Below, piece after piece: positions 1-64,000 of a stretch of 64,000 nucleotides of DNA (position 1 is the first letter of the stretch; every line of letters begins with the position of its first letter). The stretch is from Massilia antarctica (lineage in GTDB: Bacteria > Pseudomonadota > Gammaproteobacteria > Burkholderiales > Burkholderiaceae_D). The stretch is from assembly GCF_015689335.1 (NCBI RefSeq), contig NZ_CP065053.1:1736001-1800000 (forward strand), written 5' to 3'. Both the position numbers and the translations under genes were made by a program. The notes beneath the pieces were generated by a model. That model was not told the origin of the DNA. It did not search any database and was given only the letters and a program-made list of their open reading frames with translations.

Positions 1-407
1 AGGTGGGCGCTTTCACGTCCGCGCTGATCACCTTCATCATGTTCGAGGCGGCCTACTACTGCGAGATCATGCGCGGCGGGATCGGCTCGATCGCGCGCGG
101 CCAGGTATGGGCAGGGCGGGCGCTGGGCATGACCTACTGGCAGACGATGAGCCACGTGGTGCTGCCGCAAGCGTTTCGCAACATGATTCCCCTGCTGCTG
201 ACGCAGACGATCGTCCTGTTCCAGGACGTGTCGCTGGTGTACGTGCTGTCGATTCCCGATTTTGTCGGCGCCGCCAGCAAGATCGCCCAGCGCGACGGCC
301 GCCTGGTCGAGATGTACAGCTTCGTGGCGCTGGTGTATTTCGTCCTGGGCCTGGGGCTGTCGTCCCTGGTGCGCCGCCTGCAGCAGCGCGTGGCGATCAT
401 CCGCTAG
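1..407 (+). CDS. gltK: Amino acid ABC transporter permease, C-terminal part (GltK-like)
   Basis: Inner-membrane permease subunit of a polar amino acid importer, probably for glutamate/aspartate. Only about the last 134 residues are present because the window cuts the gene; the GTG at position 3 is an internal codon, not a proven start. The EAA-loop contact site for the ATPase is visible ([20 protein letters not shown]), followed by hydrophobic segments typical of the HisM/GltK family ([20 protein letters not shown]). It ends 23 bp before gltL in the same direction, so the two are co-transcribed. Substrate assignment rests on the neighbouring ATPase and on glutamate dehydrogenase next door, so it is inference; the permease family call is firm. 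Confidence 0.85.
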
Positions 408-430
408 CGCTTTCTAATTGGAGAAGATAA

Positions 431-1156
431 ATGATAGAACTTAACAATATCAGCAAATGGTACGGCAAGTTCCAGGTGCTCACCGAGTGCAGCACGCGGG
501 TCAGCAAGGGCGATGTGATGGTCATCTGCGGCCCGTCGGGTTCGGGCAAGTCGACCCTGATCAAGACCGTCAACGGCCTGGAGCCCTTCCAGAAGGGGGG
601 CATCACGGTGGACGGCGTGGCCGTGGGCGACCCGAAAACCAATTTGTCCAAGCTGCGCGCGCGGATCGGGATGGTGTTCCAGAATTTCGAGCTGTTCCCG
701 CATTTGTCGATCCGGGAAAACCTGACCATCGGGCAGATCAAGGTGCTGGGGCGCAGCGCCGACGAGGCCAACGCCAAGGGCCTGAAGTACCTGGACCGGG
801 TCGGCCTGCTGGCGCAGCAGGATAAGTTTCCGGGCCAGCTGTCGGGCGGCCAGCAGCAGCGCGTGGCCATTGCCAGGGCCTTGTCGATGGATCCGATCGC
901 GATGCTGTTCGACGAGCCCACCTCCGCGCTCGACCCCGAAATGATCAACGAAGTGCTCGATGTGATGGTCGGCCTGGCGCAGGAGGGGATGACGATGATG
1001 GTCGTCACTCACGAAATGGGTTTCGCCAAACGGGTGGCCAACCGCATCGTCTTCATGGACCAGGGGAAGATCATCGAGGACTGCACCAAGGATGAGTTCT
1101 TCGGCACCCGGCGCTCGGACCGCGCGCGCGACTTCCTGGCCAAGATCATCCACTAA
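431..1156 (+). CDS. gltL: Glutamate/aspartate ABC transporter ATP-binding protein
   Basis: ATPase subunit energising the polar amino acid importer; 241 residues, the normal length for GltL/GlnQ. Walker [10 protein letters not shown] (about residues 36-44), Q-loop in [10 protein letters not shown], signature [15 protein letters not shown], Walker [13 protein letters not shown] and the H-loop VVTHEMGF are all intact. The start follows GGAGAAGATAA, a good ribosome binding site. It sits directly after the permease gene and 38 bp before gdhA, suggesting uptake and deamination of glutamate are linked. GlnQ-type specificity cannot be excluded from sequence alone. Confidence 0.92.
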
Positions 1157-1194
1157 CACATACCACTTTCACACTACAACAACGGAGCCGCCGC

Positions 1195-2481
1195 ATGACA
1201 CGCCAGCACGACATTCCCTCCTACCTCGTCCCCAAGGAAGATAACCCCTGGAGCGTTTACCTCGAACAGATCGACCGCGTTACGCCGCACCTTGGCGCAC
1301 TGGCGCGCTGGGTCGAGACGCTCAAGCGGCCCAAGCGCATCCTGGTGGTCGACGTACCGATCGAGCGCGATGACGGCAGCATCGCCCACTTCGAGGGCTA
1401 CCGCGTACAGCACAACATGTCGCGCGGCCCCGGCAAGGGCGGCGTGCGCTTCCACCAGGACGTGACCTTGTCGGAAGTGATGGCGCTGTCGGCCTGGATG
1501 ACGGTCAAGAACGCCGCCGTGAATGTGCCGTACGGCGGCGCCAAGGGCGGGATCCGGGTCGACCCGAGAACCTTGTCGCAGGGCGAACTGCAGCGCATGA
1601 CGCGCCGCTATACCAGCGAGATCGGCATCATCATCGGGCCGAACAAGGACATTCCCGCGCCGGACGTCAACACCAACGAGCAGACCATGGCGTGGATGAT
1701 GGATACCTACTCGATGAACCAGGGCAGCACGGCCACCGGCGTGGTGACGGGCAAGCCGATTTCGCTGGGCGGCAGCTTGGGACGGCGCGACGCCACCGGG
1801 CGCGGCGTGTACGTCGCCGGCTGCGAGGCTGCCCTCAAGTGCGGCATGCAGATCGAAGGCGCCAGGGTCGCGGTACAGGGCTTCGGCAATGTGGGCGGGA
1901 TCGCCGCCCGCCTGTTTTCGGAGGCCGGCGCGCTGGTGGTGGCGGTGCAGGACCACGGCGGCACCATCGTGCATGAAGGCGGCCTGGACGTGGCAGCCTT
2001 GCTGGCGCACGTGGCGCAGACCGGCAGCGTGGTGGGCTTTGCCGGCGCCGAGGACCGCATTTCGCCCGAGCGCTTCTGGAGCGTCGATTGCGACATCCTG
2101 ATTCCGGCCGCGCTGGAGCAGCAGATCACCAAGGATAACGCCGGCCAGATTCGCGCGCGCGTCATCCTTGAGGGCGCCAACGGACCGACCACGCCGGAGG
2201 CCGACGACATCCTGCGCGAGAAGGGCGTGCTGGTGGTGCCGGACGTGATCGCCAACGCGGGCGGTGTCACGGTCAGCTACTTTGAATGGGTGCAGGATTT
2301 TTCGAGCTTTTTCTGGAGCGAGGAAGACATCAACGCCCGCCTGACCCGCATCATGCGCGATGCGTTCGCGGCCATCTGGCAGGTGGCGCAGGACAAGGAC
2401 GTGTCCTTGAGGACGGCCGCGTTCGTCGTGGCGTGCACGCGCGTGCTGCAGGCGCGCGAGGTGCGCGGCTTGTATCCGTGA
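1195..2481 (+). CDS. gdhA: Glu/Leu/Phe/Val family dehydrogenase, probably glutamate dehydrogenase
   Basis: Catalyses reversible oxidative deamination of glutamate to 2-oxoglutarate and ammonia with NAD(P). The 428 residues match the short hexameric GDH class. The substrate-binding KGGVRFH and catalytic lysine region PYGGAKGGI (about residue 113) are present, as is the Rossmann signature GFGNVGG (about residue 228). GGAGCC precedes the ATG. It follows gltKL closely, so imported glutamate is the likely substrate. A strong hairpin (2563-2587) lies downstream. An internal stretch (2023-2265) has a diverged copy at 6072-6314. Cofactor preference is not judged. Confidence 0.93.
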
Positions 2482-2562
2482 TGAACTGAGCGGGGGGCAG
2501 TCTACTTCGGCGGCGCAAGCTCAGCTTGCCAAAACCGTTACGATCCACAAGCTCACTGACGC

Positions 2563-2596
2563 GGGAAGTGCTCCTGGAGCACTTCCCTTCGTTTTT
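2563..2596 (+). terminator. Rho-independent terminator after gdhA
   Basis: A perfect 12-bp inverted repeat (GGGAAGTGCTCC and its complement, 1-base loop) is followed by TTCGTTTTT on the plus strand. It ends gdhA transcription and touches the stop codon of the convergent TonB receptor gene, so it may also separate the two convergent units. Confidence 0.8.
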
Positions 2597-5444
2597 AGAA
2601 GCTCACGCCGCCAGTGACGTAGAACTGACGTCCCAACGCACTTGCATAGCGCGCGTCGAATCCCGCCTGATTTCCGCCGCCCGCAGTACGAATACTGAGA
2701 GGTGGTTCTGCATCAAACACATTACGAATACCCAGGGAAATGCCCAGGTTAGCGTATTGTTTCAGCTGAATTCGCGTTTGCCAGTCAACGGTCGTAAACG
2801 CTTTCACGTCACGTTTGAGACCGGTGAACCCGACCGGCAAGGTGCCGTCAGCGTTGACGAGCTTTAACGCGTTGTCGTTCTCCGTCAGCACCTGATCGTG
2901 ATAACCAGAGCGGAAATTGATCGCCAAGGTGTTGGTGTAGGTATCAAGACTGGCCCAGCTGGCCGACAGCCGCGAAACAATGCGCGCGGTGACGTTGTTG
3001 TATGCATCAAACCGGCCAACGCTGCTTTCCGTGGCAGATCCAGGCACGTCGACCTCGGATTTCAACATGTAGGTGCCATTCCACTTGAAGTCGAACTTGC
3101 CCACGCCGGTTCGCATTGAATACGAGTTGTCCCAGTCAATCCCGCGGTAGCGCGCTGCGGCTAGGTTAAATGTCGGAAGCAGCGTGACCAGCTTGTTGGC
3201 GCCGATACCCTGATCATAGACAACGGAGAAATTCTTGTTGAATTTGACCGGATCCGCGAAGGGAAACTGTTCCGGAAGGGTCGTCAGCTGGTCCTTCATG
3301 TTTACCGACCACAAATCCAGACCTAAGGACAAGCTCTTGACCGGATCGAAGCGAACACCGACTGCGTATTGGCGAGACGTCTCAGGCCGCAACCCACTTG
3401 GCCCGGTGAGGTTATTTCCACCGTTGAGCAAATACTGCTGCGTCGTTCCCGTACAGTACGCCGCGCGCGGATCCGGGGCTTTGACAGGGCAAGCATACGC
3501 CCCGGACGTATTGCCGGCCTGAACGGTGGGCGAAGCGATCGAGTCCATATTCGCCACCTTGAAGCCCGTCCCATACGATCCCCTGAACAGCAAATTATCG
3601 ACGGGAGTGAAGCGGAAAGCGAGCTTGTAGGTTGCCTTCTTGTTGGAATTGCCCTGTTCCGCCGGAGGCAGAAGCTTCCCGTCCGATGGATCGAAGACCA
3701 TGCTGTTTTTCACGGCCGCATACGCATCGTAGCGGGCCGCGGCCGTCACTTCCAAGGTCTTCAAGACTGGCGTCATCCACTCGGCGGAAGCGCCCCAGTT
3801 GTTGCGCTTGGCCGCGACAGGCAGGTGATCGGCCGAGTCGCCCAACGGGGTGTCGGTAAAATTGGGCTGTTGCGCGTTCGCTCCCTGCGAGATGGGACTC
3901 GGCATGAAATCGTAGCGTTGCTGCGAATAGTCACCGCTGAGCGCCAACTGAGAAGGTCCGCCAGGTGCGTCGAACAATGCGTGGCTGAGCGTCCCGCTAA
4001 TCCTGTCCAGTTTGACTTCGGTCTTGTTTTCGTTGGTATTCAGAATTGCCGGCGCGAGAACAGCAGACGAACTACCCGATGGACCGAATGGATTGAACTT
4101 ACCGGAAGCGACAATGTCGTTATAGGCATTCTTGCTCAGGAAGCCGCCCACAAAATTTGATTCCTGACTATTCTCCGAGTGCGTAAACGATGCCGAGTAA
4201 TCGAACCCATTCTTCATGCCTGACGCGCCGAAGGCGAGATGCCTTGCATCGGTAATATAGTCTCTGGTCCTGCCTCCGGCGTCCGTGAACCGGATATTCA
4301 TCGACGCGGATGCCACGTCGCCTGGCGACACACCGATCTTACCAAGATACGGCAACACTTCATTGGTATAGAGAGTCCCGGTCACCGGCAGAGTCAGGCG
4401 CTGAGCAGCGGGCGCATAGCGCGCCGTCTGCTTGTATTTTGAGAGGACAAGCTCGCCGAAAACATTCAGGTCAGGATTGAGCTTCATGTTGAAAGACGAG
4501 AAGAGACTGTCCCGCTCAGACTTCGGAACCAGCTGAACAGTCCCCGCGTAGTCGTACCAGCACGACTTGTCATCTGCCGTACCAACAAATGCAGTGTCAG
4601 GACCGCAGGCGCCGGTTTTAAAGTAAGAAGGCGAAAATATCTTCACCGTGTTGTCCTTGAGGCTCAAGGTGGCCGACGCCGGTGCGGTATTGGCCGCCAG
4701 AAGGTAAGTGGAATAATTCTTTCCGTTTTCGCTAAAGCGCTTCAGTCCGCTTTTTGCGAAATCACGATCCTTCGCATTGAGTTCGCGTTGAGCGTCATGA
4801 GCGTAGGTCACCAGGAGGTTGTACCCATCCTTGTCGAGGTCGCCGAACCCTTTGGATAGCGAGAAATTGGAGTTTCCTCCACCTGTTTTTCCTGGCCGAT
4901 TCACGCCAGCATCAAATCGAAAATCCTGCTGGCTTTTTTTGAGAATGAAATTGATGACGCCTGCAATGGCGTCGGACCCGTATAAGGTTGAAGCACCGTC
5001 GGTCAGAATTTCCACGCGCTCGACCGCGCTCATCGGAATGCTGGCAAGGTTAACGGCGCTGCCCGATCCGTAGGACGCCATCCGGCGACCATTCAGCAAT
5101 ACCAGCGTATAAGCGGCTCCGATACTGTGGATCGAGGCGTTTTGAACACCGCCGCCGCTGCCGTTCACGGACTCCGATGCCGTGGTAAAGCCTTGCATCG
5201 ATGAGAGCGATTGAACGAGCTCTTCAACGCTTTTAGCGCCCGTTTTTTGGATATCCGCCGCGCTTAAAAATTGAACTGGCAGCGCCCCTTCCTTGGCGAT
5301 GCGTTTGATCGCCGAGCCAGTGATTTCCACTCGCTGTATTTCTGCCTCCTGAGCGTTAGCGCTCAGGCAAAATGCGGTACTGCCGCCGATCAGACCTGTC
5401 ATACATAGAAGTCGTATCGCTGCACAAATCGATTTCTCTTTCAA
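2595..5444 (-). CDS. TonB-dependent outer-membrane receptor
   Basis: Outer-membrane beta-barrel taking up a large or scarce nutrient with energy from TonB-ExbBD; the substrate is unknown. The 949 residues begin with a signal peptide (about residues 1-31, ending SANA), then a plug domain with the pattern GSAIKRIAKEGALPVQFL, VEELVQSLSSM, LVLLNGRRM and VERVEILTDGASTLYGSDAI (about 45-165). A long barrel follows and ends in the aromatic C-terminus GGVSF expected for barrel insertion. The plug style (LNGRRMA, GASTLYGSDAIAGVINFIL) resembles the Caulobacter/Xanthomonas-type receptors often used for sugars or peptides. It stands alone, with no adjacent sigma/anti-sigma pair or hydrolase, and is bounded by gdhA and an IS66 remnant. 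Confidence 0.93.
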   Translation of the reverse strand: MKEKSICAAIRLLCMTGLIGGSTAFCLSANAQEAEIQRVEITGSAIKRIAKEGALPVQFLSAADIQKTGAKSVEELVQSLSSMQGFTTASESVNGSGGGVQNASIHSIGAAYTLVLLNGRRMASYGSGSAVNLASIPMSAVERVEILTDGASTLYGSDAIAGVINFILKKSQQDFRFDAGVNRPGKTGGGNSNFSLSKGFGDLDKDGYNLLVTYAHDAQRELNAKDRDFAKSGLKRFSENGKNYSTYLLAANTAPASATLSLKDNTVKIFSPSYFKTGACGPDTAFVGTADDKSCWYDYAGTVQLVPKSERDSLFSSFNMKLNPDLNVFGELVLSKYKQTARYAPAAQRLTLPVTGTLYTNEVLPYLGKIGVSPGDVASASMNIRFTDAGGRTRDYITDARHLAFGASGMKNGFDYSASFTHSENSQESNFVGGFLSKNAYNDIVASGKFNPFGPSGSSSAVLAPAILNTNENKTEVKLDRISGTLSHALFDAPGGPSQLALSGDYSQQRYDFMPSPISQGANAQQPNFTDTPLGDSADHLPVAAKRNNWGASAEWMTPVLKTLEVTAAARYDAYAAVKNSMVFDPSDGKLLPPAEQGNSNKKATYKLAFRFTPVDNLLFRGSYGTGFKVANMDSIASPTVQAGNTSGAYACPVKAPDPRAAYCTGTTQQYLLNGGNNLTGPSGLRPETSRQYAVGVRFDPVKSLSLGLDLWSVNMKDQLTTLPEQFPFADPVKFNKNFSVVYDQGIGANKLVTLLPTFNLAAARYRGIDWDNSYSMRTGVGKFDFKWNGTYMLKSEVDVPGSATESSVGRFDAYNNVTARIVSRLSASWASLDTYTNTLAINFRSGYHDQVLTENDNALKLVNADGTLPVGFTGLKRDVKAFTTVDWQTRIQLKQYANLGISLGIRNVFDAEPPLSIRTAGGGNQAGFDARYASALGRQFYVTGGVSF

Positions 5445-5846
5445 GGGTGTCTCCCCAACATTTGGTTAGTTAATTTCTGAGTTTGTCCGGCTATGTCCGT
5501 CAGTATTTGGTGAATGGCATGCCGGGCTTATAGATATATGCAATATGCATACATATGTCGATTCCAAGCCGTTGGTCCGCTTGTGCCAAGTAGCGTCGCG
5601 AAGTGCGTGCTTTTAGCCGACTGAACGCGCCATAGCTGATGCATGCCGAAGCCATGGTTACGAAAATTGCTTCGGCGAATGTAGCCTAACCAGTTTGACC
5701 ATTTGTATCTATGCGCCTTTCGCCCTGTTCAGGCGCATAACGTACATAACTTCCCGATCCAGGAAGTAGGCGGTCTATTGACCCACCTTCCATTGCGCAT
5801 TTTCGGCAGCTGGAATCGGGGTTCCATCGACTCAGGAGTTACGGAC
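5445..5846. other. Non-coding region upstream of the TonB receptor
   Basis: About 400 bases with no convincing gene. It must hold the receptor promoter on the minus strand. It is AT-richer than the surroundings around 5530-5560, where GCAATATGCATACATATG gives a run of short palindromes. I see no Fur-type or other recognisable operator. The plus-strand reading frame from 5703 lacks coding character until the ATG at 5847. Confidence 0.5.
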
Positions 5847-6023
5847 ATGCAAGAGCCAACGAAGCAGGAACGCTGGCCAGCGTGCCTGCAGGCACAGGCC
5901 GAATCCGGGCAAACGATGCACGCTTGGTGCGCCTTCAACGGTGTCACGGACGTGACCGTTCACTACTGGCGCAAACGCCTTGTGACCACCGGCGCGCGCG
6001 GCGCAATTCATCACGCTGCCTGA
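5847..6023 (+). pseudogene. IS66-family accessory protein (TnpA-type) N-terminal remnant
   Basis: The 58-residue frame has an AGGAG ribosome site and reads RWPACLQAQAESGQTMHAWC then VTVHYWRKRL, the helix-turn-helix opening of the small IS66 OrfA/TnpA proteins. The typical remainder of OrfA is absent; the frame ends in ARGAIHHAA and a stop just before the gdhA-like fragment. No TnpB or TnpC follows. I read it as debris of an IS66-type insertion that may have caused the neighbouring rearrangement. Confidence 0.6.
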
Positions 6024-6071
6024 TCCGACCGGAAATGCCGCCATGCGGAAGTGGAGACGCCAATACGCATG

Positions 6072-6314
6072 GGCAGCGTGGTGGGCTTTGCCGGCGCCGA
6101 GGACCGCATTGCGCCAGAGCGCTTCTGGAGCGTCGCTTGCGACATCCTGATTCCGGCCGCGCTGGGGCAGCAGATCACCAAGGATAACGCCGGCCAGATT
6201 CGCGCGTACATCATGCTTGAGGGCGCCAATGGACCGACGACGCCGGAGGCGGACGATATCCTGCGCGATAACGGCGTGCTGGTGGTGCCGGACGTGATCG
6301 CCAACGCGGGCGGT
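6072..6314 (+). pseudogene. Partial duplicate of gdhA (81 codons)
   Basis: This stretch aligns without gaps to gdhA 2023-2265: 243 bases, with about 14 differences by my count (about 94% identity). Nine of the 14 changes alter the protein, including SPERF to APERF, CDI context D to A, and ARVIL to AYIML. That suggests loss of constraint or a foreign source. The frame is open from the codon for Gly-Ser-Val to Gly-Gly and then hits TAG. It lacks the N-terminal catalytic half and the C-terminus, so it cannot make an active dehydrogenase. It lies in the same orientation as gdhA, on the other side of the TonB receptor. Confidence 0.9.
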
Positions 6315-6557
6315 TAGGTGTAGTAGCCCGTAGATTCCGTTCAGCTACCCTCAATCGAATAAAAGATGCTCAATCGCAGCGTGGCACTTGCGTACCTATT
6401 TCTCGCTTCCGTTGCCACGATACCGGTGCATGATCGAGGGCATGGACTGGCAATCGAAGCATACCGCCGAAGGGTTCGCGCATGAATGTCCGCGCCAAGC
6501 CCGCCACACATGCCACGATATTGCCATCTGCCCGATAAGCGCCACCCGAAGCCGCGT
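6315..6557. other. Short region without a recognisable gene
   Basis: About 240 bases between the gdhA fragment and the stop of the AraC gene. A minus-strand frame reads smoothly here (VACVAGLARTFMREPFGG) but matches no family I know and has no start of its own. It may be rearrangement debris. Confidence 0.4.
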
Positions 6558-7490
6558 TCAAACCCACAGCCGATACATCCAGAACGATTCGTCCATGATG
6601 AACCGCAGCGCGAATTCGCCGGGAGAAAAACCGGTAATCCGCTTGGTCGCCCGGCTCATGTGCGCCTGGTCGGCAAAGCCCCCGGACTGCGCCAGGCCGG
6701 CCCAGTCCAGCGGCTGCCCGGCCTCGTAGCGATCGCGCGCGGCGAAGAACAGATCCTCGGTGCGGACCAGCGATTGCCACTCGCGCAGGGAGCGGCCGCT
6801 AAATGACTTGATGCGCCGTTCCACATGACGCGTACTGTGCACGCCGCTCCATTGCTGGGCCTTCCACGCGAGGCGCTCGACCCAGTGCCTGCCCATCTGG
6901 CGCAGCGATGGCTGTGCGCCCGTCCTGCCCTGCAAAGCCTGCCACGGCACAGCAAGATGGTTCTCCAACACCGACAGCAGGGCGTCATCTTCACTGGCCA
7001 GGAGTGCATCCCAGAGAGGAGCCCATTGCGCGCCCAGCAGCTCGGCTGCTGGAACAAAGCGATCCTGAATGGCGGCGAGGTCAAACCCGAACAGGGCTTG
7101 GGCCGCGTCCGCATTGAAGCAAGCCATATAGCCCCGGCCCGTGCCCGGGGTCCAGCTCACTGTAGGGTGCGACTGGCTGCCCGAGATGACGACCGGCGAC
7201 GCAAACGGGCGCCAGCATGGCCCGCTTGCGCTGTCCCCAATCAATCCCGCATCGAGGCCGCGATACCAGGAAATCGCCACCAGGGGTGACGCGGGAAAGT
7301 GGGACAGGCGCTGGGCACTCGTCAAGGCCAGCGAGCGAGTATCGCGGCCGACCAGGGCGACCAGCGCACCCTGCAATGCGGGAGGCGCCAGACGCAGCCA
7401 TGCATGCGGAGCGCCGTGGCCGTCGGCGCGCGGACCGCGCTCCAGCGGCCCTGGCGGAAGCATTGACAGCGGTGGTTGAATGGAGCTCAT
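6558..7490 (-). CDS. AraC-family transcriptional regulator
   Basis: A DNA-binding regulator of 310 residues from the ATG at 7490. The N-terminal two thirds are an unassigned sensor-like region (PHAWLRLAPPALQGALVALV). The last 100 residues form the AraC double helix-turn-helix, recognisable in RHVERRIKSFSGRSLREWQ, DWAGLAQSGGFADQAHMSRA and RITGFSPGEFA. It is divergent from the P450 gene with 87 bp between starts, so it probably controls that gene. An upstream in-frame extension to 7904 overlaps the P450 gene and is not needed. The effector is unknown. Confidence 0.85.
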   Translation of the reverse strand: MSSIQPPLSMLPPGPLERGPRADGHGAPHAWLRLAPPALQGALVALVGRDTRSLALTSAQRLSHFPASPLVAISWYRGLDAGLIGDSASGPCWRPFASPVVISGSQSHPTVSWTPGTGRGYMACFNADAAQALFGFDLAAIQDRFVPAAELLGAQWAPLWDALLASEDDALLSVLENHLAVPWQALQGRTGAQPSLRQMGRHWVERLAWKAQQWSGVHSTRHVERRIKSFSGRSLREWQSLVRTEDLFFAARDRYEAGQPLDWAGLAQSGGFADQAHMSRATKRITGFSPGEFALRFIMDESFWMYRLWV

Positions 7491-7577
7491 CGCTTGCCAG
7501 TATAGCAAGCAGCTTCCCCAAGCGGTGATGTCGTTTCGGTTCAATACACAATGCCAGCCGAGGTCGACAATGCTGTC

Positions 7578-9002
7578 ATGAATACGACCTCGCCTCCACA
7601 ATGCCCATACGGGCACGGCAAAAACGCTGCCGCGCCTTCCCTCCATCCGCCGGGAGTGTGGCCCCCGGGACCAGCGTCCGGACTGACCGGCTGGACCGTG
7701 CTGCGCCGCATGTCCCGTGACCTGCTGGGCTCGGTGGCGGAATGGCGCCAGGCATACGGCGACGTGGTCCATCTGCGCATATGGCCTGAACACCAAATTG
7801 TGGTGACCGACCCGCAACTGGTGCGTGATCTGTTGGTCGGCCATCACCTGGAATTGCGCCGCTGGGAGCGAGGCATCAGCGTATTTTCGCAGCTGCACGG
7901 ACACAGCGTTCTCACCGCCGAGGGGGAAGCGTGGCGCGCCAAGCGCTCCGCCTTACAGCCAAGTTTTTCGCCTAAGGCGGTGCAAGCCTTCGTTCCGGCT
8001 ATAGCGGGTGCTGCCGCGAAGACGTTTGCACTCTGGCCCAGGGGCGAGGCAGACTGGCCTATTGAAAGCGCTCTTACCTCCCTCACGATGGACGTCATCT
8101 TGCGCATGATGTTTTCCAGTGAGATTGACGAGGACGCGCGCGCCGCGGAAGGTGCGCTGAACGACACTGCCAAAGCCGCGAATGCCGAGATGTACTGGCC
8201 AGCAAGTTTGCCCGACTGGATGCCGTGGAAACGCGCCAAGCGGCGAGGCATCGCCTTGCTCAAGCGCCTGATCAGCGGACACGTCGAGAAAAGGCTGGCG
8301 CTGGCGCCTGATGCATGGCCGGAAGATCTGCTCAGCCGGCTGCTGGTTCTGCACCGCGACGATCCTGCGGCCTGGCCACTGAAGGCCGTGCACGACGAAT
8401 GCATGACTGCTTTCCTGGCCGGCCACGAGACGACGGCGGCAACGCTGACCTGGTGGGCTTGGTGCATGGCGGCAAACCCGCAGGCGCAGGAGCTGGCGCG
8501 GCGCGAGGTGGAGACGGTATTGCAAGGCAGGCTGCCCACGGCGCAGGATCTTCCCTCGCTTGCCTACCTGGCCACGACGCTGCAAGAAACGCTGCGCCTG
8601 TATCCTGCCGCGCCGGTACTGTTGTCGCGCCGCTCCACGCTGGCGATGACGCTGGGCGGCTGGCAGCTTCCCGCTGGAACGATGTTCATGGTGCCCCTAC
8701 AGTTAATGCAGCACGATGCGCGCTGGTATCTGGACCCGAGTGCGTTTCGCCCCGAGCGCTTTGACTGTGGCGCGCCAGACTTGCCGCGTGGGTCCTTCAT
8801 GCCATTTGGCACAGGTCCCCGAGTTTGCCTGGGCCAGCACTTGGCAACGACGGAGATGACGGTCATCGCGGCAATGCTGTTGCAGCGCTTCACGGTGAGC
8901 GTTCCCGAAGGGATGGCGGCGCCCCGGCCGGCCTTCAACATCACGCTGCGCCCGGAATGTCCGCTTCGTTTGCGACTAAAAGAATACATACAAGGCGGAT
9001 AA
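7578..9002 (+). CDS. Cytochrome P450
   Basis: A soluble haem monooxygenase of about 474 residues. All family landmarks are present: I-helix oxygen-binding FLAGHETTAATL (about residue 277), K-helix ETLRLYP (about 336), and the haem loop FMPFGTGPRVCLGQ with the cysteine ligand near residue 417. The plus-strand start at 7578 (MNTTSPPQ) gives the proline-rich leader GVWPPGPASG normal for bacterial P450s; a start at 7551 is also possible. No ferredoxin or reductase gene is adjacent, so redox partners must come from elsewhere. The divergent AraC gene is the likely regulator. Substrate unknown. Confidence 0.93.
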   Translation: MNTTSPPQCPYGHGKNAAAPSLHPPGVWPPGPASGLTGWTVLRRMSRDLLGSVAEWRQAYGDVVHLRIWPEHQIVVTDPQLVRDLLVGHHLELRRWERGISVFSQLHGHSVLTAEGEAWRAKRSALQPSFSPKAVQAFVPAIAGAAAKTFALWPRGEADWPIESALTSLTMDVILRMMFSSEIDEDARAAEGALNDTAKAANAEMYWPASLPDWMPWKRAKRRGIALLKRLISGHVEKRLALAPDAWPEDLLSRLLVLHRDDPAAWPLKAVHDECMTAFLAGHETTAATLTWWAWCMAANPQAQELARREVETVLQGRLPTAQDLPSLAYLATTLQETLRLYPAAPVLLSRRSTLAMTLGGWQLPAGTMFMVPLQLMQHDARWYLDPSAFRPERFDCGAPDLPRGSFMPFGTGPRVCLGQHLATTEMTVIAAMLLQRFTVSVPEGMAAPRPAFNITLRPECPLRLRLKEYIQGG

Positions 9003-9247
9003 CACGGAAGGCTCGCCCGAGCCAAGCGCGCGGCCGGAAACAAGAACAACAAATCCGCTTAGCGTCGCCGTTTTTGGGGGGTGCATGTTCATGGAATAGA
9101 TCGGCTAAGTTAGCTACTCGCTGAACGACACCTCCACATGAATGGTGTCGATTCCGAGCCCACCCGCTCAATCCCAAGTCAACGAAACATCACGAAGGCT
9201 CGTGAAGACGACCTGGTTTGACGCTAAGCTCCGGTGTTTCACGCCGC

Positions 9248-9529
9248 CTATTCTGGGAATATATACGGCAATTGGCCCGCGCGGAATTTCTCAATGCATT
9301 TTTCAATCAGTGGCCAAGCAGTCATCGGCGTCATATACCCCGCCTCCGGCCATGTACCGTAATCCTCTTCAACGAGCCAACCGGACAGCACACCAACACA
9401 TGGCAGCTGCTCTGGATCAATGTCTTTATCATCGACTATTTCAAGCGACCAAGATGAACCACGCGCACGCAAATACCACGGAAAACCGTCAACCCAACCA
9501 CTTCCTTGAAGCGGGCCCTGGCCTGCCAA
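9248..9529 (-). CDS. Small hypothetical protein, possibly 5'-frameshifted
   Basis: A 93-residue acidic protein with a TTG start that I do not recognise. It is rich in Trp and Pro-Tyr pairs (GWVDGFPWYLRARGSSWSLE, GYMTPMTAWPLIEKCIEKF). Its codon and residue patterns look like a real gene. In the next frame just upstream lies NLPDIAVDMDTWQARARFK, with an ATG at 9537, which reads like a natural N-terminus, so one indel near 9520-9530 may have split the gene. It follows the MFS gene closely on the same strand. GC is lower than in neighbouring genes, suggesting transfer. Confidence 0.5.
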   Translation of the reverse strand: MAGQGPLQGSGWVDGFPWYLRARGSSWSLEIVDDKDIDPEQLPCVGVLSGWLVEEDYGTWPEAGYMTPMTAWPLIEKCIEKFRAGQLPYIFPE

Positions 9530-9563
9530 GTATCCATGTCAACAGCGATGTCAGGCAGATTCC

Positions 9564-10772
9564 TTATTTTCGGGTGAGCAGTGCTGCCGCCAACAAAACG
9601 ACGATTGCCGCGGCGGCATAGGGCGCACTTGGCGAAACCCCATACAGCCAGGCAGCTCCCAATGGCCCCGCCGTGCGGGCGATCGCTTGCTGCGCTTGGT
9701 TGGCTCCCTGGACCTCGCCCTGCCGTTCAGCCGGCGCGGCGTTGGCGATCAAGGCACTTGCAGATGGTTGAAACAGACCGTCCCCAAATGTGAAGATCGC
9801 GATCCCGGCCACCAGAAGCGTCGCGGCAGCGTGAAGGGGAAGCAGCGCAAGCAACACTAAGCCGAGGCCATTGATCACAAGGCCAGCGGTGGCGACGCGT
9901 CGCTCTCCAAAGAGCGACTGCAGCCGGGGCGCGGCGAACCCTTGACTGACGATGTCCATGACGCCAACGCCGGCCAGTACCAGACCGATGCTGGTAGGTT
10001 GAAATGCCAACAGATCCATGAGCAGCACAGTCAAGTTCGCCTGAAGCACGGCGCCCCCCAAGGTAAAGCAGAACACGACCGCAAACAGTAGGCGCAGGCG
10101 CCGGTCGCGCAGCGTACGCACCAGCTGGCTGATCGCATTGAATTGGCGCCAGCTGAGGTGCGCGCGGCGGTTGGCGCGTTGATGACTCTCCGGCAAGTAG
10201 AACCAGACCAGGATAAAATTTACCATTGCGAGTCCAGCCGCGCCATACAAAGGCGCCGACAGCGAGACCTGTCCAAGAGTGCCACCGAGAACAGGCCCCA
10301 GCATGAAGCCGAGGCCGCCGGCAGCGCCAAGCATGCCGAAGGCCTGGCCGCGCTTAGCCGGACTGTGCGTGTCCGCTACGTACGCATACAGCGCCGAAAT
10401 GCTGCCAGCAGTGACGCCTTCGATCACACGGCCCACAAGCAAAATCCATAACGAGCCGCCTATGCCGAACACTGCAAATCCCAGAGCGGAACCGCACAGT
10501 GAAAACAGCATGATGGGACGCCGTCCGAAACGGTCGCTCATCGCGCCCAATACTGGTGCGGCGACGAAGGAACAGAGGGAATACAAGGCCAGCGTCAGTG
10601 ATACCCATAGGGCGATATCCTGCGCCGCGACATAGCGCGCAACCGAAAATGGCAACACCGGGATGATCAGTGTGAAGCCGGCAAAGTTGAGGAAAACAGA
10701 CACCGCAATGATAGCGGTACGCCCGTTAAAACCGGCAAAGACCGAGGGAAATTTGGATGGCGAGACGGCCAT
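9564..10772 (-). CDS. MFS efflux transporter, Tet-like (DHA1)
   Basis: A 12-helix major facilitator protein of 402 residues exporting a drug or metabolite by proton antiport. Motif A GAMSDRFGRRPIM lies in the loop between helices 2 and 3, and the antiporter-type motif C GGLGFMLGPVLGG in helix 5 fits drug/H+ antiporters of the TetA/Bmr group. The N-terminus VSVFLNFAGFTLIIPVLPF is typical of TetA-like proteins. No tetR-type gene is next to it. Its ribosome site AGGAG is buried in a perfect 9-bp hairpin just before the ATG (10775-10808), so translational control is possible. Substrate not predictable. Confidence 0.9.
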   Translation of the reverse strand: MAVSPSKFPSVFAGFNGRTAIIAVSVFLNFAGFTLIIPVLPFSVARYVAAQDIALWVSLTLALYSLCSFVAAPVLGAMSDRFGRRPIMLFSLCGSALGFAVFGIGGSLWILLVGRVIEGVTAGSISALYAYVADTHSPAKRGQAFGMLGAAGGLGFMLGPVLGGTLGQVSLSAPLYGAAGLAMVNFILVWFYLPESHQRANRRAHLSWRQFNAISQLVRTLRDRRLRLLFAVVFCFTLGGAVLQANLTVLLMDLLAFQPTSIGLVLAGVGVMDIVSQGFAAPRLQSLFGERRVATAGLVINGLGLVLLALLPLHAAATLLVAGIAIFTFGDGLFQPSASALIANAAPAERQGEVQGANQAQQAIARTAGPLGAAWLYGVSPSAPYAAAAIVVLLAAALLTRK

Positions 10773-10811
10773 GTACTGCTCCTATATCGACTGTTCGACA
10801 GGAGCAGTTCA
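10773..10811 (-). promoter_or_regulatory. Hairpin sequestering the MFS ribosome binding site
   Basis: On the minus strand the arms ACTGCTCCT and AGGAGCAGT form a perfect 9-bp stem with a 16-base loop. The 3' arm contains the Shine-Dalgarno AGGAG placed correctly before the MFS ATG (10772). A second imperfect stem (CGAACACTGGTGCC with GGCGCCACCTGTTCG) lies just upstream within short overlapping open frames. Induction by leader translation, as known for some Gram-positive resistance genes, is inference. Confidence 0.55.
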
Positions 10812-11192
10812 TCGACATGACGACCACACTGACGAACAGGTGGCGCCAACTGGCACCAGTGTTCGTCGAGGGTTCGCATGTTAGGAACATGAAACAGAGC
10901 TTTCGTTTCCGAAAGGGCTTGGGCCTACCTATAACCAAGCCTGCCTTTTCCGACTTCAAAAGTATAGCGTAGTCTGCCCCCCGGCGGTAACTAGTGGTGT
11001 GCACCACACGATGGGGCGTTTGCCGATCCCTGGTAGCGCTTGATGACGATTTCCAGGTACTCGCCTGCCACCAACAGCTGATTAGGCCTGCTCTGGGTCA
11101 GACTCGGCCAATTGTGGTTCCTCGCTGCCGTCCAATGTAAGGAATAATGTTGCGTTACCAACAAGCGAAAGATCAGCAGTTACCGCCAGCCG
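10812..11192. other. Region between the MFS leader and the Tn7-like end
   Basis: No complete gene. On the minus strand TATACT (10961-10966) is a fair -10 element for the MFS transcript. Further out a minus-strand frame reads LVAGEYLEIVIKRYQGSA and stops near 10990; it may be the C-terminal remnant of a lost gene, but I cannot assign it. Confidence 0.4.
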
Positions 11193-11231
11193 CCGACCAA
11201 CTTTATTGTTTACCGACCGACTTTATTGTTT
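11193..11231. repeat. Tandem TnsB-like sites outside the left end
   Basis: Two direct copies with a 20-bp period, each containing ACTTTATTGTTT, the reverse complement of the core found in the left end next to it. Spacing and orientation resemble the tandem array in the right end at 29344-29382. They lie outside the inverted-repeat boundary, so they may be the right end of a second, lost element. Confidence 0.6.
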
Positions 11232-11234
11232 CGA

Positions 11235-11330
11235 TGTGCACAAACAATAAAGTTTGACACAACCGCCTTAACAAAAACAACAACTTGCGAATTTCTTGCG
11301 GCGCCGCCACCGAAATAAAGTTTCGATCGG
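11235..11330. repeat. Left end of the Tn7-like element
   Basis: The terminal 27-bp site (11235-11261) is followed 50 bp inside by a second, weaker site (11311-11330, CGAAATAAAGTTTCGATCG). Dispersed sites at this end and tandem sites at the other match the asymmetry of Tn7 left and right ends. Confidence 0.7.
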
Positions 11331-11423
11331 TGTGGGCATGGTGGAGCACCTTTTCTATGAGGTAAATGTGATGATTGAACTAGGGGGTACGAAGCAGAGG
11401 TAGTGCAGCCTTGTGATTACTGG

Positions 11424-12098
11424 TCAGCCTGCGGTGAGCGCCTGATGTCCACGGAGATGCTGGCGGAATCGCTCGGCGTAGTCTTCTGTCACGGCGGCGG
11501 CAACGCTCGGTCGTGCCGCCAGTGCTGCCCGCCACGCCAACACGCGTGGAAGGCCCTCGAATATCGGCAGCGACACCGTCGGATCCACGATGTCAAAATA
11601 CCGAAAAAGAGGTGCGAACACCGCATCGACCATGCTGAAGGCTATCCCATTGAAATATGGCCCTGTCGCAAGCACCGCCTCCAACCGCTGGAGCCTGTCC
11701 CGGAACGCCGCCTTTTTTGCATTCGCAGTCGAGCGTTCCGATGCGTTCAGAAACTGCCAAGCGTCGGCAAGGGTCGCCGTGCCGAACTCAATCCAGCCCC
11801 GCTGCCGGGCACGAGAGAGTGCGTCGACTGCATACAGCGCCGCGCCGTCCTGAGTTTCCTCAAGATACTCGCAGATCGCCATGCTTTCGAAAAGGACGGA
11901 GTCCGCCCCATCTGCCTGCGCTACCTTGAGCAATGGCACCTTGCCGGTTGGCGACAGCGCCAGGAACCAGTCTGGCTTGGCCGCAAGATCGACATCGATC
12001 CGTTCAAACGGCACGCCCTTTTCCAGGAGAACGATCGCCGCCCGTTGAACGAACGGGCAAAGTGGATGGCTGATAAGGGTGAGGCTGGTATGGGGCAT
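11424..12098 (-). CDS. Glutathione S-transferase family protein
   Basis: A soluble 224-residue protein with an N-terminal thioredoxin-fold GST domain: HPLCPFVQRA places the active cysteine at residue 14 in CPF form, typical of beta/omega-like bacterial GSTs. The cis-proline GKVPLL and glutathione-contact FESMAICEYLE follow, then an all-helical C-terminal domain. It lies 33 bp downstream of the SDR gene on the same strand, so the two form an operon, probably in conversion of an electrophilic or xenobiotic compound. Substrate unknown. It is the first cargo gene inside the left end of the Tn7-like element. Confidence 0.88.
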   Translation of the reverse strand: MPHTSLTLISHPLCPFVQRAAIVLLEKGVPFERIDVDLAAKPDWFLALSPTGKVPLLKVAQADGADSVLFESMAICEYLEETQDGAALYAVDALSRARQRGWIEFGTATLADAWQFLNASERSTANAKKAAFRDRLQRLEAVLATGPYFNGIAFSMVDAVFAPLFRYFDIVDPTVSLPIFEGLPRVLAWRAALAARPSVAAAVTEDYAERFRQHLRGHQALTAG

Positions 12099-12131
12099 GG
12101 GTTCTCCGGAAAAAATACAGTCTCGATCGCG

Positions 12132-12890
12132 CTACAGCAACTGCCCACCCGAAACGTCGAAGGTCGTGCCGTTTGCCCACCCCATGTCGTCGGAAAGGAT
12201 GGCGGCCACCGCGCCGCCGACATCGTCCGGCAGGCCGACGCGGCCAAGAGCGATGCCCTGCGCCACATAAGCGTTCACATCGTCGTTGTCGCGCACCGCG
12301 CCACCGCCAAAGTCGGTCGCGATTGCACCGGGGGCGATCGCGTTCACCCGAATCCGACGCGCACCAAGCTCGACCGCCATGTACCGGGTCAATACCTCAA
12401 CCGCAGCCTTCATCGCCGCATAAAGGCTATATCCAGGCAATGTGAAGCGTACGAAGCCGGATGAGACATTCAGGATGCGCCCGCCGTCCTCGATCAGCGG
12501 CAGCAGCTTCTGAGTCAGGAACACCGGTCCGCGCAAATGGGTGCTGACCAGCGACTCGAATTGCTCTTCGGTTGCTTCGGCGAAATTGGAGAAAAGCCCG
12601 TTGCCAGCGTTGTTGACGAGAAAATCTAACCGCTCGCGGCCAAAATCGGCCTTCAGGGTTTGCGCCGCCTTTTCGGCGAATGCAGGAAAACTCGCCGTAT
12701 CGGTGACGTCGAGCGCTAGCATGGCGGCTTTGCCGCCCAGCGCCTCGATCTCCTGACGCAGTGCGTCGGCTTCGGACACGCCGCTGCGGTAGGTACCGAT
12801 GATGTAAACGCCACGTTTGGCGAGATGCAGCGCCATGTTGCGGCCGAGGCCACGACTGGCGCCGGTGATAAGTGCGATTTGCTGGGTCAT
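12132..12890 (-). CDS. Short-chain dehydrogenase/reductase
   Basis: A 252-residue classical SDR using NAD(P). The cofactor motif TGASRGLG (residues 9-16), NNAG (93-96), catalytic serines SS at 143-144 and YAAMK (Tyr157, Lys161) are intact, and the C-terminus ends NGTTFDVSGGQLL as usual. I chose the ATG at 12890 (MTQQIALITG); the longer open frame upstream overlaps the divergent AraC gene and has no family similarity. Operon with the GST gene; the AraC regulator is divergent across 171 bp. The substrate cannot be told. Confidence 0.9.
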   Translation of the reverse strand: MTQQIALITGASRGLGRNMALHLAKRGVYIIGTYRSGVSEADALRQEIEALGGKAAMLALDVTDTASFPAFAEKAAQTLKADFGRERLDFLVNNAGNGLFSNFAEATEEQFESLVSTHLRGPVFLTQKLLPLIEDGGRILNVSSGFVRFTLPGYSLYAAMKAAVEVLTRYMAVELGARRIRVNAIAPGAIATDFGGGAVRDNDDVNAYVAQGIALGRVGLPDDVGGAVAAILSDDMGWANGTTFDVSGGQLL

Positions 12891-13061
12891 TGGGTTGCCT
12901 TGATGAAAAGTTACGCTGCAATCGGTGCCGTCCAGGCACCCTCGCGCTTGCTTCGATATTAAGTTGTCGACAGCGCGACCGACAGGCCAGATACGCTCAA
13001 TATATTGCCCGATTGTCTCAATCCACTTTGTCGAACGGGTAGACCATGGCATTATTTGGAA

Positions 13062-13958
13062 ATGACTGACCACTTCGCCCAACACCTCGACATCGCGCTA
13101 CGCCATGCGCCATCAGCGGTAACCATTTCACCTATCCCACGCCTGGAGATCAGCGTGGGGCAGGCGAGCACCGACAAAGCGCCGTGCCTATACCGCTCGA
13201 TGATTTGCTTCATCCTCCAGGGTTCCAAGCAGGTGCAGATCAACGATGCTCTTCTGAGCTACAACCCTGCGCATTACCTCATCAGCGCTCTGGAGCTGCC
13301 GCTGACCGGCCAGATCCTCGATGAGAAGGACGGTCGCCCCTATGTCGCAGTGTCGCTGATTCTGGACCCCGGCCAGTTGGCCGATGTCGCGGCCACCATG
13401 CCGCAGGTGCGCGATGCCGAGCCGCAGGGTATCGGTATCGCGATCAATCCGATGACAGCGCCACTGCGCGACACCTTGCTGCGGCTCCTGGCGCTGCTGG
13501 ACACCCCGGTCGACATCCCCGTGCTCGCTCCCATGGCGGAGCGCGAATTACTCTATCGTCTCCTGCAAGGCCCGCAAGGTCGTCTGCTGCGCCAGATCGC
13601 CCAACCCGAAGGTACGCTGGATCGCATCCGGCGAGCGGCGGGATGGATAAGAGACAATCACAACACCCGCTTGCGCATCGAGGCGCTATGCGAAGCAACC
13701 GGCATGAGCCGCGCCAGTCTGCATCGCCATTTTCAGGCGCTGACCGGGCTCAGCCCGCTGCAGTATCAGAAACAGCTTCGGTTGCAGGAAGCGCGACAGC
13801 TGTTGCTCGCCGGTGACAGCGCATCGGAGGTTGCCTACGCCATCGGCTACGAGAGCGCCTCGCAGTTCAGTCGCGAATATCTCCGGCAGTTCGGCGCGCC
13901 GCCAGCGCGCGACGTCCGTCGGATCAGAGCGGCCATCGGCAGCCCCGGCAAGGCCTGA
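13062..13958 (+). CDS. AraC-family regulator with AraC_N-type sensor domain
   Basis: A 298-residue regulator. The N-terminal region (SAVTISPIPRLEISVGQAS, ICFILQGSKQVQINDALLSY) is the cupin-like AraC_N domain of YqhC-type regulators. The C-terminal 95 residues carry the double helix-turn-helix (LRIEALCEATGMSRASLHRH, VAYAIGYESASQFSREYLRQ). The ATG at 13062 is preferred over the extension to 13005. It is divergent from the SDR-GST operon and convergent with the esterase, so it probably controls the SDR-GST pair; in this family reactive aldehydes or similar ligands are frequent signals, which is only a suggestion here. Confidence 0.88.
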   Translation: MTDHFAQHLDIALRHAPSAVTISPIPRLEISVGQASTDKAPCLYRSMICFILQGSKQVQINDALLSYNPAHYLISALELPLTGQILDEKDGRPYVAVSLILDPGQLADVAATMPQVRDAEPQGIGIAINPMTAPLRDTLLRLLALLDTPVDIPVLAPMAERELLYRLLQGPQGRLLRQIAQPEGTLDRIRRAAGWIRDNHNTRLRIEALCEATGMSRASLHRHFQALTGLSPLQYQKQLRLQEARQLLLAGDSASEVAYAIGYESASQFSREYLRQFGAPPARDVRRIRAAIGSPGKA

Positions 13959-13964
13959 GCGCGA

Positions 13965-15395
13965 TCAGGGTCTCTCGATGCCTTCGAAGGTCTTGAGGAC
14001 CTCGACCGCATGGGTGGTCGCGTCATAGGGCAAGTTGCCGATCCCCCGGGTGGTTGGTTTCGTGGTGACAGCAGTCCAAAGGCGGCCCCTGTTTCCTTCT
14101 GCGAAATCCAGGAGGGTGTCGCGGATGAAGGTGTCGCGGACAATCTGCTGCGCACTTGCGCCTGGACGCTCCTGTCCGACAATGCCGTACATCTCGGTGC
14201 CGTGCACCGCGTGCGCCCCTTCGACCGGGCCGACCGAAAGCAGGTGTGCGTTTCCGCCGGCCGCGGCATGCGCCAGCGCGGCGCGGACATGCGGCAGTGT
14301 AAAGGAGAAGTCGGTGAGTAGTGCCCCGCGGACTTCGATGGGAGTGCGGCCATCGATGTCGTACGCGGCGATGATCGCACGGGCGCGACTGCGTGGGATC
14401 CGGTTCCTCGCAGCAAATTCCTTGACGAGTTCGCTGATGCTGCCGGGATCGAAGTCGTCGGTCTTGTGCAGGACCCACCAATCGGTCTCATGGGTGGTGC
14501 TGCTCAAAAAGATGTCGATGTCCCGGTGACGTCCGGACTCGAGGACCCGCAGGGGATGGTGCGCGATAACGCCGCCCGGCTGGGAGTGGTCGTCGACGAT
14601 GGCGATGACAGTGTTATCGATGCCGTGCCGTGCACCTGGATCCGCAAGTTGCGTCTTGCTCATCGTCTCGGCGAGCAACATTGCGTCGATATTCAAAAGC
14701 TGCTCGGGATCGTCTTGAATTCCCAGCCTGGTGAGCACCTCAAGCGCTCGTTCTTCCGCCCCCCACGCCGGCACCAGACGTGACGCCATGCCGGAGAACG
14801 CAGCGAGGCGGCGATAGAGGCCATCGGCCGACGGCGCCGCGAGCAGGCTGAGCGTGGCGAAAGCGCCCGCGCTGTGGCCGGTGACGGTAACGTTGTCCGG
14901 GTCGCCGCCGAAACGGGCGATGTTCACCCTTACCCATTGGAGTGCGGTGATGATGTCCTGCAGACCGAGGTTGGTGGCGTCCGCGAAGACGCCCCCGTAC
15001 TGAGAGAGCGAAAGCCACCCGAACGGGCCAAGCCGGTAGTTCAAGGACACCCCGACGGCGCGGCCGGTCGTGGCGAGACCCGAGGCGTTCGAGGTGGTCT
15101 GGGTGTTTGCGCCGAGCTCGAAGCCACCGCCGAAGATATAGACGACCACGGGGAGCGGTTCATTGCCAACGTCTTCGGGTGCCCAGACGTTCAGGTTCAG
15201 GCAGTCCTCGCTGAAACCGTTGTCGGCCTCGAGCCAGCCAGTGTCGCCGGCTTGCATCGGGGCAGCTCCCTTTTTGTCGTAAGGCAGATCCGGGTTGAAC
15301 GGCAGCAAGGTGGGGCGACGAAAACGCTCTGCGGCGGCGTAAGGGATGCCTAGCCAGGAGCGGATCGAGCGGGCAGCGGTATCCGTATCGGTCAT
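13965..15395 (-). CDS. Type-B carboxylesterase
   Basis: An alpha/beta-hydrolase of 476 residues in the para-nitrobenzyl esterase/cholinesterase family. SEDCLNLNVWAP is the type-B signature, YIFGGGFELG is the oxyanion-hole region and GHSAGAFA supplies the nucleophile serine near residue 176; the usual GESAG is GHSAG here. The start at 15395 has the context MTDTDTAARSIRSWLGIPYA, beginning directly at the substrate-gating segment. No signal peptide, so it is cytoplasmic. It ends 6 bp from the AraC gene in convergent orientation. The substrate is unknown. Confidence 0.88.
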   Translation of the reverse strand: MTDTDTAARSIRSWLGIPYAAAERFRRPTLLPFNPDLPYDKKGAAPMQAGDTGWLEADNGFSEDCLNLNVWAPEDVGNEPLPVVVYIFGGGFELGANTQTTSNASGLATTGRAVGVSLNYRLGPFGWLSLSQYGGVFADATNLGLQDIITALQWVRVNIARFGGDPDNVTVTGHSAGAFATLSLLAAPSADGLYRRLAAFSGMASRLVPAWGAEERALEVLTRLGIQDDPEQLLNIDAMLLAETMSKTQLADPGARHGIDNTVIAIVDDHSQPGGVIAHHPLRVLESGRHRDIDIFLSSTTHETDWWVLHKTDDFDPGSISELVKEFAARNRIPRSRARAIIAAYDIDGRTPIEVRGALLTDFSFTLPHVRAALAHAAAGGNAHLLSVGPVEGAHAVHGTEMYGIVGQERPGASAQQIVRDTFIRDTLLDFAEGNRGRLWTAVTTKPTTRGIGNLPYDATTHAVEVLKTFEGIERP

Positions 15396-15486
15396 GTGGT
15401 TGTTTCTTCCATTGAGGTTGCGCGATGAGGCGACGTGCGGCGGGGGACACTGGCTTGTCGATGTCCAGTGCTCATCAAACCGTTGA

Positions 15487-18400
15487 CTACCAAGCCAGCC
15501 CCTTGGGCGCGCTGGAGAACCCAATGGCACGAAGCGCCGCGCAAAGAGGGCTCTTGTAAGTCGATTGATCATCCACGAGTTCCAGGGTGAAGGTTCCATG
15601 CTGTTCCCTTTTCAGTGCAATTGCCAGTGCGGTTAGGCCTGCGGCAAGCGGCCTGGCCATGTCGACGGCATCCGCATCACCATAGCTGAGCAAGTGACGC
15701 CCGCCCTGAGCGAGGTAGAACATCAGGCATCCGTCGACCAAGACGACGAAAGCCCCGGTGCGACGCGCCGGGCGCACGTTCGATGGATGAGAGGGCCAAG
15801 GCAGCAACGTTCCGAAGGGATTGGCGGGGTCTGCCGCGGACAGCGGCACTGCAACGGGTTCCCCCGGAGGCGCAGCGGCGAGTTCACGCAAGCGATCGAC
15901 GGTGACGCGCTCGGCGAACTGGGCTGCCCCCAGGCCTTCGACAAAACGTCCGCGCAGCACCCGGCCGGCGTCCTCCATGCCGCGCAACACCGGTCGCAGC
16001 GCCGGGAAACCGCCGGGGATGTCCTCGGTCATCGCCGCACTGCGCGTGACCACGCCATAGCGGTCGAGAAGCCCCTCCACCCGCGCCAGCGCCCGGGTGG
16101 TGTCGTTCACCGGCTCGGGGTGCAGCAGCGACCAGCGGCCTGCGAGGGTCGGATCGCTGAGTGTCGGCACAGACGCCACAGATGATGTCGCCTCGGACAT
16201 GCGCTCGTTGTAGGACACCCCGCGCAGCCCTCTGCGTCGCCGCGAGGCTTGGATGGGGCGTGGCCGCGGTGCCGAACGTGCACCGCAGTAGGCCCGCAGG
16301 GGCGACCAAGTGTCGGCGGTGATATGACCGGTCCAGGCCAGGTTCCAAAGCGCCTCGTGGATCTCCGAAGGCGTAGGCGCCGGCTCTCCAGACTGCAGGC
16401 GGCTCGCCGCCAGCGCCATGAGCTGGCGCACGAAGTACGCGCCGCCGTTGGCCAGGCTGGCGAGCAGCTCCTGTTGCAGGGCCGGCAGATGGGCTGCCGG
16501 GGCGGCGTCAGGCGATGGCGACAGGGTCTCGGCGGCACATTCCTGGAGGTGAAACGCGACGAGTCCATCGTTCTCGCCGAGCCGTCCGTGTCCGGACCAG
16601 AGCACCGTGCCCGTGGCGATCAGCTCGTCGAGCATGCCCGGGGCGTAGTCCCGCACGCGGGAAGGAAACACTTGGCGTTCCCACAGAGACGCCGGAAGCG
16701 CCACGCCGGCCAGTTGTTCGATAACGCGGGTCACCCCGTCTATTCCGACAAGTGCACCACCGCCCGCATCGCGGCCGGAAACCGCTACATTGCCCGCGAC
16801 CTCGGGCACCAGACCCTGGCGCTCCAACAGCAAGCGTGTATAGGCCGGTTGCGGCACCGGCCGGGTAGCCTCGCGGGCGGCCTGCAAGGAACGCAGCCGC
16901 AGGCGCTTGAACACCTCGTCGCCCACCCATTCATGGCGTGCCAGCGGATGGACACTGCCCTCAGGCGTCTGCGCTTCGAGGCGGCTCTCGACGCCGAAAT
17001 TGCCTTTCAGCAGCTTGCCCAAGCCGGACAACTGCTCCAGTGCCTCGTCCGCCACGGCGACGCCGAGGCCGAAACGGCGCGCGGCTTCGCCGGTGCTGAA
17101 CGGCGCATGGGTGCGGGCGTAGCGTGCGACCAAATCGCGCAGTGGCGCTTGCGTCGGCCCCAGGAAGACCTCGGGCAGACCGGCTGGCAAGGTGATGCCG
17201 AGCGCATCGCGCAGCCGGGCGGCATCCTCGACGGCAGCCCAGTGGTCGCGGCTGGCAATCGTTACGCGAATGGCGCGCCCCTCGCGCTCCAGGTCGGCGA
17301 GGTAGGCCCGGGCATTTTCCCCGTCGCTGAGCCGCTGCGTCATGTCTTCCGTGGTCAGTGGCCCGAGCAGGCGCAGCAGATCCGCAACCCCTTCCATGCC
17401 CTTGGCCTGATGGCTGGGCACGAGCCGCTGCAGTTCGCCCCCTACGTGATTGATGATGACCGGATCGAGAAGTTCTCCCAAGTCGACCTGGCCGAGAAGA
17501 TCGGCGAGCAAGCCGCTGTCGAGCGCAAGAACCGAGGTGCGCCGCTCGGCCAGCGGGGTGTCGGTCTCGTACATAAACTCCGCCACGTACCCGAACAGCA
17601 GGCTCGCGGCGAAAGGAGAAGGTACTTCCGTGGTGACCTCGGCAATCTGCACCGCACCGTCCTGCAGACGCTGCATCAGTGCATCGAGTGCCGGCAGGTC
17701 ATAGACGTCTTGCAGGCACTCGCGCGCCGTTTCGATCAGGATCGGAAAATCAGGGTAGCCCTGCGCGATCTGCAACAACTGCCCGGCACGCAGCCGTTGC
17801 TGCCACAGCGGCGAACGGCGCCCGGGCATACGGCGCGGCAGCAGCAGTGCCCGCGCTGCGCATTCGCGAAAGCGTGCGGCGAACAGCGCCGAGCCAGCCA
17901 CGGCATCGGTGACGGCTTTGCGCAGGGTCTGCGGATCGCAGAGGAACAGTTCGGCGCCGGGCACACGGCCGGCAGTATCGGGTATGCGCGCGATGATGCC
18001 GTCGTCGCTGGCGACGACCGAAGGATCGACCTTCAAGCGCTGGCGGATGCGCTCGGCGATGGCCAGCGCCCAGGGGTCATGCACGCGCCGCCCGTAGGGA
18101 GAGTGCAGGATGACTCGCCAGTCCCCGGTCTCATCGCGGCAACGCTCCAACACCAGGGTGTGGTCAGTGGGCAACATGCCGGTCGCCTCGCGCTGCTCGC
18201 CGGCCAGCTTGAGCAAGTTGTTCATCGCATTGCGGTCGAGCCCGGCCGCCTCCAGACGTTGCTTCAGCGCGGGGTCGATGTCCAGGCTGCCATCGGCCCT
18301 GGCAGCGCCTTCCAGCAGCGCAAGGAAGGCACCGATGGCCTCACCCAGTTCGGCCGGCCGACCCAACCCGTCGCCGCGCCAGAATGGCAGGCGGGCCGAG

Positions 18401-20262
18401 CGTCCCGGGGCTGGCACCACGACCACCTGGTCGTTGGTGATCTGCTGGATCCGCCAGGAGGACGTTCCCAGGGTGATGATGTCGTTCACTTTCGATTCGT
18501 AGACCATCTCCTCGTCGAGCTCGCCGACCCGGCGCGAACCGGCCTGTTCCACGCCTTCGGGCAGGACCACGCTGAACATGCCCCGGTCCGGGATGGTGCC
18601 GCCGCTGGTGACAGCCAGTTGCTTGGAGCCCGGGCGCGCGCTCAGCTGGCCCGTTTCACGGTGCCACACCAGGCGCGGGCGGAACTCGACGAATGCGTCG
18701 GAGGGATAGCGCCCAGCCAGCATGTCGAGCACCGCATCGAACACACTGCGCGACAAGGTGTGGAACGGTGCTGCGCGCCGCACCGTTGCATACCAGTCAT
18801 CGACATTGACTTCTTCCATGGCAACCGCAGCCACGGTCTGTTGCGCCAGAACGTCGAGCGGATTGCGTGGCGGATCGATGGCCTCGATGCGTCCGGCCAG
18901 CATGGAGTCAATGGTGACGGCGGCGTCGACCAGGTCGCGCCGGGTGCGGGGATAGATCAGCCCGGCCGAGGTGCCGCCCACCTGGTGGCCGGCTCGGCCG
19001 ACACGCTGCAGAGCACTCGCCACTGAAGGGGGCGCGGCGACCTGGATCACCAGTTCGACCATGCCCATGTCGATGCCCAGTTCCAGGCTGGAGGTCGCTA
19101 CCACACAACGCAGTTCGCCCGACTTCAGCGCCTGCTCTATTTCGCCACGTTGCTCTTTGGAGACCGAGCCGTGGTGGGAGCGGGCGATCAGTGGCGCGAC
19201 ACCCGCGGACCGGCTGTCAGTGCCGCCAACGGAAGATGGGTAGTGAATGGCGGTATCGCCGGGCGCTGCCGGTGGGGAGGCGTCCTCCTCAGCCAGGCGC
19301 TCGGCATAGAGTTCATTGAGACGCGCGGTCAATTTCTCGGCGAGGCCGCGCGAGTTGGCAAACACGATCGTCGAATGCCGGCGCAGCACCTGCTCGAGGA
19401 TGCTGGCTTCGATATGGGGCCATATCGAGCCTTGCCTGTCCGGGAGGCCATCTCTGGCAGTGGTGCTGTTGCGGGGTGGAATGTCGGCCATGTCCTCCAC
19501 GGGCACCACGATGCGCAGGTCGAACTGGCGGCAAGAGGGCGGGTTCACCACCGCCACCGGCCGCGATCCGCCCAGGAATTGCGCGACCCGGTCCACCGGA
19601 CGCACCGTCGCCGACAACCCGACGCGCTGCGCCGGCGCCGACAGCAAGGCATCGAGGCGCTCCAGGCTGAGCGCCAGATGCGAGCCGCGCTTGCCGCCCG
19701 CGACTGCATGGACCTCGTCCACGATCACGGTCCGTACGCCGCGCAGGGTTTCCCGCGCCTTGGACGTGAGCATCAGGTAGAGCGACTCGGGCGTGGTGAT
19801 GAGGATGTCGGGTGGCCGACGCAGCAGACGCGCGCGCTCGGACGGTGGCGTGTCGCCGGTACGCATGCCGACCTTGATCTCTACGGGGGGATCGCCACGG
19901 CGCTTGCGCTGTGCGGTGATGCCCTGGAGCGGGTCGCTCAGGTTGCGCTGTACGTCAGTGCCCAGCGCCTTGATCGGCGAGATGTAGAGGATGCGTGTCG
20001 CCGCCTTGGTGACGCCAGCCGCGGTCCCGTCCTGCGCCTCGCGCTCCCGAAAGAGCTGGTCGATGGCTTGCATGAACGCTGCCAGCGTTTTGCCCGAACC
20101 CGTGGGCGCGATTACCAGCGCGTTCTGGCCGCCGCCAATAGCCGCCCACGCCGCCGCCTGTACGGCCGTGGGCGACGGGAACGCGGAGCCGAACCAGGCG
20201 CGGGTGGCGGGCGCGAAGTGTCCGAGCGGGTCGGCCTTCGCTGTGTCCGGAAGCTCCATCAT
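15487..20262 (-). CDS. lhr: Lhr-type ATP-dependent DNA helicase
   Basis: A 1591-residue superfamily 2 helicase of the Lhr 'large helicase-related' class, slightly longer than the 1538-residue E. coli protein. The N-terminal half has motif I APTGSGKT (about residue 52), DEVH (about 181), SAT in motif III, and motif VI QRVGRAGH (about 418), then the Lhr winged-helix and core domains. The C-terminal half contains the family block AGRWSLL near residue 1370. Lhr proteins unwind DNA or RNA:DNA hybrids and act in DNA damage responses. Genes for TfoX, MmcQ-like and SnoaL-like proteins follow upstream on the same strand and may be co-transcribed. It is cargo of the Tn7-like element. Confidence 0.93.
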   Translation of the reverse strand: MMELPDTAKADPLGHFAPATRAWFGSAFPSPTAVQAAAWAAIGGGQNALVIAPTGSGKTLAAFMQAIDQLFREREAQDGTAAGVTKAATRILYISPIKALGTDVQRNLSDPLQGITAQRKRRGDPPVEIKVGMRTGDTPPSERARLLRRPPDILITTPESLYLMLTSKARETLRGVRTVIVDEVHAVAGGKRGSHLALSLERLDALLSAPAQRVGLSATVRPVDRVAQFLGGSRPVAVVNPPSCRQFDLRIVVPVEDMADIPPRNSTTARDGLPDRQGSIWPHIEASILEQVLRRHSTIVFANSRGLAEKLTARLNELYAERLAEEDASPPAAPGDTAIHYPSSVGGTDSRSAGVAPLIARSHHGSVSKEQRGEIEQALKSGELRCVVATSSLELGIDMGMVELVIQVAAPPSVASALQRVGRAGHQVGGTSAGLIYPRTRRDLVDAAVTIDSMLAGRIEAIDPPRNPLDVLAQQTVAAVAMEEVNVDDWYATVRRAAPFHTLSRSVFDAVLDMLAGRYPSDAFVEFRPRLVWHRETGQLSARPGSKQLAVTSGGTIPDRGMFSVVLPEGVEQAGSRRVGELDEEMVYESKVNDIITLGTSSWRIQQITNDQVVVVPAPGRSARLPFWRGDGLGRPAELGEAIGAFLALLEGAARADGSLDIDPALKQRLEAAGLDRNAMNNLLKLAGEQREATGMLPTDHTLVLERCRDETGDWRVILHSPYGRRVHDPWALAIAERIRQRLKVDPSVVASDDGIIARIPDTAGRVPGAELFLCDPQTLRKAVTDAVAGSALFAARFRECAARALLLPRRMPGRRSPLWQQRLRAGQLLQIAQGYPDFPILIETARECLQDVYDLPALDALMQRLQDGAVQIAEVTTEVPSPFAASLLFGYVAEFMYETDTPLAERRTSVLALDSGLLADLLGQVDLGELLDPVIINHVGGELQRLVPSHQAKGMEGVADLLRLLGPLTTEDMTQRLSDGENARAYLADLEREGRAIRVTIASRDHWAAVEDAARLRDALGITLPAGLPEVFLGPTQAPLRDLVARYARTHAPFSTGEAARRFGLGVAVADEALEQLSGLGKLLKGNFGVESRLEAQTPEGSVHPLARHEWVGDEVFKRLRLRSLQAAREATRPVPQPAYTRLLLERQGLVPEVAGNVAVSGRDAGGGALVGIDGVTRVIEQLAGVALPASLWERQVFPSRVRDYAPGMLDELIATGTVLWSGHGRLGENDGLVAFHLQECAAETLSPSPDAAPAAHLPALQQELLASLANGGAYFVRQLMALAASRLQSGEPAPTPSEIHEALWNLAWTGHITADTWSPLRAYCGARSAPRPRPIQASRRRRGLRGVSYNERMSEATSSVASVPTLSDPTLAGRWSLLHPEPVNDTTRALARVEGLLDRYGVVTRSAAMTEDIPGGFPALRPVLRGMEDAGRVLRGRFVEGLGAAQFAERVTVDRLRELAAAPPGEPVAVPLSAADPANPFGTLLPWPSHPSNVRPARRTGAFVVLVDGCLMFYLAQGGRHLLSYGDADAVDMARPLAAGLTALAIALKREQHGTFTLELVDDQSTYKSPLCAALRAIGFSSAPKGLAW

Positions 20263-20268
20263 CGTGGA

Positions 20269-20619
20269 TCAGTCCTTCGCGCTCTTGACCGCCGCGTGGT
20301 AAGCACGCTCGGCCCACTGCTGCAGTTGTTCGCGATCCTCGACCACGTCGGCGGGCACGTCCCAGTAGGACTTCAGCGCATGCTGCTCGCCTTCGCTCAC
20401 ATATCCCAGGGCATGCGAGCCGGCAGTCTCGTAGTCTTTGCGCGAGTCGTCATCCACCTTGAAGTACAGGCCGCCATGCCAAACCATGGCGAAGACGTGA
20501 TCGTGCCGGTAGAGTGCAACGGCACCGAACATCTGCCGCGTGGTGGTCTTCGCCCAAGGCGAGAGCTGGTCGACGTAGTAATCTGCCATTGCTTGGGTCT
20601 TGCGGGATTGCTCAGTCAT
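20269..20619 (-). CDS. TfoX/Sxy N-terminal domain protein
   Basis: A 116-residue protein consisting of only the TfoX/Sxy N-terminal domain: DQLSPWAKTTTRQMFGAVAL, FAMVWHGGLYFKVDD and YWDVPADVVEDREQLQQWAE are recognisable. Full TfoX proteins stimulate competence genes, but stand-alone N-terminal domain proteins are of unknown function. The stop lies 6 bp before the lhr start on the same strand, so they are translated from one message. AAGGAAAG precedes the ATG at 20619; a second in-frame ATG at 20589 is possible. Confidence 0.82.
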   Translation of the reverse strand: MTEQSRKTQAMADYYVDQLSPWAKTTTRQMFGAVALYRHDHVFAMVWHGGLYFKVDDDSRKDYETAGSHALGYVSEGEQHALKSYWDVPADVVEDREQLQQWAERAYHAAVKSAKD

Positions 20620-20731
20620 TGCCTGGGTTCTTTCCTTGAAATTGTCTTTCGGGCCTGTTGGCGGGAGTGGGTCGGCTTCGATGATCCTGTGGCGTTGCGC
20701 CGGTAGCGCCCGGTCACCGCTTGGTTCCTGG

Positions 20732-21481
20732 TCACGATCCGCCTTTCTTCGATCCCCCCTTCTTGGGCCGATCGTGGGCCGACACCGTCTCGACGACCGA
20801 CCGGTAGGAAGTCTTGACCAGGTCGGTGACCAACCGCTCGGTTATGCCCCGGCCCGCGCCAACGGAGATCCAGTGGCCCTTGTCGAGGTAGCGTCCTGCG
20901 GTCACCGTGTCGAAGCGTTCGCGCAGGACTTGCGCCTGCTGCGGATCGGCTTTCAGGGTGATTATCTGCTCGTTGGGGTCGTCAGTGACGATCATGAAGA
21001 CCTTGTCGCCGACTTTGTAGACGTCCAGCTTCTCCACGAAGGGGCGTCCGTGGCTCACCTCCGGCAGCGACAGCGCGACCTTGCGGGCGAGTGGCTGGAA
21101 CTGCCGCTCAGAGAGCTTCTTCTCACTTGGCTCCTGATCTGGAAGCCCCTCCTGAACCAGCCGGTAGGACTCGCGCACTTCGGTCTCGACCAGTGCCCGG
21201 GTGATGGTGCTGCCGGGCGCGATGGAGATCCAGTGGCGTTTGCTCAGCCGATGTCCGCCCGCGGTGATGTCCGGATGCTGCAGACGCAAGACTTCCGCGC
21301 GAATCGGGTCGACCTTGACGATCACCCGCGCTTCATGGTCCAGCACAATACTCGCCAGCATGAAGACCCGACCACCCACCTTGTAGGCGTGCCAGTCTGC
21401 ACCGAACGAGTTATCAACGATTACGCCAAGCCGAGGCCGGGCGGCCTTGTCGGCCCAATCGAATAGTGCGCCGGAGTCCAT
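20732..21481 (-). CDS. Double MmcQ/YjbR-domain protein
   Basis: A 249-residue protein with two tandem MmcQ/YjbR (CyaY-like fold) domains: repeat one contains ITAGGHRLSKRHWISIAPG and repeat two contains VTAGRYLDKGHWISVGAG. Single-domain members are about 115 residues, so this is an internal duplication or fusion. The C-terminus is a lysine-glycine tail (RPKKGGSKKGGS) that could bind nucleic acid. I chose the ATG at 21481 because GGGAGAGACC lies just upstream; a longer form starts at 21514. The family is thought to bind DNA but its function is not established. Same strand as TfoX-like and lhr genes. Confidence 0.82.
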   Translation of the reverse strand: MDSGALFDWADKAARPRLGVIVDNSFGADWHAYKVGGRVFMLASIVLDHEARVIVKVDPIRAEVLRLQHPDITAGGHRLSKRHWISIAPGSTITRALVETEVRESYRLVQEGLPDQEPSEKKLSERQFQPLARKVALSLPEVSHGRPFVEKLDVYKVGDKVFMIVTDDPNEQIITLKADPQQAQVLRERFDTVTAGRYLDKGHWISVGAGRGITERLVTDLVKTSYRSVVETVSAHDRPKKGGSKKGGS

Positions 21482-21539
21482 ATGGTCTCTCCCAGTCAGT
21501 TGGCACTCCATCAAGCGCGACAGGGAGCCGATGCTGCGT

Positions 21540-21971
21540 TCAGGAGGCCGAGGCCGTCGTCATGGACTGCGTGATGGCCCAGTTCGAATGCACGATGCGC
21601 CACGCGCCGGCTATCATGCGGTAGACCTCCGTCGCGTTCCAGGCACGCAGCAGGGTCTCGCCGCCGTTGTCGCCAGCAACATAGGTCCGCAGGTTGTAGC
21701 TCAGCACGGCCAAGTCGCCCGCCTCACTGGCGATGACATGGGGATTAAGGTATTCGTTGCGCACGATGTGCGGGTTCTTGTAGAGCTTCTGAATGTGCAG
21801 GGCGACCGCATCGCGCCCGACCAGCAGCCTCTCCAGCGCGGGGTCGAAGTAGCTGATGTCCTCGTGGTAATTGTCGAGATAGCCGTGGCTGTCGCCGACG
21901 CTCCAGCGTTCGTTGAGTGAACGCTCCAACTCAAGCAATTCGTGACTGATGGTTTGAAGGTTGCTGCCCAT
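21540..21971 (-). CDS. SnoaL-like/NTF2-fold protein
   Basis: A 143-residue cone-shaped-fold protein of the SnoaL/DUF4440 type: ELERSLNERWSVGDSHGYLD, DISYFDPALERLLVGRDAV and AWNATEVYRMIAGAWRIVHSNWA are characteristic. Members act as isomerases, hydrolases or ligand-binding proteins; no specific activity can be read here. It is the first gene of the minus-strand group running through the MmcQ-like and TfoX-like genes to lhr, and is divergent from the AraC gene at 22115, the likely regulator. Confidence 0.8.
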   Translation of the reverse strand: MGSNLQTISHELLELERSLNERWSVGDSHGYLDNYHEDISYFDPALERLLVGRDAVALHIQKLYKNPHIVRNEYLNPHVIASEAGDLAVLSYNLRTYVAGDNGGETLLRAWNATEVYRMIAGAWRIVHSNWAITQSMTTASAS

Positions 21972-22114
21972 TACGAATTTCTTTCAGTAGCTGAAAATGG
22001 TATTCTCTAACAATGGACTTGGTGAATCAAGACAAAATAAGCCCATATTAAGACACTTTTCGGACATATTTGGAAACCAATGCACATCTTTCGCAGCTGT
22101 TGTGAAGTGAACCG

Positions 22115-23050
22115 ATGAAAAGATCGGGGCGGCACGTACAGGAAATCCGCTACCAGCCCGAAGGGTCGTATCCCTACGACCTGGAGGTCTTCCGGGTCTC
22201 GGAGCTCCGGCGCAGGACCAGCCGAGAGGGAATGCGCCGAACATACGGCTATACGTTCTACATGCTGATCCTGGTGACCGAGGGACAGTGCATCCAGTTG
22301 CTGGACTTCGAGCCCTGCGCCGGCCAGGCCGGTAGCCTGGTCGTGGTTCGCCCAGGACAGGCCCATAACTTCGGAGAACGTGAGGACTGGGACGGCTGGA
22401 TACTGCTGGTGCGCCCGGAGTTTCTCTGGCCCGCCTCATCGGACGAGAGCCTGCGTTCGGAGTTCAACATTGAGCGCTTACCGACGTGCCTAGAAGTCGA
22501 TACCGACGGCCTGACGCGCGCAACAACCGCCATCGAGTGGATGCGGCAGGACGCCGCAGCTCATGACCCGGATGGCTCGGGTCCAGCGCGGCGAGATCGT
22601 GGCCGGTCTGCCGAATGGGTCGAGGCCGTGCAGGCGCATCTGCGCCACGCGCTCTACGCGCTGGTGTCCTGGCTTGTCGTGGCCTACGGCGACGAACACC
22701 TGGAGCAACCACGCAAGCGGCCGGCGCTCAAGCGCTTCCATCTGTTCAAGGAACTGGTGGAGCAACACTTCACTGAGTGGAAGGACATCGGCACTTACGC
22801 CGCCGAATTGAGCTGCACGGAAAGAAGCCTGACGCGTGCGGTGCTCGACGCCAAGGGCATCAGTGCCAAGGAATTCGTTTTGAGGCGACTGAGCCTAGAG
22901 GCCAAGCGTCTTCTCATACACACCGATTGGCCCGTCGGCGTCATTGCCGGCAAGCTCGGATTCAAGGAGGCCACGCATTTCAGCAAATTCTTCCGAAGCA
23001 CGGTTGGGTGCACGCCCTTGCAATTTCGATTCACCGACGGACACGGATGA
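22115..23050 (+). CDS. AraC-family transcriptional regulator
   Basis: A 311-residue regulator with an N-terminal cupin ligand-binding domain (YTFYMLILVTEGQCIQLLDF, GSLVVVRPGQAHNF) and a C-terminal AraC helix-turn-helix (TYAAELSCTERSLTRAVLDA, GVIAGKLGFKEATHFSKFFR). It diverges from the SnoaL-like gene with 143 bp between starts; this AT-rich gap must contain both promoters. By position it would control the SnoaL-MmcQ-TfoX-lhr group. The middle region (residues 120-190) is less conserved. The ligand is unknown. Confidence 0.87.
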   Translation: MKRSGRHVQEIRYQPEGSYPYDLEVFRVSELRRRTSREGMRRTYGYTFYMLILVTEGQCIQLLDFEPCAGQAGSLVVVRPGQAHNFGEREDWDGWILLVRPEFLWPASSDESLRSEFNIERLPTCLEVDTDGLTRATTAIEWMRQDAAAHDPDGSGPARRDRGRSAEWVEAVQAHLRHALYALVSWLVVAYGDEHLEQPRKRPALKRFHLFKELVEQHFTEWKDIGTYAAELSCTERSLTRAVLDAKGISAKEFVLRRLSLEAKRLLIHTDWPVGVIAGKLGFKEATHFSKFFRSTVGCTPLQFRFTDGHG

Positions 23051-23194
23051 AATGAAATCGAACGTGTTCCTCCTTATTCTATTCGCTCGCTTCACTCGGC
23101 CAGAGAGCGTAGTGGGTTGAGCAGTTCAAGCCGCCCGAAGTCAGCGATAGGAGCGCCCTTTTCCTGTGACTTCAGCTCTTTCTGACTGCTGTGG
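23051..23194. other. Spacer between AraC gene and IS3 remnant
   Basis: No gene seen; debris boundary between two cargo blocks. Confidence 0.4.
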
Positions 23195-23315
23195 TCAAGT
23201 AACTTCGGACACCACGATAGGTTCCCGTGCTGTCCTTTTTCGTTCGTAGATAGCGGGCGGCAGATTGCCCAATGCTGAATTAATTCGCTTGCAGTTGTAG
23301 TGGAGTGGTTCAGTT
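23195..23315 (-). pseudogene. IS3-family transposase C-terminal remnant
   Basis: Read on the minus strand, this gives LHYNCKRINSALGNLPPAIY followed by ERKRTAREP and a stop at 23195. That is the end of the IS3 integrase core, where YN..R.HSALG..PP..Y is conserved. The rest of the transposase is missing. It differs from the full IS3 copy at 26335-27968, so an older insertion left it. Confidence 0.6.
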
Positions 23316-23370
23316 GTTCCAAAAGCGGCTACCGGTCGGCTTCTATCAGGCCCGTTCTATCCAATGTCGG

Positions 23371-23799
23371 CTATTCGACCGCCCAATCTTGTACCAGCAA
23401 ACGTTCACGGATGCCTGGATCGGTTATTGCCGAGCGATGCTTTTTTTCACCAGAGCTAAGACTAGGTGTTCTCAAAAGATCGACTGTGGCTTCAAACCCA
23501 TGGCCTACGGTTTCAATCTCAAGGCAAGCCAACAGCTGGGCGCCTTGATATAAAATCAGCATAGGCAGATTCTCTGGTTGATAGTCCCCGATGAATTCGC
23601 CATGTTCTACCAGATCCAGCCACAGCCACGTTTCGTCTAACAAGGGATGGTCAGCGTAGAGGTCGAATTGTACGCGGACGTCCCGGCACCGGGAGCACCA
23701 TTCTGTAGCGCCGATAATGATGTAGACACGGGCGTTCGTACACTGCAAGCGCTGCGCCAGGATACTTGCATCGTCCCAAGGATTGAGTGGTCTACTCAT
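23371..23799 (-). CDS. Thioredoxin-like protein
   Basis: A 142-residue protein with a thioredoxin-fold signature: YIIIGATEWCSRCRDVRVQF carries a WCxxC pair and ENLPMLILYQGAQL carries the cis-proline strand. There is no signal peptide, so it acts in the cytoplasm. Its ATG overlaps the stop of the upstream HEAT-repeat gene (ATGA), showing translational coupling and a shared job. The function is not known; similar small thioredoxin-like proteins accompany contractile-tail or type VI secretion accessory clusters, but nothing here proves that. Lower GC than the core genes. Confidence 0.7.
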   Translation of the reverse strand: MSRPLNPWDDASILAQRLQCTNARVYIIIGATEWCSRCRDVRVQFDLYADHPLLDETWLWLDLVEHGEFIGDYQPENLPMLILYQGAQLLACLEIETVGHGFEATVDLLRTPSLSSGEKKHRSAITDPGIRERLLVQDWAVE

Positions 23800-25154
23800 C
23801 GCACTTCCTCGTCGATTAACAGGCGTCGTAACTGCTTGATGGTTGCAAGTTGATCTTCGATCCGTCCACGCGGCGCCAGCTTTATTTGCGGATAACACTG
23901 GCGCAGGAAGTGACTGGCCACGCTACGGTGGGCCTGCGGTGCCGTTTCCAGCACCGCGACAGCGAATAGTGGAGTCAAACCCTGACCGGACAGGCAGCGC
24001 TGGCGGGCAGGCAGATGGGCCGTGGAATAGCGCGCAATCGCCTCCATATCAGGCAGCGGCAACCCGTGATCCGCATCCGAGCGTGCTTCGCTTATCCCTG
24101 CGCTATCACCCGATAGCGCAGGTTCAGGCAGCGTCAAACCTGCCGATTCCAGGTCCACGCCGGTGATGGTCTGCCATACCCAGCCGGCATAGCGGCTGGT
24201 GTCCGGGTGCGACATCTTGGCGATTGCGTACGCCAGATGGGCCGAATCGCCGTGATAGGCAACAAAGTGCAAACTGATCCGAGGCGGCATGAAGTCCAGC
24301 AGAGCGGGAATTTTGTCGTGCCCGAGCGGAATCATCGTCGCCAGGTTTCGCACCCAACGCCGGAGCCTGCGTAGTGCCTGGTGGCGGTACCAGCCCGTTG
24401 ATTCGTTGGACACAACGACTTGCTCGACCACGCACTGCCAGACGGTGTTTGCGAGCGCAATATTCCCCTCGTCGTTGCCCCTGGGTGCCTGACGGGCGAG
24501 AGCGTGGAGCGCGATGGCAGCCTCGGCGCGTACTGCCATGGCGGGATTGACAATGCAACGTGTCAGCGCCGCTTCAAGCAGGGGGCGATGCGGCACTGTC
24601 GCGGCAACACGGCACGCAGCGGCACAGATATGTGCATCCGAACTGTATAGGAAGTCCTCGACAGGCTGGCCAAGCAGGCCTACAGCATTGGCATCCAGCA
24701 GCGCGGCCGCGCGCAGCGCCGCGACCTGCTGGATGACTTCAACATCGGCACCGGTCCAGCGCCGGACGATGCTTGCTACCTGTTCTGGCGGCCGCCAGGC
24801 AAGCGCGCTGATCACGCCGCGTAGCAGTTCCTCCGGGCGTGCGCGAACCTGCACCAACAATGCCTCCATGGCGACAGGCTCGTTGAGACAAAAAACCTGA
24901 TGGGCATAAACGAAAGCGCCAGCGGCCTTTCTCCAACGTTCAAGAGCGGCCAGGCAAGGCACCAAGCCGTCCTGCCCGGCGACTTGCAGGCCCTCGAGAT
25001 GGGCATCGAGCATGTCGCCAAACCGGGTCAAGCCATCGAGACTCAAGCGTGGCGTAATCACGGAGCCATCAAGCAGCGCCCAATAAAATGCCGCGTCTTC
25101 GGCATGCCGCCGAATAAGTGGCGCAATAATTCTGGGAATGGGTAGTGTCGTCAT
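23796..25154 (-). CDS. HEAT-repeat protein, TIGR02270-like
   Basis: A 452-residue protein of repeated helical pairs (for example VIQQVAALRAAALLDANAVG, AAACRVAATVPHRPLLEAAL, AVRAEAAIALHALAR), resembling the TIGR02270 family of uncharacterised proteins. Such proteins are found next to type VI secretion accessory genes in proteobacteria; no secretion gene is visible here. The C-terminal part contains GVDLESAGLTLPEPAL and ends at the ATGA overlap with the thioredoxin-like gene. It lies 24 bp downstream of the propeller-like gene, making a three-gene operon. Molecular function unknown. Confidence 0.65.
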   Translation of the reverse strand: MTTLPIPRIIAPLIRRHAEDAAFYWALLDGSVITPRLSLDGLTRFGDMLDAHLEGLQVAGQDGLVPCLAALERWRKAAGAFVYAHQVFCLNEPVAMEALLVQVRARPEELLRGVISALAWRPPEQVASIVRRWTGADVEVIQQVAALRAAALLDANAVGLLGQPVEDFLYSSDAHICAAACRVAATVPHRPLLEAALTRCIVNPAMAVRAEAAIALHALARQAPRGNDEGNIALANTVWQCVVEQVVVSNESTGWYRHQALRRLRRWVRNLATMIPLGHDKIPALLDFMPPRISLHFVAYHGDSAHLAYAIAKMSHPDTSRYAGWVWQTITGVDLESAGLTLPEPALSGDSAGISEARSDADHGLPLPDMEAIARYSTAHLPARQRCLSGQGLTPLFAVAVLETAPQAHRSVASHFLRQCYPQIKLAPRGRIEDQLATIKQLRRLLIDEEVR

Positions 25155-25178
25155 TGGGAGAGCACTCGGCCTGCGCGC

Positions 25179-26153
25179 TTAGGCGGCAAAAGGAGAAACC
25201 AAATTTGTCCATGCCTGTCCATCGAAGCTCTTAACGTGCTGCGGACTCGCGATGGCAAGCAAGCCATCGAACACATCCATATGTCCCCAGATCGATACGG
25301 TTTTTCCCTCGTGCTCGACCGGAATGAGTTCCTTGCCGTCCCACTGACGGAATTGGTAATCGGACGATAACCACAGCCGGTTCTGAAACCACAAGACGTC
25401 ATTCCAGAGAATGCTGGAGGTGCCGTGGTAAATCGATTTCCAGGTCGATTTTTCTCCCATCCAAAGACTGCCCCCTTCGCCCGAAATATACACGTTGCCG
25501 TCACCTGCGCAGGTCACTGTGGCAAGCTGCACATTGCTGGGGAAACCCATCTGCTTCCATCGTGCACCATCGTAATGCCATACATCGCCATGCCCACCCA
25601 CTGCATACATGTCGGATGGGGAAAACGCGTCAAGATCACGAAATCCTTGGCCTGTCGTGACCTCAACCGTTGGAAAACCGTCCTGGAACGGCACCCATTT
25701 TCCGACTTCGACGCGCTTGTATACGGCACGGCCAGCGCCAACCGAATAGGTGACGCTGCCGATGCACTTGAGCTTCTCCGGAAATGGCGACTTGCCGGGC
25801 GCAATATGCTCCAACGGGCCGTTACCGTTGCCGCGCGGCCAAACATCACCATCGCGGTTCTTTGAAGCGACAAGGCCGCTAGGGCGCGGAAACGGTGCGC
25901 GAGCAACACCGACCACCGGATACGCCATCCCTTCCAACTCCTGATAGCCGCAATTATCCCCAGTCGGGCGTCCGGTGAACAGTGAAATGATGCGCGTGGG
26001 AATCTGCGAATCGAACAAGAGCGATGCCTCATGAAGGGGGGTTTTTTTTCTGGCACACATTTGCAGGATGCCCTTTTCCTGGATCGCCAGATCGACGATT
26101 TCAAAATCCGAGAACACTTCGGTCCAACGTTTTTCATCTAAGAATGGGTTCAC
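25179..26153 (-). CDS. Putative beta-propeller protein of unknown function
   Basis: A 324-residue protein I cannot place in a named family. Its middle and C-terminal parts show repeats of about 40 residues with SPSDMYAVGGHGDVWHYDGA, DGNVYISGEGGSLWMGEKST, NRLWLSSDYQFRQWDGKELI and FDGLLAIASPQHVKSFDGQA, typical blades of a propeller. The start is GTG at 26153 with AAGGAG six bases upstream. There is no signal peptide. It opens an operon with the HEAT-repeat and thioredoxin-like genes. GC is about 55%, below the core genes, as expected for recently acquired cargo. Confidence 0.6.
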   Translation of the reverse strand: MNPFLDEKRWTEVFSDFEIVDLAIQEKGILQMCARKKTPLHEASLLFDSQIPTRIISLFTGRPTGDNCGYQELEGMAYPVVGVARAPFPRPSGLVASKNRDGDVWPRGNGNGPLEHIAPGKSPFPEKLKCIGSVTYSVGAGRAVYKRVEVGKWVPFQDGFPTVEVTTGQGFRDLDAFSPSDMYAVGGHGDVWHYDGARWKQMGFPSNVQLATVTCAGDGNVYISGEGGSLWMGEKSTWKSIYHGTSSILWNDVLWFQNRLWLSSDYQFRQWDGKELIPVEHEGKTVSIWGHMDVFDGLLAIASPQHVKSFDGQAWTNLVSPFAA

Positions 26154-26176
26154 AATGAACTCCTTTGAAATTTGAT

Positions 26177-26338
26177 GTGATTACGATCGACGGAAGTGTA
26201 CCTCGCAATCCTGCCGGCCCCTCTGACTTCCAATGGGATTGCGTCTTCATCCCGGATGGTTACACTCAGACGTTCGCTGAGATGGGAGCGGCGAAGGACG
26301 AGATCTCGATGCGCCGCAAACGGAAATTTGCAAGCTAG
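26177..26338 (+). pseudogene. Remnant of a HAM1/RdgB-like NTP pyrophosphatase
   Basis: The plus-strand frame reads [18 protein letters not shown] then DEISMRRK, the C-terminal signature of non-canonical purine NTP pyrophosphatases (compare the family pattern DPVFxPxGxxxTFAEM). Only about 53 codons remain. The N-terminus is missing on the left, and the left inverted repeat of the IS3 element cuts the frame, supplying the TAG stop at 26336. Confidence 0.6.
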
Positions 26339-26358
26339 TTGTCGCCTAAACGCGGTTT

Positions 26359-27447
26359 CTATGCTGCTTTTTTGAGTTCTGGATTTTTCTCCTTTTTGGT
26401 GACGGTCTCCGTGACACTTTTTTCCGGATTGAGGTGCACGGTCGTGACTGGCGCCCAGCTTCGCGTGTCGCCACTCCAGCGCTCCGGGCGCTCGGCCTTG
26501 GCCGCCTCATAGACCTCCGTACGTTTGCGCAGCAGCTCGCCATCCAGGCCCGCGTGCCGCTGTGCCGGCGTGACGAACTGGATGGCACTGTGACGGTGCT
26601 CCTCGTTGTACCAACGCACGAACGTGCCGACCCACTGCCGCGCGGCCATGAGGCTTTCAAATGAGCGCTGCGGGTAGGCTGGGCGGTACTTGAGCGTTTT
26701 GAAGAGGCTTTCGCTGAAGGGGTTGTCATTGCTACACGCGGGCCGACTGAACGATGGGACGACGCCGAGCTTTTGCAGCGTTGCAAGCATGGTGGCACCC
26801 TTCATCGGACTGCCGTTGTCAGAGTGCAGCACCACCTGTTTTGGCGCGATATTTTCACGCAAACAAATATCGCGCATCACCTCGCTGGCTAGCTCGCTGC
26901 TTTCCGATTCGTAGACCTGCCAGCCGACGATCTTGCGGCTGTAGATATCCATGAAGAGGTAGAGATAGAAATAGATGCCCATGACCGTCGTCGGCAGATA
27001 GGTGATGTCCCAGCTAAACAGCTGGCCCGGTGCTGTTGCCACCAGCGCACGGGGCTTGTGGCGGGGTTTTGCCGGCTTCTCGGCCCCACGGTGCTTGAGC
27101 TGGTTTGCCGCGTTCAGCAAGCGATAGAACGTCGACTCCGAGGCGACGTACTCGCCCCGGTCGACCAGTTGTGGCACGATCTGGCTTGGTGGGAGGTGGC
27201 CGAATTCGGGTGAGTTGGCGATCTCCAGTACGCGCTTGCGTTCCAGATCGCTCAGGCGGTTCTTGGGTGTCTGCACCCGTGCCGGCCGTCGATCACAAGC
27301 CCCCTCAGCTTTGTCGTTCTGCCAGCGCTGCAAGGTCCGCTCGCTCAGCGTAATCACCTCGCAGGCCCGCCACTGGCGCGCGCCGGAACCGACCGCCTCG
27401 GCCACCAAATCCATCACCTGGTCGCGCTGCGGGAGGTCGGTCATCAT
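26359..27447 (-). CDS. IS3 transposase OrfB (DDE integrase core)
   Basis: The 362-residue catalytic subunit. The DDE residues are visible in WDITYLP (first Asp), VLHSDNGSPM (second Asp) and NDNPFSESLFKTLKYRP (Glu), followed by WYNEEHRHSAIQFVTPAQRH. The N-terminal part has a helix-turn-helix (SERTLQRWQ). The ATG at 27447 overlaps the OrfA stop as ATGATGA, so OrfB can be made by coupled re-initiation; a frameshifted fusion as in other IS3 elements remains possible. The gene looks intact. Confidence 0.9.
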   Translation of the reverse strand: MMTDLPQRDQVMDLVAEAVGSGARQWRACEVITLSERTLQRWQNDKAEGACDRRPARVQTPKNRLSDLERKRVLEIANSPEFGHLPPSQIVPQLVDRGEYVASESTFYRLLNAANQLKHRGAEKPAKPRHKPRALVATAPGQLFSWDITYLPTTVMGIYFYLYLFMDIYSRKIVGWQVYESESSELASEVMRDICLRENIAPKQVVLHSDNGSPMKGATMLATLQKLGVVPSFSRPACSNDNPFSESLFKTLKYRPAYPQRSFESLMAARQWVGTFVRWYNEEHRHSAIQFVTPAQRHAGLDGELLRKRTEVYEAAKAERPERWSGDTRSWAPVTTVHLNPEKSVTETVTKKEKNPELKKAA

Positions 27448-27929
27448 TCCTCGTCCTCCCACAGCGCGCGGAACTTTTTTTGCAGGATCAGCAACGCGGC
27501 CGCCTCCGCCAACGCGCCATTTTTGCGCACAATCTCGCGCTCGAGCTTTGCAACCTTGTCCTTCAAAGTGCGCATTTCGCGCACGCCCGTTGCGGGCTCT
27601 TTTACCTCTCCGCAGAAGGCCGCCTCCCAGCTGGTCAGATGATGGGGGAATATGCCGTGCTCGCGGCACCACGCCTGCAAAGCCTCGTCGGACAAGCCAT
27701 GGGTGGCCCGCAATGCGGCAAACTGCTCCGCGGCAGTCCAGTCCTGAGGGCGCTTCTCGCGCGCCGTCGGCGCGTCCTTAATGGTCACAACTTTATTCTT
27801 CATCCAATATTTTAACGTGTGGTGATTCACATTCAGGTCTTCGGCGACCGACTTGACCGACCGGTGGCCTCGTGAATACACTTTGACCAGGGCTTGTTCG
27901 ATAAATGCTTCGGGATATTTTGATGACAT
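27444..27929 (-). CDS. IS3 transposase OrfA
   Basis: A 161-residue DNA-binding subunit beginning MSSKYPEAFIEQALVKVYSR with the helix-turn-helix SVKSVAEDLNVNHHTLKYWM, and ending in a leucine-rich coiled coil (LKDKVAKLEREIVRKNGALA). The C-terminal coiled coil is the IS3 OrfA dimerisation element. The ATG at 27929 is chosen; the open frame continues upstream beyond the inverted repeat but that part is not transposon sequence. Confidence 0.85.
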   Translation of the reverse strand: MSSKYPEAFIEQALVKVYSRGHRSVKSVAEDLNVNHHTLKYWMKNKVVTIKDAPTAREKRPQDWTAAEQFAALRATHGLSDEALQAWCREHGIFPHHLTSWEAAFCGEVKEPATGVREMRTLKDKVAKLEREIVRKNGALAEAAALLILQKKFRALWEDEE

Positions 27930-27968
27930 TGGTGCCTCTATATATTGAAAATTAGAGGCGATAACTAG

Positions 27969-28256
27969 TTCCGTCGCTGGCCGTGGGCCAAGCATCGGAG
28001 TCCGTCCTGCTCGAACAAGAAATCGAAAACCTGACGTCTTGAGGGAACGGGTTCCGCTGCGCTTCACCCGTAACACCCGTCCCCCGCTCCCGGAAACGAT
28101 GTTAGAAATAAGGCACAAGAACGAACCCTAAACCCCACCACAACGATCAAGATCAGGACATAATTTGTTCAAAAACACACCCGACAAGTAGTCTGACACA
28201 GGGGGCAAAGCACTCGACTTGTTTGCCGCTCACCTCAAGTCTACAAAGGGTACAAA
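27969..28256. other. Spacer between the IS3 element and the SIR2 gene
   Basis: No complete gene. A plus-strand frame ends SESVLLEQEIENLTS with a stop near 28042 and may be the tail of a gene removed by the IS event; I cannot name it. The promoter of the SIR2 gene must lie within 28140-28256. Confidence 0.4.
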
Positions 28257-29051
28257 ATGAAAGATGAACTGCTTGATGCGCATCGCATGGGCAAGCTGAT
28301 GTTGTTTGTGGGCGCAGGAGTGTCTGCAAACCTTGGTCTGCCCACTTGGAACGCTTTGATAGCGCACATCGCGGAGGAGCTAGGGTACGATCCAAAGATC
28401 TTCGCTACCTACGGGACTCCTTTGGCCCTTGCTGAATTTTACAAGAAGCAAAAGGGCGGGCTCGGGCCGCTGCGCAGCTGGATGGACCGTGAATGGCATA
28501 AGCCAACAACGAACATCTCCATGTCCGACATTCACCGACTGATCACACAGGGTAATTTCTCCCGCATCTACACCACCAACTACGACCGATGGCTGGAGTA
28601 CGCTCACGATGCGTTTGGCGTAAAGTACCACAAGGTCGCCAGTGTGGCCGATCTTGCTTCCGTAATCGATGGTCGCCGGCAAATCATCAAGTTTCATGGT
28701 GACTTCGATGCAGACGACTCGATCGTCCTTGACGAGACCAGCTATTTCCAGCGGCTGAATTTCGATACGCCGCTAGATATCAAGCTCCGCAATGACGTGC
28801 TGGGCAGTTCCGTTCTCTTCATTGGCTACAGCCTGAACGATCTGAACATTCGCCTCCTGTTCTATCGCCTGACCGAGATGTGGGGTCGATCTACCCTTGC
28901 GTCCGCAAGGCCGAGGTCATATATCTTCACCAATCGACCAAACCCGGTGGCGCAGGAAATCCTGAGCCATTGGGGAATCCAGATGATCGTTTCGGAAGAG
29001 GACGACCCAGAAAAAGCGCTTACGGAGTTTCTTCAAGAGTTGGTCACCTGA
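28257..29051 (+). CDS. SIR2-family protein, putative NAD+-consuming defence protein
   Basis: A 264-residue protein that is essentially one SIR2-like domain. MLFVGAGVSANLGLPTW (residues 15-31) is the NAD-binding GAGxS motif, followed by IYTTNYDRWLE, IIKFHGDFD (the histidine position of sirtuins) and GYSLNDLNIR. The zinc-binding cysteines of protein deacetylases are absent, as in SIR2 domains of anti-phage systems that degrade NAD+. A second effector or sensor gene is not adjacent, so it would be a single-gene system. It lies next to the right end of the Tn7-like element, a usual cargo position. Defence activity is inferred from family and context only. Confidence 0.75.
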   Translation: MKDELLDAHRMGKLMLFVGAGVSANLGLPTWNALIAHIAEELGYDPKIFATYGTPLALAEFYKKQKGGLGPLRSWMDREWHKPTTNISMSDIHRLITQGNFSRIYTTNYDRWLEYAHDAFGVKYHKVASVADLASVIDGRRQIIKFHGDFDADDSIVLDETSYFQRLNFDTPLDIKLRNDVLGSSVLFIGYSLNDLNIRLLFYRLTEMWGRSTLASARPRSYIFTNRPNPVAQEILSHWGIQMIVSEEDDPEKALTEFLQELVT

Positions 29052-29343
29052 CTTTGAATATCACCAGGTGAACGACGGTCCCTGGTCCCTGCCGGAAGCT
29101 GGGGGTATCTGCGGCTAAAAGCTAACGAGATACCGCAGTCAGTCACTGATCGCTAGCAAGCTTTGGAGGTAATTACAGAGGAAAGGTCGATCGCCTCCTC
29201 GCAGCGGAAAGCAGACGATCAAGGTACTCACTCTACAATTGTTTCAACGGCTCCACCCTCCGGCAATGGGCCGGACGGTGGACCCGGATGAACCTTACTG
29301 TTTTCCGTCTGACTTTCTTGGTTGCACTCACCGTTATTCTCGC
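29052..29343. other. Non-coding region inside the right end of the element
   Basis: In Tn7 this is where tnsA begins. Here there is no open frame of note, only scattered short inverted repeats (GCTAAAAGCTAACG region) and a weak terminal-site-like ACAATTGTTTC at about 29242. tns genes have either been deleted or were never present. Confidence 0.5.
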
Positions 29344-29390
29344 TGTGTCAAACTTAATTGTTGTGTGTCAAACTTAATTGTTCGTGCACA
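29344..29390. repeat. Right end of the Tn7-like element (tandem TnsB-like sites)
   Basis: Two direct copies of TGTGTCAAACTTAATTGTT (29344-29362 and 29364-29382) with a 20-bp period, then CGTGCACA ending at 29390. The outer 27 bp are the inverted partner of 11235-11261. Overlapping or tandem sites at the glmS-proximal end are the hallmark of Tn7 right ends. Confidence 0.75.
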
Positions 29391-29414
29391 GTCGAGTCAC
29401 CAAGACAGCAGTCT
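29391..29414. promoter_or_regulatory. attTn7-type insertion site downstream of glmS
   Basis: The 24 bases between the element boundary and the glmS stop codon. Tn7 inserts at this distance, guided by TnsD binding to the glmS 3' coding end (LAKSVTVE in this protein, same as in E. coli). The first five bases GTCGA would be one copy of the target duplication. Confidence 0.65.
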
Positions 29415-31244
29415 TTATTCGACCGTCACCGACTTGGCCAGATTACGCGGCTTGTCCACATCCGTGCCCTTGGCCAGCGCGGTGTGATACGCCAGCAATT
29501 GCAGCGCCACCACGTGCAGGATCGGCGACAGCAGGCCATAGTGTTCCGGCAAACGAATCACATGCAAGCCATCGCCCGAGGTGATGCGCGAATCGACGTC
29601 GGCGAACACATACAGCTGGCCGCCGCGAGCGCGTACTTCCTGCATGTTCGATTTCAGCTTTTCCAGCAGCGCATCGTTCGGTGCGATGGTGACGACCGGC
29701 ATTTCATCGGTCACCAGCGCCAGCGGGCCGTGCTTGAGTTCGCCCGCAGGATACGCTTCGGCGTGGATGTACGAAATTTCCTTGAGCTTCAGGGCACCTT
29801 CCAGGGCGATCGGATAGTGCATGCCGCGGCCGAGGAACAGCGCATTGTCCTTGCGCGCAAAGTCGTCGGCCCAGGCGATGATCTGCGGTTCCAGCGCCAG
29901 CACCGCGGAAATCGCCACCGGCAGGTGACGCATTTCTTTCAGGTAGGTCGCTTCTTCCTCGTCGGACAGGCGGTCGTTGACTTGCGCCAGGGTCAGGGTC
30001 AGCAGGAACAAGGCGGCCAGCTGGGTGGTGAAGGCCTTGGTCGATGCCACGCCCACTTCCACGCCGGCGCGGGTGATGTACGAAAGCGCGCATTCACGCA
30101 CCATGGCGCTGGTGGCGACGTTGCAAATGGTCAGGGTGTGCACCATGCCCAGGCTGCGCGCATGCTTGAGCGCGGCCAGGGTGTCGGCCGTTTCGCCGCT
30201 TTGCGAAATCGTCACCACCAGGGTGTTCGGATGCGGCACGCTGTCGCGGTAGCGGTATTCGCTGGCGATCTCGACTTGGACCGGGACCTTGGCCACCGAT
30301 TCCATCCAGTACTTGGCGGTCAGGCCCGAGTAGTAGCTGGTGCCGCAAGCCAGAATCAGCACGCGGTCGATCTGCTTGAAGACCTTGAAGGCGTTGTCGC
30401 CGAACAGTTCCGGCATGATGCCGGTGACGCCTTCGAGCGTGTCGCCGATAACGCGCGGCTGCTCGAAGATTTCTTTCTGCATGTAGTGACGGTATGGGCC
30501 CAGCTCGGCCGCGCCGGTGTGCGCGTGCACGGTCTTGACTTCGCGCTCGACCGGCTTGCCGTCGACGTCGACGATCCAGACCTTGGCCAGTTGCAGGTCG
30601 ACCACGTCGCCTTCTTCCAGGTAGATGATCTGGTCGGTGGTGCCGGCCAGCGCCATGGCGTCGGAGGCGACGAAGTTCTCGCCCTTGCCGACGCCGACGA
30701 TCAGCGGCGAACCCTGGCGCGCGGCAACCACGCGGTGCGGCTCTTCGCGGCTGAACACGGCAATCGCGTAGGCGCCATGCAGGCGCTTGACGGCCAGCTG
30801 GACGGTCTCGAACAGGTCGCCGCTATACATGTGGTCGACCAGGTGGGCGATGACTTCGGTATCGGTCTGGCTCTGGAACACGTAGCCGAGCGCGGTCAGT
30901 TCGGCGCGCAGCTCGTCGTGGTTTTCGATGATGCCGTTATGGACCAGGGCGATGCGGGCATTCTCTTCGGTTGGCGAAAAGTGCGGGTGCGCATTGTGCG
31001 ATGCCGGCGCGCCGTGGGTGGCCCAACGGGTGTGGGCGATGCCGGTGAAGCCTTGCAGGCCGGCGCTGGCGATCTGGGTTTCCAGGTCGGCCACGCGCGA
31101 GGTGCTGCGCGAACGCAGCAGCTTGCCGTCGACATGCAGCGCGACGCCGCACGAGTCGTAGCCGCGGTATTCAAGCCGCTTCAAGCCCTCGACCAGGATG
31201 GGAGTGATATTGCGTTGTGCTACTGCTCCGACGATACCGCACAT
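29415..31244 (-). CDS. glmS: Glucosamine-6-phosphate synthase
   Basis: L-glutamine:fructose-6-phosphate aminotransferase, the entry step to UDP-GlcNAc and cell wall synthesis. From the ATG at 31244 the protein has 609 residues and begins MCGIVGAV with the catalytic Cys immediately after Met, so the longer upstream frame (to 31349) is not used. The N-terminal glutaminase domain (about 1-240) is followed by two SIS sugar-isomerase domains (about 290-600) and the C-terminal LAKSVTVE. The Lrp-type gene is divergent. No glmS ribozyme is evident upstream, as expected outside Firmicutes. The 3' end is the attachment site of a Tn7-like element. Confidence 0.97.
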
Positions 31245-31406
31245 GATGACCTCGATCTGAAAATTATTGAATGCGCAGATCGTAGTTGAGCTACCATGAA
31301 ATATGCTTTCTAATTTAATGTCATATTGATTAATTATTTCATCACTCATGAGACATGAATTTATATTTCATATATTGACAATTTTCTTTTCGAATCACCG
31401 CAATCC

Positions 31407-31874
31407 ATGACCGACAATGATCTCGACGACGTCGACCGTCGCATTTTGAATATCCTCCAGCTTGACGCATCGCATACCAATGCGGAGCTCGCCGAGCTGG
31501 TCCACGTGTCGCCGCCAACCTGCCTGCGCCGCGTGAAATACATGACCGAGGGCGGGATCATCGAGCGCCAGGTGGCGATCGTGGCGCCGGAAAAGGTGGG
31601 CGCGCGCCTGACCGCCATCGTCGAGATCACCCTCGATGTCCAGGCCGCCGAGCGCATGGACGAGTTCGAGCAGCACGTGGCGGCCGAAGCGGCCGTGCTG
31701 CAATGCTACCGGGTCGCTCCGGGGCCGGATTTCGTGCTCATCGTCCAGGTGGCCGACATGCCCGCCTACCACGCCCTGGCGCACCGCCTGTTTGCCACGC
31801 GCACCAATGTGCGTAACGTGAAAGCCTATTTCTCTACCTTCCGCAGCAAGTTCGAAACCCGTATCGCCGTCTGA
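31407..31874 (+). CDS. Lrp/AsnC-family transcriptional regulator
   Basis: A 155-residue Lrp-type regulator: helix-turn-helix with DDVDRRILNILQLDASHTNA, LAELVHVSPPTCLRRVKYM (residues 8-55), then the RAM amino-acid-binding domain with CYRVAPGPDFVLIVQVADM. It is divergent from glmS across 162 bp and could regulate itself or a target elsewhere. It precedes the ABC exporter genes by about 100 bp. Leucine or another amino acid is the usual effector in this family; which one is not known. Confidence 0.9.
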   Translation: MTDNDLDDVDRRILNILQLDASHTNAELAELVHVSPPTCLRRVKYMTEGGIIERQVAIVAPEKVGARLTAIVEITLDVQAAERMDEFEQHVAAEAAVLQCYRVAPGPDFVLIVQVADMPAYHALAHRLFATRTNVRNVKAYFSTFRSKFETRIAV

Positions 31875-31979
31875 ATATTTCCTTTGAGCAATCTCAACGG
31901 CGGCCCGGCGGAAACAGGTTCTACTCGAAGCTGCTGCGCGTCCCGGTGGACGCCGGGCGAGACGAGGCGGGAGGTGGAG

Positions 31980-32750
31980 ATGAATGACATCCTGGAACAC
32001 GCGGGGCCGGCGCCCAAGCCGCATGGCGATCTGGTGCGCCTGACTGGTGTGCACAAGTATTACGGGGGCGGGCTGTCCGCCGTGCATGCCCTCGACGGCA
32101 TCAACCTGCAGATAGGCATGGCGGAAATGGTCGCCATCTGCGGTCCGGCGGGCAGCGGCAAGACCACCTTGCTGAACCTGATCGGCATGCTCGAATTTGC
32201 CAACGAAGGCAGTGTCGTGATCGCCAACCTGCTGATCGCCCGCCTGCCCGAACAAGCCCGCGCCGACTTGCGCAACGAAATGATGGGCTTCGTGTTCCAG
32301 GCCTTTACCCTGATCCCGGTGCTGACCGCGCGCGAAAACGTGCTGCTGCCGCTGATGTTGCGCGGCCGCCTGGCGCACAAGGAGTTGCACTCCGCCTATG
32401 CGCGCGCCGACGAGCTGCTCGGCCTGCTTGGCCTGGCGACCCACGCCAACACCTATCCGCAGCGGCTCGATCCCAGCCAGAGCCAGCGCGTGGCGATCGC
32501 GCGGGCGCTGCTGGCCAAGCCGCGCCTGGTGCTGGCCGACGAGCCCACCTCGCGCCTGGACAGCGCCGGCATCCGCCTGGTGATGGATTTGTTCGCCCAG
32601 CAGCAGCACGAGCACGGTACGGCCTTCATCATCTCGACCCGCGACCAGCGCCAGCTCAACCGAGTCACGCGCACCTTGCAGCTGCTCGACGGCCGCCTGC
32701 ACGCCGTGCTGGCCGATGCCGGCCGCGAACCTTTCCGGGTCCAGCTATGA
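31980..32750 (+). CDS. ABC transporter ATPase, LolD/MacB-like, with degenerate motifs
   Basis: A 256-residue ATPase of the LolD/MacB type partnered with the FtsX-like permease that follows with ATGA overlap. Walker A GPAGSGKTT and Walker B LVLADEPTS are intact. However the signature is [15 protein letters not shown] rather than LSGGQ, and the switch histidine region reads ISTRDQRQ where VTHD is usual. The D-loop is SRLDSAG. These changes suggest weak or altered ATP hydrolysis, or a regulatory role like that of mechanotransmission ABC proteins. The start at 31980 has GGAGGTGGAG upstream; a start at 31884 is unlikely. Confidence 0.82.
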   Translation: MNDILEHAGPAPKPHGDLVRLTGVHKYYGGGLSAVHALDGINLQIGMAEMVAICGPAGSGKTTLLNLIGMLEFANEGSVVIANLLIARLPEQARADLRNEMMGFVFQAFTLIPVLTARENVLLPLMLRGRLAHKELHSAYARADELLGLLGLATHANTYPQRLDPSQSQRVAIARALLAKPRLVLADEPTSRLDSAGIRLVMDLFAQQQHEHGTAFIISTRDQRQLNRVTRTLQLLDGRLHAVLADAGREPFRVQL

Positions 32751-33943
32751 GTCCCTACCGGCTGGCCCTGCGCACCCTGATGCTGGGCCGCGCGCGCAGC
32801 GTGCTGGCGATCGTGCTGATCGGTGCCAGCCTGTGCGTGCTCGACTTATTTGCGGGCAATATCGCCAGCACCCGCGCCGGCATCGAGTACCAGGCCGTGA
32901 TCCGCGAACGGATGGGCCACCTGAGCGTGGTTCCCGCCGCTTCCGCTGGCGATGTGCGCCTGTTCGGTCCGGAAGAAGCGGAGCGCACGCGCTCGCTGCT
33001 GGCGAGGATGAAAGGCATCGCGCTGGTCGTGCCGGAAATCAGTGTGGCGGGCATTGCCGCCAGCAGCGGGCATTCGGCCACGTTCGCGGGGCAGGGCGTG
33101 CGCGTGCCCGATGAGCCGCTGGTACCGGGCCTGCAAGGTGCGCCGGGCAAGCTGCAATCCCCGGTCGGCAACGGCGTTGCCATCAGCCAGCCCAAGGCCC
33201 GCGCACTCGCCTTGCGGGTCGGCAGCCCGCTGACCTTGACCGCGGCGGTGGCCGATTCGGCGCCCAGGCAAGTCATCGCCCAGGTGGTCGATGTATATTC
33301 GCTGCCCGGCCACGATGATCACCTCCATTCGCTGCTGATGCCGCTGGAACTGGCGCAGGACTTGCTCAATACCGACCGCACCGAGCGCTTCGTGGTGTAT
33401 TTGTCCGACCCGGCCCTGCTGGAACTGCAGCGCACGGTGGTGGCGGCGGCGCTGCGCAAGGCGGGCATCGGCACCGAGGTGCGCACCTGGCAGGAATTGT
33501 CGCAGGCCTACATACGGGCGCGCAGCGCGTCCGACCTGGCGTTCGACAGCATTGCAGGAATGGTGTTTGCGGTCATCGCGGCGACCGTTGCCGCCACCAT
33601 GTCGATCAACGCGCTGGAACGGCGCCGCGAAGTGGCAACCTTGCGCGCGCTGGGCATGCGCAGCCATTCCGTGTTCCTGATGCTGGTGACCGAAGCGCTG
33701 GGGATGGCGGTTGCTGGCGTGGCTGTCAGCCTGATTGCGAGCGGGGTGGTTGCGTGGATCATCAACAGGGTGACCGTGCAGGCGGAAGCGCAGCGCGCGT
33801 TTTCGCTGCCGATGCCGGTGGAGCTGGATCTGAACCGCATGCTGATGGCGGTGGTGACGGTGCTGGCGGTCGCCCTGATGGCGGCGCTGGTGCCGGCATT
33901 CAAGGCGGCACGCGCGAATGTGGCGTCGGCGTTGGCCGCCTGA
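32747..33943 (+). CDS. ABC transporter permease, FtsX/MacB-like
   Basis: A 398-residue membrane protein with one N-terminal helix (RSVLAIVLIGASLCVLDLFA), a large periplasmic domain (about 45-260) and three C-terminal helices with the FtsX-type motif REVATLRALGMRSHSVFLML. This is the LolC/E and MacB topology. It probably transfers lipoproteins or exports a substrate with the preceding ATPase. No periplasmic adaptor gene follows. The stop is immediately followed by 27-bp tandem repeats. Confidence 0.85.
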   Translation: MSPYRLALRTLMLGRARSVLAIVLIGASLCVLDLFAGNIASTRAGIEYQAVIRERMGHLSVVPAASAGDVRLFGPEEAERTRSLLARMKGIALVVPEISVAGIAASSGHSATFAGQGVRVPDEPLVPGLQGAPGKLQSPVGNGVAISQPKARALALRVGSPLTLTAAVADSAPRQVIAQVVDVYSLPGHDDHLHSLLMPLELAQDLLNTDRTERFVVYLSDPALLELQRTVVAAALRKAGIGTEVRTWQELSQAYIRARSASDLAFDSIAGMVFAVIAATVAATMSINALERRREVATLRALGMRSHSVFLMLVTEALGMAVAGVAVSLIASGVVAWIINRVTVQAEAQRAFSLPMPVELDLNRMLMAVVTVLAVALMAALVPAFKAARANVASALAA

Positions 33944-33944
33944 A

Positions 33945-34069
33945 GCTTGCCTGGAAACCCCGAAGCTCGCCGCTTGCCTGGAAACCCTGAAGCTCGCCGC
34001 TTGCCTGGAAACCCTGAAGCTCGCCGTTTGCCTGGAAACCCTGAAACTCGCCGCTTGCCTGGAAACCGT
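33945..34069. repeat. 27-bp tandem repeat (about 4.6 copies)
   Basis: Units begin GCTTGCCTGGAAACCCTGAA and continue GCTCGCC; copies at 33945, 33972, 33999 and 34026 differ by one or two bases, and a fifth is partial. Because 27 is a multiple of three, the array is open in several frames, which explains spurious open frames here. It lies between the permease stop and a REP-like hairpin. Confidence 0.9.
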
Positions 34070-34150
34070 CGCTCCCGCGCGAGGCGGGAGCCCAAGTACT
34101 TACTGCCGCTTGCAGTCTCTCCCGCGCACGGTTCGCGCCTGCGCGGGAGG
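34068..34150. repeat. REP-like hairpin pair
   Basis: Two palindromes of the type CTCCCGCGCGAGGCGGGAG and CTCCCGCGCACGG...GCGCGGGAGG, related to copies at 36592, 40764, 40905 and 55777. They lie between convergent genes (the permease and glmU), a common place for such elements, and may stabilise mRNA ends or help termination. Confidence 0.7.
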
Positions 34151-34164
34151 GCCTTGGATAAGAC

Positions 34165-35541
34165 CTACTTCTTGACCTTCACCGGACGCGACCAGTTGTC
34201 GATCGTCATCTGCCGGGCGCGCGAAATGGTCAGCTTGCCGGCTGGCGCATCCTTGGTCAAGGTGGTACCGGCACCCAGGGTTGCACCCTTACCGACGGTA
34301 ACCGGCGCCACCAGCTGGCTGTCGCTGCCGATGAACGCATCATCTTCAATCACGGTGCGGAACTTGTTGGCGCCGTCGTAATTGCACGTGATCGTTCCCG
34401 CGCCGATATTGACGCGCGAACCGACCGTGGCATCGCCCACATAGGCCAGATGGTTGGCCTTGCTGTGCGCCGCGATCTGGCTGTTCTTGATCTCGACAAA
34501 GTTACCGATGTGGACATCTTCCGCCAGCTCGGTGCCCGGACGCAAGCGTGCGTAAGGCCCGATCACCGACTTGGCGCCCACTACCGCGTCTTCAATATGA
34601 CAGAACGGTTTGATATTGGTTCCCGCCGCGATGCGCGCGTTGACCAGCACATTGTGCGCGCCCACGCTCACGCCATCGCCCAGTTCCACCCTGCCTTCGA
34701 ACACGCAGCCGACGTCGATGGTCACATCGCGGCCGCAAATGAGTTCGCCACGCACATCGATGCGGGCCGGGTCGAGCAGGGTCACGCCTTTTTCCAGCAG
34801 CGCGTTGGCGATATTGAGCTGGTGACGACGCTCCAGCTCGGCCAACTGCACCTTGCTGTTGACGCCGGCAACTTCCCACTCGGCCGACGGGTTCGCCGAC
34901 ACCACCGGCACGCCATCGAGCACCGCCTGGGCCACGATATCGGTCAGGTAATACTCGCCCTGCGCATTATTGTTCGACAGCGAACCGAGCCACTTTTTCA
35001 GATGGCGGGTCGGCGCGACCATGATGCCGCTGTTGATTTCGCAAATGGCGCGTTCGGCTTCATTGGCATCCTTTTCCTCGACGATGCGGGTAATCGTGCC
35101 GCCTTCGCGCACGATGCGGCCCAGGCCGAACGGATTGGCCTGCACTACGGTCAGGATGCCGAGCTTGTCGGTGCCGGCGGCGTCGACCAGGCCCTTGAGC
35201 GAGGCCACGGTGGTCAGCGGCACGTCGCCGTACAGGATCAGGGTCGGGACATCTTCATCGAGCTGGGGCACGGCTTGGCTGACCGCGTGGCCGGTGCCGA
35301 GCTGCGGTTCTTGCAGGGCGGTATCGATGGCGGCATGGCCCGTGCTGTCCTGGCGTTTCAGCATCTCCGGCACCGCTGCGCCGCCATGCCCGTAAATAAC
35401 GCATAATTTGCTCGGTGCAAGTGCCCTTGCCGTATCGATCACATGCTGCAGGAGGGGTTTGCCCGCCAGCGGGTGCAGCACTTTCGGCAGCGCAGATTGC
35501 ATACGCTTTCCCATTCCAGCGGCAAGAATCACTACGTTCAT
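34165..35541 (-). CDS. glmU: Bifunctional UDP-GlcNAc pyrophosphorylase / GlcN-1-P acetyltransferase
   Basis: Makes UDP-GlcNAc from glucosamine-1-phosphate through acetylation and uridylylation. The 458 residues start [20 protein letters not shown] with the nucleotidyltransferase signature GxGxRM and K; the C-terminal half is a left-handed beta-helix of hexapeptide repeats ([37 protein letters not shown]) with the acetyl-CoA site. The longer open frame to 36525 is antisense to the next gene. glmS lies about 3 kb upstream on the same strand but separated by other genes. Confidence 0.97.
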
Positions 35542-35568
35542 AAGCGTTCGTTCAAAAAGAGTTAATAA

Positions 35569-36465
35569 ATGAAAAAGTTTAACACGCAGGAACCACTTTC
35601 CCAGCGCTTTCGCGTCCTTTGCCTTGTGGCAATCGTAGCCGTACTGACCGCCTGCAGCGGCATCAAACTGGCCTACAACCAGGGCGACACCTTGCTGTAC
35701 TGGTGGCTGGACGCCTATGTGGACCTCGATTCGGAACAGGCGCCGGAGGTCAAGCAGGATATCAAGGAACTGTTCAAATGGCATCGCCAGACCCAGTTGA
35801 AGGACTATATCCACATCCTCACGAATGCCCAGCGCCAACTTGCCGGCAACCTGAGCAAGGCTGACCTGGACGCCGATTACCGCGACATCATGGCGCGCAC
35901 CGACTTGCTGGCGCAGAAAGCCGTGCCGGAACTGACCGACCTGGCGCTCACCATCAAGCCCGAGCAACTTGCTCACCTGGAAAAGAAGTTCGAGAAGAAC
36001 AACGAAACCTTCCGCAAGAAGTTCATCCGTGGCAGTGTGGAAGAGTTGCAGGAAAAACGTTTCAAGAAGTCGATGGAGCAGTTCGATTTGTGGTTCGGCG
36101 ACTTCAGCCGCGATCAGGAAGCGCAGTTGCGCAAGGCGTCCGACGCGCGTCCGCTGAACAACCAGATCTGGCTCGACGAACGCATGCAGCGCCAGCAAAA
36201 GATCCTGAGCGTGCTGCGCAAGATCGACAAGGAGAACCTGGGCAAGGAGGCGGCCACGCCGCTGGTGCAGGGCTTGATCAAGGAGCTGCTGGTGCGTACG
36301 CAGGGCTCGCAGCACAAGCAGTTTTTCGATACCTACACCGATGGCACAATGCAAATGATCCTGACGGCGGTGAAAATCGCCACGCCGGAGCAGAAAGCCC
36401 ATGCGCAGAAGCGCATGCAGGGATGGATCAGCGACTTCAACACCCTGGCTGCGGAAACCAAATAA
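35569..36465 (+). CDS. DUF6279-type lipoprotein
   Basis: A 298-residue lipoprotein. The signal peptide ends in the lipobox LTAC (Cys near residue 29), followed by [20 protein letters not shown], the conserved opening of the DUF6279 family. The remainder is helical and charged ([20 protein letters not shown]), suggesting an extended alpha-helical periplasmic protein. Function unknown; common in Burkholderiales and gammaproteobacteria. Divergent from glmU with 27 bp between starts. Confidence 0.85.
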
Positions 36466-36523
36466 GCCGCTTCTTGCCCCTTGGCGCCGTTGCCCCTTGG
36501 CAGCGGCGCGCCTTAACCGCCGC

Positions 36524-36623
36524 ACCGCCGCACCGTCACACCGTCCCCGTCCCCGTCCCCGTCACACCGTCACCCCGTCACCCCGTCACCCCGTCGCACC
36601 CGCGCAGGCGGGTGCCCAAGTTC
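36524..36623. repeat. CCCCGTCA microsatellite and REP-like hairpin
   Basis: A cytosine-rich array of CCGTCACC/CCCCGT units (about 36524-36597) runs into a REP-like palindrome CACCCGCGCAGGCGGGTG followed by CCCAAGTTCC. It separates the lipoprotein gene from rsmD. Confidence 0.7.
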
Positions 36624-36694
36624 CCCAGCGCCCGGCGCAACGCTCCCCACCCCCGTGATATAGTGCGCCGGATCAGCAATCCCCCCTTGTCGCC

Positions 36695-37339
36695 ATGCAA
36701 AAGAAACCCGCCAAAGTCCCGGTGCACCGTCCGCCGCCGCCAAAACAAGTCCGCATCATCGGCGGCGCCTGGAAACGCTCGACCTTGCCCGTGCTCGACG
36801 CGCTCGGCCTGCGTCCCACCCCGGACCGGGTGCGCGAAACGGTCTTCAACTGGATCAACCATCTGTGGGACGCCAACTGGGCCGGCGCCGACGTGCTCGA
36901 CCTGTTTGCCGGCAGCGGCGCCCTCGGTTTCGAGGCGGCCAGCCGCGGCGCGCGCTCGGTGACCATGATCGACAGCCACACGCCGGTCGTGCGCCAGCTC
37001 GGCGATGTCAAAATCAAGCTCAAGGCCGACAACGTCCAGGTCGCCCGCGGCGAGGCCCTGGCCAGCGCGCACAACATGGCCCTGCGTGGCCAGCGCTACG
37101 CTCTGGTGTTCCTCGATCCGCCGTACCAGCAAAACCTGCTCGAACGCAGCCTGCCTCTGTGCACCGGCTTGCTCGCCGAAGACGGCCTGGTGTATGCCGA
37201 ATCCGGCGCGCCGTTGCCGTTCGAGCCGGAAGACGGCAGCGCCGTGCCCGACTGGCTGGCGCCGTGGGAAGCGGTGCGTCATGACAAGGCCGGGATCGTC
37301 TTCTATTACCTGCTCAAGCTGCGCAAAGCGGCAGCGTAA
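36695..37339 (+). CDS. rsmD: 16S rRNA (guanine(966)-N(2))-methyltransferase
   Basis: Methylates G966 of 16S rRNA in the 30S subunit. The 214 residues show SAM motif I DLFAGSGALGFEAASRG and the catalytic N-methyltransferase motif LDPPY, as in all RsmD proteins; the N-terminal VRIIGGAWKRSTLPV and RPTPDRVRETVFNW are family hallmarks. It precedes coaD, the usual arrangement in proteobacteria. The N-terminal 20 residues are basic and proline-rich, slightly longer than in E. coli. Confidence 0.95.
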   Translation: MQKKPAKVPVHRPPPPKQVRIIGGAWKRSTLPVLDALGLRPTPDRVRETVFNWINHLWDANWAGADVLDLFAGSGALGFEAASRGARSVTMIDSHTPVVRQLGDVKIKLKADNVQVARGEALASAHNMALRGQRYALVFLDPPYQQNLLERSLPLCTGLLAEDGLVYAESGAPLPFEPEDGSAVPDWLAPWEAVRHDKAGIVFYYLLKLRKAAA

Positions 37340-37450
37340 ACACGATAGTGCGGCGGTTTGTTCGGCCGCGATCTTCCCCGCCAAAGGCCGCAGTGGGGAC
37401 CACGCATAATTTTCAGGCATAATGCGCGTTCTATATTGGTGCATGTCTAG

Positions 37451-38247
<797 letters not shown>

Positions 38248-38681
38248 CAGACAAAGTCCGATGGGCACAGCCGCCGCAGCAGCACAGCCGGCTTGACGCC
38301 CCTCAAGAAATTATTATCAAATTACAAATTAATGTGCCTTTGAGGTCATATTTTTGTTTTGAAATCATCAAAAAGCCCGTTTAAAATGCCTTCGGGGCAA
38401 TTTTTTTGTGAAATTCAATGGTATATTTACCTAGTCCATTAGTTCGCCTACATTAAATTTTCCTCGCACTGCACATTCCGGCGCCATTTCGACCGTACGT
38501 AAAGACTATAATACCCGCCGCGTAAATACGTTGGCGCTATGGCCTTGTCTACCGTCACGCCCGCTGCTGCGTTGAAGGAAGATGCTGGCGCGCACGGTCG
38601 ACCCATCTGGTGCCGGCGAGCCGCAGGCTGGCATGAGCGCTTTTCATGCGGAACAAAAATAGATTAATCACTGGAGACACC
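38248..38681. other. AT-rich intergenic region with promoter
   Basis: Over 400 bases without a gene, AT-rich between 38300 and 38460. A consensus -10 box TATAAT lies at 38507-38512, with no good -35, and probably drives the chalcone-isomerase-like gene from a long leader. GGAGA at 38672 is the ribosome site for the ATG at 38682. A small RNA here cannot be excluded. Confidence 0.5.
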
Positions 38682-39278
38682 ATGATCGCAATGAACAGTT
38701 TTACTTTCAAGGGCTTGCTGGCAGGAATAGTCCTCGCTTGCGCCTTCGGCCAGGGTGCCTCCGCGGCGGAGATCAGCGGCGTCAAGCTGGACGATACTGT
38801 CAAGGTGGCCGGCAAGGAGCTCAAGCTCAACGGCTACGGGATGCGCCAGAAGTTCGTGGCCAAGGTGTATGTCGCCTCGCTGTACCTGCCGGAAAAGAGC
38901 AAATCCTTCGCCGAGATCCTGAAGATGGATGGCCCGCGCCGCGTCACCATCGTGCTGATGCGCGACCTGACGTCGGATGAATTCGGCGACGCCTTCATGA
39001 ACGGCCTCAGCCGCAACGTCGACAACGTCGAAAAAGCCAAAATCATTCCGCAGATCAGCAAGTTCGGCGAAATGTTTGCCTTGCTCCAAGTGCTGAAAAA
39101 AGGGGATGTGCTGCACATGGACTGGATTCCGGGCACGGGCACCCAGTGCGAGTTCAATGGCAAGAAAATCGGCGAAGTCGTGCCCGACCTGTTGTTCTAC
39201 AACGCGATCTTGCGTATCTGGATGGGCGACCATCCGGTCGATTCGAGCTTGAAGACAGCTCTGCTCTCAGGGAAATAA
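38682..39278 (+). CDS. Chalcone isomerase-like periplasmic protein
   Basis: A 198-residue exported protein: signal peptide ending ASAAE near residue 28, then the chalcone isomerase-like fold with VKVAGKELKLNGYGMRQKFV, KVYVASLYLPEKSKSF and WMGDHPVDSSLKTALLSG. Bacterial members (Chalcone_3 family) are not flavonoid enzymes; role unknown. The start at 38682 is set by GGAGA seven bases upstream; the frame is open to 38646. A strong terminator follows. Confidence 0.85.
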   Translation: MIAMNSFTFKGLLAGIVLACAFGQGASAAEISGVKLDDTVKVAGKELKLNGYGMRQKFVAKVYVASLYLPEKSKSFAEILKMDGPRRVTIVLMRDLTSDEFGDAFMNGLSRNVDNVEKAKIIPQISKFGEMFALLQVLKKGDVLHMDWIPGTGTQCEFNGKKIGEVVPDLLFYNAILRIWMGDHPVDSSLKTALLSGK

Positions 39279-39291
39279 GATTCCTGATCGA

Positions 39292-39336
39292 TAAAAAAGC
39301 GGCGCCGGTAGATTACCGGGCGCCGCTTTTTTTTGC
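39292..39336 (+). terminator. Rho-independent terminator
   Basis: Stem AAGCGGCGCC with GGCGCCGCTT, imperfectly extended by GGT/ACC around a short loop (AGATT), followed by eight T's. It terminates the chalcone-isomerase-like transcript; A's on the left side could make it work for the opposite strand too. Confidence 0.9.
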
Positions 39337-39363
39337 GCGGCCGCTTGCGCGACTGGCTGGCAA

Positions 39364-39651
39364 TCAGGAACGGGCGGCCATGGCGCGCAGTTCGGCGGTG
39401 AGGCTGGCGTTGCCGGAAGATGAATTGGTCATCCGTTGCAGCACTTTGGCATTGCGCATATTGCGGCGGGCGGCTTGCTGGTCCTTGCTCAGGCGCGGCT
39501 TGACCACCAGCACCAGCGCGCGGAAGATGCCACCGAGCAAAGGCTTGAAGAACAGTGCCACTGCGGCGATCGCCAGCACCAGACCCACGCCGCGCACCAG
39601 CGGCAGCAGCGAAAAGGCGGTGGCGCCCGTGGTTTGCAGCAAAATAGACAT
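39364..39651 (-). CDS. Small membrane-associated hypothetical protein
   Basis: A 95-residue protein with one or two hydrophobic segments (ATAFSLLPLVRGVGLVLAIA, AVALFFKPLLGGIFRALVLV) followed by a basic tail (VKPRLSKDQQAARRNMRNAK). It has no domain I recognise. I chose the ATG at 39651 (MSILLQTTG); a longer start at 39687 adds MIHNNCYCDFNI. Convergent with the chalcone-isomerase-like gene and divergent from the LysR gene. Confidence 0.6.
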   Translation of the reverse strand: MSILLQTTGATAFSLLPLVRGVGLVLAIAAVALFFKPLLGGIFRALVLVVKPRLSKDQQAARRNMRNAKVLQRMTNSSSGNASLTAELRAMAARS

Positions 39652-39795
39652 GATGTTGAAATCGCAGTAGCAGTTGTTATGTATCAACTATAGTGCAACG
39701 CAACATATAAATCCAATTCCAATATCTAATACCGATTATATTAATCGTGAATGGAATGCGGTATGATACCTAATCGCCAACTTTTCTGAATCGCC

Positions 39796-40746
39796 ATGAG
39801 CTTTCTGACCTTGGACCTGAACCTGCTGCGTGTGTTCGACGCGGTGATGACCGAGCAAAACCTGACGCGCGCGGCCGGCCACCTGGCCATGACCCAACCT
39901 GCGGTATCGAACGCGATCAAGCGCTTGCGCGAGAGTCTGGGCGACGAATTGCTCATCCGCACAGCCTACGGCGTCAAGCCGACCCCGCGCGCCGAGTCGC
40001 TGTGGCCGGCGGTGCGCCAGGCCCTGGCCGGGCTGGAAGCGGCAGTCACGCCGGAAACCTTCGACGTGTCCAAGGCGCATGCGACCTTCCGCATGGCGAT
40101 GGCGGACGCGACGGCGGCGTTCTGGCTGCCTTCGCTGATGCGTTCGATCGAGAGCGAGGCGCCTGGTGTGAACGTGCGCATGGTGCCGCTGACGACGCGC
40201 GAGCCGCGTCCGATGCTGCTGCGTGGCGATATCGACCTGGCGGTGGGTTTCTTCCCTGGCGTGGCCGCGCAGCTGTCGAGCGACACCAGTTCGCCGATCC
40301 GCCATGAGCGGCTGTATTCGGGGCATTACGTATGCGTGATGCGCAAGAACCATCCGCTGGCCAAGGTGGAGCTGGGGATCGATAATTACTGCGCGGCGAA
40401 TCACCTGCTGGTCAGTTTTTCGGGGCGCGCGCATGGCCTGGTGGACGAAGCGCTGGCGCAGGTGGGGCGCGAGCGGCGCATTTTGCTGACGGTGAACCAG
40501 TTCTTCACGGCGGGGAGGGTGGTGGCCAATTCGGACTTGGTTACCGTGCTGCCGAAGCACCTGATCGCATCGACCGGCATGACCGATGCGCTGGTGTGGC
40601 GCGAGCTGCCATTCAGTCTGCCGGCGGTGCACCTCGACATGCTCTGGCACGAACGCGACGCCCGCAGCCCCACGCATAAATGGCTGCGCAAGCATCTGGA
40701 GGGGATGAATACCACGACCCTGAGGGCGGTGGCGAATAGCGATTGA
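39796..40746 (+). CDS. LysR-family transcriptional regulator
   Basis: A 316-residue LysR regulator with the N-terminal winged helix-turn-helix (LTRAAGHLAMTQPAVSNAIK, residues 25-45) and a two-lobe effector domain (ATFRMAMADATAAFWLPSLM, DIDLAVGFFPG). The sequence resembles the NodD/LinR-like group. The neighbouring divergent gene encodes a small membrane protein, so the target is not obvious. An AT-rich stretch with TATTAATC at 39736-39760 probably contains its promoter and binding site. Confidence 0.92.
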   Translation: MSFLTLDLNLLRVFDAVMTEQNLTRAAGHLAMTQPAVSNAIKRLRESLGDELLIRTAYGVKPTPRAESLWPAVRQALAGLEAAVTPETFDVSKAHATFRMAMADATAAFWLPSLMRSIESEAPGVNVRMVPLTTREPRPMLLRGDIDLAVGFFPGVAAQLSSDTSSPIRHERLYSGHYVCVMRKNHPLAKVELGIDNYCAANHLLVSFSGRAHGLVDEALAQVGRERRILLTVNQFFTAGRVVANSDLVTVLPKHLIASTGMTDALVWRELPFSLPAVHLDMLWHERDARSPTHKWLRKHLEGMNTTTLRAVANSD

Positions 40747-40763
40747 GTATTGCCGCCCTCAAC

Positions 40764-40987
40764 GTCGTTCCCGGCCTTGGCGGCCCCCTTGGCGGGAACC
40801 CAAGTTCTTAGGTCCGCGGCTGCGCAAAAAACTTGGGTTCCCGCCTCTCCAGGAACTAGCCTTTGCCGCTAAGTTACGCAGCTTTGCGACCACAGGCGTC
40901 AAAACCGTCGTTCCCGCGTAGGCGGGAACCCATAGCACCTCAACTGAGCGAAGGTGCTATGGATTCCCGCCTGCGCGGGAAAGACGG
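40764..40987. repeat. Cluster of REP-like inverted repeats
   Basis: At least three related palindromic units: TTGGCGGGAACCCAAGTT (40790-40806) pairs with AACTTGGGTTCCCGCC (40831-40846), and TTCCCGCGTAGGCGGGAA (40911-40928) is followed by its partner ATTCCCGCCTGCGCGGGAA (40963-40981). They form long hairpins downstream of the LysR gene. Confidence 0.8.
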
Positions 40988-41104
40988 AGCTTAAGTTAAC
41001 GCCATTTGGCACCGGCCTCTGAGCTTGCACAGTTCCAAGAGATTTGAGGAGTTTCCTTGAAACTGGAGGCTGCGCGGGAAGTCGTTTCTGGCAATGCCAG
41101 GAAC

Positions 41105-41207
41105 GACAGTTTTGAGGTTAGCGACAGTTTTGGGGTTAGCAACGGTTTTGAGGTTAACGACGGTTTTAGGGTTAGCGACGCATTTTAGCGACGTTTTGAG
41201 GGTTAGC
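41105..41207. repeat. 18-bp tandem repeat (about 5.5 copies)
   Basis: Units GACAGTTTTGAGGTTAGC, GACAGTTTTGGGGTTAGC, AACGGTTTTGAGGTTAAC and GACGGTTTTAGGGTTAGC follow directly, then a broken unit and one more. On the minus strand the reading NLKTVA/NPKTVA repeats. It ends 20 bases before the chemoreceptor stop codon. Confidence 0.85.
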
Positions 41208-41226
41208 AGGTCTCGACAATCGGTGC

Positions 41227-42789
41227 CTATTTGGCCGCCGACCGATACCCAACCCGGAACCCGCCCCAATGCTTCCCATCCACATAAATCGGCACCGACA
41301 AGTCGTGCATGACTTCCCCGGTATCGCGCTTGTACGTCTGCAGCAAAAACGGCTTGGTATTCGACCCGCAACGCGACCCGGTGCGGTCGTTGAAAATCCG
41401 CTTGGTCCGGTTGTTCACCATATCGACATCGTAATCGCCCGTGAGCGGCTGAGAAAACTTCTTGTTGTGCGTCGGGAAGTAGCCATGATCATCGACCGCC
41501 CCCGCATACGCCAGCTGCGGCATACTCGCCAATAAACCGTCCTGCAAGGCCGGCAGCACGCGGTCGGTAAAGGCATCGAAGCGTGTCGTGTGCTTGGGCG
41601 GATCGGTATTCGGAATCGGCTTGTAACGGCGCTCGAACAGCGCTTCGTGGCTGATCTGGCCCGCCTTGAGCGCCGCGCTGAACAGCTGCCCGACCTCGGC
41701 CGCTGCCTGCTGCGCCGCCATCCGGATCGGATCGTGCGAGCTCGCCAGCGACGATTCGCCCATGGCCCCGGCAATCGATTCAGCCTTCTCGGCCAGTGCC
41801 ATCGCCGAGCCGGTCGCGCGCGGCAACTCCGCGTTGGTCGAGAGCATGCTGTCGCGGATCTGTGTAAGTGCCCCGGAAATGCTGCGTGTCGTTTCAACGT
41901 GCGTGCGCGCCACCCCCGCAATCTGTCCGATTTCCGATTCCGACACACCGGAGGAACGTTCGATATTGCCCAGGAAACCGTGCACCCGCTCCACATTGCC
42001 GGCCGCATCGTTCACCAGGGTGACCAGCGACGCCATGCCCACGCTGGCCGTTGCCGCTTGTTCGTTAATCGCGCGCACCATCATGCTGATTTCCCCGGCA
42101 GCTTCGCGGGTGCGATGCGCCAGTTGCCGCACTTCGCCAGCAACGACCGCGAAGCCGCGCCCGTGCTCGCCGGCCCGCGCCGCTTCAATCGCGGCATTGA
42201 GCGCCAGCAGGTTGGTGCGCGCGGAAATTTCGGTGATGACGTCGGTAAAACCGGCGATGGCCTTGGACTTTTCCTGCAACGCGCTCATGATGCTGGCCGC
42301 CTGCTGGGCGTCGACCCGGGCGTCGCTGATGCGCTTGAGGCCCTCGGCCACCTCGGCGCGCCCGGCCACGCTTTCGCTGCGCACCTCGGCGGCCACCTTG
42401 GCGGCGCGCTCGGCATTGGCGGCGATCTGCTCGGTCGTGTGCGCCACATCCTCGGCGCTGGCGACGATGCCGACCGCGGTCTGCACATCTTTTTCGATCT
42501 TTTTCTTGACCGAGTCGACAAAATACGAGGTTTCGGCAGCGCCGATCATGATGTCGTCGATCGAGTGACCGACCACGGCGATAAATTCCTGGCTATGGCC
42601 GCCATCGCCCTTCTGTTGCACAAGCAGGAAGAGTCCCAGGCTGACCACCCCGGCGACGGCGGCCGCGGATACCGGCCCCAGCGCGGGCCCGGCCGCCAGG
42701 CCAATCAGGAACACGGCGAGGACGCCGCCGGCGGCAGCCCCGCAGCAGCCGAGCGCGAGCCGCGCCGACGTCGATTGAAGTTGCTTCAT
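41227..42789 (-). CDS. Methyl-accepting chemotaxis protein with C-terminal sensor region
   Basis: A 520-residue chemoreceptor. Two N-terminal hydrophobic segments ([38 protein letters not shown]) anchor it with almost no periplasmic domain. The signalling hairpin tip [38 protein letters not shown] is at residues 186-225. After the helical bundle comes a C-terminal part (about 385-520: [34 protein letters not shown]) that looks like a Cache-type ligand domain placed in the cytoplasm. The order is inverted compared with standard receptors. It senses an intracellular cue, by inference. Confidence 0.88.
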
Positions 42790-42919
42790 GTGTTCCCTTG
42801 GCCACCGCTGGCGCGCTGAGTATCCCGCAATCCGAGATTCATAACCTACAGCATAACCAGGGGAAGCTCAACGCATTTGCAAGGCAATGTGTCCAAAGAA
42901 AAACATTTCCACCAAGTGC

Positions 42920-43375
42920 TTATTTGATCGGCAGTTTGGTGGTATTTTTCACTTCTTCCATGACGGCGTAGGTGTGGGTTTCGCGTACGCCCTTCTGGAG
43001 CAGGGTTTTGCCGAGGAATTCGCGATACGCCGCCATGTCCTTGACCCGCGCCTTGACCAGATAGTCGAAGCCGCCGGCCACCATGTGACATTCGAGCACT
43101 TCGGGAATGATTTGTACGCTATTCTTGAAGGCATCGAAGACTTCGGGAGTGGTGCGGTCGAGCACGACCTCGATGAAAACGAGCAAGGAAACGTCGAGCA
43201 ACTGGGGATTGAGCTGGGCCGTGTAGCCCATGATGTAGCCGGACTCGTGCAGTTTACGCACCCGCTCCAGGCAAGCCGCCGGCGACAGGTTCACCCGCGC
43301 CGCGAGTTCCACGTTGCTGATCCGGCCGTCGCTTTGCAGTTCCGACAGAATTTTCTTGCTAATCTTGTCCAGCAT
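42920..43375 (-). CDS. Lrp/AsnC-family regulator, probable PutR/BkdR type
   Basis: A 151-residue Lrp-type regulator: KISKKILSELQSDGRISNVE and AARVNLSPAACLERVRKLH form the helix-turn-helix; the C-terminal RAM domain contains VAGGFDYLVKARVKDMAAYR, the amino-acid-binding loop. Divergent from putA with about 220 bp between starts, so it is most likely the proline-responsive activator of putA (PutR-like); that role is from context. The start at 43375 (MLDKISKKIL) fits the family; an extension to 43390 is possible. Confidence 0.88.
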   Translation of the reverse strand: MLDKISKKILSELQSDGRISNVELAARVNLSPAACLERVRKLHESGYIMGYTAQLNPQLLDVSLLVFIEVVLDRTTPEVFDAFKNSVQIIPEVLECHMVAGGFDYLVKARVKDMAAYREFLGKTLLQKGVRETHTYAVMEEVKNTTKLPIK

Positions 43376-43594
43376 TCGAGATCTCCGCAATAAATTTTAT
43401 TTGGTGAAATTGTCTCACCAAAAACTATCTATGGCTAGTCTTCTGTAATACCAGAATTAATCCAGAAGATTTCACTCTACAATCGAATCATGTTTTCGCG
43501 CACTTCCAGCGCGGCTTGCCTTCACGGAAAAGCCGCGCCGGAGGTGCGCGGTGTCGTCTTTCCGATTCGTTTAACCCTGGTAAAAGAGTTCTCA
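43376..43594. promoter_or_regulatory. Divergent promoter region of the Lrp gene and putA
   Basis: AT-rich, with GGTGAAATTGTCTCACC (43402-43418) as a near-perfect dyad close to the Lrp start, a plausible Lrp-type operator. TCTACAATCG (43475-43485) could be the putA -10 region. The putA ribosome site is AAAGAG before the ATG at 43595. Confidence 0.5.
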
Positions 43595-46500
43595 ATGCAA
43601 ACTGCCGCTGCTTCGGCCACATCCTTCGTTCCCTTTTCTGCGCTGCTGGCCGAAATCAAACCGGACCAGACGCCGCTGCGCGCCGCCATTACCGCTGCTT
43701 ACCGCCGCGATGAAGCCGAGGCCGTCGCCTGGCTGCTGGGACAGGGCAACAAAGCCCATCCGGAGGCGCACGCGCTGGCGCACCGCCTGGTCTCGGCCGT
43801 GCGCGAAAAGCGCACGCGTTCATCCGGCGTCGATGCGCTGATGCATGAATTCTCGCTATCATCGGAAGAAGGTGTCGCACTGATGTGCTTGGCCGAAGCG
43901 CTGCTGCGCATTCCAGACAAGCAAACCGCCGACCGCCTCATTGCCGACAAGATCAGCAAGGGTGACTGGGGCAAGCACCTGGGCGAATCGCCTTCGCTGT
44001 TCGTCAACGCCGCCACCTGGGGTTTGCTGATCACCGGCAAGCTGGTCAGCACCAGCAGCGAAACCGGGCTCGGCTCGGCGCTGACCAAACTGATCGGCAA
44101 AGGCGGCGAGCCGCTGATCCGCAAGGGCGTCGACCTGGCCATGCGCATGCTGGGCAACCAGTTCGTGACCGGCCAGACCATCGGCGAAGCGATCAAGAAC
44201 AGCCGCGAGAACGAGCAGCGCGGCTACCGCTATTCCTACGACATGCTGGGCGAAGCGGCCCTGACCGAAGCGGATGCGAAAAACTATTACGCCTCGTACG
44301 AAACGGCGATCCATGCGATCGGCAAGGCATCGAACGGGCGCGGCATCAAGGATGGTCCTGGCATTTCGGTCAAGCTGTCGGCCCTGCATCCGCGCTACAG
44401 CCGCGCACAGCATGCGCGCATGATGAGCGAACTGCTGCCGCGCGTGCGCAGCCTGGTATTGCTGGCCAAGCAGTACAACATCGGCATCAATATCGATGCG
44501 GAAGAAGCCGACCGCCTGGAAATCTCGCTCGACATGATGGAAGCGATGGCGTTCGATCCGGAGCTGGCCGGTTTCGAGGGCATCGGCTTCGTGGTGCAGG
44601 CGTACCAGAAGCGCTGCCCGTTCGTAATCGATTACCTGATCGACCTGGCGCGCCGCAGCGGCCGCAAATTCATGGTGCGGCTGGTGAAAGGCGCGTATTG
44701 GGACGCTGAAATCAAGCGCGCACAAGTCGATGGCATGCCCGGTTATCCGGTCTATACGCGCAAGGTGTACACCGATGTGTCTTACCTGACCTGCGCCAAA
44801 AAACTGCTGGGTGCGAGCGGCTTGCTGTATCCGCAATTTGCCACCCACAATGCGCACAGCCTGTCGGTGATTTACACCTGGGCGCAGCAGGACGGCATCA
44901 AGGATTATGAATTCCAGTGCCTGCACGGCATGGGCGAAACCTTGTACGACCAGGTCGTCGGCAAAGCCAATCTGGATAAGCCGTGCCGCATTTATGCGCC
45001 AGTCGGATCGCACGAAACCTTGCTCGCCTACCTGGTGCGCCGCCTGCTGGAAAACGGCGCCAATTCCTCGTTCGTGAACCAGATCGTCGATGAAAAAGTC
45101 AAGATCGAATCGCTCATCGCCGATCCGTTCGAGGCATCGCGCGCGCAGGGCGGCGTGCCGCATCCGGGCATTACCTTGCCGCTTGCCCTGTTCAATGCGG
45201 AACGCAAGAATTCGGCCGGTCTCGATCTGACGAATGAAGATGTACTGCGCAATATCGGCACCGCGTTGGCACAGCCGCGCAATTACCACGCCGCGCCATT
45301 GATCGACGGCCCCGTGGTGGCCGGCGCGCCCGCGTCCATTTGCAATCCGGCGCTGCATGCCGACGTGGTTGGCAAGGTGAGCGACGCCAGTAGCGCCGAT
45401 GTTGAAACGGCGCTGCACAGCGCCAGCAATTTCGCCATGGACTGGCAAACCACGGGGCCGACGGCGCGTGCCGCGATGCTCGTGCGCGTGGCCGATCTGT
45501 TCGAAGAAAACTACCCGGAACTGATGGCGCTGGCCATTCGCGAAGCCGGTAAATCGCTGCCGAATGCGATTGCCGAAATCCGCGAAGCGGTCGATTTCCT
45601 GCGCTATTACGCGGCCCAGGTGCACGGTACGCCGCAGGTGCTGGCGCTCGGCCCGGTCACTTGTATCAGCCCGTGGAATTTCCCGCTCGCGATCTTTACC
45701 GGCCAAGTGGCCGCGGCGCTTGCGGCGGGCAATGTGGTGCTGGCAAAACCGGCGGAACAAACGCCGCTGATCGCTTATCGCGCGGTGCAGCTGTTCCATG
45801 AAGCGGGTATTCCAAAAGCGGCCCTGCAATTTCTGCCGGGCCGCGGCGAAGTGGTCGGTGCCGGCCTGACCGCTGATTCTCGGGTCAAGGGCGTGATTTT
45901 TACCGGCTCCACCGAAGTGGCGCAGCTGATCAACCGCACCCTGGCGGCGCGCTCGGTCAAGGAATCCTGCGATATTCCGCTGATCGCTGAAACGGGCGGC
46001 CAGAATGCGCTGATCGTCGATTCCTCGGCCTTGCCGGAACAGGTGGTGCAGGACGTGATGACCTCGGCGTTCGACAGCGCCGGCCAGCGTTGCTCAGCCT
46101 TGCGCGTGTTGTTCCTGCAGCAGGAAATCGCCGATAAAACCATCAGGATGCTCAAAGGCGCGATGCAGGAATTGCGCGTGGGCGTGCCTGATCGCCTGGC
46201 CACCGATATCGGCCCGGTGATCGATGCGGAAGCGCAGCAAAACCTGCTGCGCCACATCGAACGCATGAAGCCGACCGCGAAAAACCATTTTGCGATGGAA
46301 GTGCCGGCGGCCGTGGCGGCGCAAGGCACTTTCGTGGCGCCGACCGTGCTCGAAATCGGCTCCTTGTCCGAACTCGAACACGAGGTATTCGGCCCGGTCT
46401 TGCACATCATCCGTTATCGCCGCGCCGATCTGCCGAAGCTGATCGATTCGATCAACGCCAGCGGTTTCGGCCTGACCTTGGGCGTGCATTCGCGCATCGA

Positions 46501-47242
46501 TGAAACGATCGATTTCATTACCTCGCGCGCGCACGTCGGCAATATCTACGTGAACCGCAATATCGTCGGCGCCGTGGTCGGCGTGCAGCCGTTCGGCGGC
46601 GAAGGCCAGTCCGGAACCGGCCCGAAAGCGGGCGGTCCGCTTTACCTCAAACGCTTGCAGCGCGCAGCACCGGCGCTGCTGCTGCATGAACGCCAGGCCA
46701 CCCCGGCCCTCGATGCCCTGCTGGTGTGGGCCAAAGCCCATGGCCACGAGCACGTCGTCACCCTGGCCGAAGAATACATGCGCACCACCCTGGCCGGCAC
46801 CAGCCTGACCTTGCCGGGTCCGACCGGCGAACGCAACGGCTTGTCGTTTGCCCCGCGCGGCGCCATTTTGTGTGCGGCGGCAACGCCAGGCGTATTGCTC
46901 AATCAATTGGCGGCTTGCCTGGCAACAGGGAACCGGGCGATTGTGCTGGCGCGCGCGAAGGAAGTCATTCCCGAAGGCTTGCCGCCGGAAGTGGCGGACC
47001 ACATCACCTTTGTGAGCGGGGCCGATACGGCGGAATGCCATTTTCAGATTGCCTTGGTGGAAGCGTCGCTGGCGGCCGAATTGTGGCCCGTGCTGGCAAG
47101 CCGCCAGGGAGCGATTGTCGGCGTGATCGATACCTCGGAAGAAGGTGCAATTGCGCTGTGGCGCATGGTGGCCGAGCGCGCACTGTGCGTCAATACCACT
47201 GCGGCTGGCGGAAACGCAAGCCTGATGACCTTAGGTCTGTAA
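43595..47242 (+). CDS. putA: Bifunctional proline dehydrogenase / P5C dehydrogenase
   Basis: Oxidises proline to glutamate in two steps with substrate channelling. From 43595 the protein has 1215 residues: an alpha-helical arm, FAD-linked PRODH barrel (about 170-470, with FMVRLVKGAYWDAEIKRAQ and the YPQFATHNAHS flavin region), then the aldehyde dehydrogenase domain with Glu in LIAETGGQNAL (about residue 798) and Cys in DSAGQRCSALR (about 832), and a C-terminal ALDH-like fold domain. The ribbon-helix-helix repressor domain of trifunctional PutA is absent, so regulation falls to the divergent Lrp gene. A start at 43490 adds residues without family match. Confidence 0.96.
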   Translation: MQTAAASATSFVPFSALLAEIKPDQTPLRAAITAAYRRDEAEAVAWLLGQGNKAHPEAHALAHRLVSAVREKRTRSSGVDALMHEFSLSSEEGVALMCLAEALLRIPDKQTADRLIADKISKGDWGKHLGESPSLFVNAATWGLLITGKLVSTSSETGLGSALTKLIGKGGEPLIRKGVDLAMRMLGNQFVTGQTIGEAIKNSRENEQRGYRYSYDMLGEAALTEADAKNYYASYETAIHAIGKASNGRGIKDGPGISVKLSALHPRYSRAQHARMMSELLPRVRSLVLLAKQYNIGINIDAEEADRLEISLDMMEAMAFDPELAGFEGIGFVVQAYQKRCPFVIDYLIDLARRSGRKFMVRLVKGAYWDAEIKRAQVDGMPGYPVYTRKVYTDVSYLTCAKKLLGASGLLYPQFATHNAHSLSVIYTWAQQDGIKDYEFQCLHGMGETLYDQVVGKANLDKPCRIYAPVGSHETLLAYLVRRLLENGANSSFVNQIVDEKVKIESLIADPFEASRAQGGVPHPGITLPLALFNAERKNSAGLDLTNEDVLRNIGTALAQPRNYHAAPLIDGPVVAGAPASICNPALHADVVGKVSDASSADVETALHSASNFAMDWQTTGPTARAAMLVRVADLFEENYPELMALAIREAGKSLPNAIAEIREAVDFLRYYAAQVHGTPQVLALGPVTCISPWNFPLAIFTGQVAAALAAGNVVLAKPAEQTPLIAYRAVQLFHEAGIPKAALQFLPGRGEVVGAGLTADSRVKGVIFTGSTEVAQLINRTLAARSVKESCDIPLIAETGGQNALIVDSSALPEQVVQDVMTSAFDSAGQRCSALRVLFLQQEIADKTIRMLKGAMQELRVGVPDRLATDIGPVIDAEAQQNLLRHIERMKPTAKNHFAMEVPAAVAAQGTFVAPTVLEIGSLSELEHEVFGPVLHIIRYRRADLPKLIDSINASGFGLTLGVHSRIDETIDFITSRAHVGNIYVNRNIVGAVVGVQPFGGEGQSGTGPKAGGPLYLKRLQRAAPALLLHERQATPALDALLVWAKAHGHEHVVTLAEEYMRTTLAGTSLTLPGPTGERNGLSFAPRGAILCAAATPGVLLNQLAACLATGNRAIVLARAKEVIPEGLPPEVADHITFVSGADTAECHFQIALVEASLAAELWPVLASRQGAIVGVIDTSEEGAIALWRMVAERALCVNTTAAGGNASLMTLGL

Positions 47243-47277
47243 TGATTCAAATATAAAACTACCCCTTGGAGGATGAC

Positions 47278-48393
47278 ATGATTGTAGGCGTTCCAAAAGA
47301 GATCAAGAATCACGAATACCGGGTAGGCCTGACACCGCCGAGCGTACGCGAATTAAGCTCGCGCGGGCATCAGGTACTGGTTCAGAAAAACGCGGGCGCC
47401 GAGATCGGGTTATCCGATGAGCAGTACGTCGCCGCCGGTGCGAGCATTGTCGACGAGGCGAAAGAAATTTTCGCGCGCGCCGACATGATCGTCAAAGTCA
47501 AGGAGCCGCAACCGGTCGAATGCGCGATGCTGCGCGATCGCCAGATCCTGTACACCTATCTGCACCTGGCACCGGATCCGGACCAGACGGCGGCGCTGGT
47601 GAAATCGGGCGCCATTTGCATCGCGTACGAAACCATCACCGGCGCCGGCGGCGGCTTGCCGCTGCTCGCTCCCATGAGCGAGGTAGCGGGGCGCATGGCG
47701 ATCCAGGCCGGCGCCGCCCATCTGGAAAAATCCAAGGGCGGCATGGGATTGCTGCTCGGCGGCGTACCCGGTGTGGCGGCCGGCCACGTGGTCATTATCG
47801 GGGCCGGCGTGGTCGGCACCAATGCGCTGCAAATGGCGGTCGGTACCGGCGCCCGGGTGACGGTGCTCGACAAGAGCATCGACCGCCTGCGCCAGCTCGA
47901 CCTGGTATTCGGCAACCGGATTTCGACCCAGTATTCGAATGCCCATTCGATCGAGGAAGCGGTGCTGTCGGCCGACCTGGTGATCGGCGGCGTGCTGGTG
48001 CCGGGCGCCGCGGCGCCCAAGCTGGTGACCCGCGCGATGATTGCGAAGATGAAGGCGGGCGCGGTGGTGGTCGATGTGGCGATCGACCAGGGCGGCTGCT
48101 TCGAAACCTCGCATGCGACCACGCACGCCGATCCGACCTATATCGTCGACGGCGTGGTGCATTACTGTGTGGCCAACATGCCGGGCGCGGTGGCGCGCAC
48201 GTCGACCTTCGCCTTGAATAACGCGACGATCGGCCATGCGGTGGCGCTGGCGGAAAAGGGCTGGAAAAAAGCCCTGGCCGACGATGCGCATCTGAAAAAC
48301 GGCCTGAATGTCTGCCAAGGCAAAGTCACCTACGCGGCGATTGCCCAGGCGCTCGGCTACGACTACACCCCGGCGGACTCCCTGCTGGGTTGA
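47278..48393 (+). CDS. ald: Alanine dehydrogenase
   Basis: NAD-dependent deamination of L-alanine to pyruvate. The 371 residues match the hexameric Ald family: MIVGVPKEIKNHEYRVGLTP with the substrate residues Arg15 region, YLHLAPD with catalytic His near 96, and the Rossmann GAGVVGTNALQ near 178. TTGGAGG gives the ribosome site, so the ATG at 47278 is used and not the in-frame TTG at 47266. It follows putA by 35 bp, likely in one transcript of amino acid catabolism. Its 3' end overlaps the convergent nucleosidase gene by 31 bases. Confidence 0.96.
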   Translation: MIVGVPKEIKNHEYRVGLTPPSVRELSSRGHQVLVQKNAGAEIGLSDEQYVAAGASIVDEAKEIFARADMIVKVKEPQPVECAMLRDRQILYTYLHLAPDPDQTAALVKSGAICIAYETITGAGGGLPLLAPMSEVAGRMAIQAGAAHLEKSKGGMGLLLGGVPGVAAGHVVIIGAGVVGTNALQMAVGTGARVTVLDKSIDRLRQLDLVFGNRISTQYSNAHSIEEAVLSADLVIGGVLVPGAAAPKLVTRAMIAKMKAGAVVVDVAIDQGGCFETSHATTHADPTYIVDGVVHYCVANMPGAVARTSTFALNNATIGHAVALAEKGWKKALADDAHLKNGLNVCQGKVTYAAIAQALGYDYTPADSLLG

Positions 48394-49175
48394 GGCGGAC
48401 GGTTTTTCAGGTCGGCGCAAAAGCGCGTGACGATATGAAAAGCATAACGGGAGGCGACTGATTTCACGAAACGCATGAAATCGGTCGCCGCCTCTTCATT
48501 CGCGTTATCCGAAATCGTCCGGATCACCGCAAACGGAATGCCCAGCTCAAAACAGACCTGGGCCACTGCCGCGCCTTCCATTTCAACCGCCAGCAAGCCT
48601 GGCAGCGATCCCGTCAACTGCGCCAGGTGCGCGCGTTTGCTGATGAACTGATCGCCACTGGCAATCAGGCCGCGGTGCACCCGTGGCCGCTCCAGGGCGA
48701 ATTCGGCGCGTTCGGCGTCGTCGATGACGGTTTCAAAATCCTTGTCGAGAAAATCCGTCGCCGCACTGGCGATGCGCTGGCTCATATGCAAATCCGACTG
48801 GAAGTGCGACAAGCCGGTCAGCGGCACCTCGAAACGCGGAAACAGGGGACTTGCATCCATGTCGTACTGGACCAGCGATTCGGCCACCACGATGTCGCCT
48901 ACCTTCACCCCGGCATCACCGGCTCCGGCAACGCCGGTGAAGAGGATGTGGGTAACTCCGTACTTTTCCACAAGCGTCGTCGCGGTCATGGCGGCGGCAA
49001 CCTTGCCAATTCGCGACAGAACGCACACAGCGTCGATTCCAGCGACCTGTCCCGATGCGTAGTTGCGCATGCCATGAATGAGCGTGGCGGGGCCTTGCAT
49101 GGCTTCCACGAGCCCTTCCTGTTCTTCGTGCAAGGCACTAATGATGCCTAAACGTACATTTTTTCCTGAATTCAT
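48363..49175 (-). CDS. mtnN: 5'-Methylthioadenosine/S-adenosylhomocysteine nucleosidase
   Basis: Hydrolyses the N-glycosidic bond of MTA and SAH, recycling methionine and adenine. From 49175 the protein has 270 residues: LGIISALHEEQEGLVEAM with the catalytic Glu region, ILFTGVAGAGDAGVKVGDIV, and AVEMEGAAVAQVCFELGIPF with the purine-binding Glu; RTISDNANEEAATDF carries the catalytic Asp. It is longer than the 232-residue E. coli enzyme, with an insert near 130-170. The upstream open frame to 49424 has no similarity. The gene overlaps ald tail to tail. Confidence 0.92.
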   Translation of the reverse strand: MNSGKNVRLGIISALHEEQEGLVEAMQGPATLIHGMRNYASGQVAGIDAVCVLSRIGKVAAAMTATTLVEKYGVTHILFTGVAGAGDAGVKVGDIVVAESLVQYDMDASPLFPRFEVPLTGLSHFQSDLHMSQRIASAATDFLDKDFETVIDDAERAEFALERPRVHRGLIASGDQFISKRAHLAQLTGSLPGLLAVEMEGAAVAQVCFELGIPFAVIRTISDNANEEAATDFMRFVKSVASRYAFHIVTRFCADLKNRPPQPSRESAGV

Positions 49176-49504
49176 GCTTTGAAGAACCTTTTTGGTGAAT
49201 GTGCATGTGGGTAAGTCACGAGTTTTCCACAAGGATAAACCGTTCCAGGTGCACTGCAAGCTTCCGAAGGTGCGCAGAAGGCCGCCAGCGTTGATTTCTG
49301 CAGACAGTCCCGGCTTGCGGTCCACCAGCGCTGCGATGGCCTTGGCGGTGCCTTCAGGAGCTTCTGCGGGCTTCGACGGTTCCGTGCTTTTGCCAGGATC
49401 GGTCTGTAAACGCATGTATTTCAAGGTTTTCTGGGTTTTGGAGGATTTGGTTGTGGATGACTTCGAGGTTATGCACCGCTTTGCCGGGGTTTAGGGTTTT
49501 ATAT

Positions 49505-49730
49505 AAGTAGTATGTATACAAATTTAGTAGTGATAGTAAACGGCGGTTTTTGTGTGGATAAGTCCGGATTTATGAACAGGATCAACAGCTTACCCTTCGA
49601 AAAAGTCGCTGGAAAAGACCTGTATCTTCGAAGGATGACTGTTGAACAAAAATTTGCCTGTGAACAAAGTCAACGGTTTTGCACATCTCATCCTGTGGAT
49701 ATCCATCGACTTATCCACATGTGCTGCCAG
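49505..49730. repeat. First copy of the DnaA-box module
   Basis: ATTTAGTAGTGATAGTAAAC, then a G/T-rich stretch with TGTGGATAAG, a segment TTGCCTGTGAACAAAGTC, then CTGTGGATATCCATCGACTT and TTATCCACA. The same order recurs at 49920-50130. Confidence 0.7.
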
Positions 49731-49919
49731 TCAGACGAGCCGTTCGCGGCTTTTTTTTTGTCTTCAGAAAAGTGACTGGCACGTTTTTTTGGCGGATTTT
49801 TTTTTTTTTGGAAACTTTTTCTTTTTTGTTCAGCAAAGAAAATTTTTTCCGATTTCGGGCTCTTCGGTTTTTCAGTTTTTGTTTTTCAAAGGTCTTGATG
49901 GTTTACCTAAAAAGGTTAA

Positions 49920-50130
49920 ATATAGATTTAGTAGTAGTTGTTAACAGGGGCGTTTTTCTGTGGATAAGGGCAAAAACCTGCGCGAAATCAGGAGCTTGCA
50001 AGAGGTATAAGTCGGTGATCTGCTCTGTATCCGGCTGGTACCAATTTGGGACAAATTTTGGCCTGTGAATAAAGTCGCGTTTATCCACAAACGGTGCCTG
50101 TGGATATCAATAGGCTTATCCACAGGTCGT
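49920..50130. repeat. Second copy of the DnaA-box module
   Basis: ATTTAGTAGTAGTTGTTAAC, CTGTGGATAAGG, TGGCCTGTGAATAAAGTC, then CTGTGGATATCAATAGGCTT and TTATCCACA: same element order as 49505-49730 with substitutions and an extra TTATCCACA at 50081. Period about 410 bases. Confidence 0.7.
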
Positions 50131-50151
50131 TTTGAACGTTGAGGAGGTCGT

Positions 50152-51189
50152 ATGACGCTGCACGGATTGTTTAAGTTTCCAATTTTGCAAGGACCGATGG
50201 CTGGCGGCGCCAGCCGGGCCGAATTGGTGGCTGCCGTATCGAATGCCGGTGGCCTGGGTTGCATGGCGGGATCGTTGATGTCGCCGGCGGCGATGCGCGA
50301 CGAGGTGGGCCGGATCAGGTCGATGACCGATCAGCCGTTTTTGCTGAATCTGTTTGTTCTTCAGACACCTTCGCCGAGCGCGGTAGAGGTGAACGCCGCC
50401 GTTGAGCTACTGCGCCCGGTCTGGGAAAGCCTGGGCTGGGACAAATTGCCCATCCCCGCCCAGTGGTGCCAGGATTTTGAAGCGCAGTTCGCCACCTTGA
50501 TCGAACTGCGTCCGGCGGCGGCAAGTTTTACCTTCGGCATCCTGACCCCATCCCAGGTCGAGCGTTTGCACGATGCCGGCATTGTTGTCATCGGCACGGT
50601 CACCACCGTGGATGAAGCCTTGGCCTGGGAAAACGTGGGCGCCGACGCCGTGGTCGCGTCGGGAATCGAGTGCGGCGGCCATCGCGGGACCTTTCTCGGT
50701 CCGCAGGAAGAGGCTACCCTGAGTGGAAAAGCACTCTGGCCCCAGGTTGCGGAGGCCGTCAAGATTCCAATGATTGCCGCCGGCGGCATCATGACCGGGG
50801 TCGATATTGCCGAAGCCCTGGCACTGGGCGCGCAGGCCGTGCAAATGGGCAGCGCCTTTATCGTGACCGACGAGTCCGGCATCCATCCCGCCTATAAACA
50901 GCGCTTGATCGAGGCGCGCGAGACGCCAACCCGCCTGACCCGCGCCTTCAGCGGACGCTACGCGCGCGGCCTGGAAAACACCTTCATGCGCAAGATGGAA
51001 AGTGTTGAAAAGCAAGTTCCAGCGTATCCTGTTCAAAACGCACTGACCACAGGCATACGCGCAGCCGCTGCCGAACGCGGCGATACCGAACTGATGTCGC
51101 TCTGGGCGGGCGCCGAAATCCGCCGCGCGCGGCCGATGCCGGTAGCGCAACTGATGCAAATGCTGGTGGCCGAGATGCGCACAAACTAA
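50152..51189 (+). CDS. Nitronate monooxygenase-like flavoprotein
   Basis: A 345-residue TIM-barrel FMN protein of the 2-nitropropane dioxygenase/nitronate monooxygenase family. The flavin-binding stretches are visible: LQGPMAGGASRAELVAAVSN near the N-terminus, VVASGIECGGHRG (about 170-180) with the conserved glycine-histidine loop, and AAGGIMTGVDIAEALALGAQ. The active His of class I enzymes is within CGGHRG. It could oxidise nitronates or act as an NAD(P)H-flavin oxidoreductase; the substrate is not certain. It is followed 22 bp later by a GMC oxidoreductase gene. Confidence 0.9.
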   Translation: MTLHGLFKFPILQGPMAGGASRAELVAAVSNAGGLGCMAGSLMSPAAMRDEVGRIRSMTDQPFLLNLFVLQTPSPSAVEVNAAVELLRPVWESLGWDKLPIPAQWCQDFEAQFATLIELRPAAASFTFGILTPSQVERLHDAGIVVIGTVTTVDEALAWENVGADAVVASGIECGGHRGTFLGPQEEATLSGKALWPQVAEAVKIPMIAAGGIMTGVDIAEALALGAQAVQMGSAFIVTDESGIHPAYKQRLIEARETPTRLTRAFSGRYARGLENTFMRKMESVEKQVPAYPVQNALTTGIRAAAAERGDTELMSLWAGAEIRRARPMPVAQLMQMLVAEMRTN

Positions 51190-51211
51190 AAAACGAGACG
51201 AGGAGCAGCAT

Positions 51212-52837
51212 TTGGAATCGGCAGGAGAATACGACTACATCATCGTCGGCGGCGGCACCGCCGGCTGCGTACTGGCCAACCGCCTGACCCGGCGCCGCGA
51301 CACCACCGTGCTGCTGATCGAAGCGGGTGGGCGCGACGACTATGTTTGGATCCACATTCCGGTCGGCTATCTGCATTGCATCGGCAATCCGCGCACCGAC
51401 TGGCTGTACAAGACCGAACCGGATGCCGGCCTAAACGGCCGCTCGCTGATTTATCCGCGCGGCAAAGTCCTGGGCGGCAGCTCCTCGATCAACGGCATGA
51501 TCTACATGCGCGGCCAGGCGCACGATTACGATCATTGGGCCGAACTGACGGGCGATACTGGCTGGAGCTGGGATAAGGTATTGCCGCTTTTTAAAAAGAG
51601 CGAGGATTATCATGGCGGCGCCAGCGAACTGCACGGCACCGGCGGCGAGTGGCGGGTCGAGAAGCAACGCCTGTCCTGGCAATTGCTGGACGCCTTTCGC
51701 GATGCCGCCGAACAAACTGGCATCCGTAAAACGGAGGATTTCAACGGCGGAGACAATGAAGGTTGCAATTACTTCGATGTCAACCAGAAGCGCGGTATCC
51801 GCTGGAACACGGCCAAGGCCTTCCTCAAGCCCGCTGCCAAGCGCGACAACCTGACCATCATGACTGGCTGCCACGTGGAACGTTTGATCATCGACGACAC
51901 GGAGCAGGGCAAGGTCTGCCGCGGGGTCGAATTTACCGGCGGCGGCACGGCGTTCACGGCGACCGCCGTTCGCGAAACCGTGCTGACCGCCGGCGCGGTG
52001 GGCTCCCCTCAGATTTTGCAACTGTCCGGCATCGGACCGGCAGCCTTGCTGCGCGATGCCGGCATCGCGGTCCAGGTCGATGCGCCCGGGGTTGGGGATA
52101 ATTTGCAGGATCATTTGCAGCTGCGCATGATCTACAAGGTCAGCAATGCACGCACCCTGAACACCACGGCGGCGAGCTGGTTCGGCAAGATGAAGATCGG
52201 CATCGAATACGCGATGTTCCAGAGCGGACCGATGTCGATGGCGCCGTCGCAACTGGGCGCGTTCGCCAGGTCCGATCCGGGCCAGGCCACGCCAAACCTG
52301 CAATATCACGTGCAGCCTTTATCGCTGGAAAAATTCGGCGATCCCTTGCATCCATTTCCGGCGTTTACGGCGAGCGTATGCAACCTGCGGCCGACATCGC
52401 GCGGGCATGTGCGGATTGCTTCCGCCGATTCCTATGCCGCCCCAAAAATCACGCCGAATTACCTGAGTACCGAGCAAGATCGCAAGACCGCGGCGGCCGC
52501 GCTGACCCTGACGCGCAAGATCGTGGCGGCGCCGGCAATGGCGCGCTATGCGCCGCAGGAATTCAAGCCGGGCATGGCGTTCCGCACGGAAGAAGAATTG
52601 GCCGAGGCCGCCAGCCAGATCGGCACGACGATTTTCCATCCGGTCGGCACCTGCAAGATGGGCAGGGCAGGGGACCCGATGGCCGTCGTCGACAGCCAAT
52701 TGTGCGTGAATGGCGTGCAAAGACTGCGCGTGGTCGACGCCTCGGTGATGCCGCTGATCACGTCCGGCAATACCAACAGCCCTACCATCATGATTGCCGA
52801 ACGCGCGGCTGAATTGATCGCCCACACGGCCAAATAA
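51212..52837 (+). CDS. GMC-family FAD-dependent oxidoreductase (choline dehydrogenase-like)
   Basis: A 541-residue flavoprotein oxidising an alcohol. The N-terminal FAD motif YIIVGGGTAGCVLANRL, the GMC signature GGSSSINGMIYMRG (about 90-103), and the C-terminal catalytic pair FHPVGTCKMG (His near 482) and SGNTNSPTIMIAERAAELI are all intact. The start is TTG at 51212, preceded by GAGGAGCAG; no in-frame ATG lies close by. It probably shares a transcript with the preceding flavoprotein. The substrate may be a short or cyclic alcohol; not determined. Confidence 0.9.
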   Translation: MESAGEYDYIIVGGGTAGCVLANRLTRRRDTTVLLIEAGGRDDYVWIHIPVGYLHCIGNPRTDWLYKTEPDAGLNGRSLIYPRGKVLGGSSSINGMIYMRGQAHDYDHWAELTGDTGWSWDKVLPLFKKSEDYHGGASELHGTGGEWRVEKQRLSWQLLDAFRDAAEQTGIRKTEDFNGGDNEGCNYFDVNQKRGIRWNTAKAFLKPAAKRDNLTIMTGCHVERLIIDDTEQGKVCRGVEFTGGGTAFTATAVRETVLTAGAVGSPQILQLSGIGPAALLRDAGIAVQVDAPGVGDNLQDHLQLRMIYKVSNARTLNTTAASWFGKMKIGIEYAMFQSGPMSMAPSQLGAFARSDPGQATPNLQYHVQPLSLEKFGDPLHPFPAFTASVCNLRPTSRGHVRIASADSYAAPKITPNYLSTEQDRKTAAAALTLTRKIVAAPAMARYAPQEFKPGMAFRTEEELAEAASQIGTTIFHPVGTCKMGRAGDPMAVVDSQLCVNGVQRLRVVDASVMPLITSGNTNSPTIMIAERAAELIAHTAK

Positions 52838-53008
52838 ACAATGCAGGCAGACTCCGGAGCTGCCGCAAAGTTGCAGTTCCATGTCGCTTGCCTGATATGC
52901 ATCAGCGCTTACGGCATGGTAGTTATACTGTATTGTGACCAAAATCCATTGTGTGTATTATCGAATAAAAAAGGTTTCAAAGCGGTATCAAAATAAACCG
53001 GAGACACA

Positions 53009-53779
53009 ATGACAGACGTCATATTGGAAACAAAGAACCTGACCAAAGAGTTCAAGGGCTTTACCGCGGTCAATGATGTTAATCTCACCGTCCAGCGTGG
53101 CCACATCCACGCGCTGATCGGTCCCAACGGCGCCGGCAAGACCACCTGTTTCAATCTGCTGACCAAATTCCTGGTGCCCACGTCGGGCCAGATCCTGTTC
53201 AATGGAAAAGATATCACCTTCGCCCACCCGGCCCAGATCGCGCGCATGGGCATCATCCGCTCGTTCCAGATTTCGGCCGTGTTCCCGCACCTGACCGTGC
53301 TGCAGAATGTGCGCATCGGTTTGCAGCGGGAACTGGGCACGTCCTTCCATTTCTGGCGCAGCGAACGCTCGCTCTCGCTCTTGAACGAGCGCGCCATGGA
53401 GCTGCTGGCCGAAGTCGACCTGACCGAATTCGCCGATACCGTCACCGTCGACATGCCCTACGGACGCAAGCGCGCGCTCGAAATCGCCACCACCCTGGCG
53501 ATGAAGCCCGAGCTGATGCTGCTCGACGAGCCGACCCAGGGCATGGGTCACGAGGATGTGCACAGGGTTACCGAGCTGATCAAAAAAGTGTCGGCCGGCC
53601 GCACCATCCTGATGGTGGAACACAATATGAATGTCGTCTCCGGCATCTGCGACAAAATTACCGTGTTGCAGAGGGGCGCGCTGCTGGCCGAAGGCAGTTA
53701 CGCCGACGTGTCGACCAATCCGCAGGTGATGGAAGCCTACATGGGCACCACCAGCGCCGAACTCGCGGGAGCGCACTGA
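53009..53779 (+). CDS. livG: Branched-chain amino acid ABC transporter ATP-binding protein
   Basis: A 256-residue ATPase with Walker A GPNGAGKTTCFN, signature LPYG-type region MPYGRKRALEIATTLA, Walker B LMLLDEPTQGMGHED and H-loop MVEHNMNV. These features are typical of LivG. GGAGACACA precedes the ATG. First gene of a livGFKHM operon; it overlaps livF by one base (TGATG). The transporter imports branched-chain or related amino acids. Confidence 0.93.
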   Translation: MTDVILETKNLTKEFKGFTAVNDVNLTVQRGHIHALIGPNGAGKTTCFNLLTKFLVPTSGQILFNGKDITFAHPAQIARMGIIRSFQISAVFPHLTVLQNVRIGLQRELGTSFHFWRSERSLSLLNERAMELLAEVDLTEFADTVTVDMPYGRKRALEIATTLAMKPELMLLDEPTQGMGHEDVHRVTELIKKVSAGRTILMVEHNMNVVSGICDKITVLQRGALLAEGSYADVSTNPQVMEAYMGTTSAELAGAH

Positions 53780-54486
53780 TGACCGCGGCCCTCGAAATTT
53801 CGAATTTGCAAGCCTGGTACGGCGAATCGCACATCCTCCACAACGTCAATTTGCGGGTCAACAAGGGCGAAGTGGTCACCCTGCTGGGCCGCAACGGTGC
53901 CGGACGCACCACCACCTTGCGCGCGATCATGGGCTTGACCGGGACGCGCACCGGATCGATCAAGGTGAATGGGATCGAAGCCATCGGCCTGCCGACGCAC
54001 AAGATCGCCCACCTGGGCATCGGGTATTGCCCGGAAGAGCGGGGCATCTTTTCGTCGCTGTCGACCGAAGAAAACCTGATGCTGCCGCCGCAACTGGCCG
54101 GCGCCGACGCCGGCATGTCGGTGGCCGAGATCTACGAGATGTTTCCGAATTTGCTGGAACGAAAAAACAGCCCGGGCACGCGCCTGTCGGGCGGCGAACA
54201 GCAGATGCTGGCGGTTGCGCGCATCTTGCGCACCGGTGCGCGCCTGTTGCTGCTCGATGAAATTTCCGAAGGCCTGGCGCCGGTGATCGTGCAAGGTCTC
54301 GCGCGCATGATTACCACGCTCAAGGCCAAGGGCTACACCATCGTCATGGTGGAACAGAATTTCCGTTTCGCCGCACCGTTGGCGGACCGGTTTTACGTGG
54401 TCGAGCACGGTCAGATCGTGGAGACCTTCGCTTCGTCGGAATTGAGCGCCAAGATGCCAATCCTGACCGAGCTGCTGGGCGTATAG
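53779..54486 (+). CDS. livF: Branched-chain amino acid ABC transporter ATP-binding protein
   Basis: The second ATPase, 235 residues, with Walker A LLGRNGAGRTTTLR, where the usual GKT lysine is replaced: RNGAGRTT has arginine in the Walker A Lys position. Signature LSGGEQQMLAVARIL, Walker B LLLLDEISEGLAP and H-loop MVEQNFRF follow, typical of LivF. The Lys-to-Arg change in Walker A is unusual and would lower ATP binding or hydrolysis; a sequencing error is possible. Overlaps livG, followed by livK after 55 bp. Confidence 0.92.
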   Translation: MTAALEISNLQAWYGESHILHNVNLRVNKGEVVTLLGRNGAGRTTTLRAIMGLTGTRTGSIKVNGIEAIGLPTHKIAHLGIGYCPEERGIFSSLSTEENLMLPPQLAGADAGMSVAEIYEMFPNLLERKNSPGTRLSGGEQQMLAVARILRTGARLLLLDEISEGLAPVIVQGLARMITTLKAKGYTIVMVEQNFRFAAPLADRFYVVEHGQIVETFASSELSAKMPILTELLGV

Positions 54487-54541
54487 CAGGATAGCGACAG
54501 CCCCCTAGCAAGACCATACCCATACCCTAAATGGAGACAAT

Positions 54542-55747
54542 ATGAAACGTAACATCATTGCTTTAGCAGCCAGCGCCGCATGCCTCGGCTTCGCCTTGCC
54601 AGCCCAGGCGCAAATCTCGAACGACACCATCAAGATCGGCATGTTGACCGACGTGTCCGGCGTGTACGCCGACGTGGACGGATCCGGCGGCGCGGAAGCG
54701 GTCAAGATGGCGATCGCTGACCTGGGCGGCACTATCAACGGCAAGAAGATCGAATTCGTTTTCGCCGACCACCAGAACAAGGCCGACATCGCCGCCAGCA
54801 AGGCGCGCGAATGGTTCGACCAGCAGGGTGTCGACATGCTGATCGGCGGCACCAATTCGGGCGCCAACCTGGCCATGGCCAAGATCGCGTCCGAGAAGAA
54901 GAAAGTGTTCATCTCGATCGGCGCCGGCTCCGCCCGCCTGACCAATGAAGAATGCTCGCCCTTCACCGTGCACTACGCCTACGACACGGTGGCCTTGGCC
55001 CGTGGAACCGGTGGCGCGATTGTCAAGCAGGGCGGCAAGTCCTGGTATTTCCTGACCGCCGATTACGCTTTCGGCCAGTCGCTTGAGAAAGATACAACCG
55101 ATGTGATCAAGGCGGCCGGCGGCACTGTGGCGGGCACCTCCAAGCATCCTTTGTCGGCGTCGGATTTTTCGTCCTTCCTGATCAAGGCGCAGGGGTCGAA
55201 GGCGCAGATCCTGGGCCTGGCCAATGCCGGCGGCGACATGATCAATGCGGTCAAGGCCGCCAACGAGTTTGGGGTTGGCAAGACGATGAAGCTGGCTGGT
55301 TTGCTGGTGTTTATCAATGACATCCACACCCTGGGATTGAACATGACCCAAGGCATGTATCTGACCGATGGCTGGTACTGGGATCAGAGCCCGGAAAGCC
55401 GGGCCTGGTCGAAGCGCTATTTCGCCAAGATGAAGAAGTTCCCGTCGATGTTGCAGGCCGCCGATTACTCGGCCGCGACCAACTACCTGAACGCGGTGAA
55501 GGCGATCGGGACCGACGACAGCGAGAAGGTCATGGCGCAGTTGAAGAAGACCAAGATCAACGACATGTTCACCAAGGGCGGCGAGATCCGTCCGGATGGC
55601 CGCATGGTGCACGATATGTACCTGATGGAAGTGAAGAAGCAGGCCGAGTCGAAGTACCCGTGGGATTACTACAAGGTCGTCGCGACGATTCCTGGCGCGC
55701 AGGCGTACACGACCAAGGCGGAAACGAAGTGCGCGTTGTGGAAGTAA
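54542..55747 (+). CDS. livK: Branched-chain amino acid ABC transporter substrate-binding protein
   Basis: A 401-residue periplasmic binding protein. Signal peptide of about 24 residues ending LPAQAQ, then the two-lobe type I fold with ISNDTIKIGMLTDVSGVYAD, IGGTNSGANLAMAKIASEKK and YLTDGWYWDQSPESRAWSKR. It belongs to the group that includes ABC substrate proteins for branched-chain or aromatic acids such as those linked to urea or benzoate uptake. GGAGACAAT is the ribosome site. A REP-like hairpin follows before livH. Confidence 0.9.
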   Translation: MKRNIIALAASAACLGFALPAQAQISNDTIKIGMLTDVSGVYADVDGSGGAEAVKMAIADLGGTINGKKIEFVFADHQNKADIAASKAREWFDQQGVDMLIGGTNSGANLAMAKIASEKKKVFISIGAGSARLTNEECSPFTVHYAYDTVALARGTGGAIVKQGGKSWYFLTADYAFGQSLEKDTTDVIKAAGGTVAGTSKHPLSASDFSSFLIKAQGSKAQILGLANAGGDMINAVKAANEFGVGKTMKLAGLLVFINDIHTLGLNMTQGMYLTDGWYWDQSPESRAWSKRYFAKMKKFPSMLQAADYSAATNYLNAVKAIGTDDSEKVMAQLKKTKINDMFTKGGEIRPDGRMVHDMYLMEVKKQAESKYPWDYYKVVATIPGAQAYTTKAETKCALWK

Positions 55748-55776
55748 GTTAGGTCGCTTTCGAACTTCTACCGGCG

Positions 55777-55864
55777 CCGTCGTTCCCGCGCAGGCGGGAA
55801 CCCAAGTTCGTCGCGCTGCGGTGATCCTGGCAAACTTGGGTTCCCGCCTGCGCGGGAACGACGG
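55777..55864. repeat. REP-like long inverted repeat between livK and livH
   Basis: CGTCGTTCCCGCGCAGGCGG at 55778 with the inverted partner near 55840-55864, separated by CCCAAGTT...AACTTGGG. A 30-base-plus stem in the mRNA just after livK would protect its message and give higher expression of the binding protein than of the permeases, as with malE in E. coli; this is inference. Confidence 0.8.
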
Positions 55865-55900
55865 GCTATTCACCGCTCCCATTTTATGAACTGAGATGCC

Positions 55901-56785
55901 ATGGAAATATTCGGCGTTCCCCTGCAGGCGATGGTCAGCCAGCTTTTGCTCGGCCTGGTCAACGGCTCCTTCTACGCCATGCTCTCGCTTGGCCTGGCCG
56001 TCATTTTCGGCCTGCTTAATGTCATCAACTTTTCCCACGGCGCCCTCTATATGATGGGTGCCTTTGCCGCCTACATCGGCGTGACCACCTTCGGCCTGAG
56101 CTACTGGGCGATGCTGGTGCTGGCGCCCTTGCTGGTCGGCGTGTTCGGCATCATCGTCGAAAAATCCATGCTGCGCTGGCTCTACAAGCTCGACCACCTG
56201 TACGGCCTGCTGCTCACCTTCGGCATCACCCTGCTGCTCGAAGGCGTGTTCCGTTCCTTCTTCGGCAACTCCGGCCAATCCGTCGAAGTCCCGGCGCTGC
56301 TGCAGGGCAGGACCGACCTGGGCTTCATGGAATTGCCCAACTACCGCCTGTGGGTCGTGTTCGCCTCGCTCAGCGTCTGCCTGCTGACCTGGTTCGTCAT
56401 CGAAAAGACCAAGCTCGGCGCCTACCTGCGGGCCGGGACCGAAAACCCGAAACTGGTCGAAGCCTTCGGCGTCAACGTGCCGCTGATGGTCACCTTGACC
56501 TACGGCTTCGGCGTCGCGCTGGCGGGCTTTGCCGGGGTGCTGGCGGCGCCGATCATCAACGTTACGCCACTGATGGGCTCCAACCTGATCATCGTCGTGT
56601 TCGCCGTTGTGGTGATCGGGGGCATGGGATCGATCATGGGTTCCATCATCACCGGCCTGGGCCTTGGCGTGATCGAGGGCCTCACCCGCGTCTTCTATCC
56701 GGAAGGCTCGGAAGTGGTGGTGTTCGTGGTCATGGTCATCGTGCTGTTGCTCCGTCCCGCCGGTTTGTTCGGCAAAGAAAAGTAA
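55901..56785 (+). CDS. livH: Branched-chain amino acid ABC transporter permease
   Basis: A 294-residue inner-membrane permease with about eight helices. NGSFYAMLSLGLAVIFGLLN and VINFSHGALYMMGAFAAYIG are the typical LivH opening; AFGVNVPLMVTLTYGFGVAL and AAPIINVTPLMGSNLIIV are near the ATPase contact loop. It pairs with livM 19 bp downstream. Confidence 0.93.
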   Translation: MEIFGVPLQAMVSQLLLGLVNGSFYAMLSLGLAVIFGLLNVINFSHGALYMMGAFAAYIGVTTFGLSYWAMLVLAPLLVGVFGIIVEKSMLRWLYKLDHLYGLLLTFGITLLLEGVFRSFFGNSGQSVEVPALLQGRTDLGFMELPNYRLWVVFASLSVCLLTWFVIEKTKLGAYLRAGTENPKLVEAFGVNVPLMVTLTYGFGVALAGFAGVLAAPIINVTPLMGSNLIIVVFAVVVIGGMGSIMGSIITGLGLGVIEGLTRVFYPEGSEVVVFVVMVIVLLLRPAGLFGKEK

Positions 56786-56804
56786 CCGAGAACTGGAGCC
56801 ATTG

Positions 56805-57788
56805 ATGAACAAGAACATCGCTTACGGCGTCGCGCTGCTGATCGCGCTGGCGGCGCCTTTTATCGGCTATCCCGTGTTCCTGATGAAGTTGCTGTGCTTC
56901 GGGCTGTTCGCCTGCGCCTTCAACTTGCTGATCGGTTACACGGGCCTGCTGTCCTTCGGCCATGCCGCTTTTTTTGGTGCGGCCGGTTACGTGACCGGGC
57001 ACGCGCTGACGGTGCTCGGCTTGCCGACCGAAGTGGGCATCCTGCTCGGCGTGGCGGCCAGCGCCCTGGTCGGCCTGGTGATGGGTGCGCTGGCGATTCG
57101 CCGGCAAGGCATCTACTTTTCCATGATCACCCTGGCCTTGGCGCAGATGGTGTATTTCGCGGCACTGCGCGCACCCTTCACGCATGGCGAGGATGGCTTG
57201 CAGGGCGTTCCACGTGGCAAGCTGTTCGGCGTTATCGATCTGAGCAAGGACCTGACCTTGTACTTCGTGGTGCTGGCCATTGCCGTGGCGGGCTTTGCGC
57301 TGATCGTGCGCACGGTGCACTCGCCCTTCGGCCAGGTGCTCAAGGCGATCAAGGAAAACGAGCCGCGTGCCATTTCGCTCGGCTACGACGTCGACAGGTA
57401 CAAGCTGGTGGCCTTCGTGCTGTCGGCCTCGCTGACGGGCCTGGCGGGCGCCACCAAGACCCTGGTGCTGGGCTTCGAGACGCTCACCGACGTGCACTGG
57501 GCCATGTCCGGCCTGGTGATCCTGATGACCTTGGTGGGCGGCATGGGCACCCTGTCGGGGCCGATCATCGGCGCCTTCATCATCATCACCCTGGAAAACA
57601 AGCTGGGCGATATCGGTACCTTCCTGGCGACCCAGACCGGCGTCGAGTGGTTCAATACCTTGGGCGAATCGGTCGGCATGGTGACCGGGCTGATTTTCGT
57701 CCTCTGCGTGCTGCTGTTCCGGCGCGGCATCGTGGGTGAAATCGGCGCCGCCATGGCGTCCTCCGGTGTCCGCAAAAAATCCGTATGA
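56805..57788 (+). CDS. livM: Branched-chain amino acid ABC transporter permease
   Basis: The second permease, 327 residues. CAFNLLIGYTGLLSFGHAAF is the LivM signature and AIKENEPRAISLGYDVDRYK is the cytoplasmic loop contacting the ATPase. The ATG at 56805 follows CTGGAGCC; the in-frame TTG at 56802 is ignored. A terminator follows, so the liv operon ends here. Confidence 0.93.
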   Translation: MNKNIAYGVALLIALAAPFIGYPVFLMKLLCFGLFACAFNLLIGYTGLLSFGHAAFFGAAGYVTGHALTVLGLPTEVGILLGVAASALVGLVMGALAIRRQGIYFSMITLALAQMVYFAALRAPFTHGEDGLQGVPRGKLFGVIDLSKDLTLYFVVLAIAVAGFALIVRTVHSPFGQVLKAIKENEPRAISLGYDVDRYKLVAFVLSASLTGLAGATKTLVLGFETLTDVHWAMSGLVILMTLVGGMGTLSGPIIGAFIIITLENKLGDIGTFLATQTGVEWFNTLGESVGMVTGLIFVLCVLLFRRGIVGEIGAAMASSGVRKKSV

Positions 57789-57811
57789 TTGCTTGAAATG
57801 CAAGGACACAA

Positions 57812-57842
57812 AGCCGGGTCGCATGACCCGGCTTTTTTTTAT
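57812..57842 (+). terminator. Rho-independent terminator of the liv operon
   Basis: AAAGCCGGGTC, a loop GCAT, GACCCGGCTTT and then a T-run. A textbook intrinsic terminator. Confidence 0.92.
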
Positions 57843-57860
57843 TCAACGCACGGAGGATCG

Positions 57861-58670
57861 ATGGAACAGACACTGACTGTCAACGGCATCGCCATGCATG
57901 TTGTCACCGAAGGGGAGGGGCCGCCGGTGCTCCTGCTGCACGGCTTCCCGGACACGCATCAGGTTTGGCGTACGCAAATCGATGCGCTCGCTGGCGCTGG
58001 TTACCGCGTGATCGCGCCGGATCTGCGCGGCTTCGGCAAGACCGAGGCGCCAGCGAAGCAAGACGCCTATGCGCTGACGCAGTTGCGCGCGGATGTCGTC
58101 GGCTTGCTCGACGCGCTGGGGATAGCGCGGGTTTTGCTGGTCGGCCACGATTGGGGATCGGTGATCGGCTGGAACGTGTGCATGGTCGCGCCAGAGCGCG
58201 TGGAGCGCTTCGTAGCGCTCTCGGTGGGGCATCCGGCGGCCTACACCGCCGGCGGGCCGCTGCAGCTGCTCAAGGGCTATTACGTGATGGTGTTCCAGCT
58301 GCGCGGCATTGCCGAGGCAATGATCAAGGCCTTCGACTGGCGCGCGGTGCGCAAGCTCGCGACCACGCCGCAGCAGTTCGAGGAATGGCGCGCCGATCTC
58401 GACCGTCCCGGCCGCCTGACCGCCGCGCTGAATTATTACCGGGCGAACCTGGGCATGTTCTTCGAGCGTTCCTGGCCGACCGTCAAGGTGCCCGTCCTCG
58501 GCCTGTGGAGTGCGAATGACGTGGCGCTGACGGAAGCGCAGATGCGCGAATCGGGCAAGTACGTCAGCGCCACCTTCGAATATCAGCGCATCGACAAGGT
58601 CGGCCACTGGCTTCAGATCGAGGCGGCCGATCAGATCAACCGGCACTTGCTGGCATATTTCAAAAGCTAA
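57861..58670 (+). CDS. Alpha/beta hydrolase (epoxide hydrolase/haloalkane dehalogenase-like)
   Basis: A 269-residue hydrolase. LLLHGFPDTHQVWRTQIDAL is the oxyanion HGFP motif, VGHDWGSVIGWNV has the nucleophile Asp in GHDWG, and DKVGHWLQIEAADQINRHLL holds the catalytic His. Asp nucleophile plus HGFP suggests the epoxide hydrolase or haloalkane dehalogenase clan. GGAGGATCG before the ATG at 57861. It is followed by a MarR gene that may regulate it. Substrate not known. Confidence 0.88.
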   Translation: MEQTLTVNGIAMHVVTEGEGPPVLLLHGFPDTHQVWRTQIDALAGAGYRVIAPDLRGFGKTEAPAKQDAYALTQLRADVVGLLDALGIARVLLVGHDWGSVIGWNVCMVAPERVERFVALSVGHPAAYTAGGPLQLLKGYYVMVFQLRGIAEAMIKAFDWRAVRKLATTPQQFEEWRADLDRPGRLTAALNYYRANLGMFFERSWPTVKVPVLGLWSANDVALTEAQMRESGKYVSATFEYQRIDKVGHWLQIEAADQINRHLLAYFKS

Positions 58671-58748
58671 GACTGCCCAAATTGCTTCACGTGAAACAAT
58701 TTCCACAATGTGATTGCATAGCGAACTATATTGGACTAGAGTGGAGTC

Positions 58749-59165
58749 ATGTTTGATCACTGCCTCTATTTCAACACCACCGCCCTGGCGCGCGTACTTG
58801 AGCGCGAGTGGACGCGCGCGTTCAAGCCGTTCGGGCTGACGCCATCGCAGGCCTTCATGCTGCGCGCGGTGCTGGCGCGGCCGGGCTTGTTGCAAAGCGA
58901 ACTGGCCAGGGAACTGGTGATCAGCCGCCCGACAGCCACGCGCTCGCTCGACGGTTTGCAGAAGCTGGGCCTGATCGACCGCCGCCCCACCGGCGGGGAT
59001 GGCCGCGAATGCGCGGTGTTCCCGGAACCGGCGGCGCTGGCCATGCATGACGACCTGAACGCGGCAAGCGGGGCTGTCACCGCGCGCCTGAAGCAGTTGC
59101 TCGAACCGGAACAGTTTGCCGCCATCGTCGGGTCGCTCAAGCGGGCACGCGCGGCAGTGGTGTGA
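58749..59165 (+). CDS. MarR-family transcriptional regulator
   Basis: A 138-residue winged helix regulator: QAFMLRAVLARPGLLQSELA, RELVISRPTATRSLDGLQKL (recognition helix) and GLIDRRPTGGDGRECAVFPE (wing) are clear. It follows the hydrolase gene and precedes the tautomerase gene on the same strand, and may respond to an aromatic substrate of this group; that is inference. Confidence 0.88.
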   Translation: MFDHCLYFNTTALARVLEREWTRAFKPFGLTPSQAFMLRAVLARPGLLQSELARELVISRPTATRSLDGLQKLGLIDRRPTGGDGRECAVFPEPAALAMHDDLNAASGAVTARLKQLLEPEQFAAIVGSLKRARAAVV

Positions 59166-59211
59166 TTTTTTTTTACCCAAGTAGTTGCATAGCTAATCAA
59201 TGGAGACGTAA

Positions 59212-59610
59212 ATGCCTATCATCAATATCAAAATCAGTGCCGCGAAATCCCCCGACATGATCCGCCAGATTGCCGACCTAGTGCTCGACAAGACAATCGG
59301 CATTCTCCGGAAGAAGAGAGAGCTCATTTCCATTGCCATCGATTTCGTCGATCCGGACTGCTGGATCGTCGGTGGCGTCTCCCTCGCCGAGCAGCGCAAG
59401 CACAGCGTCTACGTCGACATCAAAGTGACCGACGAGACCAACACCAAGGATGAAAAGGCGGCCTATATCGCCCAGGTCTTCGCCGGCTTTGGCGCGCTGC
59501 TTGGCGAGTTGCACGAGGAAAGCTATATCTACGTGGACGACGTGCGCGCTGCGGCCTACGGCTACGGCGGCCGCACGCAGGAATATCGCTACCAGCATGC
59601 GGCCGCGTAA
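59212..59610 (+). CDS. Tautomerase-family protein
   Basis: A 132-residue protein with the 4-oxalocrotonate tautomerase fold. MPIINIKISAAKSP places the catalytic Pro1 directly after the cleaved Met, and IADLVLDKTIGILRKKRELI plus SIAIDFVDPDCWIVGG complete the beta-alpha-beta unit. Longer than the 62-residue single-unit form, so a fused or extended member. GGAGACGTAA precedes the ATG. Function may be isomerisation of an enol or a dehalogenation; unknown. Confidence 0.85.
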   Translation: MPIINIKISAAKSPDMIRQIADLVLDKTIGILRKKRELISIAIDFVDPDCWIVGGVSLAEQRKHSVYVDIKVTDETNTKDEKAAYIAQVFAGFGALLGELHEESYIYVDDVRAAAYGYGGRTQEYRYQHAAA

Positions 59611-60031
59611 GCGCTGGCCGTGGTCGCCGTCGCGATCCTGACTCTGGCGGCCATCGGGACGCTGGGCATGCGGTGGGCCTTCATCCTGTGGGCCTATGGT
59701 CGAAGACGGCAACTCTGCGACGTGGGCTCCCCTGCGCAGGCACGCGGGGATTCGAAGACATGCGCGTACTCGCGCTGGCGTTCACAGGCGTCGAAGCGTT
59801 TCAGCGCCGCTATCCCTACTTTTAGTTTCGTGACAATGTGTGTGTATATGCCGTATTTACGCCTGCTATATTTACTGGAGCGATAGGACAGGGTGCGCTT
59901 CTTGGATCGCCGGCACGTTTCCCTTTCGCATAATTAAATGCGAACAAATCACCCAGATGCAGGTGCGATGCTTCAGCCGTTTTGCAGCCTGCCAAACGAG
60001 TTTCTTGTTGCACCGATCGGGGAGACCATTC
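59611..60031. other. Intergenic region with no supported gene
   Basis: The plus-strand frame from 59620 starts hydrophobic (VVAVAILTLAAIGTLGMRWA) but soon loses coding character and runs through a REP-like CTCCCCTGCGCAGGCACGCGG. At 59860-59890 the strand is AT-rich. The metallopeptidase gene promoter probably lies in 59930-60000, where GCATAATTAAATG resembles a -10 region. Confidence 0.4.
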
Positions 60032-62384
60032 ATGTTTTCATCCATCCTGCGCGCCGCGGGGCGCATCCTACGTGGCCGGCTTGTGCTGTCGCTGACCTTG
60101 CTGACCTTGCTGACCTTGCCGTTTCTTGTCGCGCTCCCGGCACAGGCCGTCGTGGTCACTGGCGTCAAGAAGGTGGTCGTGCTACGCGTGTATTTTCAGG
60201 ACTACAGCAACGCGTCGCGCTATACGCAAGCGCAGGTGCAAGGCTTCTTTAACAATATGAACACCTTGTGGGGCACGAACACTTCCCACGGCAATATATC
60301 CATTACTGCCCAAGCCAACAGCGCGCTGATTCAACTGCCCGACAATCGATCCTCCTATATCGATGACTTCCCGGACGGCGACCTTTCCAACGGCACCAAG
60401 TTCCAAAAGGTGATCGACGATGCGATTGCCAATTCGAGCGGCATGGATTGGACGAATGTCGATGCGGTGATCGTAGTCATGTCGGAGACCTCGCTCACCC
60501 AGTTCCATCGCGGCCAAGGCGGCACCTGCAATGCCCGTATGGGCCCGGGCTCAAGCGCCACGCCGCTGGTCGGCTGCGCCATCTTCAGCGAAAATCCCGG
60601 CAGCACCGACCCGCAGGTCTGGGGGCGGTGGTCGCACGAACTGGGACATGCCTTCCAGACCCGCGGTGCCATTCATCCCAGCAATTACAACAGCAGCTTC
60701 GAGCAAATGGATGCCAATTATCCTGGCCAGACGGGGATGTTCGAACAGCAAAGCTCGACCGATTTCGGTTGGATGCCCGATAGTAAGTACAAGACCATCA
60801 CCGCGATCACGGGCGGGGCGACGGTGGCCCTGTATGCGCAAGAATATGATCCGGCGGGAAAGCCCAATATGCAGGCCATCAAGGCCTATTTGGGCAGCGG
60901 CGGCAGCGCCTATTATCTGATCAGCGTACGGCGGCGTGTGCTCGGTGACGATCTCAACGCCTCGTTCCCGTCCGCAGGCATCCCCGATGAGGGGGTTCTG
61001 ATCGAGCGTGTCGTCCCTGGCGGCGGCCAGGAAGTGACCTTGCAGGGCAAGGGCGGCGACCGCGATAAGCTGTGGCAGGAGGGCGACACGTTCACGAATG
61101 CGAGCGACGGCATCTGGATTTTCGTCAACAAGAAATTCGACGCCGACAATTACGATATCACGGTGCGCTACGCCGACCAAGCCAGCAAGGCCGATGTCGG
61201 CATCAAGTCTTGGCTCGCGCCACCTGGCAACACTTACGAAACAACGGATCTCTGGATTGACAGTCCCGTCAATGGCTACGGCGTGTTCCGTTATGGCAGC
61301 TGGTCCGATCTCTTGGGCGGGACTGTTCCGCAAGGAAATGGCGACGATCCGGCCATCGGACAAGTCAACCGCATCTACGCGCGGGCGCAACTTTGGCGCG
61401 GCCACGGCGCAAAACGTGGTGGTCCATTTTGATCTGACCAACCCACTCGGTTTGGGGATCAACGGCTCGAACGGCTTTCAAACCCTGGGTTCGGTCGACC
61501 AGACAGCCTTCCCCGGCCTGGCTTCCATTCCAGCCGGTGGCAGCGTCGATGTGTATATCGAATGGACGCCGAACGTGGCGCTGACGCCGGCGCAAATTGC
61601 AGCGGGCACCTTCAATTTCCATAGTTGCATGCGGGTGCGTATCGATCACTTGGCCAACGAAACGATTTTCGGCAACCAGGATGGCGACGGTACGCAGGAA
61701 AATATCGATTACTTCCAGGCGCCGGCGACAGGGCCGGGCGTGGGCGGCGGTGCGCCGAATACGACGCTTATCCACCTGCGCAACGATTCCATGGTGAACA
61801 AAAAATATTTCAATATCTCCTACGATAGAAAACTCGTGCCGCCCGGTTGGGAAGTGAGCGTGAATGGCGGCGTGTTCGGCATGGAGCTCGCGCCCAATGA
61901 GGTGCGCGCGGTGCCGGTCAAAATCACACCGACTTCACCGATGGCGGCCGGCAGTGTCGCCAAGGTGAAGGTATTTGCCTCGAGTTTCCGCCTGCTCAGC
62001 AGCGACAAGGACCCCAAGGACAAGCATCCCGAATTCAAACAATTGGGCGGTGTGCTGGTCGAGGGCCATGCCGTGCACAAGACACGTATCAAGTGCGAAG
62101 CGGAACGCAGGGATGGTGTCGTGTTGTTCCAAGGGAAGATCGATATCCCCGGCAATGCGCAGCTGAACGAGCGCCAGATGGTGGTGATGTATTCAGGCGC
62201 AGTACCTGGCGGAAGAAGGGGGGAGTGGAAGTTCCTGGCGCGCCCGACCGGCCTTGCGCACTTCGACAGGACCGGGGCCTTCCACGGCCAAATCAGGCTC
62301 GCGAAATTCAAATATGGCACTTGCATGTTTGCCGGCACCGACACCTTGAGCAGCGCCATTGCGCCCGTTAGCCCAGTGAAGTAA
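60032..62384 (+). pseudogene. Secreted zinc metallopeptidase, broken by a frameshift
   Basis: Reads as one gene of about 784 codons split by a single-base shift near 61384-61388. The first part (60032-61432) has a signal peptide (LSLTLLTLLTLPFLVALPAQ) and the zinc motif WSHELGHAFQT (His near residues 202-206), with a later conserved region IFVNKKFDADNYDITVRYAD. The second part (in the other frame, to 62384) continues with RNFGAATAQNVVVHFDLTNP and a beta-rich domain ending PVK. The junction NRIYAR | RNFGAATAQ fits one extra G. M6-like gluzincin by HExxH and layout. It could be a sequencing error. ATG at 60032 has GGGGAGA upstream. Confidence 0.75.
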
Positions 62385-62388
62385 GCGG

Positions 62389-62425
62389 CGCCCGGACAGG
62401 AAGCGAAGGGCTTCCTGTCCCGGGC
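62389..62425 (+). terminator. Hairpin after the metallopeptidase gene
   Basis: Arms CCCGGACAGGAAG and CTTCCTGTCCCGGG form a long stem with a short loop; no T-run follows, so termination may depend on other factors or it may be an inverted repeat of another kind. Confidence 0.5.
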
Positions 62426-62469
62426 CGATTGGCGGCTCTGCTGACCAAGCTAGCTTGCGCTTATCGTCA

Positions 62470-62661
62470 GCGATCATGCTGCGGCGTTACGAGCAGTTGC
62501 AGCCGGGCGAGAAAAAACGCGCGGTCGGCCTGGCCGTGCCGCTCGGACGCATGGGCACGCCGGGCGACCTGACAGGGGCGGCGATCTTTCTGGCGAGCGA
62601 CGAGTCGGCCTACATGACGGCCCAGACCCTCAACGTCGACGGCGGCGCCGTGATGAGCTAG
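62470..62661 (+). pseudogene. C-terminal fragment of a short-chain dehydrogenase
   Basis: The frame ends VPLGRMGTPGDLTGAAIFLA SDESAYMTAQTLNVDGGAVM S and stop, the conserved C-terminus of classical SDRs. The cofactor and catalytic parts are absent upstream, where the metallopeptidase gene ends. It lies convergent to the iron-containing alcohol dehydrogenase gene. A remnant of a deletion. Confidence 0.75.
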
Positions 62662-62673
62662 CGCGTCAGCCGC

Positions 62674-63840
62674 TCAGTAGGCGGCGCTGTAGATGCTGTG
62701 GATATCTTCCCGCGTCAGTTCGCGCGGGTTATTGCCGAGCAGGCGGGTCTGCAGCATCGCATCGTCGGCAAGGCGGTCGATATCGGCTGTGCCCACGCCG
62801 ACCTGGCGCAGAGTGGTCTGGATGCCCGTCTTCGCAGCAATTGTTTCCATCGCCACGATCAGCGCATGGGCGCGTGCTTCCTCGCTGCCGCTCACCCCCG
62901 GATCGATGATGCCGGCCAGTTCGGCGTACTCGGCGCCCGCGTGCGACAGGTTAAAGCGCAGCACATGCGGCAGCACCAGCGAGTTCGACAAGCCATGTGG
63001 CACGTGAAATATGCCGCCGATCGGATAGGCGAGGGCGTGCACCGCCGCCACCGGCGCGTTGGAAAACGCCTGGCCGGCGAAGCAGGCGCCGAGCAGCATG
63101 GCCTGGCGCGCCTCCAGGTCGCCGCCGTGTTCGCACGCACGCAGCAGGTTGCGCGACAGTAGCGACAGCGCCTGCCGCGCCAGGTTATCGGACAGCGGAT
63201 TTTTTTTGTGCTTGCTGGTGAAGGCTTCGATGGCATGCACCATCGCATCGATGCCGGTCGCGGCCGTCACCATGGGCGGCAGGCCGAGGGTGAGTTGCGC
63301 GTCCAGGATCGCCAGATCCGCATACAGCTGGGGCGCGACCACGCCCATCTTGGTGGTCGCGCCGGTGGTGACGATGGCGATGTTGGTCACTTCAGATCCG
63401 GTGCCGGCCGTGGTCGGTATCTGCACCAGCGGCAGGCGCGTGCCGCGCACATTGCCGATGCCGTAGATCTGGCTGAGCGGCTGGTCGCTGCCGGCCAGCA
63501 CCGCGATCAGCTTCGCCACATCCATCGAACTGCCGCCACCGAGGCCGATGATGATGTCGGCGCCGCGGCTGCGCGCCACATCCACCGCTTGCAGAACCAC
63601 CGACTCCGGCGGATCGGCCACCACATCGGACCAGACGTGAACGGCAAGGCCGGCCTCTTCAAGCGAGCGGCGCGGGGTGTCCACCAGGCCTGTCGCAAGA
63701 AATCCGGGGTCGGTGACGATCAGGGCGCGGCGGGCGGCAGGGAAGTGATTGGCGACCTGCGTGCCCAGCCGGCTGCTGGCACCGGGGGCGGAAACAAGAT
63801 GGGGGACGGTGCTGAAACTGAACTCGGCGGACTGGGTCAT
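62674..63840 (-). CDS. Iron-containing alcohol dehydrogenase
   Basis: A 388-residue group III metal-dependent alcohol dehydrogenase. The NAD-binding GGGSSMDVAKLIAVL (about 95-110) and Fe-binding Asp/His set (ATGIDAMVHAIEAF, VHALAYPIGGIFHVPHGLSN) are intact. It reduces aldehydes or oxidises alcohols; the substrate is not determined. The ATG at 63840 (MTQSAEFSF) is chosen over a longer frame to 63969. Convergent with the SDR fragment, 12 bp away. Confidence 0.92.
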   Translation of the reverse strand: MTQSAEFSFSTVPHLVSAPGASSRLGTQVANHFPAARRALIVTDPGFLATGLVDTPRRSLEEAGLAVHVWSDVVADPPESVVLQAVDVARSRGADIIIGLGGGSSMDVAKLIAVLAGSDQPLSQIYGIGNVRGTRLPLVQIPTTAGTGSEVTNIAIVTTGATTKMGVVAPQLYADLAILDAQLTLGLPPMVTAATGIDAMVHAIEAFTSKHKKNPLSDNLARQALSLLSRNLLRACEHGGDLEARQAMLLGACFAGQAFSNAPVAAVHALAYPIGGIFHVPHGLSNSLVLPHVLRFNLSHAGAEYAELAGIIDPGVSGSEEARAHALIVAMETIAAKTGIQTTLRQVGVGTADIDRLADDAMLQTRLLGNNPRELTREDIHSIYSAAY

Positions 63841-63983
63841 TGTGTACCTGCAGGTCGGTGGAGATGTCAAAAGCTTACACCATCGTCGGCACCGGCAGGA
63901 AAAAGGGCGGCGGGAAACAGCGATCGGATTTCTTCCGTACAATATCTGGCTGTGCTGTTCAGTCCACATTCCACGGAAAATTC

Positions 63984-64000
63984 ATGATCGATTTCGCCTT
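63984..64000 (+). CDS. Start of an unidentified gene (cut by window end)
   Basis: ATGATCGATTTCGCCTT with GGAAA upstream: only MIDFA can be read. Divergent from the iron-containing alcohol dehydrogenase, so a regulator is likely, but no family call is possible. Confidence 0.35.

Follow-up and report, generated by a model that had tools for sequence, protein, structure and literature searches.

A Tn7-like island without tns genes beside glmS in Massilia antarctica

Introduction

Tn7 and the Tn7-like elements that use TnsD at glmS occupy a site beside this gene, at a distance of 23-26 bp among the ends considered here. Decayed Tn7 elements next to glmS may have been reported earlier. Among the literature matches listed, none described natural Tn7-like elements that are miniature or lack tns genes, nor a domesticated TnsB. 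The closest counterpart is a laboratory one: PMC4321384 describes mini-Tn7, in which cargo lies between two Tn7-type ends without tns genes, and which is moved to attTn7 by helper-encoded tnsABCDE.

The stretch of Massilia antarctica DNA analysed here (64,000 nucleotides; the window) holds a block beside glmS, at 11235-29390, which is almost certainly a tns-less Tn7-like island. It shares its site with the TnsD-using elements but differs from them in lacking tnsA, tnsB, tnsC and tnsD, and its host differs in that no TnsA, TniQ or full-length TnsB was found in the genome. Unlike mini-Tn7, the island is natural and 18.2 kb long. A further likeness concerns the Kongming system (KomA-KomB-KomC), of which we take KomA to be deaminase-like and KomB Ham1-like: a SIR2 gene adjoins a Ham1-like gene in the window. 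Roles of the Kom proteins with dITP and NAD are described in PMC12774641 and PMC12948488.

Results

The first 27 bp of the block (11235-11261) and the last 27 bp (29364-29390) form an inverted repeat in which 25 of 27 positions are identical, as originally predicted. The left transposon end (11235-11323, plus strand) carries TGTGCACA and a TnsB-like site at 11243-11253, with a degenerate second site recognized by eye near 11313; its core is presumably the TnsB-site core of classical Tn7. In the right transposon end (29292-29390, minus strand) TnsB-like sites lie at 29372-29382 and 29352-29362, followed further in by degenerate sites in 20-bp phase, and the tandem 20-bp sites proposed for this end are two exact 19-bp copies placed 20 bp apart. 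The site variants are AATAAAG on the left and AATTAAG on the right. The left end matched an end in another genome, G363 (91% over 89 bp), and a small element in G336 (86% over 64 bp); no match to it was found in plasmids. Throughout the host genome (7.43 Mb, one contig) the end motif occurred at these two places only, with up to three mismatches allowed, and a reversed control gave no match.

The right boundary lies 24 bp from the stop of glmS (open reading frame 29415-31349, minus strand; likely start near 31244 by eye), the distance given in the original prediction. The 3' end of this attTn7 target gene was present in all 40 genomes searched, the host included. Of the expected target duplication, GTCGA stands as the right copy (29391-29395), but the left copy (11230-11234) reads TTCGA and agrees in four of five positions, so that an exact GTCGA on both sides did not hold.

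Comparison with the DNA downstream of glmS in relatives, which had been suggested as a check for an empty site, showed that the joined flanks can be aligned to it. With G159 the alignment was ungapped over the first 60 columns, and a score this high was reached by 1 of 2000 shuffled right flanks; with G181 a 3-bp gap was needed, and 11 of 2000 reached the score. In G148 the distance between glmS and the homologues of window positions 1-6023 is about 2 kb, against 23 kb here.

The left flank itself proved to be the right end of an older Tn7-like element of a second type (11193-11232, minus strand; two 20-bp sites, AACAATAAAGTCGGTCGG), a feature absent from the original prediction. These 40 bp are identical to glmS-adjacent DNA of G181 and match that of G159 at 92% over 39 bp. 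Thus, Tn7-like elements are stacked at glmS in this genome. The left end of the older element was not found from 5 kb onwards with up to two mismatches in the core. Stacking of Tn7-like ends beside glmS is seen in this genus. G192 has a left end of the second type 6 bp away from a right end of the first type.

Neither Pfam nor tblastn revealed a tns gene or remnant in the 18.2 kb of the island, which bears out the claimed absence of tnsA, tnsB, tnsC and tnsD; a tblastn search of the window with TnsA, TnsB, TnsC, TnsD and a second TniQ of G244 gave no match at E 1e-4. The island thus has neither its own tnsA, tnsB and tnsC nor a target selector. Genome-wide searches covered TnsA, TniQ and TnsB. 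The TnsA profile matched neither the host genome nor 14 control genomes, a negative result that is informative because the same model matched in 8 of 38 genomes. The TniQ model likewise gave no match in the host or in the 14 controls; this result is the weaker one, the model having been run on relatives against single proteins only. The TnsB profile found no full-length TnsB in the host. The suggested search for tnsABCD with the same ends elsewhere in the genome therefore yielded no TnsA, TniQ or full-length TnsB, and no further copy of the ends.

The cargo was annotated with Pfam unless stated otherwise. It opens with genes for a glutathione S-transferase (11424-12098, minus), a short-chain dehydrogenase (12132-13085, minus), an AraC-type regulator (13005-13958, plus) and a carboxylesterase family protein (13965-15599, minus), the starts of the last three being uncertain. 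An Lhr-type helicase of 1591 aa (15487-20262, minus; also NCBIfam NF007284) shows 66-67% to relatives from Pectobacterium and from a Stenotrophomonas MAG; in the genus sample it has only divergent relatives (a long piece 33-35% identical, short pieces at most 53%). Genes for a TfoX N-terminal domain protein (20269-20619, minus), a YjbR/MmcQ protein (20732-21514, minus), a SnoaL-like/DUF4440 protein (21540-21971, minus) and a second AraC-type regulator (22115-23050, plus) follow. A 110-bp repeat (23191-23300), present in a number of family genomes, is probably an insertion-sequence end. Next comes a three-gene cassette: a thioredoxin-like protein assigned by eye (23371-23898, minus; no Pfam match), grouped in G159 with the next two genes, a TIGR02270-like protein (23796-25154, minus; profile match below cut-off) and a protein of unknown function (25179-26153, minus), whose 62-68% relatives adjoin TIGR02270-like genes in G111, G159, G181 and G385. 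Relatives of 43-68% of the whole cassette, or of two of its genes, occur in G111, G159 and G181. With a 14.8-kb cargo query, DNA matches to genomes of the same genus did not exceed about 1.4 kb in length (E 1e-30). Conserved synteny of the cargo, which would have spoken against a mobile element, was looked for in the genus sample and did not appear.

The right part of the island recalls Kongming but differs from it, since komA is absent and komB has lost its first two thirds, an IS3-family element splitting what remains. A komB (Ham1-like) fragment (26184-26318, plus; about residues 126-169) is followed by the insertion sequence (26319-28204, minus; NF033516), by the komB 3' end (28205-28256, plus), recognized by comparison with intact komB, and by a komC-like SIR2-domain gene (28257-29051, plus; Pfam SIR2_2; 90% to G118, 71% to Pantoea plasmids), the only intact gene of the cassette. 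G118 carries its adenosine deaminase, Ham1 and SIR2 genes as a group, and its intact komB set the boundaries of the insertion sequence. On either side of the IS3 element the komB sequence begins directly, the two pieces overlapping by 3 bp, and none of the gene has been lost at that point. As no deletion abuts it, the IS3 element does not account for the absent tns genes; we regard it as a simple insertion into a broken komB and reject it as the cause of their loss.

Of 392 family genomes sampled, 33 contained the end motif, against none for the reversed control, and 9 of the 14 R-type ends examined lay 23-26 bp from glmS. Three of these nine genomes have TnsA and tnsABCD similarity inside the element. 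In G244 a right end of the same type at glmS is followed by tnsA, tnsB, tnsC and tnsD in open frames; G092 resembles it, but its tnsA match is in two pieces. In G018 the two ends are separated by 26.9 kb that include tnsABCD similarity, and the duplication, GCTGC, is exact; tnsB is distributed over different reading frames there, and the element was not accepted as intact. For right ends at glmS in G070, G212 and G314, no left end was found over about 49 kb.

TnsA was detected in only 8 of the 33 end-bearing genomes, a count that overstates missing transposases because some Tn7-like branches transpose without tnsA (PMC8649781). The TnsB profile had no match at all in 15 of the 33, several of which are drafts. 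The family genomes also yielded eight small elements that have ends of this kind but no tns genes. Seven of them show a full or 4/5 duplication: exact 5-bp copies flank those of 1603, 2083, 2341, 1489 and 256 bp, and 4/5 copies those of 682 and 2190 bp, the latter with two left-type ends. The eighth (271 bp) has both ends and no duplication. A pair of left-type ends 757 bp apart, with a duplication of 2/5, was not counted.

Discussion

Lying between genuine Tn7-type ends without mobility genes of its own, the island is a non-autonomous or worn-out Tn7-like element, and the central claim of the original prediction was upheld by the ends, the distance to glmS and the tns searches. That ordinary chromosomal genes happen to lie between chance repeats is scarcely credible and refuted in practice: G+C does not mark the island (0.613 inside, 0.59-0.614 outside), but the motif in 33 of 392 genomes, the flank alignment, the glmS spacing of R-type ends and the absence of the cargo as a block from the genus sample contradict it.

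How the tns-less state arose is a separate problem. We regard the island as an element inserted at attTn7 by a TnsD-directed TnsABC transposase, its landing spot being the right end of the older second-type element. By analogy with the family, TnsD would bind the glmS 3' end, and pairing of the two ends would be the task of TnsB. We tentatively favour, at somewhat less than even chances, a loss of the tns genes after arrival, which we judge somewhat likelier than arrival without them. The junction at about 26160-26184, where komA is missing and komB lacks its first two thirds, is a candidate site of the loss. We infer this loss from absence, since no tns remnant was found; the damage to komA and komB and the lone right ends at glmS in three other genomes count in its favour. 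Against it stand the imperfect duplication, the decayed state of the tns-bearing G018 itself, and G244, where the tns genes begin beside the right end, the place held by komC in the island.

The possible, though less probable, alternative is that a cargo-only element arrived without tns genes, its ends having been acted on in trans by TnsABCD of another element. Both routes had been part of the original prediction, in which decay was tied to an IS3 event; that link is not borne out. Among the elements for which both ends were found, nine of ten lack tns genes, which favours arrival without them; this count is biased to short elements because most of the stretches fetched were 20 kb. The scarcity of TnsA and TnsB among end-bearing genomes and the mobilization of mini-Tn7 by a helper point the same way. 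Given the eight small elements, seven of them with full or 4/5 duplications, trans movement probably occurs in the family. For the island itself, however, the search turned up no other large element that has both ends and lacks tns genes, the unit is present as a single copy in its own genome, its interior is decayed, and one of the small elements has two left-type ends.

An unlikely third explanation is a hybrid: one TnsD-directed insertion would have supplied the left end, a later insertion at the identical base pair the right end, and recombination would have removed the intervening DNA. The duplication does not argue against this, because repeated insertion at one site gives the same duplication, and the stacking of ends beside glmS in the genus, the 6-bp spacing in G192 and the differing left and right site variants are consistent with it. 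On the other hand, the ends match at 25 of 27 positions, and no internal end was found within 11235-29390 (up to two mismatches, site core) except the right-end sites. Two isolated site-core matches lie at 12111 and 27800 at the same threshold.

Whichever way the tns genes came to be missing, the island would stay fixed unless a related tns-bearing element enters, because it has no tns genes and neither full-length TnsB nor TnsA was found in the host.

A TnsB-derived gene without the catalytic domain has relatives in about 80 of the 392 genomes, and in many hosts TnsB-derived proteins lack the catalytic domain or have lost the second aspartate. Such a conserved protein without a working catalytic domain is a candidate for host control. 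It is conceivable, if doubtful, that Tn7-like ends of this family support a non-autonomous population, from 256-bp miniatures to the 18-kb island, which passing TnsABCD elements move in trans, and that the TnsB-derived protein may bind such ends, holding them in check or guiding them.

At glmS, genomes of this genus can accumulate a stack of successive Tn7-like insertions with at least two end types. Islands that keep only their ends escape surveys that begin with tns genes, and a search that started from the ends brought up tns-less elements ranging in size from 256 bp to 18 kb. If movement in trans takes place, the flow of Tn7-type cargo would exceed what counts of transposases suggest.

Results

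The island beside glmS, at attTn7, is a Tn7-like element that has no tns genes. As the original prediction had it, its ends form an inverted repeat (window 11235-11261 against the reverse complement of 29364-29390, 25 of 27 positions identical), and its right boundary and the glmS stop are 24 bp apart. Similarity to TnsA, TnsB, TnsC, TnsD or TniQ is absent throughout the window. The tandem right-end sites are also present, as two identical copies of 19 bp spaced 20 bp apart; further, weaker sites at this end are in phase with them. With up to 3 mismatches allowed, the end motif occurs in the organism's own genome (one contig, 7.43 Mb) solely as the island's two copies. Since it was found in 33 of the 392 sampled genomes of the family, against none for the reversed control, and since the two ends match each other, a chance origin of the ends is taken as excluded.

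In the own genome, models of TnsA and TniQ gave no match, and the sole match to the TnsB profile (which recovers Tn7 TnsB of PDB 7pik at E=1.5e-101) was a short protein encoded elsewhere, without the catalytic domain. Its solo TnsB-derived gene lies at C1:6968404-6969243 (L278:3905-4747), with relatives in the fetched stretches L279, L280, L281, L282, L283 and L275. The frame comprises 280 codons, with a likely start about 38 codons in, and the product resembles Tn7 TnsB at E=1.6e-20. Genomes G192 and G148 share its gene neighbourhood, as does G363 on the single side visible; in G363 the frame also stops short of the catalytic domain. The solo protein has matches at E<=1e-10 in 92 of the 392 family genomes; 80 of these, own genome included, reach 1e-50 or better, G231 stands at 1.3e-50, and 11 weaker matches look like ordinary TnsB. 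Most related frames in genus g40 span about 590-730 codons, a few being shorter; in g40 genomes G336, G303 and G247 the gene adjoins one that by eye encodes a DEAD-box helicase, and all three proteins, the ones inspected, lack the second catalytic aspartate. The solo gene has probably been domesticated.

The predicted cargo of about 14 genes was recovered between the ends: GST, SDR, AraC, carboxylesterase, Lhr helicase, TfoX, YjbR, SnoaL, a further AraC, a cassette of three genes, one of them for a TIGR02270-like protein, a disrupted komB, IS3 and a SIR2 gene. Relatives of the Lhr protein in the genus sample are all divergent (33-35% identity for the long piece, <=53% for short pieces), and the best among the 80 loci listed, from Pectobacterium and a Stenotrophomonas MAG, show 66-67%. 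The TIGR02270 cassette has entire or partial relatives (43-68%) in G111, G159 and G181. A 110-bp repeat at window 23191-23300, probably an insertion-sequence end, recurs in a number of the family's genomes, in copies that are 85-92% identical and in some cases located at contig ends.

The island's SIR2 gene is 90% identical to a gene of G118, which there follows an adenosine deaminase gene and a Ham1-family gene, all together and intact (L308:6670-9064); this cassette adjoins further genes resembling, by eye, defence genes. We take such an arrangement to be the Kongming defence system. Kongming is described in terms of a dITP signal and loss of NAD (PMC12774641, PMC12948488). The window's Kongming-like cassette (26184-29051) is decayed, with komA absent and komB lacking its first two thirds. 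An IS3 event had been proposed as the source of decay and tns loss, which was not supported: IS3 (26319-28204) splits komB between neighbouring positions, with a 3-bp overlap, but nothing is deleted at it, and a deletion scar distinct from IS3 lies at about window 26160-26184.

When all 33 end-bearing genomes were searched, TnsA matched in 8 and the TnsB profile lacked any match in 15; several of those with a TnsB-profile match have it solely through the solo TnsB-derived protein. Among 14 right-type ends, hand-picked from those detected in fetched stretches, nine lie 23-26 bp from glmS (G000, G244, G070, G212, G314, G125, G092, G018 and G303), three of these genomes having TnsA (G244, G092, G018); the other five show no glmS within 900 bp on the outer side. 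In G244 a right end of the island's kind lies 23 bp from glmS; beyond it come tnsA, tnsB, tnsC and tnsD, and then an additional TniQ gene. The G018 element (right end 1872413, 26 bp from glmS; left end 1899335) has an exact duplication, GCTGC, and tnsABCD similarity between its ends; its tnsB is broken across reading frames, and this element is therefore also decayed.

Both ends were present in ten elements, a count skewed to short ones as most fetched stretches are of 20 kb: the island, the G018 element and eight small elements (1603, 2083, 2341, 1489, 2190, 682, 256 and 271 bp). G018 alone shows tns similarity, the eight small elements having none. Six have an exact target duplication (G018 and five of the small elements), in three it retains 4 of 5 bases (the island, 2190 bp, 682 bp), and the 271-bp element has none; the 2190-bp element has two left-type ends. 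Miniature elements are located at L293:9748-10003 (256 bp, exact 5-bp duplication), L292:9495-9765 (271 bp) and L299:9370-10051 (682 bp).

Discussion

The tns genes may have been lost after the island's arrival, a reading that we tentatively prefer. A somewhat less probable course is that the island arrived as a unit moved in trans; the small elements show that units which have such ends but no tns genes have been mobile within the family, which makes this a real option. The island is unlikely to be a hybrid formed from two stacked insertions, and the duplication does not separate this reading from loss after arrival, because TnsD-directed insertions recurring at one base pair would leave an identical duplication.

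Stacking does occur at this locus. Directly left of the island, at window 11193-11232, lies a right end of another Tn7-like type, whose 40 bp are also found beside glmS in G181 and as a 92% copy in G159. An MFS transporter gene stands between this second-type end and position 9536, where the similarity of an AraC and cytochrome P450 block (window 6315-9536) to G192:C208, 97% identical, ends abruptly. In G192 the layers are in reverse order, a first-type right end and a second-type left end being 6 bp apart, and next come P450 and AraC genes 97% identical to their counterparts at window 6.5-9.5 kb. Near the start of that contig (L309, L148), about 31 kb from the second-type left end, lies a divergent TnsB-like gene; the contig perhaps holds a second-type element bearing tns. 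A 935-bp element with second-type ends, without target duplication, lies near glmS in G148 (L063:18200-19134).

The expected empty site has some support: the joined island flanks (one duplication copy) align to glmS-downstream DNA of G159, ungapped over the first 60 columns and with a 3-bp gap adjoining the stop codon. The duplication, TTCGA/GTCGA, agrees in 4 of 5 bases. Because 1 of 2000 shuffled right flanks scored as high against G159, and 11 of 2000 against G181, where the best shuffle exceeded the real flank, this support is fair, not overwhelming. In G148 the genes homologous to those of window 1-6023 are only about 2 kb away from glmS, so that the part of the window between about 6 and 29.4 kb is a variable, layered insertion site.
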